A DNA stretch of 64,000 nt, taken from Erodium maritimum (Eukaryota; Streptophyta; Magnoliopsida; Geraniales; Geraniaceae). The DNA is taken from contig OY997589.1 in the NCBI GenBank assembly GCA_963921825.1, positions 50,090,546 to 50,154,545 on the forward strand, in the 5' to 3' direction. This document shows, in pieces, positions 1 through 64,000 of the stretch. The notes under the pieces are model-generated. The model was not told where the DNA came from. It saw nothing but the letters and a program-made list of their open reading frames with translations, and did no database searches. A program made the position numbers and the translations under genes. The stretch's first letter is position 1. Each line of letters starts with the position of its first letter.

Positions 1-1185
1 TCCTCCTCTGCGGACAACGCCGACAGGAGGACCCCGCTCTTACTACCCAGAACACACGTCACCTTCGTGCCACCCACTGTCACTGTCACCCGTCGCCTGT
101 AGCAATCGATATTGGATCTGTACCTCGACAGCCAATCCATCCCCAAGATCACATCAAAGGTCGTCATCCCCAACACGAGAAGATTACCAGGGCAAGGACA
201 GTCTGCGACTCTAATCTCGCAGGCACGACATACCCTAGTCAACGATACACCACCCCCAACTGGGGTGTCCAGGCATAGGGGTGGACTCAACAGCTCTAAG
301 CTCAACCCCAACCTCTCAGCACAACCCGAAGAAATAAAAGAGTGCGACGCCCCGATATCAAATAAGAATAACGCCCATAAATGATACAATAAACACGTAC
401 CCTGGATGGTCTCGCGGTACGTGCTAGATCCTGGGGCTCTGGAGTCGGTGACTGCATACACTCTCCCCTGCGAGGCCTGCTGCCTCTAACCCGGCGCACT
501 GGCTGCTGAATACCCGTGACTCTGCTGCTGTCTCGGAATCGGTGCGCTCGTAGAAGGCTGTGACAGTCTCGACTGGTGACTCTGACGAGGACGACCCCTG
601 GGCGACTGTACTGTACGCGACTGCTGCGGTCGATGCGCCGACGTTGCCCTCGACGGCTCACGGCACCATGCAATGGTGTGCCCAACCCGGCCGCATCGGA
701 AACAGCCGATCTCGTCGACTCTCGACTCCGTGCCCTGGCTCGTCCGGCTTGTCGCCGGCAGCGTCGTGGGCCCTCCTTCCATCGGACACTCGCGACGGAG
801 GTGGCCTCGCTGCCCGCAGGTAAAGCACTTCGGCGCCCTCTCTGACGCGACTGGCCCAACTGATACCACTGACCCACACTGTCTCACTCCCCCCTGATGG
901 GTCGGTGGTCGGAAGAACCCCGTAGTCCTCTGCCTCCTCGGGTCTCGCGACTCGGACGACCCTGTAAAGCTGATCGGCCGCTGTCGAACCTCGCGGGTCC
1001 TAGCCGCATCCCGGATACCCTGTTCCACCGTCGCTGCGGTGTCCACGAGATCTGTATACTTCCGCAACCTCAAGGCGACAACCTGGTTCCGAATCATCGG
1101 CCTCAGTCCTCCCTGGAACCGCATGCAACGGTTCTGCTCGGTCATCACCATCTCCGGCGCGAATCGGGTCAAGGCCGTGAACCTG
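1..1185 (-). pseudogene. Gag C-terminus and aspartic protease of Ty3/gypsy chromovirus (element A)
   Basis: One minus-strand reading frame runs from about 1,185 to the window edge, broken by an in-frame TAG at 486-488. The first part is the Gag C-terminus: it starts in the conserved FAPEMVMTEQNRC region, followed by two CCHC zinc knuckles (CFTCGQRGHLRREC and CFRCGRVGHTIAWC). After the TAG comes the retropepsin domain, with DIGASHSF where the family has DTGASHSF (Thr to Ile at the active site), then MTTFDVILGMDWL. Gag and protease share one frame, as in plant chromoviruses. The Gag N-terminus is missing: at about 1,185 the frame meets leader sequence directly. This is the only gypsy copy here that keeps any gag. 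Family assignment (Tekay/Del-like) is inferred from related copies with a chromodomain-like tail. Confidence 0.85.
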
Positions 1186-1737
1186 ACAAGGTCAAACTAA
1201 CAACACACCCGCAACAAATCAAAACCAACCCGACAAGGTCAAACAACAACAACCACACCGGGTCAACACGAGCCAACACGGCCGAGCAACAACAATACAC
1301 GCCCACCGGGCCAACCAAAGTCACACACGCCCACAGGGCCAACCAAACTCAAAGCACGACCACAGGGCCAACCAATTTTAAAACTTTTTCCACCCCATTA
1401 AAAGTTTCATTTCTTGACATCAGGTAGTTACAACCCGGTCCAGGCGTCCCCGAACTACGTTGTATCCACTTGACATCAACAACGTCACGCTCGACCACAG
1501 GAGCGCTCCTGAGTCGAGTCGCGACAGTTTAAAAACGTTTCACGCAGCAACACACAAACACTGTGCAAGTAACCCCGTACTGCACAAACACACAACAAAA
1601 CAGGACTCACATCCTAACGGGTCTACACACGAGTTCCGACTTGCATACCCAACGCACGACGGGACTTTACTCACTCGACTCTCCCACCTAATTGACGTGC
1701 AGTCCGAGGTGTGAAACCTCGAGCTCTGATACCAAGC
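1186..1737 (-). other. Leader and primer-binding site of element A
   Basis: Non-coding 5' leader between the LTR and the truncated gag. It holds spaced copies of a short unit containing CCCACCGGGCCAACCAA, also present in the leaders of elements B-E. The primer-binding site is at 1,723-1,734 and reads TGGTATCAGAGC on the minus strand, complementary to the 3' end of plant initiator tRNA-Met. It lies four bases from the LTR end at 1,738. Confidence 0.8.
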
Positions 1738-4212
1738 TGTCACGCCCCAATTTCAGTAAACCGAACTCGGGACGCGAACATTTAAAAAGATACAATACTT
1801 GAAACCTGTTTTCATTAAATCACTTTGAAATGCCAGTTTAGTTCAACAAAAGAATAATATTTACAGCTCAAAAATAAGTCCCAACACTGGGACAAAAACG
1901 AGGTACACGTCACTAGACTCAAAACACCCAGAAACCCGCTTCAAGCTCTTCAAGCTTCAGAAGCTCACCTAGTCCAGACTGCGAATGGTACCTGTAGGAA
2001 AAGCAGCTAGGGGTGAGCGTTCGCTCACCACCACAGATAACAGACTAACTACGGCATACTTAGCAGACAAAGCCGGTGACACCAACAACGACTCAAAAGA
2101 CACACACACGACCAATACTTTCCTCAATTGACTCAACACTCGGACACGTGATGTAGACCCCACACAACGATTGACGACCTCCTCCAAAGCCACGACTAAC
2201 AACCACGCAATACCAAGATCACAAAGGATCGCACACCAAACAAGATCACAAAGGATCGCATACCAGCTGCTCAGTAACTCAATCTCTGTCTCTCGCCTTT
2301 TCCGATCCCAATCGGGCCAGGCGGTCGACCTGTCGCGCAACTTCTCCCGATCCCAGTCGGGAGGCTAACCCACAACCTCTCCGCTTCACCCGATCCCAGT
2401 CGGGTGGTTAGCCACACCCGCGCGTCCTTCCCCCGATCCCAGTCGGGGAGCTAGCCCACAACCTCTCCGCTTCTCCCGATCCCAGTCGGGAGGCTAGCTA
2501 CACCACACAACCTCCGCCAGTATCAAGTAACCAATCACAATCACAAACAAAGTTCAACAGACAGCAACGACACCAGTCCCACACTCCACAGGCACTCAAG
2601 GCCACCAAGACACCAACAACAAAACACTAGTTCAACAACCCTACGGGCCCTCATGGCCACCCAAGACACCAACGGTAAAGTACGGGTTCACAACCCCACG
2701 GGCACTCACGGCCACCCAAGATACCAACACTAATAACACGGGCTCTCATGGCCACCCAAGACTCAACAATAATACACGGGCTCTCATGGCCACCCAACTC
2801 AACAATAATACACGGGCTCTCATGGCCACCCAAGATACCAACAATAATAACACGGGCTCTCATGGCCACCCAAGACTCAACAATAATACACGGGCTCTCA
2901 TGGCGACCCAAGATACGAAAATACACAAACAACCTCCGGCACAACCAATGCCTCCAACAGTCCTAATATCAACAGTTTCATAATCAACCTCCGGGCATGG
3001 TCATATGCCTCCAGTGATTCTAATAACGCTAAGTTCTCTACTCCTACGACACTACTAAGTGTCACATGCATTTCCGATAATCGCTACGTTCCCGTATCAT
3101 GCCTTTCTAATATTCGATAACCTAAATAACCCACGACACCTCGGTGTCACATGCAATTCTACAGGTAACTTTCCCTAGTCAGGGCCGAGATCCGGCTATT
3201 TTTCCCTACCTCGTATATAACTCCAAAAGTGCTCCACTAAGTCTCCAAAAGTGCTTCCCTTTGCCTCGGTCCGTAGCACGATCTAAAAGAACACAATTTT
3301 TAATGCACTTTAAACTCCCAGGAAATAAACCGAATTTCAATAAACTTAACGCCCAAACGTAACCCCGACAATGTCGATCACTCCCAAACTTCCTAATTAC
3401 TCGACATTGTCGATAAAGTACCCGTAAAGGCCCGATTCGCCCGACATGGCAATCTGCCCGGGTTTTATAAAAGGTCTCTCGGGGCTCCAAAAGCCCCCGT
3501 TTTCGTTTCTACGGTCTTAGAATAGTTCAAGGGACCCAATGCACTTGACAGAATTGAATTCCGACTTCCGAGTCAATTAATTAACGTTTAAAGTTTCTAA
3601 AACCCGTTAATACAACTTCTCCAATTTAATTCCAATTTTTGATTCGGTTAAGGTTAAATGGTCCGGGGGACGTTTGAAACCTCCCAAACACTAAACCCGA
3701 TCACCCGAGCACGTGGCCCACCCGACCTACTTGGCCGTGAGCCCTAGGGTTCAAGGGGGGCTCGACCACTATGGTGGTAACTGGTCCCAGCTCCGGCCAG
3801 CCACCCCATGGCCGGCCGGCCACCACCCACGGTGGCCAGAGCTCCTCCCGAGCCTCCGGTCACTGGAAAACGTCATCCTTCCCCTCCAAACACCTCCAAA
3901 ACGTCTCCAACACTTCCCCAAACTCAATACAACCCTAACCCATTCAATTTAACAAAACCCTAGCTTTTGAAACTAAACAAAACGACTATCGGTTTAGGTC
4001 TTACCAACGAGGAAGACGAGGGGAAGAAGAATGCTCTTTGCCTTGAGACGATCCAAGGGTGGGATGACGTGAATAGTGCTCCAAAACCCTAACTATCTCC
4101 TTCTTCTTCTTTTCTCTCTTCTCCTTCTCTCTCTAACTCTCTTCTCTTTTTTTGATTTTTGATTTTCTCTTTCTAAACCCCCCTTGGCCGAACATGTAGT
4201 CTCCCACCTATC
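1738..4212 (-). mobile_element. 5' LTR of element A, truncated at its U3 end
   Basis: Read on the minus strand, the LTR ends in GGGGCGTGACA next to the primer-binding site. It holds the family's internal minisatellites: CCCGATCCCAGTCGGG palindromic units (2,340-2,490) and GGCTCTCATGGCCACCCAAG units (2,650-2,910). It then meets an opposite-orientation LTR at about 4,213, so roughly the last few hundred bases that other copies carry, including the TGTAATAACC terminus, are missing. The junction is abrupt with no target duplication, which points to a rearrangement rather than a simple insertion. Confidence 0.8.
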
Positions 4213-7200
4213 CTTCTCCCGGTCAACGCTAGTCAAATCTGCGAAAAACAGGAAAATTTGAAATTTTTAAGCAGACACTTAATTAAACCTAAGATTGACC
4301 CCGAGGGTCATACCGGACTTAAGTTGACCCCGTTATCGACCAAAGTGAGTTCCGGGGGACTCAGGGCAACTTTCTGACCAATTTGGGAAATGTTGACTTT
4401 TCGTTGGAAAAGTCAACCGAGCGACGTTTTGGTCCATTCGAGGACCGTTTTGGATCCAAAAAGCTTAGCCGTTGTCGCAGTGGTCTTAGTTGACCCGTTT
4501 CCTTGTATCCCGTGAAGTTTCGTAATTTCTTGGAAAAAGTGCCTGTTCGGGACCCGAGACGGCCGATTTTCGCGAATCTGACTGCAAAATATCTAGAAGA
4601 TATTTTCCAAAAGGGGTGGGACCCACTTGACACATGTCAAGCAAATGGTGGTTAGTTGTTTTTAAACCAAAATAAAGGTTGACCCACATGACACATGTTA
4701 TGAATATGATGGTTAGTTGTTTTTAAACTAGGGGTTACTCCATGTCCTTACGCCCAACTTTCAGAATTTGTTAAATCCAAACCCTGTACAATTGAAATTG
4801 CCATGTAGTAACGGTCAATTAACTGAAATTGCCAATTGTTTCTAATTTTAAACGGACGTTAACTTGGACAAGTGAAAAGTTGAGTTTACCCTCAAATATG
4901 TTCATCCTACGGATGTTAACTTGGCCTAAATTCATCTCTTTGTGACCTAATCTCTTCATCTCAGCTCTTCGAACTTCATCTCTTTGTGTCCAAGCTTCGA
5001 ATTTCATCTCTTCGTGACCTCATCTCACGCAAGCTCCATTATAAAATGAGTCACGTGGGCAGCACGTGATTCACTGTTCACGGAAAAAGTCAATTTAAAC
5101 AGTACTTTTTGATTTTTAATAATTCAGTTTTGAAATTCGTTACTATTTGACAATTTTCCAAAGCTTGGGTGCGGATTTGACAATTAAGTGTAGTATGAGG
5201 TTAGGACATGGAGTAAACCCTTTAAACTAAAACAAAAGGAAAGAGGAAGAGTGTTACACGTTCATTATTGAAAAAAATGGAGTTTTGGAGAGAGAAAGGT
5301 GAGTTAGAAGAAGGATAGAAAAGAGAAGGAGAAGTTGAAGGTTTTGGTGATTCCCGTCGATCAAACCGTTGGATCGTCTCCACGGTAGAAGATTCAAGCT
5401 CACACCGTCATTCTCTACGGTTAGCACCTAACCGATTTTCGTTTTGTTAAGTTCGAATTTTAGGGTTTGAGTTTAAACGATAAAAATATGGTTGGGTTTT
5501 GGTTAGAATTGGTTTAAAGATGAATGGTTGAGGTTTGGGGTTCGTTAGGAACATTTTGGAGCAAAAAGGGAATTTTTCCAAGCTTGGTCGGGTGGGGCCC
5601 ACATGCTCGGGTGATCGGGTTTTGTGTTCGGGTGGTTTAGAACGTTCCCCGGATCATTTATCCACAACCGAATTGAAATTTGGATTTAAATTGCAAAAGT
5701 TGTAATTATCGGGTTTTGAAACTTTAAACGTTAATTAATTGACTCGGAAGTCGGAATTCGATTCCGTCGAGTGCCTAGGAACCTTTGAATTATTCTAAGA
5801 CCGTAGAAACGAAAACGGGAATTTTCGGAGCCCCGGAAGGGCGTTTTCAAAACCCGGGCAGATTCGCCATGTCGGGCGAATCGGGCCTTTCCGGGTCCAA
5901 TATCGACAATGTAGAGTAATTGGGGAGTTTGGGAGTGATCGACATTGTCGGGGTTATTTTTGGGCGTCAGGTTTATTAAAATTCAGCATTATGCCTGCAA
6001 GCTTAAAAGCGTTTAAAATTGTGTTCTTGTTAGATCGTGCTGCAGACCGAGGAAATGGAAAGCTAGGCGAGTGACCGAGATCACGCCGGAGCTTATTTGT
6101 GCGCTTTTGGAGAAAGCATACGAGATAGGGAAAAGTAGCCGGATCTCGGCCCTGACTAGGGAAAGTTAACAGTAGAATTGCATGTGACACCGGGGTGTCG
6201 TGGGTTAAGTAGGTTTATCGAATATTAGAAAGGCATGATACGGGAACGTAGCGAATATTAGAAAAGCATGTGACACTTAATAGTGTCGTAGGAGCAGAGA
6301 ACTTATCGATGTTAGAATTACTGGAGGCATATGACCATGCCCGGAGGTTGATTGTGAACTTGTCGATATTAGGAGTACTGGAGGCATATGACCATGCCCG
6401 GAGGTTGATTGTGAAACTGTTGATATTAGGACTGTTGGAGGCATTGGTTATGCCGGAGGTTGATTGTGTAATTTGTGTCTTGGGGTGGCCATGAGTGCCC
6501 GTGGGGTTGTTGAACCCGTGTCTTTACTGTTGGTGTCTCTTGGGTGGCCATGAGTGCCCGTGGGGTTGTTGAACCCATGTCTTTACTGTTGGTGTGTCTT
6601 GGGTGGCCATGAGTGCCCGTGGGGTTGTTGAGCCCGTGAGTTACTGTTGGTGTGTCTTGGGTGGCCATGAGTGCCCGTGGGGTTGTTGAGCCCGTGAGTT
6701 ACTGTTGGTGTATCTTGGGAGGCCGTGAGTGCCTGTGGGGTTGTTGAGTCTGTGTTTTACGGTTGGTGTCTTGGGTGGTCATGAGTGCCTGTGGAGTGCT
6801 GAACTTGTGTTGTTGCTGTTTGTTGAACTGTTTTTGTGATTGTGATTGTGGTTACCTGAGGTTGTGGGCCCGCTTCATGAAACGGGGGTCCTTGATCACA
6901 CGCGTCTGCATGTTCAGACGGGGTAGGGGGCCCGCCCGTCAGTAAAGGGGTCCTGGCCGCGCGTGTGTGGTTCGGGGTTGTCAGTGTGATAGGTCGATAG
7001 CCTGATCCGACTTTTTGTTGAGGAATTGCGACAGGCGACCGCCTGACCTGATGAGATCGGTAAAGGGCGTGAGGGAGGTTACTGAGCAGCTGGTTTGCGA
7101 TCCTTTGTGATCTTGTTTGGTGTGCGATCCTTTGTGATCTTGTTTGGTGTTGCGTAACTTTCTGTCGTGTCCTTGGAGGAGGTCGTCGATAGTTGTGTCG

Positions 7201-7653
7201 GGTTTACATTACGAGTCCGAGTGTTGAGTCTGTTGAGGAAGGTAACGGGTTGTGTGTCAGTTGAGTACTTGAGTTTGGGGATTGTATTCCCGGTGTTGGG
7301 TTTGGTTTTGGTGTTACTGGCATTGTCTGCTAATTATGCCGTAGTCAGTCTGTTATCTGTGGTGGTGAGCGAACGCTCACCCCTAGCTGCTTTTCCTACA
7401 GGTACCGGTCGCAGGTTGGACTAGGTGAGCTTCTGAAGCTTGAAGAGCTAGGAGCGGGTTTCTGGGTTTTACTTTGGAGTCTAGTGACGGATACCTTCTT
7501 TTGTCCACTTGTTGGGACTTATTTTGAGTTGTAAATATTATTTAGATTAACTAAATGGTAATTTTAAAGTGTTTATTCAAAACAGGTTTCAATTGTTTTA
7601 TGATTTTAAATGTTTGCGTCCCGAGTTCGGTTTACCGAAATTGGGGCGTGACA
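4213..7653 (+). mobile_element. 5' LTR of chromovirus element B
   Basis: Plus-strand LTR starting within the CTCCCGGTCAAC sequence (the first ~11 bases, TGTAATAACCA, are lost at the junction with element A) and ending in GGGGCGTGACA at 7,653. It contains a 490-bp MITE (4,731-5,220), so the LTR proper is about 2.9 kb. Tandem 58-60 bp units carrying GGGTGGCCATGAGTGCCCGTG lie at about 6,480-6,800. The 3' LTR of the same element starts at 10,498 after a polypurine tract. Confidence 0.85.
4731..5220. mobile_element. 490-bp Mutator-type MITE with 9-bp target duplication
   Basis: The ends are inverted repeats: GGGGTTACTCCATGTCCT on the left and AGGACATGGAGTAAACCC on the right, matching for about 18 bp with one mismatch. 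The element is flanked by TTTAAACTA at 4,722-4,730 and 5,221-5,229, a perfect 9-bp duplication, which is characteristic of Mutator superfamily transposition. The 3' LTR of the same retrotransposon has the uninterrupted site once at 10,979-10,987, so this is a clear filled/empty site pair. It has no coding capacity. The interior has short repeats around CTTCATCTCTTTGTG. Confidence 0.88.
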
Positions 7654-9106
7654 GCTTGGTATCAGAGCTCGAGATTTCACACCTCGGACTGTACGTCAAT
7701 TAGGTGGGGAGAGTCGAGTCAGTAAAGTCCCGTAGTGCGTTGGGTACGCAGGTCGGAACCGTGTGTAGACCCGTTGTGTTGTGAGTCCTGTTTGTGTTTG
7801 TGTGTATGTGCAGTACGGGGTTACTGGCATGCTGTTTGTGCGTTGCTGCGTGAAACATTTTTAAACTGTCGCGACTCGACTCAGGGGTGCCCCTGTAGTC
7901 GAGCGTGATGGTGTTGATATCAAGTGGGTACAATGTAGTTCGGGGACGCCTGGACCGGGTTGTAACTACCTGATGTCAAGAAATGAGGTTTTTAATGAAG
8001 TGGAAAAAGTTTTAAAATTGGTTGGCCGAGTGGGCGCGTTTTGAAATTTGATTGGCCCTGAGGGCGTGTTTGATTTTGATTGGCCCTGAGGGCGTGTTTG
8101 ATTTTGATTGGCCCTGTTGGCGTGGTTCGATGTTGGTTGGCCTGGTGGGCGAGTGTTGTTGTTTAGTCGTGTCGGCTTACGAATGAGGTTGGGGAGACTT
8201 GTGTTTGGTCTTGAATGGTTGTACGTGTGTTGGTAAATTGTGGGTCGAGCGTGTGTGTCGTTCAAGGTTTCTTTTGAGGTTAAAAAGGGAGTAAGGGTCG
8301 GGTTTGAAACGTTTTTGGAAAACTGGCCTGCGCGAGTGTCACGGATCTGTGACGGAGAAGCGCGTTTTGGAAAGTTTAGGGTCTTCGTCACGACTCCGTG
8401 ACCCCAACCGTGATGCGGTCTGCCACGGATCCGTGACCCCTGTCTTTTACACCGTCTTGTTTACGCAGTTTTCGTGTTGTCGTTGTGTGGTTAAGTGTTG
8501 TGGTTGCGTGATTCGGTTCGCGTTCGTGCAGTTTGAGTGCTTGGTTTGGCGTAGTTGTGTTCACAGTTGTGGGTTGTAGGGGCCGTAAGCTCGGTGTTAA
8601 AGGATGAGGTCTTGAGTTCGAGACTCATCGATGACCTTCGGTAGTAATACAGCTCCTCGGTGTGAGAGTCTCACCACGGAGAGGGGTTAGGGTTGGTGCG
8701 CTGTGGCGCCATACAAACTAGGTTTCCCCTAGGTGAACGGGTGTTCGAGGTTTCCCTCGCGTGAACGGGTGTGAAGTTTCCTTCACGTGAGTGGGCTGTT
8801 TGAGATTCCCTACATGATCGAGTAACTAGGTTATCGAGGTTGTGAGCAATGGTGGTTTGCTTAGTTGAGGACGTGATTCCCGTGTCGAGGTTTATCTTAC
8901 ATGAGCGAGTACTTGAGGTGTTGATAGCGTGAGAAGTGTGACGTTTGGCGGTAGGTTTTGAGGTGGTGATTTGCCCTGGTTAGATCAGGAAGTCTTTAGT
9001 GCTTTGGTAGTATGACATAACCGAACGAGTGTCCGTGGAGGTGAGCATAACGCTCATCCCCTTTACTACTTTTCCCGCAAGGGACGAGTAGCGAACACTG
9101 GTTTGG
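7654..9106 (+). other. Primer-binding site and long leader of element B
   Basis: TGGTATCAGAGC at 7,657-7,668 is the tRNA-Met primer site, three bases after the LTR. The 1.4-kb leader has three recognisable parts: GGCCCTGAGGGCGTG-type units (8,030-8,160), a cluster of CACGGATCCGTG palindromes (8,337-8,443), and short GGTTTCCCT/GTGAACGGGTG repeats (8,720-8,850). No gag frame follows; the leader runs straight into protease sequence, as in elements C, D and E. Confidence 0.8.
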
Positions 9107-9652
9107 TTGTGGAAAGTTATAAGTAAATGCATAGAGGACCGTGTGAGGGTTGCACTAGACCTTACCGGAGTGACTAATGGAGTGGGTGTTCGGTCTCTGA
9201 TTTGGGCGTCGGTTTTATTGGATACCGGGGTGTCACACTCGTTTACTTCGTCGAGTTTTGCTGAGGTGTTGGGGCTGAGTTTAGAGCCATTGAGTCCACC
9301 CCTGCGTCTGGATACGCCGGTTGGGGGTGGTGTGGTGTTGACTAGGGTCTGTCGTGCCTGCGGAGCTAGAGAAGTGAACCGATACAGGAGGTTCGAGAAG
9401 GGGCTTAAGAGCCCTGATGCTGGATCGAGTCCTCACCCCGAGAATCGAGTATGTTCGGAGTTGGTAGGCACGACGACGGTAGTGGAGCGAGGTCTTAGAG
9501 AGACTGCGAGGATCCGTGAGGATCGACATCGATTGAACTTGTGCTTGTATCCGTGGGAAGGATACTTACGAAATGACAACCTTTGACGTAATCTTGGGAG
9601 TGGATTGGCTGGCGAAGTGCCGAGCCAATACCGACTGTTACTGGCGACGAGC
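9107..9652 (+). pseudogene. Aspartic protease remnant of element B
   Basis: An open frame from 9,107 without an ATG carries the retropepsin active site DTGVSHSF, then RLDTPVGGGVVLTRVCRACG. A segment absent from element A follows (NRYRRFEKGL ... YPWEGYLRNDN), then a frame change into MTTFDVILGVDWLAKC. The sequence ends at GGCGACGAG (9,643-9,651), exactly where it joins integrase sequence. Gag is missing upstream and RT-RNase H downstream, so the product could not support retrotransposition alone. Confidence 0.8.
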
Positions 9653-10482
9653 TGCGAGAGTCGCAGCATTCGCGTCTGACAGTGCACGTGGGTAGCACTA
9701 AGAGGAGCGCGACATCAGGTGGCAAGTCTAAGTGGAGCGGGATGCGGAGAGCGGTCGCGGAGTTGTATCGTGATGCCTCACTCGTCGGCAGGTGAGAGCC
9801 GAACAACAGTGTCCCGCTGGATTATTGCAGCCACTGTGGGTTGCACAGTGGAAATGGGGGCACGTCACGATGGTTTTCGTGAGCGGTTAGCCGAGTTCGC
9901 CCACAACAACAGCTTTCAGGCCAGTATCAAAATAGCACCGTTCGGAGCGTTGTATGGTAGGCCGTGTCGATCGCCCGTGTGCTGGGCATAAGTGAGGAAT
10001 GAGGGTTCACTGGGTCTAGAACTGGACCGAAAGACAGTTGAGTCGGTCGTGCCGAGGCGTGAGCGGTTGAAGACCGCGATGAGTCAGCAGGAGCTATGTT
10101 GACAGACGGCGCCGGCCCCTCGAGTTAGAAATCAGTGGTCATGTGTCCCTGGAGGTGAGTCCGAAAGGTGGACTAATGCGTTTCAACCGCGGCGGAGGCG
10201 GGTTAGCCCCGCGGTGTATTGGGCCCTTCGAGGTCTTGAGTACGTCTTTGAGTGGGCAGATGTCGAGGTAACGGGTGATGCCTCGTTTAAGGAGAAACCG
10301 GTTTGGGAAATGGATCCACGGGAGCAGGTCCTGCGCTGAAAGGCTATCCGCTTAGAATGGGTGCAGTGGCGGCACCACAAGGCCGAGTCGACTTGGGAAC
10401 GCGAGGACGAGATTCGCGCGAAGTACCTCGATCTGTTCGACTCTGGAGGTGCGTTGTTCTAAATTTCGCGGACGAAATTCCT
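9643..10482 (+). pseudogene. Integrase C-terminal and chromodomain-like remnant of element B
   Basis: Directly after GGCGACGAG the sequence codes for the zinc-binding N-terminal part of integrase (remnants of a LTVH.GSTKR motif), then the integrase end with [28 protein letters not shown] and, in a shifted frame, RGGGGLAPRCIGPFEVL. A chromodomain-like tail follows (WRHH near 10,370, then a tail ending near 10,460). Several frameshifts and stops are present. The catalytic core of integrase and all of RT and RNase H are deleted. The same fusion occurs in element D. Confidence 0.75.
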
Positions 10483-11010
10483 TTAAGGGGGGTAGATTGT
10501 AATAACCACTCCCGGTCAACACCAGTGAAATCTGCGAAAAACAGGAAAATTTGAAATTTTTAAGCAGACACTTAATTAGACCTAAGATTGACCCCGAGGG
10601 TCATACCGGACTTAAGTTGACCCCGTTATCGACCAAAGTGAGTTCCGGGGGACTCAGGGCAACTTTCTGACCAATTTGGGAAATGTTGACTTTTCGTTGG
10701 AAAAGTCAACCGAGCGACGTTTTGGTCCATTTGAGGACCGTTTTGGATCCAAAAAGCTTAGCCGTCGTCACAGCGGTCTTAGTTGACCCGTTTCCTTGTA
10801 GCCCATGAAGTTTCGTAATTTCTTGGAAAAAGTGCCCGTTCGGGGCCCGAGACGGCCGATTTTCTAAAAGGGGTGGGACCCACTTGACACATGTCAAGCA
10901 AATGGTGGTTAGTTGTTTTTAAACCAAAATAAAGGTGGACCCACATGACACATGTCATGAATATGATGGTTAATTATTTTTAAACTAAAACAAAAGGAAA
11001 GAGGAAGAGT
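10483..11010 (+). mobile_element. Polypurine tract and truncated 3' LTR of element B
   Basis: The polypurine tract TTAAGGGGGGTAGAT occupies 10,483-10,497 and the LTR begins TGTAATAACCACTCC at 10,498. The LTR is cut at about 11,010, after GAGGAAGAGTGT, where minus-strand protease sequence of element C begins. It preserves the empty insertion site (10,979-10,987) of the MITE found in the partner LTR. Confidence 0.85.
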
Positions 11011-12693
11011 GTCCAGACGCAGGGGTTGACTCCACAGCTCTAAACTCAGCACAACTCGACGAAGCAAACGAGTGTGACACCCCGGTATCCAATAAAACTG
11101 ACGCCTAAATCAGAGACCGAACAACCATTCCATTGGTCACCCCGGTAAGGTATAACACAAACCTCACACAATCCCATATGCATTTACTTATAACTTTCCG
11201 CAACCAAACCAGTATTCGCTACTCGTCCCCCGCGGGAAAAGTAGTAAAGGGGATGAGCGTTCTGCTCACCTCCACGGACACCCGTTCGATTATGGCATAC
11301 TAGTAAAGAATCAACGACCTATTAATCTAACCAGGGCAAACCACTACCTCAAGACCTGATACCCAAACGTCACACTGCTCACGATAACAACACCTCAAAT
11401 ACTCGCTCACATAACAACACCTCAAATACTCGCTCACATAATGGAAACCTCGAAACGGGGATTATATCCTCAACTAAGCAAACCACTATTGCTCACAACC
11501 TCAATACCCCAATTACCCGATCACGTAGGGAAACCTCAAAGCGGGGATCACGCTCTCAACTGAGCAAACACTATTGCTCACACTACCAATACCCCAATAA
11601 TCCGATCACATAAGGAAACCTCAAATAACCCACTCACGTGAAGGAAACCTCAACCCACCCGTTCACGCGAGGGAAACCTCGAACACCCGTTCACATAGGG
11701 AAACCTAGTTCGTACGGCGCCGCAGCGTACCAACCCTAACCCCTCTCTTTGGTGAAACTCTCACACCGAGGCGTTGTATCACTACCGTAGGTTATTGATG
11801 AGTCTCGAACCCAAGACCTCATCCCTTAACACCGAACTTACAACCTCTACAACCAACACAACCATGAACACCGCCACGCAAAATCAACACTCAAACTGCA
11901 CACTCAAGACGGTTGAACAGATAGGGATCACGGATCCGTGACAGACCCCATCACGGTTGGGGTCACGGAGCCGTGACGAAGGCCTAAATTTTTGCCAAAA
12001 CGCTCTGGTCCGTCACGGATCCGTGACAGGATCCGTGACGCTCGCGCATGCCTGCTTTCCAAAATCGCTTCAACTCGAACCTTATCCCGTCTTAACCCTA
12101 AAATAGCCTTGAACGACACATACGCTTGACCACCAATTCGACAACACACGCACCACGACTCACAGAAAAAATCAAATCAACCAACCTCAATCACAAGCCG
12201 ACAAGGCCAACAACACAACACACGCCCACCGGGCCAACCAAAGTCGAAATACGCCCACCGGGCCAACCAACTTAAACATACGCCCACAGGGCCAATCAAG
12301 TTTAAAACACACCCACATGGCCAACAAATTTTAAAACTTTCTCCTTTCCATTTTAAAACCTCATTTCTTGACATGACGTAGTTACAACCCGGTCCAGGCA
12401 TCCCCGAACTACATTGTACCCATTGATGTCAACACCGTCGCGTTCGACTACAGGAGCGCTCCTGAGTCGAGTCGCGACAGCTTAAAAACGTTTCACGCAG
12501 CACACACAATCAGTATGCCAGCAATAAAAATACTGCACATACGCACAAACACAAACAGGACTCAAAACACTACGGGTCTACACACGGTTTCCAACTTGCG
12601 TACCCAACGCACGACGGGACTTTACTGACTCGACTCTCCCCACCTAATTGACGTACAGTCCGAGGTGTGAAAGCTCGAACTCTGATACCAAGC
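11011..12693 (-). mobile_element. Truncated internal region of element C (protease start, leader, primer site)
   Basis: Minus-strand remnant. Only the start of the protease survives, at 11,011-11,105. Next comes the gag-less leader with GGGAAACCTC repeats (11,440-11,710), a palindrome cluster at 11,931-12,042 including a perfect 16-bp GTCACGGATCCGTGAC at 12,012-12,027, and CCCACCGGGCCAACC units (12,200-12,330). A primer-binding site with one mismatch is at 12,679-12,690. The other end of the element is gone, replaced by the 3' LTR of element B. Confidence 0.8.
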
Positions 12694-15600
12694 TGTCACG
12701 CCCCAATTTTAGTAAACCGAACTCGGGACGCGAACATTTAAAATCATAAAACATTTGGAACCTGTTTTGTATAAACACTTTGAAATTTCCAATAGTTAAT
12801 CAAAATAATATTTACAACTCAAAAACGTCCCAACAAATGGACAAGGTACATGGTATCCGTCACTAGACTCAAAATATAAAAACCGGACTCCGCTCCTAGC
12901 TCCTCAAGCTTCGAGAGCTCACCTAGTCCATCCTCTGATCAGTACCTGTAGGAAAAGAAGCTAGGGGTGAGTGTTCGCTCACCACCACGGATAACAGACT
13001 GACTACGGCATACTTAGCAAACAATGCCGGTAACACCAAAACCAAACCCAACACCGGGAATACAATCCCCAAACTCAAGTACTCAACTGACACACAACCC
13101 GTTACTTTCCTCAACAGACTCAACACTCGGACTCGTAATGTAGACCCAACGCAACAATCACGACCTCTTCCAAGGACTCAAAAGACCACCACGCAACACC
13201 CAAGATCACAAAGGATCGCACACCAAACAAGATCACAAAGGATCGCATACCAACTGCTCAGTAATCTCCCTCATGCCCTTTACTGATCCCAGTCAGGCCA
13301 GGCGGTCGACCTGTTGCATTTTCCTCGACACAAAGTCGGATCAGGCTGTCGACCTCACACTCACAACCCCAAACCACACACGCGCGGCCAGGACCCCTTT
13401 ATTGTCGGGCGGGCCCCCTACCCCGTCTGAACATGCAGACGCGTGTGCTCGTGGACCCCCGTTTTATGAAGCGGGCCCCCAACCTCATGTAACCACAATC
13501 ACAATCACAGCCAAAGCTCAACAAACAACAACAACACCAGGTTCAACACTCCACAGGCACTCATGGCCACCCAAGACACACCGGCAATAACTCACGGGCT
13601 CAACAACCCCACGGGCACTCACGGCCACCCAAGACACACCAACAGTCACTCACGGGCTCAACAACCCCGTGGACACTCACGGCCACCCAAAACACACCAA
13701 CAGTAACTCACGGGCTCAACAACCCACGGGCACTCACGGCCACCCAAGACACACCGACGATAACTCACGGGCTCAACAACCCCACGGGCACTCACGGCCT
13801 CCCAAGACACGCCAACAGTAAAGACACGGGTTCAACAACCCCACGGGCACTCACGGCCACCCAAGACACCAACAGTAAAACACGGGCTCTCATGGCCACC
13901 CAATACACAACTGTAAGTACGGGCTCTCATGGCCACCCAAGACACAACAGTAAAAATACGGGCTCTCATGGCCACCCAAGACACAACAGTAAGTACGGGC
14001 TCTCATGGCCACCCAAGACACAACAGTAAAATACGGGCTCTCATGGCCACCCAAGACACAACAGTAAAATAGGGGCTCTCATGGCCACCCAAGACACAAC
14101 AGTAACACGGGCTCTCATGGCCACCCAAAACACAATTTACACAAACAACCTCCGGGCATTAACCAATGCCTCCAGCAGTTCTAATATCAACATTTTCACA
14201 ATCAACCTCCGGGCATGGTCATATGCCTCAAGTAACTCTAATATCGATAAGTTCACAATCAACCTCCGGGCATGGTCATATGCCTCCAGTAATTATACTA
14301 ACGATAAGTTCTCTGCTCCTACGACACTACTAAGTGTCACATGCAATTCTAATGTTCGATACATTCCTGAATCGTACGTCACTACCCGGTATCGCCTACC
14401 TTTCTAATATTCGATAAACCTACTTAACCCACGACACCCCAGTGTCACATGCATTTCTACTGTTAACTTTCCATAGTCAGGGCCGAGATCCGGCTACTTT
14501 TCCCTACCTCGTATATGTTCTCCAAAATCTAACCAACAAGCTCCGGCGTGATCTCAGTCACTCGCCTAGCTTTCCTTTCCCTCGGTCTGCAGCACGATAT
14601 AATACTAACACAATTTTTAAATACTTATAAGTCCGCAGACACAAACTGGAATTTAATAAACTTGACGCCCAAAAGTAACCCCGACAATGTCGATCACTCC
14701 CAAACTTCCCAACTACTCGACATTGTCGATAATGGACCCGGAAAAGCCCGATTTACTCGACATGACGAATCTGCCCGGGTTTTGGAAACGCCCTTCCGGG
14801 GCTCCGAAAATTCCCGTTTTTGTTTCTACGGTCTTAGAATAATTCAAGGGTTCCTAGGCACTCGACGGAATTGAATTCCGACTTACGAGTCACTTAATTA
14901 ACGTTTAAAGTTTCTAAACCCGTTAATGACAACTTCCACAATTTAATTCCAAATTTCGATCCGGGTGTGCATAAATTACTCGGGGAACGTTCTAAACCAC
15001 CCGACCACAAAAACCCGATACCCGAGCATGTGGGCCCCACACGGTCACAATGGAAAAATTCCCTTTTTTCCCCAAAACGTTCCTAACGAACCCCAAACCT
15101 CAACCATTCATCTTTAAACCAATTCTAACCAAAACCCAACCATATTTGAATCGTTTAAACTCAAACCCTAAAATTCGAACTTAACAAAACGAAAATCGGT
15201 TAGGTGCTCACCGTAGAGAATGACGGTGTGAACTCGATTCTTCTATCGTTGCGACGATCCACCGGTTTGATCGTCGGGAATCACCAAAACCTTCAACTTC
15301 TTCTTCTCTTTTCTCTCCTTCTTCTAACTCACTTTCTCTCTCTAAAAACCCATTCTTTTTCCTTTTTGAAACACTTGGCCGAGACTATCATATTGTCTTC
15401 TTTTTGTTTTAATTCAAAACCACACAACTTTCCATATTTACCAAACTAACATCAAGTCCCATCTTTTGTTTTGTCCAATAAACATAACACCACCACATTG
15501 GTGACATGTGGCAAGAGGGTCCCACACCTTTTGAAAAATATCTCCTAGATATTTTTCAGTCAGATTCGGGCTGTTTCGGGCCCCGACCGGGCACTTTTTC

Positions 15601-15928
15601 CAAGAAATTACGAAACTTCACGGGCTACAAGGAAACGGCTCAACTAAGACCTCTGCGACGACGGCTAAGCTTTTTGGATCCAAAACGGTCCTCGAATGGA
15701 CCAAAACGTCGCTCGGTTGACTTTTTCAGCGAAAAGTCAACATTTCCCAAATTGGTCAGAAAGTTTCCCTAAGTCCCCCGGAACTCACCTTGGTCGACAT
15801 CGGGGTCAACTTAAGTCTGGTATGACCCTCGGGGTCAAATTTAGGTTCATTTAAGTGTCTGCTTAAAAATTTTAAATTTTCCTGTTTTTCGCAGGTTTGA
15901 CTGGCGTTGACCAGGAGTGGTTCTTACA
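12694..15928 (-). mobile_element. Complete 5' LTR of element C
   Basis: A 3,235-bp LTR from TGTCACGCCCC (12,694) to GGTTCTTACA (15,928), the reverse complement of TGTAAGAACC...GGGGCGTGACA. It has a large internal array: 58-60 bp units with CAACCCCACGGGCACTCACGGCC at 13,560-13,860, then shorter 36-40 bp units with GGGCTCTCATGGCCACCC at 13,880-14,130. Its outer end abuts the older backbone element at 15,929, inside a duplicated motif-rich spacer. Confidence 0.88.
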
Positions 15929-16332
15929 CGCACTCTGGTTTGAGAAACAGTTTTGAGTATATCCTGCATGTGATATGTGCGTAGGTTTATTGTATGAAAA
16001 TATGCACATTTTGGTTTGCAGATGTGTTTTTTAGTTGATGCATACCCTGTTACCGATTGACTTGTTTGCTAATATGCTTTACCTAGTTTGCGGATAGTGA
16101 ATATATGTTTTGCGAGTATGATTTACCTAGTTTGCGGATAGTGAATTTATGTTTTGCGAGTATGCTTTACCTAGTTTGCTTATAGTGATTCAATGTTTTG
16201 CGAGTATGCGCACTCTTGTTTGAGAAACAGTTTTGAGTATATCCTGCATGTGATATGTGTGTAGGTTTATTGTATGCAAATATGCACATTTTGGTTTGCA
16301 GATGTGTTTTGTAGTTGATGCATACCCTGTGT
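15929..16332 (+). repeat. Spacer repeats upstream of the Ulp1 gene
   Basis: Two copies of a ~124-bp segment starting CGCACTC at 15,929 and 16,209 (period 280). Between them, at 16,076-16,207, lie three 44-bp tandem units containing CTAGTTTGCGGATAGTGAAT and TTTTGCGAGTAT. All are variants of the element-wide motif in plus orientation. The element C LTR insertion point falls at the edge of the first copy. Confidence 0.85.
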
Positions 16333-18239
16333 TTTATTTGTTTGCATTTAATCACATTAACATGCTTCTTTTTATCGTATTCAGAGGATTGCAGAAAGGT
16401 TTTGATTAGCGGGGAGTAAGGTTGCAGAAGGTTTTATGGAATGGCCTCAGTTGTTGGTTGAAAGGCATATCGCCGATCCCAATACTGAGTGTTTCAAGGT
16501 AGTGTCAACTCTGTTTGATGGTTTGACTGGGAATAAAAAAACCCGAAGATGCCATTCCAGAGACACAAAGTGTGTTGCTGTCACAAGACTCGTGGTTTAA
16601 TTTACCCGGGGTTATCGAGACCATTGAGAAGTTGATTGAAGCAGCAACACGCGTTGGGGAAGGGTACAAAGGAGCAGAGAAGCCACCTGCTCGTGCCGTT
16701 ACTCCACCAACGTTCAGACTTCTTTCACTATCCCAAAAGTCGTCTGCGAATGTTCTTTCACCATGCCCTGCTGGATCCACTATATTGTCAAGCCCTGAAT
16801 GCGATAATGTGGTTCGGAAATTGTTTGGAAGTAATGATGCAGCCCCTGTGGATAATATGGTTGCAGAAAAAACTGAGCCAGAAAGAATAACTGCGTTGGT
16901 GATGAGTTTGACGTTATTTCTGTTGCTTTTGGTATTGGGAAGGAAGCTTGTGAGATGGTTGTTGATCATACAATCGCGGAACTTGAAGCTTCTGATGTTG
17001 TTAAGAAATATGATTGTTGGGCTGTTGCAGTGCAATTAGACCCACTTACTATAGAAGGCAGTCAAGGAAATGTCAACGGGTCTGCGTCTGTCAATGACTT
17101 TTGTCAGACACTTCAAATGCAACCCGAGCCACTCAATATAATTGTTGTCGAACAAAATGTCAACAATGAACCACCTGTTAATCAAGCTTGCAAGACTCAA
17201 CCACCGCCACTTGTTACTGGACGGGTTGACCAAAATATCAATCGTGCTATTGGTGGGAAAGAGGTCCCTGAGGCAGTTGACGAGAATCCTGAACTTGCAA
17301 TGGCAAGATTTTGTGAATCCATAGTCCAACGCCCTGCTGTCATATCTCTTCCTGCTAAAAAAGGCCCCGTGCATCCTCCTAAGAAGTCGACTGATGGTGT
17401 TGGTCATGTGGAGTCTGGCTCAGTTATTAATCCACCAAAGAAGAGAGCTCCCGCTCGTGCACCCGGTAAGAAAGGCCCCGCTGCTGTCCCCGAGAAGAAA
17501 TTACCCCCTACTGTTGCAGCAAAAAAAGCTCAAGGTGCTGTTAAGAAAAATCCCCCTGTTGTTAAGAAACGTGCTGCAACTGGTAAGGGTTTTACGACAA
17601 TTGGGTGTAGCGAGGCATCTTTATTAAGGGAAACCCCAGCCAAACAACCTTTACCTCGTTTGATTGCACCGTCTAAATTTCTATGTTCTCCGTATGTTGA
17701 TCGTCAAACAGATTATTGGTCCGATATTCTGGAGGTTGAGGAGTGTCTTGCTGATTGGGTGCTGAATATAAGCAAATACGATGATTGGTAAGTAAAATAT
17801 GTTTTCCCCCCTTTTTTTTTATATATTTTATTTTAGCAAATACAGTGAATAGGCTTTTCTCTCTGTGAATGCATGGATTTTATATTTGAGTGCTCTGATA
17901 ATTGTATTACTAAGGGGGGCTTTAATTCTTTCAAAACCGATGCATGAATTGAATTGGAAACTATTAATGGGTGGTGTCACTATCTGAATCATCTGGAAAC
18001 GATTAAGACTGATTCATCACCTAACCGGTTCTTCTTTGCAGCTTCTCTTAGTGTAAGCATAGTTTGCGCATTTTTTTGGTTGAATACGTTTATAGTATGA
18101 ATTACTTTATTGTGTTTTGTTATTTATATGTTTATTTTGTAGGCTTCGATTTCGGAACATAAAAAAGATGTAGATTTTGACGATGTTTTCAAGATTGAAA
18201 CTAAGGAGTTCCCTTCTTTTTCATGGAAGAAGTTGGACT

Positions 18240-18600
18240 TGGTAAGTATAATACATGGCTGGTTTTAGAATATGCAATATGTTGGTTGCAGTTAAGGATT
18301 GTATGTTTTGCGGTTATACGCACCCTTGTTTGAGAAATAACGTTTACCTGTTTTGAGACACGCAGTATCTGGTTTGAGGTTATGGATTTTCTTGTTTGCG
18401 AATATGCTCTATACAGTTTGCGGATAATGAATACATGTTTTGCTGATAAGCGCACCCTGGTTTGGGAAACAGTTTCCCCTGGTTGCTGATAATGAATATG
18501 TAGTTTGCAGATAGTGAATATCGGTTTTGCTGATATAGTAGTGAATGGTTGTATTATATAAACCAATTTATTCATTATATTAATATGCTGATATATTTTA
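18240..18600 (+). repeat. Motif-rich intron of the Ulp1 gene
   Basis: The intron between exons ending near 18,240 and starting at 18,615 consists largely of motif variants in plus orientation: TTTTGCGGTTATA, TTTGAGAAATAA, TTTGCGAATATG, TTTGCGGATAATG, TTTGCAGATAGTG and TTTTGCTGATATAG. Spacing is roughly 20-40 bp. Neighbouring exons do not contain it. Confidence 0.8.
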
Positions 18601-21520
18601 TATATTTTTAACAGGTTTTCATGGTTGTTTTTAAGAGCAATCACTACACACTCTTATGCATCGACATGAAGAACGTAAATTCAGTTATTATTGAAAATGT
18701 CAAAGGAACGGTTGATGACGATATTCGTTATGGAAAAATACACTATACATTGGTACATATTCTTCTCTCATTGACTATGTGTTTGATTACTGTCTATCTA
18801 TTTATTTCTGTTTTTATTTGTCACGCCCTAATTTCAGTAAACCGAACTCAGGACGCGAACGTTCAAAACAATAAAACATTTTGAAACCTTTTACATAAAT
18901 CACTTTAAAATCACCATTTGTTCATCAAAATAATCATTTACAACTTAAAGGTACGTCCCAACAAATGGACAAAATGCAAGGTATACGTCGCTAGACTCAA
19001 AATAAACCCAGAATCCCGCTCCTAGCTCTTCAAGCTTCAGAAGCTCACCTAGTCCAACCTGCGACCGGTACCTGTAGGAAAAGCAGCTAGGGGTGAGCGT
19101 TCGCTCACCACCACGGATAACAGACTTACTACGACATAATTAGCAGACAATGTCGGTAACACCAACAACCAACTCAACACCGGGGATCACTATCCCAAAA
19201 CTCAAGTAACCCGACCGACACCCACACACTGATACTTTCCTCAACCGACTCAGCACTCGGACTCGTAATGTAGACCCGACACAACGATTGACGACCTCCT
19301 CCAAAGACACGACAGACAACCACGCAACACCCAAGATCACAAAGGATCGCACCCCAAACAAGATCACAAAGGATCGCACGCCAGCTGCATAGTAACCTCT
19401 CTCACTCACGCGCTTTGACGATCCCTGTCGGGCCAGGCGGTCGACCTGTCTCAGTAACCTCTCTCACTCACGCGCTTTGCCGATCCCTATCGAGCCAGGC
19501 GGTCGACCTGTCTCAGTAACCTCTCCCACTCACGCGCTTCCCCGACACAAAGTCGGGCCAGGCGGTCGACCTGTCTCAGTAACCTCTCTCACTCACGCGC
19601 TTTGCCGATCCCTGTCGGGCAAGGCGGTCGACCTGTCTCATTAACCTCTCTCACTCAGGTAACCACAATCACAATCACAAGCAAGTTCAACAAACAGCAA
19701 CAACACATGTTCAACACTCCACAGGCACTCATGGCCACCCAAGACACACCGACCATAACTCACGGGCTCAACAACCCCACGACACTCACGGCCACCCAAG
19801 ACACACCAACAGTAACTCACGGGCTCAACAACCCCACGGGTACTCACGGCCACCCAAGACACACCGACAATAACTCACGGGCTCAACAACCCCACGGGCA
19901 CCCATGGCCACCCAAGACACCAACAGTAAAACATGGGCTCTCATGGCCACCCAAGACACAACAGTAATACGGGCTCTCATGGCCACTCAAGACACAATAG
20001 TAATACGGGCTCTCATGGCCACCCAAGACACAACTACACAATCAACCTCCGGGCATAACCAATGCCTCCAGCAGTTCTAATATCAACAGGCTCACAATCA
20101 ACCTCCTGGCATGGTCATATGCCTCCAGCAATTCTAACATCGATAAGTTCTCTGCTCCTACGACACTACTAAGTGTCACATGCAACTCTAATGTTCGATA
20201 CGTTCCCGAATCATACGACACCACCCGGTGTCGCCTGCCTTTCTAATATTCGATAAACTTACTAAACCCACGACACCCAAGTGTCACATGCATTTCTACT
20301 GTTAACTTTCCCTAGTCAGGGCCGAGATCCGGCTACTTTTCCCTACCTCTTGAAGCGTGTCAAACCCGATACTCTTACTCCGGAAAAGCTCCATAATTCC
20401 CGCTTAGCCTCCTATTTCCACGGTAGGCGACACGGTCTACAATCATTACAATTAACACATTTTTTAAGTAAGCATGCGAAACCCGAATTTAAAGAATTAA
20501 ACGCCCAAATGCAACCCCGACAATGTCGATCACTCCCAAACTTCCCAATTACTCGACATTGTCGCTAATGGACCCGGGAAGGCCCGATTCGCCCGACATG
20601 GCGAATCTGCCCGGGTTTGGAAAACGTCCTTCCGGGGCTACGAAAGTTCCCGTTTTTGTTTCTACGGTCTTAGAATAATTCAAGGGTTCCAATGCAATCG
20701 ACGGAATCGAATTCCGACTTCCGAGCGATTTAATTCGTGTTTAAAGTTTCTAAACCCGTAAATTCCAACTTTCACAATTTAATTACGAAATTCGTTCCGG
20801 GTGTGAATTAACGACTTGGGGATCGTACTAAACCACCCGAACACGAATACCCGATACCCGAGCATGTGGGCCCCACACGGCCACAACGAAAAATGTTCCT
20901 TTTCGCCCCAAAACGTTCCTAACGAACCCAACACCTCAACTCATCCATATTTAACCCATTTCAATCCAAACCCTAACTTTCAAACGTACCAAAACGAAAA
21001 TCAATTAGGTTCTCACCGTAGGGAATGATGACAGGAGCTCGATTCTTCAATCGTTGAGACGATCCACCGGTTGGATCGTCGGGAAATCACCAAAACGTCA
21101 CACTTTCTCTTCTCTTTTTCCCTTTTCTCCTTCTTTTCCTTCTCTCCACTTTCTCTCTCTACTTTCTCCTTTTTTTCTTTCTAAATGGCCGAGACTTCAC
21201 TTTGCTTTTCCTTTTGTTTTGTTTTAAAAACAACAACTAACACCATATTTACAAAACTAACACTCCAAGTCTCATCTTTATTTTGTTCAAGAAACCTAAC
21301 ACCACCACATAATTGACATGTGGCAAGTAGGTACCACACCTTTTTGAGATTCGCGAAATTTGGACGTTTCGGGCCCCAAACGGGCACTTTTTCCAAGAAA
21401 TTACGAAAGTTCACGGGCTACAAGGAAACGGCTCAACTAAGACCGCTGCGACGACGGCTAAGCTTTTTGGATCCAAAACGGTCCTCGAATGGACCAAAAC
21501 GTCGCCCGGTTGACTTTTCC

Positions 21521-24508
21521 TGTAATAACCACTTCTGGTCAACGTCAGTCAAACCTACGAAAAACAGGAAAATTTAAAATTTTTAAGACAGACACTTAAC
21601 TTAACTTAAATTGACCCCGAGGGTCATGCCGGACTTAAGTTGACCCCGTTATCGACTAAAATGAGTTACGGGGGACTCAAGGCAACTTTCTGGTCATTTT
21701 GGGAAAGATTGATTTTTCGCTGGAAAAGTCACCCGAGCGACGTTTTGGTCCATTCGAGGACCGTTTTGGACCCGAAAGGCTTAGCCGTCGTCGTAGCGGT
21801 CTTAGTTGGGCCGTTTCCTTGAAGCCCGTCCAGTTTAAATTTTTTTTGGGAAAAGTGCCCGTTCGGGGCCCGAAACGTCCGTTTTTCGCGAATCTGATTG
21901 GAAAATATCAACTAGATATTTTCCAAAAGGTTGGGACCCACCTTGACACTTGTCAAGTATATGGTGGTGTAATTTTTGGAGGGAAAAGGTGTGGTTGGGA
22001 AGTGTTGGCCGACCATATTGGTTAAAGGGGGGGGGGGAGTTGGGTTTTGTGTTAGTTATTTTAAATTAGAAAAGAAGAAGAGAGAGTTTAGAGAGAGAAG
22101 GAGAAGAAGAAGAAGAAGAAGAAGGAAGAGAGGGAAGTTAGGGTTTGGAGGAAAATCAAACCTTTGGATCGTCTTGAAGCAAAGAGCAATCCTGTTCCCC
22201 TCGTTCTCCTCTACGGTAATACCCGAACCGATTCTCGTTTCGATTATTTTCAAGAGCTAGGGTTTGGTTATAAAATTTGGTTTAGGGTTGTGTAGAGATT
22301 AGAGAGGTGTTGGAGACGTTTTAGAGGTGTTTGGGAGAGAAATTTCACGTTTTCCGGTGACCGGAGGCTCGGGAGGAGCTCCGGCCATGTGGTGGCTGGC
22401 CGGAGGTGGCAGCAGCCACCACTTGGTGGCCGAGCCCCTCCCTCAAACCCTAGGGCACGGCCAACCCTTTGGGTGGGGCCCACGTGCTCGGTTGTTCGTG
22501 TTTTAATTACTCGGGTAGTTTAAAACGTTCCCCGGACCATTTATCCTTAATCGAACCGAAATTTGGAATTAAATTGGAGAAGTTGTAATTAACGGGTTTT
22601 GGAAACTTTAAACGATAATTAATTGACTTAGAAGTCGGAATTCGATTCCGTCAGGTGCGTTGGGTTCCTTGAAATATTCTGAGACCGTGGAAACGAAAAT
22701 GGGGGCTTTTGGAGCCCCGGAAGGCAATTAACCAAAACCGGGCAGATTCGCCATGTCGGGCGAATCTGGCCCTTACGGGTCCTTTTTCGGCAATATCGAG
22801 TAATGGGAAGTTTGGGAGTGATCGGCATTGTCGGGGTTACGTTTGGGCGTTAAGTTGTTAATTTTCGGTTTATTCGTACTAGTTTAAAAGTACTTTGAAA
22901 TTGTGTTCTTTTAGATCGTGCTACGGACCGAGGCAAGGGAAAGCTTGGCGAGTGACTAGGTCCACTTCGGGTTTTGTTGGAGCGCTTTTGGATCTGTATA
23001 CGAGGTAGGGAAAAGTAGCCGGATCTCGGCCCTGATTAGGGAAAGTTAATAGTAGAACTGCATGTGACACCGGGGTGTCGTGGGTTGAGTAGAATTATTT
23101 AATTATTAGAGAAGCATTATACGGGATTGTAGCGTTTAAGAGAAAAGCTTGTGACACTTAGTAGTGTCGTAGGAACAGAGAACTTAGCGATGATTGAATT
23201 ACTGGAGGCATATGACCATGCCCGGAGGTTGCTTGTGAAACTAGTGATCTTAGGACTATTGGAGGCATCGTGTATGTCGGAGGTTGTTGTGTGTATTTAA
23301 TTGTTGAGTTTGGGTGGCCTTGAGAGCCCGTGTTATTTATTGTAGAGTCTGGGTGGCCTTGAGAGCCCGTATTTAATTGTTGAGTTTGGGTGGCCTTGAG
23401 AGCCCGTGTTATTTATTGTGAGTTTGGGTGGCCTTGAGAGCCCGTATTATTTATTGTTGAGTTTGGGTGGCCTTGAGAGCCTGTGTTTTTATTGTTGAGT
23501 TTGGGTGGCCATGAGAGCCCGTGTATTTAATTTGCTGTCTTGAGTGGCAGTGAGTGCCGTGGGGTTGTTGAACCCGAGTCTTGACCGTTGGTGTGTCTTG
23601 AGTGGCAGTGAGTGCCCGTGGGGTTGTTGAACCCGAGTCTTGACTGTTGAGGTGTCTTGAGTGGCAGTGAGTGCCCGTGGGGTTGTTGAACCCGAGTCTT
23701 GACTGTTGGGGTGTCTTGAGTGGCCTTGAGTGCCTGTGTGATTGAACTTGCCTGTGATTGTGATTGTGGTTACCTGGGGTGGTGAGTTCTAAAGGTCGAC
23801 AGCCTGATCCGACTTAGTGTCGATGAATTGCGAGTTCTAAAGGTCGACAGCCTGATCCGACTTAGTGTCATGAATTGCAAGTTTGAAAGGTCGACAGCCT
23901 GATCCGACTTCGTGTCGAGGAATTGCGATAGGTCGAACCCTGACCTGATTGAGATTGGTTACTGAGCAGCTGGTGTGCGATCCTTTGTGATCTTGTTTGG
24001 CGTTGTGTAGTCTTTCTGTCGTGTCCTTGAGGAGGTCGTCGATAGTTGTGTCGGGTTTACGCTGTATCATCGAGTGTTGAGTCTGTTGAGGAAGGTGACG
24101 GGTTGTGGGTCAGTTGAGTACTTGAGTTGGGGACTGTAGTCCCGGTGTTGGGTTTGGTTTTAGTGTCACTGGCTTTATCTACTACTTATGCCATAGTCAG
24201 TCTGTTATCCGTGGAGGTGAGCGAACGCTCACCCCTAGCTGCTTTTCCTACAGGTACTGATCACCGGACGGACTAGGTTAGCTCTTGAAGTCCATGGAGC
24301 TTGGAGCGGAGTCTGGTCTTTACTTTTGTTGAGTATAGTGACGGATGTGTACCTTGTCCTTCTGTTGGGGGCGTTTTTGTATTGTAAATACTATTATTAT
24401 TTTGAGAAGTAAATGGAAATGTCAGAGTTTTATTCAAAACAGGTTTTAAGTGTTCATGTTTTAAATGTTCGCGTCTCGAGTTCGGTTCGCTGAAATTGGG
24501 GCGTGACA
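21521..24508 (+). mobile_element. Solo LTR nested in the 3' LTR of element D (TSD TTTCC)
   Basis: A 2,988-bp plus-strand LTR from TGTAATAACCACTTC to GGGGCGTGACA, flanked by TTTCC at 21,516-21,520 and 24,509-24,513, with no internal region. It carries an 11-base G run near 22,026, a GA/GAA-rich tract (22,070-22,130), and two minisatellite types: ~37-40 bp units with GGGTGGCCTTGAGAGCCCG (23,310-23,520) and 58-60 bp units (23,530-23,720). It was formed by LTR-LTR recombination after insertion, so it is younger than element D. Confidence 0.92.
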
Positions 24509-24714
24509 TTTCCAGCAAAAAGTCAACATTTCCCAAATTGATCAGAAAGTTACGCTGAGTCCCCCGGAACTCACTTTGGTCGATATCAGAGTCAACTTAA
24601 GTCCGGTATGACCCTCGGGGTCAAATTTGGGTTCATTTAAGTGTCTGTCCAAATTTTTTAAATTTTCCTGTTTTTCGCAGATTTGACTGGCGTTGACTGG
24701 GAGTGGTTAATACA

Positions 24715-25571
24715 ATCTACCCCCCTTAAAGGAATTTCGTCACGCGAAATTTAAAACAACGCACTTCAGTAGTCGAACAGATCGGGGTACTTCGCGGGAA
24801 CCTCGTCCTCGCGTTCCCAAGTCGACTCGGCCTCGTGGTGCCGCCACTGCACCCGTTCTAAGCGGATAACCTATCCTCGCAGGACCTGCTCTCGTGGATC
24901 CGTTTCCCAAACTGGTTTCTCTTCATACAAGACATCACTCGTTACCTCGGCATCTGCCCACTCAATGACGTACTCAAGACCTCGAAAGGCCCGATACACC
25001 GCGGGGTTAACCCTCCTCCGCCGCGGTTGAAACGCACCAGTCCACCTTTCGGACTCACCTCCAGGAACACATGACCACTGATTGCTGACTCGAGAGGTCA
25101 GCGCCGTCTGTCAGCATAGCTCCTGCTGACCCTGCGCGGTCTTCAACCGCTCACGCTTCGGCAAGACCGACTCAGCTCTCTCTCGGTCCAGTTATAGACC
25201 CAGTGAACCCTCATTTCTCACTTCTGCCCCGCACACGGGCGACCGACACGACCTACCATACAACGTTCCGAACGGTGCCATCATGATACTTGCCTGAAAG
25301 CTGTTGTTGTAGGCGAACTCGGCTAACCGCTCACAAAACCCATCGTGACGTGCCCCCATTTCCACTGTGTAACCCGCAGTGGCTGCAATAATCCAGCGGG
25401 ACGCTGTTGTTCGGCTCTCACCTGCCGACGAGTGAGGCATCGCGATACTAACTCCGCGACCGCTCTCCGCATCCCGCTCCCCTTAGACATGCCACCTGAT
25501 GTCGCGCTCCTCTTAGTGCTACCCACATGCACTGTCAGACGCGAATGCTGCGACTCTCGTAGCTCGTCGCC
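24715..25571 (-). pseudogene. Integrase C-terminal and chromodomain-like remnant of element D
   Basis: Minus strand. The polypurine tract complement lies at 24,715-24,732, next to the 3' LTR. Upstream come a chromodomain-like tail with WRHHEAE near 24,840, the integrase end with [11 protein letters not shown] and [16 protein letters not shown] (25,240-25,330), and a [21 protein letters not shown] zinc-region sequence in another frame (25,350-25,430). The sequence joins protease at CTCGTCGCC (25,563-25,571). Catalytic integrase, RNase H and RT are absent. Multiple frameshifts are present. Confidence 0.75.
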
Positions 25572-26110
25572 AGTAACGGTCGGTATTGGCTCGGCACTTC
25601 GCCAGCCAATCCATTCCCAAGATTACGTTTAAAGGTTGTCATTTTGTAAGTATCCTTCCCACGGATACATGCACAAGCTCAGTCTCTTCCGATCCTCACG
25701 GATCCTCGCAGTCTCTCTAAGACCTCGCTCCACTACCGTCGTCGTGCCCACCAACTCCGAACATACCCGATCCTCGGGGTGAGGACTCGATCCAGCATCA
25801 GGGATCTTGAGCCCTCTCTCGAACCTCCTGTATCGGTTCGCTTCTCCAACTCCGCAGGCATGACAGACCCTAGTCAACACCACCCCACCACCATCCGGCG
25901 TGTCCAGACGCAGGGGTGGACTCAACGACTCTAAACTCAGCCTCAACCTCTCAGCACAACTCGACGAACAAACGAGTGTGACATCCCGGTATCCAATAAA
26001 ACTGACGCCCAAATCGAAGACCGAACACCCACTCCATTAGTCACTCTGGTAAGGTCTAGTGCAACCCTCACACGGTCCTCTATGCATTTACTTATAACTT
26101 TCCGCAACCA
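25563..26110 (-). pseudogene. Aspartic protease remnant of element D
   Basis: Minus-strand retropepsin sequence with DTGMSHSF at about 26,000. One missing base in the following Ser-rich stretch shifts the frame into CAERLRLSLESLSPPLRLD. It includes the same extra segment (NRYRRFERGL ... YPWEGYLQNDN) as B and E. It ends at the junction with integrase sequence. There is no gag upstream: the leader follows directly. Confidence 0.78.
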
Positions 26111-27560
26111 AACCAGTGTTCACTACTTGTCCCTTGCGGGAAAAGTAGTAAAGGGGATGAGCGTTATGCTCACCTCCACGGACACCCGTTCGATTATGGC
26201 ATACTAGTAAAGCACTAAGGACTTACTGATCTAACCAGGGCAAACCACTACCTCAAAATCTGATGCCAAACATCACACTGCTCACGCTATCAACACCTCA
26301 GTACTCGCTCATGTAAGATAAACCTCGACACGGGAAACACGTCCTCAATTCAGTAAATTACTATTGCTCACAACCTCAATACCCCAATTACCCGATCAAG
26401 TAGGGAAACCTCAAGACGGGGATCACGCTCTCAACTAAGCAAACACTATTGCTCACACTATCAATACCCCAATAACCCGATCACTATTGCTCACACTATC
26501 AATACCTCAAATAACCCACTCACGTGAAGGAAACCTCAACCCACCCGTTCACGCGAGGGAAACCTCGAACACCCGTTCACATAGGGAAACCTAGTTCGTA
26601 TGGCGCCGCAGCGCACCAACTCTAACCCCTCTCCGTGGTGAGACTCTCACACCGAGGCGCTGTATCACTACCGCAGGTTATTGATGAGTCTCGAACACAA
26701 GACCTCATCCCTTTAACACCGAACTTACGGCCTCTACAACCAACACAATCATTTACACGGTCATGCAAAATCGACACTCAAATTGCACAAACAAGACGGT
26801 GGCAACGACAGGGGTCACGGACCTGTGACAGACCCCGTCACGGTTGGTGTCACGGTGCCGTGAAGAAGGCTCTATAATGGCCAAAACGCGCTGCTTCGTC
26901 ACGGATCCGTGACAGGGTCCGTGACACTCGCGCATGCCAGTTTTCCAAAAACGTTTCAAACTCGACCCTTACTCCTTTTTAACCTCAAAAGAAACCTTAA
27001 ACGGCACACACGCTCGACCCACCAATTTACCAACACACGCACGACAATTCAAGACCAAACACAAGTCTCCCGACCTCAATCATAAGCCGACACAACCAAA
27101 CAACACACAACAACGCCCGCCCACCGGGCCAACCAACGTCGAACCACGCCCACCGGGCCAACCAAAATCAAAACACGCCCACAGGGCCAATCAATTTTAA
27201 AAACTTTCTCCTTTTCATTATAAAACCTCATACTTGATATCACGCAGTTACAACCCGGTCCAGGCGTCCCCGGAATACATTGTACCCACTTGATATCAAC
27301 ACCGTCACGCTCGACTACAGGGGCGCCCCTGAGTCGAGTCGCGACAGTTTAAAAAATGTTTCACGCAACAACACACAAACAGTATGCCAGTAACCCCGTA
27401 CTGCACATTCACACACACACAAACAGGACTCAAAACACAACGGGCCTACACACGGTTCCGACCTGCGTACCCAACGCACGACGGGACTTTACTAACTCGA
27501 CTCTCCCCACCTAATTGACGTACAGTCCGAGGTGTGAAACCTCGAGCTCTGATACCAAGC
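26111..27560 (-). other. Gag-less leader and primer-binding site of element D
   Basis: The leader is built as in B, C and E: GGGAAACCTC repeats (26,310-26,590), then palindromes (26,815-26,928) with a perfect GTCACGGATCCGTGAC at 26,898-26,913, then CACCGGGCCAACCAA units (27,115-27,190). The tRNA-Met primer site is at 27,546-27,557, three bases from the 5' LTR. No open frame of note. Confidence 0.8.
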
Positions 27561-28555
27561 TGTCACGCCCTAATTTCAGTAAATCGAACTCGGGACGCGA
27601 ACATTTTAAACAATAAAACATTTTGAAACCTTTTACATAAATCCCGAAATTCAGACGTTTCGGGCCGCGAACGGGCACTTTTTCCAAGAAATTACGAAAC
27701 TTCACGGGCTACAAGGAAACGGCTCAACTAAGATCGTTGCGACGACGGCTAAGCTTTTTGGATCCAAAACGGTCCTCGAATGGACCAAAACATCGCTCGG
27801 TTGACTTTTCCAGCGAAAAGTCAACATTTCCCAAATTGGTTCGAAAGTTACCCTGAGTCCCCCGGAACTCACTTTGGTCGATATCAGAGTCAACTTTAGT
27901 CCGGTATGACCCTCGGGGTCAAATTTGGGTTCATTTAAGTGTCTGTCCAAAAATTTTAAACTTTCCTGTTTTTCGCAGAATTGACTGGCGTTGACTGGGA
28001 GTGGTTATTACATTATTTATGTTTCTTTGGTTTTTTTGTTTTGCGTAGAGGTCTAAAATTTGCAAGGTCAGAACAAAAACTGATATAGCTCTAGCTCAGA
28101 AAATTTTCAAAGGTAAGATTGATCGGCTCCATGTACCATGAGAATCTAACGACAATCATATAGATTGTGGGGTGTATGCTATGTGGCACATGAAATCGTA
28201 TCTTGGCAATGAGAATTGGGCAGGAGAATTGGCCATTAATGATGTAAGTTAAACCAACAATTATTTCTTTGTCAATATATAACAATGAGTATAGATTTGA
28301 TCTTTAAATTTCGGTTTTGTAGGCTACACAAATGGGATTATTGAGGAAAAGATTCATCTTTAAGTTGGTCACATTTGAGAAGAACAGCCCGTGGAGAGAA
28401 ATTGAGGAGAATATCAGAGATTATTTCAAAAAGAAGAAGATCACATTCGAATTTAGTGTCAAGTATAAAGTCTTATTACCATGTGAACGTCATAAAGCTT
28501 AGTGAATTACTCTTTTTGATTATTGATATTTGTTGTCAGAAACGACAATTTTGTT

Positions 28556-29190
28556 TTGAGAATATATGATATATTGTTTGAGAATACTTTGTGTACTGTT
28601 TTGAGAATTTATAAGATCTTTTGTTTGTGAATATGCTGTATTTTAGGATAAACAAGTTGTTGGTTGAGGTTATGTGTTTTCTGTTTTGCGAATATATAGT
28701 GTCTAGTTTGCGGGTACTATTTTTCTGTTTTGCGAATAGTCAATCCTTGGTTTGCGAAACTGGGTTTCCTTTGTTGGTTGAGGTTATGTGTTTTCTGTTT
28801 TGCGAATATATAGTGTCTAGTTTGCGGGTACTATTTTTCTGTTTTGCGAATAGTCAATCCTTGGTTTGAGAAACTGGGTTTCCTTGTTTCAGAGTATGCA
28901 ATATGTTGGTTGAGGTTCAGGATTGTATGTTTTACGGATATACGCACCATGGTTTGCGAAATAACGTTTACCGATTTGAGATATGCAATATCTGGGGTTG
29001 AGGTTTTGGATTGTCTTGTACGAAGAATACACCGTAGTTCTGTTTGATTTTACCAATTATAAGATATGCCTTAATATGTTAGTAACATCAATAACTTTTG
29101 TTTTGAGAATAATCATGTCCTGGTTTACGAATATAACCATACGTGTTTGAGAATACAAAACATGTCGTTTGCGAATTAAATATAGATTAC
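28556..29190 (+). repeat. Motif array downstream of the Ulp1 gene
   Basis: Dense plus-orientation motifs: TTTTGAGAATATA, TTTGAGAATAC, TTTTGCGAATATATAG, TTTGCGGGTAC, TTTTGCGAATAGTC, TTTACGGATATACG, TTTACGAATATAACC. A 114-bp direct tandem duplication occupies 28,657-28,770 and 28,771-28,884. Nothing coding is visible. Confidence 0.85.
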
Positions 29191-29328
29191 TTTCACAGTA
29201 GACAAGCAGATACTAGTCATCCATTCACTGAGAAACCAAGTTTTCAAAACACAAAACAAAAACATCAAAAGACGATTGACATGATAATAGGGAAAATATA
29301 ACTACATCCTTCATGGGTGGGATGTGCC

Positions 29329-29658
29329 CTAGTCCTCTTCTACCTCAATGGTTTTGAAGAAGTCCTGAATCTCTTTCAGTGTCGCCATCATCTTGTCCCT
29401 ATCCTCCTTGTGCTTTTCAGTCGAGTTGCTCATGTCAAGTACTTGTAGTTCATTGGCAAGGCTTACCACCTTCTCCTCCATCAGCAAAAAGTGGATCAGG
29501 ATTAGTCCCAACCTTATTTTGCGATACTGCATTGCCGACTCCATAACGGCTTCCTCCATCTGTAGCACCCTGTTGCAACGTTCCTCTTTGGTACGTTCCA
29601 TAGCTTCTTCGGTGCAAACGTTTCATTCCCCTCTGGTGCGTTTCCTGTTGGGGGCCAT
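29329..29658 (-). pseudogene. Small helical protein gene 1 of the giant element
   Basis: The likely ATG is at 29,658 (MAPNRKRTRGE), with an in-frame TGA at codon 12; the frame then continues to a stop at 29,329. The next ATG (29,601) would still give a 90-residue protein. It is charged and predicted helical, with a heptad-like block HFLLMEEKVVSLANELQVLD, then SNSTEKH and KMMATLKEIQDFF, ending IEVEED. The layout resembles the products at 52,265 and 48,262, so I treat them as paralogues of unknown function. A TATA-like TATTTATAG (29,750-29,758, reads CTATAAATA on this strand) and a G-box (29,943-29,952) lie upstream. No known family is recognised. Confidence 0.65.
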
Positions 29659-30177
29659 CGCTTTTGCAGACCTGGTTATTTGAAGTTATTTGAGAAGAGA
29701 ATTTGAAATTGAAGGAGAGTTGTAGGGTTAAGTAGTATAGGGGTGGGGGTATTTATAGTTGAAATCTTGCGGTGGCATTATCGTTATTTTAATTAAAATA
29801 GAGTTCTAATTATAGACAGATTAGTTAACTAATAATGATTCCGCAAAACATATATCTTATTTTCGCAATCCATAACTCATAATTCTCGAACTAAATGTTG
29901 ATTTACGTGTATCGGCATGTGATACGATAAGATATTGTAGAGGACACGTGTCAATCGTTACCAAAATCAGACGCTATGATCTAATCGATATGATTTCAAA
30001 ATCTGACGGTTAAGTTTTCACGGTTATATTTCATCATTACTAAAATCCTCCTCGAATACACGAAGATCTTATCGCATTTAATGCGTTTGTAAGTCTTTTC
30101 ACCGCCGTTTGGTTTAGTTTAAATCAATCTTTAACCCTACAAATCATGTCATCATAGACCTTTTTTTCAATTAAGTC
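29659..30177. promoter_or_regulatory. Shared region between divergent small-gene pair 1
   Basis: A 519-bp spacer between the minus-strand helical gene and the plus-strand acidic gene. It contains a minus-strand TATA box (29,750-29,758), inverted-orientation motifs at 29,843-29,895 (CCGCAAAACATA, TTTTCGCAATCC, ATTCTCGAAC) and a palindromic G-box GACACGTGTC at 29,943-29,952. The same elements recur in the second pair. The promoter role is inferred. Confidence 0.6.
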
Positions 30178-30468
30178 ATGTCACCATATAGAAAGTACTG
30201 TAGTAGCGGTGAGGAAGAGGTAACTTCAAAGAGACGAAGGCTGATTTCACATGGTGATGAAGAGGATTTCCCTATTATCATCAGTGATGGTGACGATGAT
30301 GAGAAAGAGGAGGAGAAAGAAAATGGGGAGTAAGAAGATGATGAGGAAGACGAAGAAGACGATGACGGTTATAATGGTGATGTTGAAGGTGATGATGATG
30401 AGGAATTGGAAGAAGAAGATTACGGTTATAATGGTGATGTTGAAGAGGATGAAGAAGAAGAAGAAGAA

Positions 30469-30504
<36 letters not shown>

Positions 30505-30534
30505 ATAGAAGAAGACTCGGAGAATGAAGATTGA
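30178..30534 (+). pseudogene. Acidic protein gene 1 of the giant element
   Basis: From ATG 30,178 the frame reads MSPYRKYCSSGEEE, then a basic patch SKRRRL, then an almost purely Asp/Glu region to TGA at 30,532-30,534 (118 codons). An in-frame TAA at 30,331-30,333 (codon 52) breaks it. Two copies of GYNGDVE occur in the acidic part and a GAT trinucleotide run at about 30,470-30,503 encodes poly-Asp. The basic patch followed by acidic tail matches the gene at 52,849. Function unknown; long acidic tails occur in histone chaperones and activators, but composition alone does not establish this. Confidence 0.65.
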
Positions 30535-30584
30535 TGAATGTAACTTATGCCACAAGTTCTTTCAGTTTTAGGAAATAGGACTCT

Positions 30585-30860
30585 CACTTTGTGAATATAG
30601 AACTTATTTTTTTGGGTATTCATATATGGCCTTGTAGTTTGCGGATACAGAGATCCTGTTTTGCTAATATTGTTAATTTGTTCCTCTTAACTTGTTGTTT
30701 GCGGATACAGACTTGTAGTTTGCGGATTCAGAGATACTGTGTTGCTTATATTGTAAATTTGTTCTTTGTAACTTAATGTTTGGGGATACAGAGATCCTGG
30801 TTTGCGGATACAGAGATCATGGTTTGCTGATACTAATATTCTGTTTCGCGTATAACAAAA
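30585..30860 (+). repeat. Motif array between acidic gene 1 and helical gene 2
   Basis: Plus-orientation motifs at short spacing, many as TTTGCGGATACAGAGATC: near 30,639, 30,701, 30,718 (TTTGCGGATTCAGAG), 30,779 (TTTGGGGATACAG) and 30,801. TTTTGCTAATATTG and GTTGCTTATATTG variants lie between them. No coding potential. Confidence 0.85.
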
Positions 30861-30984
30861 ATCATGGAATTATATATAACTTGAAAGTGAAATATAAACG
30901 ATTTTAAGGAAAACGATTTTTTTAATTACTTTGAACTGGTTAAGAACAGACAAAAGGAATCAAAGAGACTAGGGTTTGCTACCC

Positions 30985-31302
30985 CTATACCACCAGTTTC
31001 ATAGCCTTGTTCACCACTAAGATCACTTCGGTTATCTTCCTGGTGAGGGCTGTGTTTGCAAGCGCCTCTTCGGGGCTCATGTCAGTGCACAGCTCGTCGC
31101 CAACATCCATGGCCAAAATTTCAAGCTCAAGCTCGATCTCAGAAAGCTTAGGCTTGATTGCATTGAAGTTCATCACAAACTTCTCGTGCTTGATGAGACG
31201 CTTTTGTTTTTTGTCTTTTTCGTTCCGCTCCTTCAGTTTCCTTTCGCGTTCGTCGAGTTCATCTTCATAGCTTTTACGTTTCCTGCTGCTTGACGACGCC
31301 AT
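30985..31302 (-). CDS. Small helical protein gene 2 of the giant element
   Basis: An intact 105-residue frame from ATG 31,302 to the stop at 30,985. It begins MASSSSRKRKSYEDELDERE, continues with a highly charged helix (RKLKERNEKDKKQKR), then a heptad-like block with LSEIELELEILAMD, and ends NKAMKLVV. It is the least similar of the four small helical proteins but has the same strand, size and layout. A TATA-like TATATATAG (31,369-31,377, minus strand) and an ACACGTA core (31,382-31,388) lie upstream. It is one of the two members with no stop inside the conserved region. Function unknown; a nuclear location is plausible from RKRK. Confidence 0.6.
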   Translation of the reverse strand: MASSSSRKRKSYEDELDERERKLKERNEKDKKQKRLIKHEKFVMNFNAIKPKLSEIELELEILAMDVGDELCTDMSPEEALANTALTRKITEVILVVNKAMKLVV

Positions 31303-31499
31303 TTTTTCAGAGTAAAGCTGGGTATTCGAAGAGTTGAGGGATGAGTATAGAAGGTTACAGTATTTGAGTATATATAGGGGAACACGTAGGGCATCGTGGG
31401 TTAGTGGAGCAATTAATTCTCTCCCACGTTTCCACGCTGTCAATATTTGATTGGTCTACCACAAACCGTTTCACTTCCCTTTTGTACGCAAAACTAAAG

Positions 31500-32270
31500 T
31501 AGTATATTCTCAAATCATTATATATTATATAGTAAACAAAATTTGAACGATTAAATCCTCAAACCAAACAACTGTATCCTCAAACCGTATATATTTATCG
31601 CAAAACTCATTGTCTATATTCGCAAACAGAAACAAGTAAATCCGCTGTTAAAATCTAAATCAGTCTACTTCTTCTTCTTCCTATTCTTATTTATGAGGCA
31701 GGTCTTGCTGCCAAGATTTTTCATTTTGTTGAACAATTTATTATATCAAATTCGTATAAATGAAAACAAATGCAGAAATGAAATTTATTAATTCAGAAAA
31801 CCCAAACAACTGTATCCTCAAACAGTCTATATTTATTCGCAAAACCTATTGTCTATATCCGCAAACAGACAAAACTAAATCCGCAATCGATAATCTACAT
31901 CAGTCTACTTCTTCTTCCTATTCTTACTCAGGGGGCAGGACCTTGTGTCATGGTCTTGCATTGTGTTGAACAATATATTATATTAAATTTCATATAAATA
32001 AAAACATGTGCAGAAATGAAATTTATTAATTCAGAAAATGCAAACAACTGTATCATCATACATTCTTTATTTATTCGCAAAACACTTGTTCTATTTTCGC
32101 AAATAGAAAAAACTAAATCCGCAGTTGGAAATATTCTTCTTCTTCTTCTTCTTCTTCTTCTTCTTCTTCTTCTTCTTCTTCTTCTTCTTCTTCTTCTTCT
32201 TCTTCTTCTTCTTCTTCTTCTTCTTCAGAGGGCAGTTCCTTGTGTCATGGTCTTGCATTGTGTGGCATGT
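31500..32270 (-). repeat. Triplicated 3' end of the transposase gene with inverted motif
   Basis: The end of the FAR1-type gene and its 3' flank are present about three times: a partial copy at 31,560-31,720, a copy at about 31,730-31,970 and the functional copy from about 31,985. Each has AACAACTGTATC(C/A)TCA, TATTCGCAAAAC, ATCCGCA and a CTTCTTCTTCCT tract. The second also repeats GGACCTTGTGTCATGGTCTTGC, part of the zinc-knuckle codons. Motifs here run in inverted orientation (TATTCGCAAA). Confidence 0.75.
32134..32226 (-). repeat. (TTC)31 microsatellite inside the transposase reading frame
   Basis: Thirty-one uninterrupted TTC units. On the coding strand this is AAG/GAA DNA read as poly-lysine after the zinc knuckle of the transposase. 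The two neighbouring duplicate copies have only 3-5 units, so the run is an expansion of a short coding tract. It may be polymorphic or length-inaccurate in the assembly. Confidence 0.9.
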
Positions 32271-33909
32271 ACCGCATAGCCGTTTTCGCTTGTTAGTAGC
32301 ATTGATTGCTTTTTCTTTATTACTGATCATTCTACTCCCAGATCGCAAGCGAGAACCCTTGGTGTTTGTGATATTTGGTGGTTGGACGGTGACTATTTCT
32401 GGAAATTTGATCCCTGTCACCGATGCTATGAAATTTGTTCTATTGAGTCTATTCTCATTCACTATGTCATCCACCGTCTTCACCCTGTATCGATTTAGAG
32501 TGTCCAACAATCCTCGAATACTTGAAATTGCTGCATCTTCTGTCCCAATCATTTTAGTAAACCTGGCTTTCACTGCATCCATAACTTCATCATCCTTCAG
32601 ACTAGGACCTTCAGGTGGAACACCATTAGAAGACAGTGTAGTTGTCAAGTTTGTGTCTTTACACCATCTCGGGTTTACCAGTGTCCTAGGAATCTTCCTC
32701 AACGTTGTGTTTTGCAGCGCAAAGAATATGTGAGAACATATATAGCCCGTTGTTAGAAGCTTGTTGCAATTGCACTCAAAGTTGTTTGTACTCATCGTCC
32801 AAGTCACCCTGAATTCCTTACCATCTTTAATAATCGATGAATCCCTGACTTTATAGACAATGGTGTCATCTACGGTGTCATCCATGCCTGGCAAGCTGCA
32901 GCGGTTGAGAGCGTAAACTATATGCTTTTGTATGTCAGCAAACACAGTATGTGTGCACACAGTCCAAGCATCTGCTTCAAAACACGTGTTTGTCTTCATC
33001 ACCGGATATGAATTGTAGTTGTGCATCATAAGACTGAAATGCTCATTCCTTTGGTTCTCTATCACCACGCCACACCACCAGATCAAGTGAACAAGGTTTA
33101 GGTACTGATCTGTGAGTTGTTGATAGGCCCGGTTGGCTGATTCAGACCTTGATGTTGTTCTCATAAACAACCCTATCGCTAAATCCCTATGGTATGCTGG
33201 GATCCAACTGTGACGCAGATCGAATAAGCCATTGAGCCAAGTGTTGTCCTGCAAATTGAAGTCTTCAATGATGCTAGCCCACTCTTCATCAAACTCATCA
33301 GGGCCTATAAGGTTGTTGTATACTATGGAATCCAATCTTTTCTCAAAGTCTGTATCATTTGTTATACTTCCAAGCACCTGTAACATTTTTTGTAAGATTT
33401 GTAAACTCGAACAAATAAATAATACTAATTGACAACACTGTGGCATATGAATATTTTGTGTTCATAGATTGAGAAACCAGACATAACAGTTTGAGAATAG
33501 ATATAAACCCATCCCATACTAGTTAACTATCAGAACCACATTAAGAATAAAACGTTTTGAGTAAACAAGCATTACAAGATGAGAATACAGAGTACATGAT
33601 TTTCCTATAGAGAGTGACCTTAAGACGAATCTTATTCATAATGTGCCACATGCAGAGTTTGTACTTAGTCTATGTCATGACTTTAGGTATTGCAACTTTC
33701 ATTGATGGGTCTTGATCTGTCACCAGATACATTGGTTGCTTCCCATTCATCGCCTTCAGAAAAGCGTTAAACATTGTCACGCCTCAAATTCAGTAAAACC
33801 GAACCCAGAACGCGAACGTTTAATTTAATAAAACCTTTTTGAACCTTTAAATAAAACACTTTAAAACCACCAATTTAGTTACACAAAATAATCATTTACA
33901 ACTCAAAAG

Positions 33910-35595
33910 TGTTGGGTCTCGAGGTAGGGTTGGAGATGAACCAACTCGCAGCGGAAAATCAATGAAAACCAAGAGACGATTAAACCATGAAACAACTAAC
34001 AAAGAATGGATTCACAAGAGAAAAATTCAGCACTATTTCTTACCAAAACAAGAACACCGGTTAACGAATGATTGGCTTGAGTCTCCAAGACGCCTACGTA
34101 TCCACATGGGAATCAAAGCCACGTAGTTCTTCTCTTTGAGGACTCAAGAACACAAAAATGGAGGTGGAAACTATCAAAACCCGAAATGGCCATGGAAGAG
34201 GGAGAGAAAATGTGTTTCCTATTCTTGTCTTGTGTTTGTTATGTTGAAAAAAGATGACTTAAACATAACAAAACCCATACTTGTCCAACTAAAGGCATGG
34301 GACAAGTATGGTGTCAAGTAAGGTGTAAATAGGACAAAGTATGGCAAGACAAGATTGGGTTAGGTGGTGAATCACCAACACCTTAATCCTTGTCTTGCTT
34401 ACTTAGTACTAATTAATCAAGACTTGATTAATTAGTTCCATGGGCCTTGGTTGCATGGGCCTTTCATGGGCCTCTTGGAACATGGCCCGTGGCCATTTCC
34501 AACGAGGTCCCGTGATTCGCTCATCGCCTCCAAGCCTTCCATACCGGAAATGTCCAACATTATCCGACGCGATCAATCCCAAGACTCCAAGCCTTGTCTC
34601 GATCCGTAAAGTCCTATTCACTTACGGGCACATGACCCAAAACCCAGTTTTGGTCATGTCCCGAGACAACTCCCTTTTGGCCATTCTCCATAAATGTGTC
34701 AATGAGTTTCATCCTCCGGTGTGACCCTTAGGTTATGCATATCAATAGATCAACGTAAAATCCCATTTTACTTGATCCTATTTAAGTGGCAACTAACGAG
34801 ACTTTAGTATTGCCTGACACTGCATAACGAATCGACCCTGTCGATTCTAACCTTTCCGTCGTCCTTGTCATTATCCTTTTATCTCCAATATCCTGATTCA
34901 GATAAGGCATAGAGCCGTCATCCTTATTATTCTCAATCACCGTTCCTTGATATGTGAGATGACTGAAGATATGATACCCAGTATCATGTGCATGGCCATG
35001 CTATTCTTTCAGTCACTCTCGATCAAGCGGCCGAGAACCGATATCTTTCCCATACGTCAGTATGAGGGATAAATCCCTTAGCCGCCTTTCGTGTCACTCA
35101 TGTAGCCCGTCCCCAAGCCAATCCTGGCTGTTATGGAAGCCCTGTTACGGACAACGTTAGGCTCAGGTCAAACTCAGTTGTTGACTACATAGCGATCACA
35201 GAGACTCCTTGGTCTAAGGATACATGACAAGCTACAACACTGAATATGTTCATGACTTAATCTATGGCACATATTCAGGGCGGGTCGTCCAATATCATGT
35301 CCCACATGATATCTATGATCAGACTCCGGAATCCCATTCCAATGACTAACAGAAAGTAAGCCATAAAGAGCCATCTTTCATACTAGTCGCTTCTAGTGAA
35401 GCTTTGTTGACTAGGGACCCATCGAGTGTGATCTATCTCGATCTATAGTTCTATTCGCATGGTGGGCACAGATCAGAGCACACATCGATATATTACTCCA
35501 ACACATAAGTAATATAAAGCCGCTTTAATTTTATTGCTAACGATGATTTATACATTTGGACATTTAGGATTGAACTACGGGCACTAAGACTAACA
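33910..35595. mobile_element. Solo LTR of another LTR retrotransposon family (TSD AAAAG)
   Basis: A 1,686-bp sequence beginning TGTTGGGTCTCG and ending GACTAACA, flanked by AAAAG at 33,905-33,909 and 35,596-35,600. Without it the surrounding LTR reads continuously, as in the partner LTR near 43,045. The TG...CA ends and 5-bp duplication identify an LTR; no internal region is present. Its sequence is unrelated to the chromovirus LTRs. Ty1/copia origin is likely from the TGTTGG start but not proven. Confidence 0.85.
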
Positions 35596-36369
35596 AAAAG
35601 TACGTCCCACAAGCGGACAAAATACAAGGTATACGTTGCTAGACTCAAAAGTAAACCCGGACTCCGCTCCCAGCTCTTCAAGCTTCGAGAGCTCACCTAG
35701 TCCATCTCGCGACCAGTACCTGTAGGAAAAGCAGCTAGGGGTGAGCGTTCGCTCACCACCACAGATAACAGACTGACTACGGCATACTTAGCAGACAATG
35801 CGGTAACACCAACACCAACCCAACACCGGGGACTACAATCCCCAAACTCAAGTAACCCGACTGACACACAAACCGTCACTTTCCTCAAAAGACACGAAAC
35901 TCGGACACGTGCTGTAGACCCGACACAACGATCACGACCTCTTCCAAGGACACAAAGACAACCACGCAACACCCAAGATCACAAAGGATCGCACACCAAA
36001 CAAGATCACAAAGGATCGCACTCCAGTCAGCTGCTCAGTGCCGGTTGCTAACCGGCTGAGCTCGAGCCTGCCCCATGCACTTTACCGATCCCTATCAGGC
36101 TCCAGGCGGTCGACCTGTTGGCGATAAACCGAGCTACTTTTCCGATAGCTAGTCGGAAGGGGAGCAACCCTTCATCGCCTAAGAATGCTCAATCTGCCGA
36201 TCCCTGTCAGGCCAGGCTAGCCAAAGAACGCTCGACTTGCCGATCCCTGTCAGGCAAGCCAGCCAACTTCCACGCAACCTCCCGACACAAAGTCGGGTCA
36301 CTAACCTCAGGCAATCACAATCACAATCACAATCACAAGCAAAGTTCAACAAACAGCAACGAGACTGGT

Positions 36370-36955
36370 TCAACACTCCACAGGCACTCATGGCCACCCA
36401 AGACACCAACGGAAAAACACGGGTTCAACAACCCCACGGGCACTCATGGCCACCCAAGACACACCGATAGTAACTCACGGGCTCAACAGCCCCACGGGCA
36501 CTCACGGCCTCCCAAGACACACCAGCAGTAACTCACGGGCTCAACAACCCCACGGGCACTCATGGCCACCCCAGGACACACCAACAGTAACTCATGGGCT
36601 CAAAAACCCCACGGGTACTCATGGCCACCTAAGACACACCGACAAGGACTCACGGGCTCAACAACCCCACGGGCACTCACGGCCTCCCAAGACACACCAA
36701 CAGTAACTCACGGGCTCAACAACCCCACGGGCACTCACGGCCTCCCAAGACACACCAACAATAACTCACGGGCTCAACAACCCCACGAGCACTCATGGCC
36801 ACCCAAGACACACCGACAATGACTCACGGGCTCAACAACCACACGGGCACTCATGGCTACCCAAGACACCAACAGTAAAACACGGGCTCTCATGGCCACC
36901 CAAGACACAAACAGTAAAGTACGGGCTCTCATGGCCACCCAAGAAACAACTATAC
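36370..36955. repeat. 58-60 bp minisatellite in the 3' LTR of element E
   Basis: About eight units spaced 58-59 bp, each with GGGCTCAACAACCCCACGGG and GGCC(A/T)CCCAAGACACACC, followed by shorter units with GGGCTCTCATGGCCACCC. The partner 5' LTR has only about two long units (43,850-43,960). The two LTRs were identical at insertion, so the array has since changed length. Confidence 0.85.
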
Positions 36956-38783
36956 AATCAACCTCCGGGCATAACCAATGCCTCCAGCAGTTCTAATATC
37001 AACATGCTCACAATCAACCTCTGGGCATAACCAAATGCCTCCAGTAATTATAACATCGATAAGCTCACTTATCCTACGACACTACTAAGTGTCACATGCC
37101 TTTCTATTGTTCGATACGTTCCCGTATCATACGACACCACCCGGTGTCGCCTGTCTTTCTAGTATTCGATAAACCTACTTAACCCACGACACCCAAGTGT
37201 CACATGCATTTCTACTATTAACTTTCCCTAGTCAGGGCCGAGATCCGGCTACTTTTCCCTACCTCTTGAAGCGTGTCAAACCCGATGCTCTTACTCCGGC
37301 AAGGCTTCATAATTTCCGCTTAGCCCCCTATTTCCACGGTAGGCGACACGGTCTACAATTATTACAGCTAACACACTTTTCAAATTGAAAGAATTAAACG
37401 CCCAAACGCATTCCCGGTAAAGTCGATCACTCCCAAACTTCCCAATTACTCGACATTGTCAATAATGGACCCGGAAAAGCCTGATTCGCCCGACATGGTG
37501 AATCTGCCCGGGTTTTTAAAACGCCCTTCTGGGGCTCCGAAAATTCCCGTTTTCGTTTCTACGGTCTTAGAATAATTCAAGGGTTCCTAGGCACTCGACG
37601 GAATCGAGTTCCGACTTCTGAGTAATTTAATTTGCGTTTAAAGTTTCTAAACCCGTCAATTACAACTTTCACAATTTAATTCCAAATTTCGATCTGGGTG
37701 TGGATTAATTACTTGGGGAACGTTCTAAACCACCCGAACTAGAAACCCGAATACCCGAGCATGTGGGCCCCACCCGACCCCCTTTGGCCGTGGGTGGCTA
37801 GGGCCGGTTTGGGGCCGGTCCACCAAGGTGGTGGCTGGTCCTAACTCCGGCCAGCCACCCTACAAAACCGGACAGCCACCATACACGGTGGCCGGAGCTC
37901 CCCCGAGCCTCCGTTCACCGGAAAATGTTCATCTCTTCGCTCCAAAACACCTCCAACGAACCCCACACCTTAACTCATCCATATTCAACCCATTTCAAAC
38001 CATAACTTTTACACCTAACAAAATGAAAATCGGTTAGATGCTCACCGTAGAGAATGACGGTGTGAGCTTGAATCTTCTATCGTTGAGACGATCCAACGGC
38101 TTGATGAACGAGAAACGTCACAAATCCCCCAAGCCTCTTCTCTTTTTCTCTCTTCTTCTGTCTTCCTTCTATCTACCTTCTCTCTCTAAAAACTCTTATT
38201 TTCTCCCTTTTTGAATGTGTGGTCGAACACCTCTATTTGATCTTCTTTTTGTTTTGTTTTAAAACAACAAATAATACTTAAATTGCAAAACTAACCATCA
38301 AGTAGTCTTGTCTTGTTTTGTCCAATAAACCTAACACCACCACATTGGTGACATGTGGCAAGTGGGTCCCATCCTTTTTTTTAAAATATCTTCTAGATAT
38401 TTTCCAATCAGATTCGTGAAATTCGGACGTTTCGGGCCCCGAACGACACTTTTTCTAAGAAATTACGAAACTTCACGGGCTACAAGGAAATGGCTCAACT
38501 AAGACCGCTGCGACGACGGCTAAGCTTTTTGGATCCAAAACGGACCTCGAATCGACCAAAACGTCGCTCGGTTGACTTTTCCATCGAAAAGTCAACATTT
38601 CCCAAATTGGTCAGAAAGTTGCCCTGAGTCCCCCGGAACTCACTTTGGTCGATATCGGGGTCAACTTAAGTCCGGTATGACCCTCGGGGTCAATTTTAGG
38701 TTCAATTCAGTGTTTGCCTAAATTTTTTAAATTTTCCTGTTTTTCGCAGATTTGACTGGCGTTGACCGGGAGTGGTTATTACA

Positions 38784-39731
38784 ATCTACCCCCTTAAAGG
38801 AATTTCGTCCGTGAAATTTATAACAGACGTACCTCAGGAGTCGAACAACGCGGGGTACTTCGCGCGAACCTCGTTCTCGCGTTCCCGAGTCGACTCAGTC
38901 TCGTGGTGCCGCCACTGCACCCGTTCTAAGCGGATAACCTTTCCGCGCAGGACCTGCTCCCGTGGATCCATTTCCCAAATCGGTTTCTCCTTATACGGGA
39001 CATCACCCGTTACCTCGACATCTGCCCACTAAGTGACGTTGGAGGGGTCCGCATATACTTCCGCAAATGGGAAACGTGGATATTCCCAAGCTGCGGTGGT
39101 AGTGCAAGTCGGTATGCAACTGCTCCCACTCTGTTCAAGACCTCGAAAGGCCCGATACACCGCGGGGCTAACCCGCCTCCGCCGCGGTTGAAACGCATCA
39201 GTCCACCTTTCGGACTCACCTCCAGGGATACATGACCACCGACTGCTGACTCGAGAGGTCGGCGCCGTCTGTCAGCATAGCTCCTGCTGACTCTGCGCGG
39301 TCTTTGACCGCTCACGCTTCGGCACGACCGACTCAGCTGTCTCTCGGTCCAGTTCTAGACCCAGTAAACTCTTATTCCTCACTTCTGCCCATCACACGGG
39401 CGATCGACACGGCCTACCATACAATGCTTCGAACGGTGCCATCATGATACTGGCCTAAAAGTTGTTGTTGTAGGCGAACTCGGCTAACTGCTCACGAAAT
39501 CCATCGTGACGTGCCCCCATTTCAACCATGCAACCGACAGTGGCTACAATAACTCAGCGGGACGCTTTCGTTCGGCTCTCACCTGCCGACGAGTGAGGCA
39601 CTGCGATACTAACTCTGCGACCGCTCTCCGCATCCCGCTCCACTAGACATGCCACCTGATGTTGCGCTCCTCTTAGTGCTACCCATGTGCACTGTCAGAC
39701 GCGAATGCTGCGACTCTCGCAGCTCGTCGCC
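38784..39731 (-). pseudogene. Integrase C-terminal and chromodomain-like remnant of element E
   Basis: Next to the 3' LTR lies the polypurine complement (38,784-38,800). The minus strand then gives a chromodomain-like tail (WRHH near 38,905), the GPY/F-type integrase end CIGPFEVLNRVGAVAYRL with HVSHLRKYMRTPP (39,040-39,170), and fragments [15 protein letters not shown] and [10 protein letters not shown]. The chromodomain-like tail and integrase end place the family among Tekay/Del-type chromoviruses. Stops and frameshifts are frequent, and the integrase catalytic core is missing. Confidence 0.78.
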
Positions 39732-40740
39732 TCCACCGTTACGCGGTCTGAACAAACCTTCGTGATACCGTAACTCCCAATTAGCACGACGATCCCAGCC
39801 CTCAGCGTCAACACCACCGGCAACCCTCTCCCGGATCTCTGTCGTCTCGACATCCACTGACTGTGCCTCTATTCCCCGGCCAAGCGGGGTGGGCTGAGCC
39901 ATCAATAAGTACATGGCCAACCGCCGATAATATTCTGCCAGCCCCAAGAAGCTGCGGATCTCGAAAACGCTCGTGGGCCGCGCCCACTTCAAAACCGCGT
40001 CGTTCTCCACCGGATCGACCAATTTATCGTCACGGGACACACCGTGACCGAGGACTCTCACCTCCGCGAGCCAAAATTCGCACTTCTCCAGGTTAGCGTA
40101 TAGTTGATGTGTGCGCAACAGGGTCAGAACACCCCTCAGTTGTTCCTCATGCGCCGCCTCGTTCTGCGAGTAGATCAAGATGTCGTCTACAAACACCACC
40201 ACAAACTGATCTAAGGACATCCAGAATATACTGTTCATCAGATCCATGAACGCTGCAGGTGCGTTCGTCAGTCCAAAAGTCATCACCCAGAACTCGTAAT
40301 GCTCATAGCATGTCCGGAATGCTGTCTTTGCGATGTCCCCCTCTCGGACTCACAACTGGTAATATCCGGATCGCAGATCAATATTCGATAAGCATGTCGA
40401 CCCTCTCAACTGGTTGAACAATTCGTCAATACTCGGCATCGGGTATCGGTTCTTCACCGTAACCCGGTTCAGCTTCCGATAGTCGATGCACATCCGAAGC
40501 TCTCCATCCTTCTTCTTCACGAAGAGTGCTTGCGCTCCCCACGGCGATGTGCTCGGCCAGATAAACCCCTTTTCCCGAAGCTCCTCGGGCTGACACTTCA
40601 GCTCAGTTAACTCTGCTGGCGCGAACCTGTAAGGCGCCATCGATATCGCTGCCATTTCCGGCATCAGGTCAATCCCGAACTCCACCTCACAAACTGGTGG
40701 CAACCCGCTCAACTCCTCAGGGAAGACCTCAGGGAACTCG
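39732..40740 (-). pseudogene. Reverse transcriptase fragment of element E
   Basis: Two frames, 40,712-40,350 and 40,286-39,732, give the RT fingers and palm: [50 protein letters not shown] and [12 protein letters not shown], then a TGA in place of the usual Arg codon. [15 protein letters not shown] and the active site [13 protein letters not shown] follow, then [12 protein letters not shown] and [12 protein letters not shown] is cut soon after; RNase H and the integrase start are missing and the frame joins integrase zinc-region sequence. The catalytic FVDD is intact, but the stop and lost domains make it non-functional. Confidence 0.9.
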
Positions 40741-41420
40741 CACGCCTCTCGCGGTAACTATTGGCTCTGCACGGCCGATACTTCCTTTACTGCGGACAAG
40801 CCGACAGGAGAACTCCGCTCCTACTACCCAGAATACACGAACCTTTCGTGTTGCCTGTTGACACCGTCACTCGTCGCCAGTAACAGTCGGTATTGGCTCG
40901 GCACTTCGCCAGCCAATCCATTCCCAAGATTACGTTAAAGGTTGTCATTTCGTAAGTATCCTTCCCACGGATACACGCACAAGCTCAGTCGCTGCCGATC
41001 CTCATGGGTCCTCGCAGTCTCTCTAAGACCTCGCTCCACTAACATCGTCGTGCCTACCAACTCCGAACACACCCGAATCCTCGGGGTGAGGACTCGATCC
41101 AGCATCAGGGCCTTTGAGCCCTCTCTCGAACCTCCCGTATCGGTTCGCTTCTCTAACTCCGCAGGCACGACAGACCCTAGTCAACACCACATCACCCCCA
41201 ACCGGCGTATCCAGACGCAGGGGTGGACTCAACGGCTCTAAACTTAGCCCCAACATCTCAGCACAACTCGACGAAGCAAACGAGTGTGACACCCCGGTAT
41301 CCAATAAAACTGACGCCTAAATCAGAGACCGAACAACCCCTCCATTAGTCACTCCAGTAAAGTCTAGCACAAACCCCACACGGTCCTCTATGCATTTACT
41401 TATAACTTTCCGCAACCCAA
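40741..41420 (-). pseudogene. Aspartic protease remnant of element E
   Basis: MDTGVSHSFASSSCAEMLGL (from 41,304) is the retropepsin site with intact DTG, followed by LDTPVGGDVVLTRVCRACG and the extra segment seen in B and D. A frameshift lies near 41,080 and the frame resumes to YPWEGYLRNDN (about 40,940) and MTTFNVILGMDWL in the next frame. CTCGTCGCC at 40,870-40,878 is one of the two direct repeats used for the deletion in B and D. There is no gag upstream. Confidence 0.82.
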
Positions 41421-42911
41421 CCAGTATTCGCTACTCGTCCCCTGCGAGAAAAGTAGTAAAGGGGATGAATGTTCTTCTCACCTCCACGGACACCCGTTCG
41501 GTTATGGCATACTAGTAAAGCATTAACGACTTACCGATCTAACCAGGGAAAATCATTACCTCAAAATCGGATACCAAACGTCACACTGCTCACGCTATCA
41601 ACACCTCAAGTACTCGCTCACGTAAGATAAACCTCGAAACGGGGATTACGTTCTCACTTCAGCAACCCACTATTGCTCACACCCTCAATACCCCAATTAC
41701 CCGATCACGTAGGGAAACCTCAACGGGGATCCTACTCTCAACTCAGCAAACCATTATTGCTCACATCCTCGATACCCTAGTTACTCGATCATGTAGGGAA
41801 CCTCAAACAACCCACTCACGTGAAGGAAACCTCAAACCACCCGTTCACGCGAGGGAAACCTCGAACACCCGTTCACCTAGGGGAAACCTAGTTCGTATGG
41901 CGCCACAGTGCACCAACCCTAACCCCTCTCCGTGGTGTGACTCTCACACCGAGGCGCTGTATCACTACCGTAGGTTATTGATGAGTCTCGAACCCAAGAC
42001 CTCACCCTTTAACACCGAAATCACGACCTCGACAACCAACACAAACCTGAACACAGCTACGCGAAACCAACACTTAAACTGCTCAGGGCATAACGGTGGA
42101 ACAAGACAGGAATCACGGATCCGTGACAGACCCCGTCACGGTTGGGGTCACGGAGCCGTGACGAAGGCCTAAAATTCGCCAAAACGCTCTGGTCCGTCAC
42201 GGATCCGTGACAGGATCCGTGACGCTTGCGCATACCTGTTTTCCAATTTCGTTTCAGACTCGATCTTATCTCCTTTTTAACCCTCAAGGCGGTCTTAAAC
42301 GACACACACGCTTGACCACCACTTTAGTAAGCACAAGCACAACGACTCACAGACCAAATCACGTCACTCAACCTCAAATACAAGCCGACAAGGCCAACAA
42401 AATCAAAACACGCCCACCGGGACAACAAATTTCAAAACGCACCCACCGGACCAACCAAAATCAAAACGCACCCACCAGACCAACCAAAATCAAAACGCAC
42501 CCACCGGACCAACCAACTTATACACACGACCACAGGGCCAACCAAATTTAAAACTTTTCTCCCTTTCATTATAAAACCTCATTCTTTGACATCACGTAGC
42601 TACAACTCGGTCCAGGCGTCCCCGAACTACGTTGTACCGACTTGATATCAGCACCGTCACGTTCGACTACAAGAGCGCTCCTGAGTCGACCCGCGAAAGC
42701 TTAAAAATGTTCACGCAACAACAAATAATTAGCATGCCAGTAATAAAATACTGTACATACACACAATCACAAACAGGACTCAAGACACCACGGGTCTACA
42801 CACGGTTTCTGACTTGCGTACCCAACGCACGACGGGACTTTTACTGACTAGACTCTCCCACCTAATTGACGTACAGTCCGAGGTGTGAAACCTTGAGCTC
42901 TGATACCAAGC
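41421..42911 (-). other. Gag-less leader and primer-binding site of element E
   Basis: The leader carries GGGAAACCTC repeats (41,720-41,890), palindromes at 42,112-42,226 including the perfect 16-bp GTCACGGATCCGTGAC at 42,196-42,211, and CACCCACCGGACCAACCAA tandem units (42,430-42,520). The tRNA-Met primer site is at 42,897-42,908. Short ORFs in the repeats are not credible genes. Confidence 0.8.
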
Positions 42912-45767
42912 TGTCACGCCCCAAATTCAGTAAAACCGAACCCGGAACACGAACGTTTAGTTTAATAAAACCTTTTTGAACCTTTAAATAAAAAACTTCA
43001 AAACCACCAATTTAGTTACACAAAATAATCATTTACAACTCAAAAGTACATCCCACAAGCGGACAAAATACAAGGTATACGTCGCTAGACTCAAAAGTAA
43101 ACCCGGACTCCGCTCCCAGCTCTTCAAGCTTCGAGAGCTCACCTAGTCCATCCCGCGACCAGTACCTGTAGGAAAAGCAGCTAGGGGTGAGCGTTCGCTC
43201 ACCACCATGGATAACAGAATGACTACGGCATACTTAGCAGACAATGCCGGTAACACCAACACCAACCCAACACCGGGGACTACAATCCCAAAACTCAAGT
43301 AACCCGACTGACACACAAACTGTCACTTTCCTCAAAAGACACGAAACTCGGACACGTACTGTAGACCCGACACAACGATCACGACCTCTTCCAAGGACAC
43401 AAAGACAACCACGCAACACCCAAGATCACAAAGGATCGCATACCAAACAAGATCACAAAGGATCGCACTCCAGTCAGCTGCTCAGTGCCGGTTGCTAACC
43501 GGCTGGGCTCGAGCCTGTCCCACGCACTTTACTGATCCCTGTCAGGCTCCAGGCAGTCGACTTGTTGGCGATAAACCGAGCTACTTTTCCGATAGCTAGT
43601 CGGAAAGGGAGCAACCCTCCATCGCCTAAGAATGCTCAACCTGCCGATCCCTGTCAGGACAGGCTAGCCAAAGAACGCTCGACTTGTCGATCCCTGTCAG
43701 GCAAGCCAGCCAACCTCCACGCAACCTCCCGACAAAAAGTCGGGTCACTAACCTCAGGCAATCACAATCACAATCACAAGAAAAGTTCAACAAACAGCAA
43801 CGAGACCCGTTCAACACTCCACAGGCACCCATGGCCACCCAAGACACCAACGGAAAAACACGGGTTCTACAACCCCACGGGCACTCATGGCCATCCAAGA
43901 CACACCGACAGTAACTCACGGGCTCAACAGCCCCACGGGCACTCACGGCCTCCCAAGACACAACTACACAATCAACCTCCGGGCATAACCAATGCCTCCA
44001 GCAGTTCTAATATCAACATGCTCACAATCAACCTCCGGGCATAACCAAATGCCTCCAGTAATTATAACATCGATAAGCTCACTTATCCTACGACACTACT
44101 AAGTGTCACATGCCTTTCTAATGTTCGATACGTTCCCGTATCATACGACACCACCCGGTGTCGCCTGCCTTTCTAGTATTCGATAAACCTACTTAACCCA
44201 CGACACCCAAGTGTCACATGCATTTCTACTATTAACTTTCCCTAGTCAGGGCCGAGATCCGGCTACTTTTCCCTACCTCTTGAAGCGTGTCAAACCCGAT
44301 GCTCTTACTCCGGCAAGGCTTCATAATTCCCGCTTAGCCCCCTATTTCCACGGTAGGCGACACGGTCTACAATTATTACAACTAACACACTTTTTAAGTA
44401 AGCAAGCGAAACCCGAATTTAAAGAATTAAACGCCCAAACGCATTCCCGGTAAAGTCGATCACTCCCAAACTTCCCAATTACTCGACATTGTCAATAATG
44501 GACCCGGAAAAGCCTGATTCGCCCGACATGGCGAATCTGCCCGGGTTTTTAAAACGCCCTTCTGGGGCTCCGAAAATTCCCGTTTTCGTTTCTACGGTCT
44601 TAGAATAATTCAAGGGTTCCTAGGCACTCGACGGAATCGTGTTCCGACTTCCGAGTAATTTAATTTGCGTTTAAAGTTTCTAAACCCGTCAATTACAACT
44701 TTCACAATTTAATTCCAAATTTCGATCCGGGTGTGGATTAATTACTTGGGGAACGTTCTAAACCACCCGAACTAGAAACCCGAATACCCGAGCATGTGGG
44801 CCCCACCCGACCCCCTTTGGCCGTGGGTGGCTAGGGCCGGTTTGGGGCCAGTCCACCAAGGTGGTGGCTGGTCCTAACTCCCCCGAGCCTCCGTTCACCG
44901 GAAAATGTTCATCTCTTCGCTCCAAAACACCTCCAACGAACCCCACACCTTAACTCATCCATATTCAACCCATTTCAAACCAAACCATAACTTTTACACT
45001 TAACAAAATGAAAATCGGTTAGATGCTCACCGTAGAGAATGACGGTGTGAGCTTGAATCTTCTATCATTGAGACGATCCAACGGCTTGATGAACGACAAA
45101 CGTCACAAATCCCCCAAGCCTCTTCTCTTTTTCTCTCTTCTTCTCTCTTCCTTCTATCTACTTTCTCTCTCTAAAAAACTCTTATTTTCTCCCTTTTTGA
45201 ATGTGTGGCCAAACACTTCTATTTGATCTTCTTTTTGTTTTGTTTTAAAACAACAAATAATACTTAAATTTCAAAACTAACCATCAAGTAGTCTTATCTT
45301 GTTTGTCCAATAAACCTAACACCACCACATTGGTGACATGTGTCAAGTGGGTCCCATCCCTTTTTGGAAAATATCTGCTAGATATTTTCCAATCAGATTC
45401 GCGAAATTCGGAAGTTTCGGGCCCCGAACGGGCACTTTTTCCAAGAAATTACGAAACTTCACTGGCTACAAGGAAATGGCTAAACTAAGACCACTGCGAC
45501 GACGGCTATGCTTTTTGGATCTAAAACGGACCTCGAATGGACCAAAACGTCGCTCGGTTGACTTTTCCAGCGAAAAGTCAATATTTCCCAAATTGGTCAG
45601 AAAGTTGCCCTGAGTCTCCCAGAACTCACTTTGGTCGATATCGGGGTCAACTTAAGTCCGATATGATCCCTCGGTAATTTTAGGTTCAATTCAGTGTTTG
45701 CCTAAATTTTTTAAATTTTCCAGTTTTTCGCAGATTTGACTGGCGTTGACCGGGAGTGGTTATTACA
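42912..45767 (-). mobile_element. 5' LTR of element E
   Basis: A 2,856-bp LTR with the same ends as the partner at 33,775-38,783 and no nested insertion. It differs from the partner mainly by a shorter minisatellite and a ~30-bp deletion near 44,880, with scattered substitutions. Both LTRs lie in minus orientation, so transcription would run away from 45,767 toward 33,775, the same strand as the transposase gene. Confidence 0.92.
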
Positions 45768-46778
45768 AACATCCTAGTGAAGGACTCGATATCCTCGTGT
45801 GTTACCAGTCCCAGCCCAAAAGTCACAGATTTGTCATAGTTGTCTACTCCTGTAAACGGACAAAATGGCATCGAGTACCTACAAAACATCAATCGTTAAT
45901 AAAGAATAATGTTTACAATTGCTTTTTGAATGAATTAGGGAATAAGAGTAATACTTACTGGTTAGTCCTGTAAGTTGTGTCAAAGGAAACATTATCCCCA
46001 TAAAGCTTGTAATTCTTGATAGCTATTTCATCACACCAGAATAGCTTAGTCAGGCTTCTGCTTGTGTCAACATCGTACTCATAGTAGAATTTGTTTTGGG
46101 CTACCTTCTTGTCACGGAACTGGTCAAGGATTATCTGAACATCACTTCCTCCAATATAGGCTTTCAAGTCCCTGTGGTAGTTGAAGAAATCTTGCTTTAA
46201 AGCTCCAACATGGCTGGGGCCTCCGCGTGTTTCACTGATTAGTCTGTGTGCCTTTGAGGGACCTATTCCCGATCTCTCGCAAAAGTTCATATACTCAACA
46301 TGGTTGCCTTCCATGTGTCGGTTACCTCACATCTCATGTATGTGCTCCGCTCCAACCATAGGGTGGTTATGACCTTCAACAAATTTTGATACTTTGTATC
46401 CTAATTCCTCCGAAACAAATGTGAACCTTATCATTGCTTCACAATTAATTCTTGTGAGCAATCTGTTCCTCATTTTTGTAGTCTTTGAAAGTTGCGGACT
46501 GTTTTGTTCGGGGATCTCACTCTGTTTGGAGCATACCATGTACTTTAGCTTTATGTTGTTTGTTTTATCCTTCTTCTCCATAGACCTTCTTGTAGTGAAT
46601 CCAGACAGTCTAGCGTAATTTTGGTAGAAATCTATCGCCTTATTCAATGTCTTGAATTCCTTACCTACAAACGGCGTTCGTTCAGGCTGGCAGGATGGCA
46701 AGTATATCCTGGTTCCTCCAGCAGAAAACAGAACAGTGTTGTGGAGATCTGATTCTGCAGTACAGTCACTGTGTGTGC

Positions 46779-47197
46779 CTGCAGCTGATATTCATCGAAA
46801 TAAGGATCAGTTTGACGATGTAATAATTTCAGATTGCATATACAGCACACATAGAATCAGATAGTTATAATATACACAGATTGATACAGAGGCAGTAGTA
46901 TATAGTAACAGGCAAAGCAGATTATTCTTCCTTTGCGAAAATAAGCAAGTTAGTTTGCGGATTTTGTACATCTAGTTTGAGAATGTTTCATGGAGGAGAT
47001 TTTATATATTGTTTGAGAAGAAACAAATATTTTATGTCGCTAAATATCGTACAACACAAACTACTGTTTTGAGTACCTAGGCATTCTAGTTTACGAATAA
47101 AAAAACCACCATGATTATGACGTTTTGGTCAACTGAAAAACAGAATTTGCAGCGATTCTAGAAGCAAATCAATTTTGTTGAATGGATCTATACTTAC
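46779..47197 (-). repeat. Motif-rich first intron of the transposase gene
   Basis: The intron between exon 1 (MSSSI) and exon 2. It has plus-orientation motifs at 46,930-47,100: TTTGCGAAAATAAG, TTTGCGGATTTTG, TTTGAGAATGTTTC, TTTGAGAAGAAAC, TTTTGAGTACC and TTTACGAATAAAA. The donor is GTAAGTAT and the acceptor CTGCAG. Confidence 0.7.
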
Positions 47198-47589
47198 GTA
47201 TTGAAGAAGACATCTCGATTTGTGTATTGGATAGCTGTGATAAAATCCGACGATATCAATCAATATATCCGGCGATCTCTATTGCGATTTCCGACGATCT
47301 CACGGTGCGATCTCTCGGTGCGATCTCTGGTGCTATCTCAGGTGCGATCTAAGTTTTTGTTTGGAATCAAGTTTCGAAGAATCATAGTTTCTTTTGATCT
47401 AGTCCGTGATCTCGATTTCTTCGAGAAAACTCCGATCTAGGGTTTATATTTAGGAAATCGTAGAGATTTTTTCGAGAGACTTTCTAACTCTGTGTTTGAT
47501 TCGATTTCTGATTTGTTGTTCAGGAACTTTCCGTTTTCTAATTTGGAGGTTTTATAGAGGAAGTTGGGGTAAATTCGCGCGCTAATCTA

Positions 47590-47890
47590 GGACCGTCGAT
47601 ATATTATTCGCAATGGACGAACCCAATTCAGTTTTGAAAGTTCAATCAAAACAGTTTATTTTATGAGCGAATAGATTCTTTGCGTATATTTGATATTTAG
47701 TTTGCAGATTTTTCATATCAAGTTTGCGGATATTTCATATATAGTTTGCGGATATTTCATATCTAGTTTGCGGATGTTTCATATCTAGTTTGCAGATTGG
47801 TTTATATCTAGTTTGTGAATATTGTCTGTCATGTTGAGAATACAGAGAGCATGGTTTGAGAAAAAACAGCATCTAGTTTGAGAATATTCA
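47590..47890 (+). repeat. 22-bp motif tandem array upstream of the transposase gene
   Basis: Six tandem copies (47,699-47,831; period 22-23 bp) of AGTTTGCGGATATTTCATAT, then TTTGTGAATATTG, TTGAGAATACAG, TTTGAGAAAAAAC and TTTGAGAATATTC. This is the most regular form of the element-wide motif. It lies between the transposase start and helical gene 3. The stretch 47,214-47,590 holds GATCTC-rich 5'-flank sequence with no gene. Confidence 0.85.
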
Positions 47891-48262
47891 TAGATTCATC
47901 AGGAAAAGATGGTGTGTGAAACACCAAACAAAAACATAAAAGACGACATGCATGAAAAAAAAGATACCACTAATCTTCTTCTTGATGTGGCTTAGGGATC
48001 TACAGTTATCTTTTCCGAGGAATTCTTGGTACTCCCTCAGTTTCTCAAGCATGCGTTCTTTGGAAGCTCTTTCTTCTGTGTTCCAGGTAAGGTTTTCGTT
48101 CGTTTCGATTTCACCCAAGAGCTTGACCACCTGCGCATCCATCATCATCATATTGTACTGTATTTTTGTAAATTTAAGCTCCCATGGATGGTGGATGGAA
48201 GCCAAACGCCTGACTTCATCCTCTGCATTCATGTGAGCCCATTCAGCATTCATAGAGGCCAT
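47888..48262 (-). CDS. Small helical protein gene 3 of the giant element
   Basis: From ATG 48,262 (MASMNAEWAHMNAEDEVRRL) the frame runs 124 codons to 47,888. The helical block MMMMDAQVVKLLGEIE, then NTEERASKERMLEKLREYQEFL, matches the layout of genes 1 and 4. The last ~35 residues are hydrophobic and look like read-through. In the next frame the sequence ends PHQEED with TAG at 47,970-47,972, similar to the EED end of gene 1, so a late frameshift probably replaced the true C-terminus. TATTTATAG (48,327-48,335, minus-strand TATA) and the G-box GACACGTGTC (48,533-48,542) lie upstream. No known family. Confidence 0.6.
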   Translation of the reverse strand: MASMNAEWAHMNAEDEVRRLASIHHPWELKFTKIQYNMMMMDAQVVKLLGEIETNENLTWNTEERASKERMLEKLREYQEFLGKDNCRSLSHIKKKISGIFFFMHVVFYVFVWCFTHHLFLMNL

Positions 48263-48545
48263 TTTTTGTTGCTTTTTTTTTTAGTTGAAGAGTGAAAGAT
48301 GTGTGAAAGTAGTTACTCAGTAGTGGTATTTATAGGAATGGTCCTAGGGGGTATTATTGTAATCTTGATCAAAGTAATGGGGTTAGTGGGTAGTTACTTT
48401 TCAAGGTCAGAATATCAAGTGTTTTATCCAAGACTGACGATTTGTATTTCTTATGTATTAAATTCTCAAACAATTATAAAATTATCCTCAAAACAAAAAT
48501 CATTGGCTCTTTACAGTATACAATCGCGTCTTGACACGTGTCACT
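48263..48545 (-). promoter_or_regulatory. Upstream region of helical gene 3
   Basis: Contains the minus-strand TATA box CTATAAATA (48,327-48,335), 65 bp from the ATG, inverted motifs ATTCTCAAACAATT and ATCCTCAAAAC (48,460-48,495) and GACACGTGTC at 48,533-48,542. The same TATA/G-box pairing is seen upstream of helical genes 1 and 4. No acidic partner gene remains on the other side. Confidence 0.55.
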
Positions 48546-48582
48546 ACCAAATCTCACCATTTTCTGATCAATATCGTTGGTA

Positions 48583-48772
48583 AATCTCTCTCGAGCGACA
48601 CGAAATATTTTCTCAAATATTAAACAAGAAAGAATTATGATGTTTGCGTTTGTGGCTTTTCTAGTTTTAGAATACAAGGTATCTTGTTTGCGGAACCATT
48701 GTATACATTTTGCAGACTATGAATCTCTCTCGAGCCACAGAAAATATTTTCTCAAATATTAAACAAGAACGA
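48583..48772 (+). repeat. 139-bp tandem duplication broken by a solo LTR
   Basis: AATCTCTCTCGAGC occurs at 48,583 and 48,722. Copy 1 runs 48,583-48,721. Copy 2 is split by the LTR insertion: 48,722-48,772 and 51,740 to about 51,835. Both contain TTTGCGTTTGTGGCTTT, ATCTTGTTTGCGGAACC and CATTTTGCA. Confidence 0.8.
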
Positions 48773-51739
48773 TGTAAAGACCGAGAAAAATTTAACGTTT
48801 AAATTATTAAATTATAACGTCGAGGTTGGGAACGAGTTTGCTTTGTCAAAAAAAACTGAAGAGCATGCTCGTTTTGGGCCGTGCAGTTTGGCCAGGCCCA
48901 TTTCGAGGCCCAACCCATCTGCTGCCCCTTGTATAAAAGACCCAACAATTAGGGTTTTGCCCTAATTTCCCCTCCACTCAGCCGAACCCTCTCTCCTCCT
49001 TCACCTTTCCCCTTCGTCTTCTTCGACCTCCGTCTCCCTCGCCTCTCTCTCTCTCTCTCGTGTCGACCCTCTCACCGAAACCCCTCACAGACGCCGTCGC
49101 CGGCCGTCCCCGACCACCCTCTCCCTCACCTCTCGGCCGTCTCCGTCCAGCCACGACGCCACCACCGAGCCCTCTTCCTTCACCGTCCAGTTTCCCGTCG
49201 CCGAGCCCCTCCCTCTCTCGGGAACAGGTACGGAACCTCGCCCTTCCTTTTCTGTTTCACCGGAACGTCGCTGTAGCCCGACGTCGCCGACGAGCTCACC
49301 AGATCCGGGACGGGACACCGAGCCGTCCGGATCTGAGGCCGTAGCCTCCGCCTCCTCAGGTCTCCTGAACCGCCTTCGTCCTCTCCTTCGTCTTCTCCTC
49401 CCTTCGCCGTCGCCGTGAACGACCGGAGCCAGGTCGCCGGCGCGTTCGACAGATCCGGGACAGAGCCACCGGGGCCGTCCGGATCTGAGGCGAGGAAGGT
49501 CCCCGCCATGCACCGCCGCCGCGCACCGCCGTGCACCGCCCAACCGCCCTTCCCTCCACGTGAGGTTCGTGCCTAGGGGTTTAGTCGCCGGCGGCCGGTT
49601 TATTTTTCCGTACCGTTCGTCCCTTTTATTTGGTTTCTGTTGGATCTGAATTTTTGTCTGAAAACGACGAGAAATATTGTAAATTTCAGTGACAAGAAAT
49701 AAAACGAGTTCGATTTGAAAGTTGTTCTTTTTTTTGGTTTTGAGATCTGTTTTGGGTAGTGTTGGATCGAATCAGAAACAAGCTAAAATCAAAGAGTTGA
49801 TCTGTTAAAAAGGGCCTTTGATTAAAACAACTTGGTTATGTTTGAATAAAGACAAGATTGTGTTTTAGAACAAAAAAGGGGTTTTGATTGGAAAATAAAG
49901 GTTTTGATTGGAAAATTAAAATCAGAATCGACTTGAGATGGTTTTGGGACTAAAATCGTCGGAAATAGAAGTTGGGTTTTAGAAAATGGAATTAAAGAGA
50001 ACAATCAGATTCGATTTAAAATGGACCTTGAACTTTTGAGCGTGGAACGAATAACCGGACTATTGAACAGACTTAGGATGGGTTTAACAGCGGAACGCTG
50101 AATCGGACCTCGGGATTCGTGCATTGGGACCGTGCCTCGGAAACATGCACCAGTTTCGGTGCTCGGGTACTCAAACCCGATTCGCCGTGACCCCGCTTTT
50201 ATCCCTCTCGAGCTTAAAGGAAAACTGTCGGTTCTAAACTAGACTAATCGTAACCTTTAGTTTAACGGTGGAACCGTTATTGATTTGTGGCTTCGTGTTA
50301 TCTTTAGCGTCCGACTTCGATCGAGGTGAAGCCCGGAGGTAGCGAGCCAAAACGTCAGCAGCTAGGAACGTAGCGGGTGTTCTTCGGTTGAGGTAGGGAA
50401 AAGTAGCCGGATCTCGGCCCTGACTAGGGAAAGTTAACTGTAGAATTGCATGTGACACCAGGGTGTCGTGGGTTATTTAGGTTATCGAATATTAGAAAAG
50501 CATGTTACGGGAACTTAGTAATTATTGGAAAGGCATGTGACACTTAGTAGTGTCGTAGGAGCAGAGAACTTAGCGATAATTGATTTACTGGAGGCATATG
50601 ACCATGCCCAGAGGTTGTTTGTGAAACTAGTGATCTTAGGACTGTTGTAGGCATCGATTATGCCGGAGGTTGTTGTGTGTTAATTATTGTTGATTTGGGT
50701 GGCCTTGAGAGCCCGTGTTATTTATTGTCGAGTTTGGGTGGCCTTGAGAGCCCGTGTTATTTATTGCTGAGTCTTGGGTGGCCATGAGAGCCGTGTTGTC
50801 GTTTCGGTGTTTTGGGTGGCCGTGAGTGCCCGTGGGGTTGTGAACCCGTACTTTACCGTTGGTGTCTTGGGTGGCCAGGAGGGCCCGTAGGGTTGTTGAA
50901 CCTGTGTTTGGTTGTTGGTGTCTTGTTGGCCTTGAGTGTCTGTGGAGTTGTCACCGGTGTCGTTACTGTCTGTTTGAACTTGTTTGTGATTGTGATTGGT
51001 TACTTGATACTGGTGGAGGTTGTGTGGTGTAGTTAGCCTCCCGACTGGGATCGGGAGAAGCGGAGGGGTTGTGGGCTAGCTCCCTGACTGGGATCGGGGG
51101 AAGGACGTGCGGGTGTGGCTAACCACCCGACTGGGATCGGGTGAAGCGGAGAGGTTGTGGGTTAGCCTCCCGACTGGGATCGGGAGAAGTTGCGCGACAG
51201 GTCGACCGCCTGTACCGACTGGGATCGGAAAGGTCGGGATACAGAGATTGGTTACTGAGCAGCTGGTTTGCGATCCTTTGTGATCTTGTTTGGTATTGTG
51301 TGGTTGTCAGTCGTGTCTTTGGAGGAGGTCGTCAATCGTTCTGTGGGGTCTACATCACGTGTCCGAGTGTTGAGTTGGTTGAGGAAAGTACTGGTCGTGT
51401 GTGTGTCTTTTGAGTCGTTGTTGGTGTCACCGGCTTTGTCTGCTAAGTATGCCGTAGTCAGTCTGTTATCCGTGGTGGTGAGCGAACGCTCACCCCTACC
51501 TGCTTTTCCTACAGGTACTGACCACAGGACGGACTAGGTGAGCTCTCGAAGCTTGTGGAGCTAGGAGCGGAGTCCGGGTTGTTTTTGAGTCTAGTGACGA
51601 ATACCTACTTTTGTCCACTTGTTGGGACGTGTTTTAAACTGTAAATATTATTTTGTTGAGCAAATGGTGTTTTTCAAGTGTTTTTATGTTTTTAAAGGTT
51701 CGCGTCCCGAGTTCGGTTCGCTGAAATTGGGGCGTGACA
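48773..51739 (+). mobile_element. Solo LTR with a distinct GC-rich 5' half (TSD AACGA)
   Basis: A 2,967-bp sequence from TGTAAAGACCGAG to GGGGCGTGACA, flanked by AACGA at 48,768-48,772 and 51,740-51,744. The 3' part from about 50,390 matches the other chromovirus LTRs (GGGAAAAGTAGCCGGATC onward, including the GGTGAGCGAACGCTCACC palindrome). The 5' part is unrelated to them. It has a TATA box TATAAAAGA near 48,932, a CT-rich leader-like stretch and a GC-rich region (49,060-49,600) that opens several overlapping frames by composition only. This is either a sister family or a chimeric LTR. Confidence 0.88.
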
Positions 51740-52001
51740 AACGAATTATGAAGTTTGCGTTTGTGGCTTTATGAGTTTGAGAAAACAAGGTATCTTGTTT
51801 GCGGAACCATTGTACACATTTTGCAAACATGGTAGTTTAGTGTAATATTTGTGTCAATTATAGGGCATATTTAGTTAAACAAAAAGCTTTTCATTGATTC
51901 ATCTGGAGTCTGAAAGAACAACAAAAAACACGACATCAAACAGAAGAACCAAAAGCCAACACAAAAGACATTAAAACAGAAGGGAAAGTACATGCAATCC
52001 C

Positions 52002-52265
52002 TTAGAATCTCTCTTCCACAACGCTTCCAATTATAGTCTTATACATCACGAGTGTCTTCCTCATGGTCCTCCTGCAAGTCATGTGTTCCTCATCCGCGTT
52101 GGATATGTCTTCTTCTTCCAATTCAGCCATCAGGTTGGCCACCCTGTCATGTACTATCATCAAATGGGACTTGATGATTGACAGCTTCAGATGTCGAAGC
52201 TCACGCACGGACCCATGATGTTCTTTGTCTAGAACTTCCACTTTGAGTCTCTTTGAGGATTCCAT
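52002..52265 (-). CDS. Small helical protein gene 4 of the giant element
   Basis: ATG at 52,265 gives MESSKRLKVEVLDKEHHGSV (87 residues, stop at 52,002); the frame extends 5' only through a TTG. The core SHLMIVHDRVANLMAELEEE, then ISNADEEHMT and RRTMRKTLVMYKTI, resembles helical gene 1 (HFLLMEEKVVSLANEL, SNSTEKH). This is the clearest pair among the four. There is no internal stop. The minus-strand TATA is at 52,338-52,346 and a G-box GACACGTGCC at 52,373-52,382. It is divergent from the acidic gene at 52,849. Function unknown. Confidence 0.65.
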   Translation of the reverse strand: MESSKRLKVEVLDKEHHGSVRELRHLKLSIIKSHLMIVHDRVANLMAELEEEDISNADEEHMTCRRTMRKTLVMYKTIIGSVVEERF

Positions 52266-52848
52266 TTCGTCTATATGATCTAACAATTCAGAAGAGATGT
52301 GAGTGTGAATAATTTTTTATCGGTGATAGAGGGGGTATATTTATAGGGGTATTGATTTAGAGTATTTAGTGGGACACGTGCCAAGCACGCACGTAATGTG
52401 ATAAAAGCACATTTTTACAAACAGAATGTCCATTATTCGCAAAACATCATTCTCATTTCCGCAAACCGGTAAACCATTTTACGTAAACCAGAATGACTAT
52501 TTCCGCAAATTAGAATTTTGTATTTTCAGAATATTAATTTCCGAAAATCATCAGGTTGGAACACTTGTCAAGCATGCAGTAAAAGTAAGGTAATCATGAT
52601 TTTAATTTTTGATCTGAATACACGCAACCGCCCTTTCATTTTTGATCTGACTACAACCGCCCTTTCATTTCGCCCTTTCATTTCAATATCTTCTGTCATC
52701 ATTACAAAAATCTCTTCGCGCCAAACGAAAAGCTTCCCAAATTAATGGCATCGTTCCATTTCCCCAAATTTTCTGATACCCTTTTGATATCTTTATATTG
52801 AAACTCAAATCAACTATTTTCTCATCATGCCTATCGTAGTAGGTAGCC
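52266..52848. promoter_or_regulatory. Shared region between divergent small-gene pair 2
   Basis: A 583-bp spacer organised like the one at 29,659-30,177: a minus-strand TATA box (52,338-52,346), a G-box core CACGTG (52,375-52,380), then inverted motifs TATTCGCAAAAC, TTTCCGCAAACC and TTTCCGCAAATT at 52,432-52,512. Tandem CCCTTTCATTT units lie at 52,630-52,685. Confidence 0.6.
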
Positions 52849-53367
52849 ATGTCATCATCTCCCAAGTCTCCATCTATTCTGTATTCTAACAGTGATGGAG
52901 ACAAATGGCAATCTTTCGAATGCAAGTCTCCACCATCACAAATCTTCAGTAGTGATGATGATGACGACGACGTCTGTTCAAAGAGGCGCAAGCTGAATCC
53001 CTCCTCCTCCTCCTCCTCTGATGATGATGATGACCCTTTCATCAATGAGTATGACATTCCTCATGAAGAAGATGAAGAAGAAGAGGAGAATGAGGAAGAA
53101 GATGAAGAGGATGAAGAAGGAGATGCAGAGTTTGAACCAGAAAAAGAAGAACCTCCAACCGCACTTATTCCCGCACCTGCTCCCGCAGAGGGTGATGAAG
53201 AGGACAGTTGTTATGTTGATGAAGATTGGGGGGATGATGATGAAGAAGATGTCCATGCAGAGGATGATGAAGAAGAGCAAGAGGGAGAAGAGGATGAAGA
53301 AGACAACATAGACCCATATGGGCAGGATCCTGAGGAAGAAGTTGTTGAAGATGAAGAGGATTTCTAG
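52849..53367 (+). CDS. Acidic protein gene 2 of the giant element
   Basis: 172 codons from ATG 52,849 to TAG 53,365-53,367. It begins MSSSPKSPSILYSNSDGDKW, then a basic patch CSKRRKLNP after a short Asp run, a Ser run, and an Asp/Glu region interrupted by a Pro/Ala segment (IPAPAPAEG). Seven more codons in frame after the TAG (six Asp, Ala) lead to TAA at 53,389-53,391, so the TAG may be a late mutation. The basic patch plus acidic tail is shared with the gene at 30,178. A nuclear role is inferred from composition only. Confidence 0.6.
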   Translation: MSSSPKSPSILYSNSDGDKWQSFECKSPPSQIFSSDDDDDDVCSKRRKLNPSSSSSSDDDDDPFINEYDIPHEEDEEEEENEEEDEEDEEGDAEFEPEKEEPPTALIPAPAPAEGDEEDSCYVDEDWGDDDEEDVHAEDDEEEQEGEEDEEDNIDPYGQDPEEEVVEDEEDF

Positions 53368-53391
53368 GATGATGATGATGATGATGCTTAA

Positions 53392-53701
53392 TTTCTGTAG
53401 TTCTTTAGTTTTTTTGTGGAAAGTAAATATTTCAACATATGAAATCAATCATGTTTAAGTTTATTTGTGGTTTGTGGATACAGTTTCTTTCGTTTGCAAA
53501 TACAAGAAACCCAGGTTGCATATATAATCATTCCAGTTTGTAAAAAAGTAAACCAAAATGAACACCGTTTGCTGATATCGATATTATAGTTTGCGGATGA
53601 AGAAATTATCTTTTGCAGAAAAGCTAAATAGAGCAAATGATATTTCTCGGAAATTTTTTCATTCATAACACAGGTTGAACAAAAGAGCACCATACAAAAA
53701 A
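53392..53701 (+). repeat. Motif-bearing right edge of the giant element
   Basis: Plus-orientation motifs: TTTGTGGATACAG, TTTGCAAATACAAG, TTTGCTGATATCG, TTTGCGGATGAAG and TTTTGCAGAAAAGC between 53,465 and 53,625. Sequence without motif follows until chromovirus LTR sequence starts at about 53,702. No terminal inverted repeat is recognised. Confidence 0.7.
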
Positions 53702-55257
53702 GGTTGATTGCAAACTTATCGATATTAGGAGTACTGGAGGCATATGACCATGCCCGGAGGTTGTTTGTGAAACTAGTGATCTTAGGACTGTTGGAGGCAT
53801 CGATTATGTCGGAGGTTGTTGTGCATTATTTATTGTTGAGTTTGGGTGGCCTTGAGAGCCCGTGTTATTTATTGTTGAGTTTGGGTGGCCTTGAGAGCCC
53901 GTGTTATTTATTGTTGAGTTTGGGTGGCCTTGAGAGCCCGTGTTATTTATTGTTGAGTTTGGGTGGCCTTGAGAGCCCGTGTTATTTATTGTTGAGTTTG
54001 GGTGGCCTTGAGAGCCCGTGTTATTTATTGTTGAGTTTGGGTGTCCTTGAGAGCCGTGTTATTTATTGTCGAGTTTGGGTGGCCTTGAGAGCCCGTACTT
54101 TACTGTTGGTCTTTAGCTGGCTTACGAGTTAGAGTCTCGGTAAGTTGCAAGCGTGTTTTATGGTTGGTGTCTTGGGAGGCCGTGAGTGCCCATGGGGCCG
54201 TTGAGTCTGTGTCCTGCTGTTGGTGTGTCTTGGGAGGCCGTGAGTGCTTGTGGGTCGTTGAGTCCGTGTTTTACTGTTGATGTGTCTTGGGAGGCCGTGA
54301 GTGCCTGTGGGGCTGTTGAGTTCGAGTTTTACTGTTGGTGTCTTGGTGGCCATGAGTGCCTGTGAGTGTTGAACTTGTGTTGTTACTGGTTGATGAATTT
54401 GTGTGTGATTGTGATTGTGATTGTGATTGCGGATCCCGGTAGGTTGCAAGCATTCTTTGGCTGGCCTGACCAAGTTTGAGTATCAACGGGTTTCAAGCAT
54501 TCTTTGGCTGGCCTGACACAGTTCGAGTAACACAGGTTGCAAGCATTCTTTGGCTGGCCTGGTCCGAGTTTGAGTAACACAGGTTGCAAGCATTCTTTGG
54601 CTGGCCTGGTCCGAGTTTGAGTATCACAGGTTGTAAGCATTCTTTGGCTAGCCTGATCCGTGTTCGTGTGAGTGGGAGAGGTTACTGAGCAGCTGGTATG
54701 CGATCCTTTGTGATCTTGTTTGGTGTGCGATCCTTTGTGATCTGTTTGGTGTTGTGTAGCTGTCGTTTGAGTCCTTGGGAGAGGTCGTCAATTGTTGTGT
54801 CGGGTCTACTTACGTGGTTGAGTGTTGAGTCGTTCGAGGAAGGTCACCGTGGGTGTTTGTAAGTTAGAGTACTTGGGTTGGGGATGGTGTTTCCCCGGTG
54901 TTGAGTTGTTGTTGGTGTTACCTGCTTTGTCTGCTAATTATGCCGTAGTCAGTCTGTTATTCGCGGTGGTGAGCGAACGCTCACCCCTAGCTGCTTTTCC
55001 TACAGGTACCGTTCGTAGTCTGGACTAGGTGAGCTTCTGAAGCTTGAAGAGCTTGAAGCGGGTTTCTGGGTGTTTTGAGTCTAGCGACGGATACCTCGTT
55101 TTTAGTCCACTTGTTGGGACATGTTTTAAGTGGTAATTATTATTTTTGTTGAACAAATGATGTATTTTAAAGTGTTTAAATGGAAAAGGTTTCAAGGTGT
55201 TTTCTTATTTTAAATGTTCGCGTCCCGAGTTCGTTTTACTGAAATTGGGGCGTGACA
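53702..55257 (+). mobile_element. Truncated chromovirus LTR fragment
   Basis: The 3' half of an LTR, ending GGGGCGTGACA at 55,257. It starts inside the LTR (match to about 6,346 of element B). It has seven 39-bp tandem units with GGGTGGCCTTGAGAGCC (53,830-54,090), 58-60 bp units (54,165-54,340) and ~55-bp units with GCAAGCATTCTTTGGCTGGC (54,445-54,660). It abuts the remains of a copia LTR with no target duplication, so a deletion followed insertion. Confidence 0.85.
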
Positions 55258-56619
55258 TAGAGTGTTTTATATCAACTGAATTACAACACGTTATCAGCAA
55301 GACTTGCTCTGCTGTTCAGGTATCAAAATTTATATTATCATCAATTTACTTCGTTGATATTATTTGTTAACGATATTCATGAAAATTATTTATGTTTCAT
55401 GTTTATTAATATTTGTTATATATATACCTCATAAGTATGCTCTGTGATCGCCAATAATATATTGGACCTTTCACATCAGAAAATATGACGGTTATCACAT
55501 GTATTTGTATTTAATTATTTATTTTATATGTGATACTCGTAATATTGAAGTTTACAAATATTGAAGTATTTTGGACCTGAAGTTCCAAAATTGTTAAAGA
55601 CATGTTCATTGGGACAATCGTTCAAATGGAATAGATATGTGCAACATTACTATATGTCGTATGGCCAGAAGCTCATACTGATTTAACTTTTCAGGGAATT
55701 TCTGATAAGTTCATTGCACCATTCGCTCAAGTGGAAATTTATATGTGTCTCATTGCTAAAATGTCATATGGCTAGAAGCTCATACAGACTTAACATTTCA
55801 TAGAATTTTAGATAAGATGTATTGAACGATTCGTTTCATGAGAACTTAATATGTGCAGTGTTGTTAAATGTCGTATGGCTAGAAGATCATACCGACTTAA
55901 ACTTTCAACAAAAATTGAGATTCCATTTCAAGATACACTCTTACAGTTTATATGGCCAGAAGTTCATATAAACCTGAACACCCAGAAGTAATATGCTATA
56001 TATGAAACGGGAGAAATCATTGGTCGATTACATGTTGTATGACCAAATATATTGATGACTTTATATCAAGCATCAAACAAGGGCCAAAGAAATGGGTGAT
56101 AGTGATAAAGTCTGATTGATGACCTATATCCGGAAGATCTAAATGAATTGAATGTCTCAGACGACTCTATATAACGATGTAGCCGATATGATCATGATTT
56201 TATTTCAAAAATTATATATGGATCCCTGAAGCGATCAATTCATGTGCGAAAAATGAAATGACATGTGTATCACTATGCTTAAGGGCTCCGGAAGAGCTCC
56301 CACAATGAAGTTTAGCATTAATGCTCTATATGAAAATAGATCCAGAAGCATCTACTCAATATTAAAGTAGATCCAGAAGCATCTATGCAGTATTGAAAAT
56401 GCTCTATATTAAAGTAGATCCAGAAGCATCTAATCAGCATTAACGACATACATATCATGTTGAGACCACAAATGATACTTAGTTTCTCTATATCACCAGA
56501 AGTGATACATATGGTGAAAAGTATGTACTTGAAAAAAAAAATTTACAGGCTCTATCATCAGGTTTGTATTATACAACCATAACAGCAAATTGAAACCTAC
56601 GCGACTATGAACCAGAAAA

Positions 56620-56750
56620 TCATTAGTCCAGATATTTTTATGCTTTGGCATAATCGTCTTGGTCATCCTGGATCAATGATGATGCGTAGGATTATTGAAA
56701 AATCATGTGGACAATATCATGTACAGCTTGTTCACAAGGAAAATTAATGG
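56620..56750 (+). pseudogene. GAG-pre-integrase fragment of the copia element
   Basis: A plus-strand frame reading SPDIFMLWHNRLGHPGSMMM then RRIIEKSCG. WHNRLGHPG is the zinc-binding hallmark of the copia GAG-pre-integrase domain, and it lies where expected upstream of integrase. The frame is lost shortly after, and the integrase catalytic domain is not recognisable. Confidence 0.85.
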
Positions 56751-57204
56751 TCCAACCATCTAAAGGCTTTATAAGAGTCACATCCAGAAGATGGTCTTAT
56801 GGTATCTTGAGTCCCTGAAGGACAAGATATTTATATCATGATCAGTTAGTTTCATTTTGATGAGACGATATCTTTTAGCTTGAAGTGAAGAGAAAAGGCC
56901 TTCCCGAAGTAAGGCATGAAATGTTCTTGAAATTTTATTTTTGACTCATCATATGTACCTGAAGTACGCAATCTCGCACATTTGAAAAATGTTTCAGACC
57001 AAATGCTAGACGCATATAGAAAAATAATCAGATCATGCCAAGATACCTGCAAAGATTTAAAAGCTTTGTGAAAGCGGGGAATGGCTCCTCTTACACGCCA
57101 GAAGCGTGAGAGCCTACTTGGATCAAAGAATATTGATTCCGAGAAAGAAAAAACTAGGCAAATCATGAATGAACATGATTCTCGAAGTTAATTAGTTCCA
57201 ACAG

Positions 57205-57500
57205 AAAGCGGTGGTTCCAGAAGAACCAGCCGATGAAAAAGCCTCATTACCAGAAGTAGTTCCAGAAGAACTACCAGAGTCGGTTCCAGAAGAACCAATC
57301 GGTCCAGAAGTACCAGCCGGTCCAGAAGTACCAATCGGTCCAGAAGTACCAGTCGGTTCCAAAAGAACCAATCGGTCCAGAAGTACCAGCCGGTCCAGAA
57401 GAAGCAATCGGTCCAGAAGTACCAGCCGGTCCAGAAGAACCAATCGGTCCAGAAGTACCAGTCGGTTCTAGAAGAACCAATCGGCCCAGAAGTGTCAAGA
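57205..57500 (+). repeat. Minisatellite in the copia linker region
   Basis: About fifteen ~18-bp units of the form GGTCCAGAAGTACCAGCC, some with GTTCCAGAAGAACCA. In frame they give repeats of GPEVPAGPEVPIGPEVPVG. The run lies between integrase and RT, in the linker that often carries Pro/Glu-rich repeats in copia polyproteins; here it is expanded. Confidence 0.8.
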
Positions 57501-58216
57501 GACTCTAATACTCCTGAAGAGTTGAAATAGAAGAGAAATGAGGAAATTCACATGAATTACTCACATATAAAAAATCATGGAATCGAAAATCGGTTTCCAT
57601 TGATAAGGGCATTACGATTACCATGATTGAAATGGTAGATGATTTTGACATTGAACCACGTGGTCTTGACTAATGTCATTTAAAGACATGTTTGTCCAAT
57701 ACGAGAAAAGGTCATTCCAGAAGAATTGACTTATTGGCATAATGTCCAATGTTCAAACCATGATCAAAACATCGAAGGATGTTTTCCCAGCTGGGTATAG
57801 ATGAATGAGAAAACAAAGATGCTGAATATAAAGCACGCCTTATAAAGGTATTTTCTCAAATGACTTGAAGTCAACTTTTGATAAAGTTATGTTGTGTGAT
57901 CACCATGGTATATTAGATATATGTACCCATTGCTAATGGTACTTTTAAGTGCCGACATTTATAAAAGTCCCCGAAGGACCTGCATTGCCTGAAGCATTGC
58001 AGTTTGCCTGAAGCATTGCAGTTTTCCTGAAGCATTGTAGTTTTCCTGAAGCAAACCTTATGCATTGCCTGAAGCAAATCCCTTTAAAATTTAAATTGCC
58101 AGAAGCAATGTCATTTCCCAAAGAATTTATGATTATATAGAGAAACGACTCTCTAAAGGGTTTGATTTGCATGAGGTAATGAGACATGGTATGAGAAACC
58201 ATGTACTCAGTAAGCA

Positions 58217-58560
58217 GTGTGGGTCGATAATATATGGACTCCTGAAGAGGTCCTTGAAACTGCAGTATGTCTAAAGAAAGACTTTCAAATGAAATATTTG
58301 ATGATTAAGTATTGTCTCGGCCTGAAGATCGAGCGTATTTTCAAATGGATCCATAAATATGCATATGTTAAGAAACGCTTGAAGCGTGTACTACTTGATA
58401 TTCAAACGATCGATCGATATTTAGATCTTAAAGAGAATCTCATTTGTCTCAAAGGGATGAAAAGATATTTGGTCCTGAAGTACCATATCTAAATTTGAGA
58501 CGTTATATTGTACAAGGCCTAACAGAAAATTCGCAGTAAAAGTGCTAGCTAGTTTGAGTT
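58217..58560 (+). pseudogene. Reverse transcriptase C-terminal fragment of the copia element
   Basis: A 91-codon frame from 58,217 contains LKKDFQMKYLMIKYCLGLKI and KWIHKYAYVKKRLKRVL, matching the copia RT end (F.MKDLG...LGL.I ... Y..KVLKRF). TRPNRKFAVKVLA in another frame near 58,520 matches the following TRPDIAFAVN.LA block. The YVDD region is not found upstream. No function is possible. Confidence 0.75.
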
Positions 58561-59629
58561 CAGAAACTACTTACCGGTTTTGAGATTGAAGCAGATCTTC
58601 AAAGCATGTCCCGGGACAGTTATAGTATGTAAAGACAGTTTTTCAGTGTTCAGTATTTTTGGTTGCAACCATTAGCTGTTCAGAAATCCTTTTATCATGA
58701 ACTCCGGAAGAGTCATGAGATTGACGTCAATCAGAATCATGAAGTGAAAATCCTATAGGTTTGCTCACTGGAAGTCTATCGACATCAATTTTGGGAAAGT
58801 CAGTGTACAAGATATATGAGTCGACTTTTCAAGAAACCGAGATTACTCATTCGGTCTTCAGGGGGAGCGATAGGCAGGGGGAGTATGTTTCCGTGTGCTG
58901 CACTCTTTTTCCCTTATTCAGGTTTTGTCCCACGAGGTTTTCCTGGAAAGGTTTTTAACGAGGCAGCTGTTATGCACGTCCAACTCACCAGAAGTGAGTA
59001 AATGGAAGAAACACTCTACTCGGTATGACTTTCCTGACATCCACTTGTTGAGAAATTAATATTCAAGATCAGAGTACGTCGACTCAACCGAACAACCAAA
59101 GTAACCTGCCTGAAGTCAGGGGGAGACATGTTTGTGCGTTGTACTCTTTTTCCCTTATCCGAGTTTTGTCCCATAGGGTTTTCTTGGAAAGGTTTTTAAC
59201 GAGGCACCATCGAGCACAACTCCAAGCACATGTCGTGCGTTGCACTCTTTTCCTTACAGGTTTTTGTCCCGCCGGATTTTCCTGAGGAGGTTTTTAATGA
59301 GGCAACTTAAGGCACGTCTGATAATTTTTGTACATGGTGGTGTCCAAGGGGGAGTGTTGTAAAATGAGTGGACCCCACCATCCTAATCAATTGCATGCAA
59401 AAGCACGTGGCATTCATATGAACTAGTATGGATGAGTAAGCTTAAGAATGCTTCTTAAGGAAGCTTTCCTTCATATGTGTATATATGTACATGGGTACAG
59501 AGAATAATAAGAAGAAAAAACAATGAGAACATGAGCTTATATTTTGCTTTTGTCTTGTAATACTGGTTTGGCTCGGCAACACTATGATGTATAATTTATA
59601 GAGTGTTTTATATCAACTGAATTACAACA

Positions 59630-59890
59630 CATAGAGAGTTACATAATTTTACATAGGGAGTTGAAGAAATATATACTGAGAGTTACAGAATTTTACACAG
59701 AATTCTAAAATTTTAGCCCCAACTATTACAATATTACCGAAATATACACTTAGAGTTACAGAATTTTACATGGATGGTTACATATTTACATACCAATAAC
59801 AAATCTAAGCACAATATAAATGTTACATCAATGTCCACATGGAAATACAAAATTTTAACTATCAAAATTGTCATATATAATAAGCTCTCC
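59630..59890. repeat. AT-rich spacer with short repeats
   Basis: GAGTTACAGAATTTTACA-type units recur at about 59,680, 59,755 and in weaker form nearby, between the copia 3' LTR and the LINE. No gene or known element end is seen. Confidence 0.5.
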
Positions 59891-60258
59891 ACACACCTCC
59901 AGGAGAGGTTCCCGACCCACCCTACTTAGGGTTTACCGCCGTCACGCTCTCCGTCGCCGGCGATCACCGCCACTTCCTCTGCCTCCGGCGATCTCGCCGC
60001 CCTCACCCAATCTGTTCTACCTTCAAGTCGCTGCCACAGAACCCCGCCTCTACCAACATCTTCGAGTGGACGTTTCTGCTGTTCATCGTCTCCCTCAATC
60101 ACTGATCTCCCTCCGCTGCTAGTGAAGCCGGAGAAGACGCCGGTTACCGAGACATCGGACGACCCCGGCGGGACTGTCGCGCTTCCTCCATCGCCCGTGA
60201 CACCGACAGGTACCATCGCTCCTGCTCTTTTTTCTAGGGTTCCTGTTTGTCTTTTGCA
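59890..60258 (+). other. GC-rich 5' region of the LINE
   Basis: A sharp change to GC-rich, CpG-rich sequence marks the probable 5' part of the LINE. It holds short overlapping frames but no ORF1 (Gag-like, CCHC) domain I can recognise, so ORF1 is either deleted or this copy is 5'-truncated. No poly-A tail or target duplication can be checked because the 3' end is outside the window. Confidence 0.5.
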
Positions 60259-63200
60259 ATGCCGATTATGTTGGCTTGGAACTGTCGGGGGCTGGGAACG
60301 GATCATAACCGTCGCCAGCTGAAGGATATGGTAGGTCGTTTCAGACCCGACATTTTGTTCTTGACCGAAACCCGCCATGTGGATTCCCGTAATTCGAGGT
60401 CCCGCCTCGCTATTCTGCGCAGAACACTAGGTTTTCATGGTGGTACAGGTATACCAGGTATTATCCCACAGGCCGTCCCGGGTCTTCGTCCCCCGTCGAA
60501 CGAAGGGGGAATCATGATGTTATGGGCTGAAAAATGTGCGGTTAGGGTCCTGTCGATGCAGCAAACACATATCGATACGATAATCCAGATTGGACGAGGC
60601 ACCATTCCGGTTCACAGGCATTTACGCAGAACCAGTCTGGGAAAACCGTCATATGACTTGGGACAATTTAAGGCTATTGGCCACAATTTCGGCGCCGGTA
60701 GAGTGGATCCTACTGGGGGATTTCAACGGTATCCTCCGACCTTCAGAAAAACGAGGTGGCCGGGCTTACCCTTTAGCTCTTATGCAAGGCTTCCAACAGA
60801 CCATCTCTGATATTGACGTGGAAGAGGTGTCACTACAGGTGTACCAGTTCACGTGGTCCCGTGGTCAGGACCCTGAGACGCATGTGGAATGTCAAATGGA
60901 TAGGGCCTTCATCTCTCCGCAGGCTCGTCTTCGGTTCAGGGACGTGTCATTACAGAATTTGAGAGTCTCAACATCGGACCATAAGCCCATCCTGCTTCAG
61001 CTCCATAAGGACCCGGTGGAACGACAGCCTCGCCAGTTTCGTTTCGAGAACATGTGGTTAAACCATCCTGAATGTGGTACTCTGGTCCAATCTGAATGGG
61101 GTAAGCCATGGAACCGCCACATCAAGCATCACATCAAAGATATCGAAGTTTCGCTGGATGACTGGGGCCAGACAGTTTATCGGGACAATATTAACCAGAT
61201 CAGACGTCTACAGAGGACATTAGCCGAGCTAAATGGTCGGACTGATAGACAGGGAATCAAACGGCGTCTAGCAATCCAGAAACAGTATAATAAGTCTTTG
61301 GCAACAAAAGAACAGTTCTGGCGTCACAGAGCGAAACAACATTGGCTAGGGGAAGGGGACTGAAATACAAAGTTCTTCCAGAGATCGGTTACGAAGCGGC
61401 AGGCTAAAAACAAATTGAAGACTCTGATCAATGATGAAGGGGTGGAACTGCAATGGCATACGGGAATAAGTGAGCTGCTACACTCCTACTTTTTCCAACA
61501 TTTTCACGGCAGGCGACATTGCAGATTATGATCTCCCCATTCATGTCCCGTGTATGATCACCTCGGCACAAAATATGCAACTGACCAAGAGGGTAACAGA
61601 CGCGGAAGTGCGTCATGCAGAATTCTAAATGGGACCGTCGAAATCACCAGGTTCAGACGGACTTAACCCGAAGTTCTTTCAACACTTTTGGGATACTTTG
61701 TCTCCAGAGGTGATAGATTTTGTCCGTACTACAGTGGTGACGTGTACCATTGACCAGGACGTTAACAAAACCACTCTGATTCTGATTCCAAAGATCCCAT
61801 GGGCAAAGAAGATTGCAGAATTGAGGCCGATCGCCCTATGTAACGTTATATTTAGAATCCTTTCAAAAGTTCTGGCGAACCGGATAAAACCACTCTTGGA
61901 CCTGATTATTTCTACAAACCAGAGAGCCTTTGTGCCAGGCAGACACATTCAGGACCCCTATGAGATCATACATAATCTCCGGCGCAGAACACAAGGGCAA
62001 CGAGGATTTATGGCCTTAAAATTGGATATGAGAAAGGCCTACGACGGGGTGGAGTGGTCTTTCCTGTTATATATGATGGGAGCCTTTGGATTCGGTATGG
62101 GGTGGCGGGCTATGGTCTTGGATTGTATGCGGTCCATACAGTATACAGTGAGTTCTAATGGAAAGCATACGGCACCATTCACAACAGGACGGGGTATTAG
62201 GCAAGGTGATCCTTTATCTCCGTACTTATTCTTGTTCTGTATGGAGGGTCTGTCCCGTATGCTCAGCCAAGCAGAGAGGGCTAGAAAGATTCATGGAGTC
62301 TCGGTGGCCAGAGGGGCACCGCTTGTCTCCCATATACTCTTTACGGATGATTGCTATATCTTCTGCAGGGCGGATCGCGAAGAGGTGTCCCAGATGAACC
62401 AAATCCTTCATATGTTTGGTCGTCTCTCGGGCCAGGTCATCAATAAAGGTAAATCGTCCATATTTTTCAGTACTAATACAACTTCGGCCAACAGGTCGGC
62501 CTGCTACGACATCTTGGGGATTCAAGAAATCTCTGGTCCGACTAAGTATCTGGGGGTTCCCAATATGTTGGGCCAACGAAAAGGCCAGATCCTCCTATTT
62601 TTGTGCGACCGAATCATGGCCAAGATTGGAACCTGGGATGGTCAGATGCTGTCTACAAGGGGTAAGGAGGTGATGATCAAGTCAGTTCTCCAAGCTATGT
62701 CGATCTATGCGATGAGTGTGTTCCTGTTCCCAAGGGAATCTATCAATAAGATCCACGTCGCATTAGCTCGATACTGGTGGGCGGGTACCCCCAGAGGCAC
62801 GAGACCGATTATTTGGCAGGATTGGGCGAAACTGTGCAGGCCAAAGGAGGATGGTGGAATGGGTTTCCGGGACATGAGGGCCATGAACATTGCAATGCTG
62901 GCAAAAATGGGGTGGAAGCTCTTATCCCAACCCGATTGCTTGGTTGCCCGTATCCTCAAAGCAAGATATTATCCGAAGAGCGACTTCCTTTCAGCGGAGG
63001 GAGGGAATGGACCCAGTCAGATCTAGACGGGACTCCGGGAAACCCAGGGACTGGCCGCTGGCACGTATCGGCAGGAACGACAGTCTGGACAGGAATATGG
63101 GACCAAGACATCCAACCCCGCATCAAGGTATTCCTCTGGCGAGCTCTTTCTGGTACCCTACAGGTTGCGGTTAATCTCCAGACAAAGTTTGTCCCAATTC

Positions 63201-64000
63201 CGGACACTTGCCAAATGTGTCAAACTGCACAGGAATCTACGGACCATCTCTTGCTATATTGCCCCTTTGCAAGATTTGTCTGGGACATTGCAGGCTTACC
63301 AATCCTCGTTCCCTTATCGGCCTCGTTACATGATTGGCTTTTTGCCCTGTTTTTGTTGCCGGATCCTCCGGCCCAGAGTAAAGCATGTCTAGTTTTGTGG
63401 GAGATATGGAAAGCGAAGAATGCTATGGTCTGGGACCAAGCTACCTCCACTCCACAGGAGCTGGTTGCCACGGTCCTCAGTAATTAGTATAGCTGGTTAG
63501 AAGTATAGAATGGTCGACCAAAACCCGCCATTATCCCCCAGCACAGGCAAACTAGCTGGAATCCACCTCCTCCTACCTAGACTTTGATCAATGTAGATGG
63601 AGTGACCTTTGCGGACTCAGGTCAATTTTATTGGAGTTGGATATGCCGTACAGAAATGGGGGGGGGGGGGGGGGGGGGGGGGGTCCGGGAAGCGAGGAAT
63701 GGTTGTGGGAGTGGTTCCCTAAACCCTAAATACTCGGAGGCAATGGAAATCTGGCAGGCCCTAGAATGGATCCAAGCATCGCACTCCTCCAGGGTCATTA
63801 TACAGAGCGACGCCCAGTACCTGGTGCAATTGATTCAAGGAACACATCAGGTCTTCTCCCCTTTGGGCCGGTTGGTAGACGACTGCCGGACCCTGTTAGC
63901 TACTCTCGAGGATGTCCAACTCGAGTATATCTTTAGGTCAGCGAACGGTGCAGCCCATTGGCTAGCCCGGGAAGCCCGTTCTTCGCATGTCCTCTTATGG
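60259..64000 (+). pseudogene. L1-type LINE ORF2: endonuclease, reverse transcriptase, zinc-binding region, RNase H (runs off the edge)
   Basis: ATG 60,259 starts the apurinic-type endonuclease: MLAWNCRGLG, DILFLTETR, then after a frameshift near 60,590 GIYAEP, LLGDFNGIL, SDHKPILL. A stop sits at the GD(R)NTKFF motif (61,361-61,363) and a frameshift follows near 61,500. RT occupies 61,629-63,026: GPSKSPGSDGLNPKFFQHFW, LRPIALCNVIFRI, LDMRKAYDGVEW, RGIRQGDPLSPYLF, FTDDCYIF (usually FADD), SGQVINKGKS and KYLGVPNMLGQRKG. Another frameshift leads to the zinc-binding region CQMCQTAQESTDHLLLYC. After the stop at 63,485-63,487 an RNase H-like domain begins (NVDG near 63,590) and, after a poly-G frameshift, continues to the edge (SANGAAHWLAREAR). 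All expected L1-type domains are present but broken four or more times. Confidence 0.9.
63658..63683 (+). repeat. 26-base G homopolymer in the LINE RNase H domain
   Basis: An uninterrupted run of 26 G residues in the RNase H coding region, where the family normally has a short Gly-containing segment. It shifts the frame unless its length is a multiple of three relative to the ancestor. Such runs are unstable and error-prone in sequencing. Confidence 0.9.

Follow-up and report, generated by a model that had tools for sequence, protein, structure and literature searches.

Do the genes at this locus of Erodium maritimum (assembly GCA_963921825.1, contig OY997589.1, positions 50,090,546-50,154,545 of the forward strand) belong to one large transposon, and what could such an element do with them? 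The window, as we call the whole stretch of 64,000 nt that was analysed, had been read in a first-pass annotation as holding a single multi-gene transposon broken by three insertions with perfect target duplications. The insertions were confirmed, each an LTR-type sequence with TG...CA ends and a perfect 5-bp target duplication (Table 1). Their removal leaves a core of 13,618 bp, in agreement with the ~13 kb of older sequence proposed, although this core is only part of an element of ~20 kb. Judged from its sequence, the stretch is an old, decayed and nested copy of a multi-gene Mutator-like transposon. It lacks both transposon ends and carries stops and frameshifts. Position 15929 is the border of an LTR element inside the transposon and not a transposon end, and the copy is truncated at 53701-53713. 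About 1.5 kb is lost at the right, where the terminus and the helical gene H5 would lie, and the C48-like gene lacks its first exons. Window positions 15997-18818 align at 89% with positions 3241-6014 of another copy, c7b, and the first part of this segment additionally matches repeat arrays of c7b from position 1054 on.

Table 1. Features of the window copy and of the insertions in it (window coordinates)
Feature	Positions	Strand	Remarks
Left part of transposon copy: motif-array intron, then C48-like exons	15929-18818	+	By alignment to c7b
Long middle exon region of C48-like gene	16434-17788	+	Lys- and Pro-rich
Putative exon of C48-like gene	17951-18049	+	tblastn with exons of copies
Putative exon of C48-like gene	18143-18241	+	tblastn with exons of copies
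C48-like exon, catalytic-His (SNHYTLLCID) and Asp positions	18615-18752	+	Aligned by PF02902 in c4a
LTR-element insertion in intron of C48-like gene	18819-28012	+	Target duplication TTATT
C48-like exon, catalytic-Cys position (DCGVY)	28049-28243	+	In-frame stop in window
Last exon of C48-like gene	28323-28502	+	
Motif array, 13 copies	28555-29176	+	22-23 and 44 bp spacings prominent
Helical gene H1	29332-29658	-	In-frame stop; duplicated as H1a/H1b in c7b
Acidic gene A1, SKRRRL near N terminus	30178-30534	+	In-frame stop; head to head with H1
Helical gene H2	30988-31302	-	Duplicated as H2a/H2b in c7b
Motif array	31506-32103	-	
Last FAR1/MULE transposase exon	32226-33377	-	Stretch matched by query
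Transposase exon beyond LTR insertion, second part of MULE domain	33640-33774	-	
LTR-element insertion within transposase gene	33775-45767	+	Target duplication AACAT
Transposase exon, part before LTR insertion	45768-45879	-	
First transposase exon, FAR1 domain	45958-46791	-	In-frame stop 46327-46329
Motif array between transposase and H3	46932-47885	+	22-bp spacing
Helical gene H3	47891-48262	-	N-terminal 84 aa common to other copies
Solo-LTR-like insertion	48773-51739	-	Target duplication AACGA
Helical gene H4	52005-52265	-	Duplicated as H4a/H4b in c7b
Acidic gene A2, SKRRKL	52849-53367	+	Head to head with H4
Truncated LTR, same retroelement group	53701-55257	-	

The search for further copies with enclosing terminal inverted repeats, suggested in the first-pass annotation, was carried out and supports its reading of one transposon. 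The last transposase exon is present in at least 107 copies in the genome, and the gene order and strands of the window are kept in all ten further copies fetched, over the parts that each retains. The single copy read end to end, c7b, is 19,960 bp long and is bounded by imperfect terminal inverted repeats (51 of 69 alignment columns equal) with (TA)n flanks. This one repeat pair encloses genes for the FAR1/MULE transposase and a divergent C48 (Ulp1)-like protein, together with eight small helical genes (the four known from the window and four more, namely tandem duplicates and H5) and one acidic gene, A2; the acidic gene A1 is present in other copies. Right ends were also seen in c4a and c1a, and left ends in c7a and c3a. 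All three left and all three right ends lie in TA runs, with only TATATA at the right end of c4a, and because the targets are TA repeats a 9-bp target duplication length cannot be read. H4 is found on the expected side of at least 76 of 107 transposase exons, a lower bound since 107 of 914 transposase candidates were scored against 150 of 709 H4 matches, with one 24-aa transposase fragment omitted from the count; the corresponding numbers are 0 for the wrong side, 1 for the wrong strand, and a mean of 0.29 with a maximum of 3 for random placement. In single copies many genes are broken or absent. The ORF inventory covers two of the 11 sequences. From these comparisons the family appears to be a high-copy (at least a hundred copies), ~20-kb Mutator-like transposon of FAR1/Jittery type that targets TA repeats.

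Copy c7b has exactly two occurrences of the heptamer CACGCGC, which we take to be the FHY3/FAR1 site; each lies about 130 bp inside one end, and both have the same orientation. The heptamer was considered as a terminal signal and set aside in view of this shared orientation and its absence from the final 600 bp of c4a.

The joined transposase pieces of the window match, at the protein level, PF03101 (FAR1, residues 26-118, E=1.8e-14) followed by PF10551 (MULE, residues 240-333, E=2.8e-24), as expected of the MULE/FAR1 transposase gene annotated earlier; the enzyme is of the DDE type. The frame of the last exon extends to position 32094 through a long Lys run. Selection was evaluated as in-frame omega between copies, with 5-95% bootstrap ranges in parentheses and with sequences of <80% DNA identity or <80% coverage left out; the low values are based on 4-11 sequences. 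Omega is 0.34 (0.24-0.45) for the last transposase exon and 0.43 (0.29-0.64) for the first.

The C48-like gene and the transposase gene are on opposite strands. The exon borders of the C48-like gene were placed by eye, from sequence. The middle exon, frameshifted in the window, is a single open frame of 292 aa in c4a. At the catalytic Asp position the window reads IIEN, and all seven other copies holding this exon read IIDN; what we take to be the usual oxyanion Gln position reads Glu. No match to PF02902 was obtained with the window exons, whether single (E<=1) or joined (E<=1; E<=10). With the equivalent exons of c4a, PF02902 is the sole match (E=0.0021, 18.4 bits, below the 20.7-bit cut-off), and those of c8a give E=0.011. 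Searches of PDB sequences with the single protein and with a 7-sequence profile returned no protease. The candidate C48 protease gene proposed at first has the His, Asp and Cys positions, with a family match below threshold. There is also a stop in the Cys exon of c7b, and the omega test between copies found no clear purifying selection on this gene: 1.40 (0.97-2.20) for the middle exon, with a lower value of 0.57 in the +1 frame, 1.55 (0.85-4.29) for the Cys exon and 0.93 for the last exon. The VANC protein is presumably of the DUF1985 type; neither DUF1985 nor another VANC-type domain was matched in Pfam by exons 1+2 of c7b (E<=1) or exons 1-2 of c7a (E<=10), and distant homology is possible.

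The four helical and two acidic genes listed earlier are all found as ORFs in the window, with gene status that varies by omega. H1, H3 and H4 are mutually related at the protein level (hhalign 79-94%). No relationship of H2 to this group was shown, and H2 and H5 perhaps form a second helical group. Single-sequence models of H2 and H4 each consist of two helices (pLDDT 84.6 and 87.3, respectively), and a structure search of the PDB with the H4 model gave a best E of 0.83.

The core is tied together by one dispersed motif, TTTGMGRAW (TTTG[CA]G[GA]A[TA]), as had been noticed in the first-pass annotation. The 13.6-kb core holds 56 occurrences of it, against 5 in the 50.4 kb outside; in 300 Markov-control runs of the core the mean is 2.3 and the maximum 8. 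In copy c7b the motif is found 83 times, from position 498 to position 19499; of these motifs 75 are noncoding, 9 precede the first exon and 6 follow H5. The left-hand 497 bp and the right-hand ~450 bp of this copy, with the terminal repeats, are free of the motif. The motifs are phased at 22/44 bp: spacings between close neighbours fall into the 21-23 or 42-46 bp classes in 38 of 38 cases in c7b and in 256 of 269 over the 11 sequences, compared with 1.6 expected in c7b under uniform placement, a null that makes any clustering look rare. A period of 22 bp corresponds to about two turns of the DNA helix. Pairwise mismatch between copies is 4.5% in motifs, 5.7% in coding sequence, 8.1% in other noncoding sequence and 11.6% in motif flanks, and none of 300 random sets reached the motif level. 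A chance satellite as the source of the motif is ruled out by the Markov control, the constancy between copies and the phasing. By its layout, the array has the VANC-target architecture with a different motif.

Sequence-specific anti-silencing by transposons is known experimentally from the VANDAL elements of Arabidopsis. Considering all observations together, the locus is probably a decayed copy of a ~20-kb FAR1/Jittery-type MULE whose phased motif array serves anti-silencing, a role that we infer for the element. A protein or complex encoded by the element would bind the phased motif in the intergenic stretches and introns, and would lift or block the silencing of the element's copies, much as VANC proteins do for VANDAL elements. 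The C48-like protein is a candidate reader, or else a candidate for taking off SUMO- or ubiquitin-like marks. Oligomerising bridges along the array could be formed by the helical proteins, and the acidic proteins, with their basic patch, are candidate histone- or activator-type partners. A more elaborate version, which we regard as possible but rather doubtful, is a multi-protein chromatin machine with an anti-silencing system that is either independent of VANC or a strongly diverged relative of it. Its duplicated coiled-coil proteins would polymerise on the 22-bp-phased array of introns and intergenic DNA, and the acidic partners and the C48-like enzyme would strip silencing marks from family copies in trans.

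Motif constancy could also stem from binding of the transposase or of a host factor. The array would then be a platform to which the FAR1-type transposase or host factor binds for transposition or transcription and not for anti-silencing, with the small genes as transposition cofactors comparable to mudrB, which may be such a cofactor. The spread of the motif over nearly the whole element, from ahead of the first exon to beyond H5, and a similar constraint on the transposase and several small genes are compatible with this explanation; its position throughout introns and intergenic DNA, with none in the outer ends or terminal repeats of c7b, speaks against it, and to our knowledge no MULE transposase binds internal arrays. 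We consider a platform of this kind unlikely, though a serious candidate.

Two further explanations were weighed. The acidic and helical ORFs might be by-products of noncoding repeats (GAA/GAT runs) and not genes, as is suggested by the low complexity of the acidic ORFs, the lack of any Pfam family above cut-off for the small ORFs, and the stops and frameshifts in H1 and H4 of several copies. However, in-frame omega is 0.31 (0.20-0.50) for H3, 0.29 (0.12-0.76) for the N-terminal 70 codons of A2, 0.36 (0.20-0.71) for A1, 0.40 (0.22-0.69) for H5 and 0.43 (0.29-0.69) for H2a, compared with 0.75-2.03 out of frame, and the protein-level likeness among H1, H3 and H4 points the same way, so that we hold such an origin to be quite improbable. 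Values of 0.54-0.97 leave H1, H4 and H2b unproven as genes by this test because noncoding pseudo-frames reach 0.47 (0.31-0.86); duplicates may be mixed in the values for H1, H2 and H4, and one noncoding control (nc:19300) had too few sequences. The other explanation is that two or more separate elements, one carrying Ulp1 and one the transposase, adjoin here and have the motif in common by descent or chance. The window copy indeed lacks both ends, and C48 exons are absent from three of the ten fetched copies within the 20 kb read. But likeness to the other copies ends in these three before the C48 place, the remaining seven have the C48 exons at the equivalent place, and the terminal repeats of c7b, the one end-to-end copy, enclose C48-like gene, transposase, helical genes and A2 together. 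This refutes separate elements in the main, and we give the idea hardly any credence.

The initial statement that no described family has this gene set has to be narrowed: Jittery-type MULEs with ULP (PMC2528002) and a 16-kb four-gene FAR1-type element (PMC6808082) are on record, and the small-gene set and the motif were not found in the portions of the literature consulted. Jittery-like MULEs of grapevine, and of melon as cited there, combine a transposase with a ULP1-like sequence in either orientation (PMC2528002). They resemble the Erodium element in this pairing of a ULP-like sequence with a Jittery-type transposase, and differ in that the sections of that report at hand describe neither a small helical/acidic gene set nor a phased array. 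MuTAnT/AutoMuTAnT of Medicago shares the Jittery-like transposase, (TA)n insertion and terminal inverted repeats, but is a one-gene element of 4.9 kb by the available account (PMC4486113), in contrast to the many genes and ~20 kb found here.

According to the excerpts available, KIU/Kaonashi and VANDAL elements are of mudrA type, non-TIR and with three genes, and carry the motifs YAGTATTAY or AGTTGTMC (PMC13317346, PMC5735166, PMC10398659); VANC21 binds a short motif that is densely arrayed, in one orientation, in noncoding DNA (PMC5735166). An Ulp1-type gene opposite to the transposase strand and one-orientation motif arrays in introns and intergenic DNA are common to these elements and ours (PMC13317346, PMC5735166, PMC10398659). 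The Erodium element differs from them in its FAR1-type transposase, terminal inverted repeats, around ten further genes, the motif TTTGMGRAW and the absence of a DUF1985 match. If the anti-silencing reading is true, it would offer a second instance for comparison, with another transposase type, motif and set of accessory genes in the same cis-architecture, and from the 22-bp phase a geometry follows that can be checked in vitro.

FAR1-type elements can evidently grow to 20 kb and carry around ten accessory genes. This size and gene load bear on the FHY3/FAR1 mobile element of Kochia scoparia, a large FAR1-type element linked to gene duplication in this weed, with 16,037 bp and four predicted genes in the published description (PMC6808082) and four to six copies reported for most susceptible plants (PMC9297870). 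Compared by description only, it resembles the Erodium element in its large size, FAR1 gene, ubiquitin-like-superfamily gene and further genes of unknown function, and differs in that the consulted part of that description has no helical/acidic set or motif array (PMC6808082).

The last exon of the transposase has at least 107 near-full matches in the 763-Mb assembly that contains the window at positions 50090546-50154545, i.e., the window itself and 106 others with 87-95% amino-acid identity among the matches listed. The transposase lies on the minus strand and carries a FAR1 domain (1.8e-14) and a MULE domain (2.8e-24). One of the small helical genes, H4, is found on the same strand, on the expected side and within 25 kb for at least 76 of the 107 transposase matches listed, compared to 0 on the wrong side and 1 on the wrong strand among these matches, and to a mean of 0.29 (maximum 3) in 200 runs of random placement. 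Conversely, 87 of the 150 H4 matches listed have such a transposase match. It is noted that 31 TTC triplets in a row in the window add ~30 lysines to the C terminus of the transposase; two other copies, c7b and c4a, have few there.

Ten of the 106 other copies, each taken with 20 kb around, were compared. They are alike piecewise over long stretches, with foreign DNA inserted at differing places; c7a and c7b match over ~17 kb. The right terminus was located where c4a and a further copy, c1a, cease matching, and the left one via its inverted repeat. The full-length copy with terminal inverted repeats that the first-pass annotation proposed to look for exists in c7b (19,960 bp, both ends present, 51 of 69 alignment columns equal between the repeats), with the reservation that most of the acidic gene A1 is absent, the match to the window stopping at 9083 and restarting at 9175. 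TA runs were found at 3/3 left ends and 3/3 right ends. The sequence CACGCGC, a FHY3/FAR1 site, occurs exactly twice in the whole of c7b, in the same orientation and each ~130 bp from the respective end; c4a does not have it in its final 600 bp.

In the window, the three proposed insertions are confirmed, each being TG...CA-ended with a perfect 5-bp target duplication, and their removal leaves 13,618 bp, as anticipated by the earlier estimate of ~13 kb. This core is bordered on the left by the end of another LTR element, with motif DNA directly adjoining, and on the right by the start of a truncated LTR; both transposon ends therefore lie outside the window. The core matches c7b from ~3,170 to 18,835 with order kept, so the window copy is short of ~2.8 kb at its left end and of 1.5 kb at its right. 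Repeat-array matches of the core also occur further left in c7b, outside this ordered mapping.

Genes H1, H3 and H4 form one family. H5 shows a weak likeness to H2, with probabilities of 22% and 10% against the two copies of the latter. H1, H2 and H4 are each in duplicate in c7b (a and b), which with H3 and H5 gives eight helical genes. H4 is predicted to be a two-helix hairpin (pLDDT 87.3), with no match in the PDB below E 0.8, and a single-sequence prediction for H2 is likewise a two-helix hairpin (84.6). The acidic genes A1 and A2 have a short stretch in common (23 columns, 29.5%). A helical and an acidic gene lie head to head in two places (H1/A1 and H4/A2), which would fit duplication of a divergent pair sharing one promoter.

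Features of the transposon and its surroundings, with presence (≥80% coverage) among 11 sequences
Feature	Coordinates	Presence
Transposase exons		11/11 and 11/11
H2		11/11
H1		9/11
H3		9/11
C48 His exon		8/11
C48 Cys exon		8/11
H4		8/11
A1		6/11
A2		6/11
H5		4/11
C48 exon 1		3/11
C48-like gene, first two exons	c7b 1530-2480, ~2541-2840
C48-like gene, middle exon	c4a 4043-4906
H1/A1 pair	window 29332-30534
H4/A2 pair	window 52005-53367
TTC run	window 32134-32226
CACGCGC	c7b 130, 19825
Truncated LTR, start	window 53701-53713
Nested retroelement LTRs	window 13493-14200, 36318-36950, 53787-54094
Retroelement-like stretch	window 55258-59632
LINE-like region	window 59880-64000

Low in-frame omega values were obtained for the transposase (0.34, 0.43) and for H3 (0.31), A2 (0.29), A1 (0.36), H5 (0.40) and H2a (0.43), with out-of-frame values of 0.75-2.03 for these genes. 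Noncoding pseudo-frames, used as a control, gave 0.47-1.20, the lowest being intronic (0.47; 5-95% bootstrap 0.31-0.86); H2b, H4a, H4b, H1a and H1b (0.54-0.97) are not clearly under them. The divergent Ulp1-like (C48-like) gene lies on the plus strand with at least seven putative exons; exons of it were found in 7/10 other copies examined, and the first two are absent from the window. The Asp position is retained in 7/7 other copies holding that exon, with Glu in the window; Cys is present in 8/8 sequences with its exon, and stops occur in c7b and the window. PF02902 scored 18.4 bits on c4a, under the cut-off of 20.7. Omega ranges from 0.41 to 1.55 over six exon parts, with wide intervals and 3-8 sequences; this lack of clear constraint tends to count against strict conservation of a protease, or in favour of rapid change. 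The middle exon has omega of 1.40 in-frame and 0.57 in the +1 frame, for which a rapidly changing protein, a relaxation of constraint and a misunderstood frame are candidate explanations.

The motif TTTG[CA]G[GA]A[TA] (TTTGMGRAW) occurs 56 times in the core versus 5 in the other 50.4 kb of the window. Its 83 occurrences in c7b span positions 498 to 19499 and are mostly noncoding (75/83) and on the plus strand (67/83). The distance between close neighbours is 21-23 or 42-46 bp in 38 of 38 cases in c7b (uniform placement expects 1.6) and in 256 of 269 across all 11 sequences. At places marked in c7b, pairs among ten sequences (nine copies and the window) differ at 4.5% of motif bases, compared to 8.1% for other noncoding DNA, 11.6% for motif flanks and 5.7% for coding DNA, and 0/300 random sets reached the value for motif bases; choosing the motif in c7b and comparing pairs without it reduces selection bias, with some remaining. 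Copies may also have been made alike at these places by gene conversion.

Two reports describe the target of VANC21, an anti-silencing protein of VANDAL elements, as a nine-base motif that is dense and uniformly oriented in the noncoding DNA of the element encoding VANC21, from which silencing marks are lost (PMC5735166, PMC10398659). The Erodium transposon has the same cis-architecture. We infer that an element-encoded protein may read the motif array and act on this transposon in a VANC-like manner. According to a review, Ulp1-carrying VANC genes act in the way that VANC21 does (PMC13317346). By analogy, the C48-like gene would be the first candidate reader; the helical proteins would be candidates by number and constraint.

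The first-pass annotation knew of no described family with this gene set, which holds in part. Published work already describes grapevine Jittery-like MULEs with ULP sequences, with melon cited there (PMC2528002), a Jittery-like MULE with TA targeting (PMC4486113) and a four-gene FAR1-type element of 16 kb (PMC6808082). No published description of the helical/acidic set was found in a literature search directed only in small part at coiled-coil, acidic or accessory proteins, nor was the motif incidentally met there, with few subscription journals covered in either case.

Tandem repeats (38-39 and 58 bp) occur within the nested retroelement LTRs, seemingly in numbers that differ between copies. 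Two stretches to the right of the transposon were identified by eye: one is retroelement-like, with ~33 bp identical at both ends, the other LINE-like, its open frames measuring 259, 465 and 245 aa.
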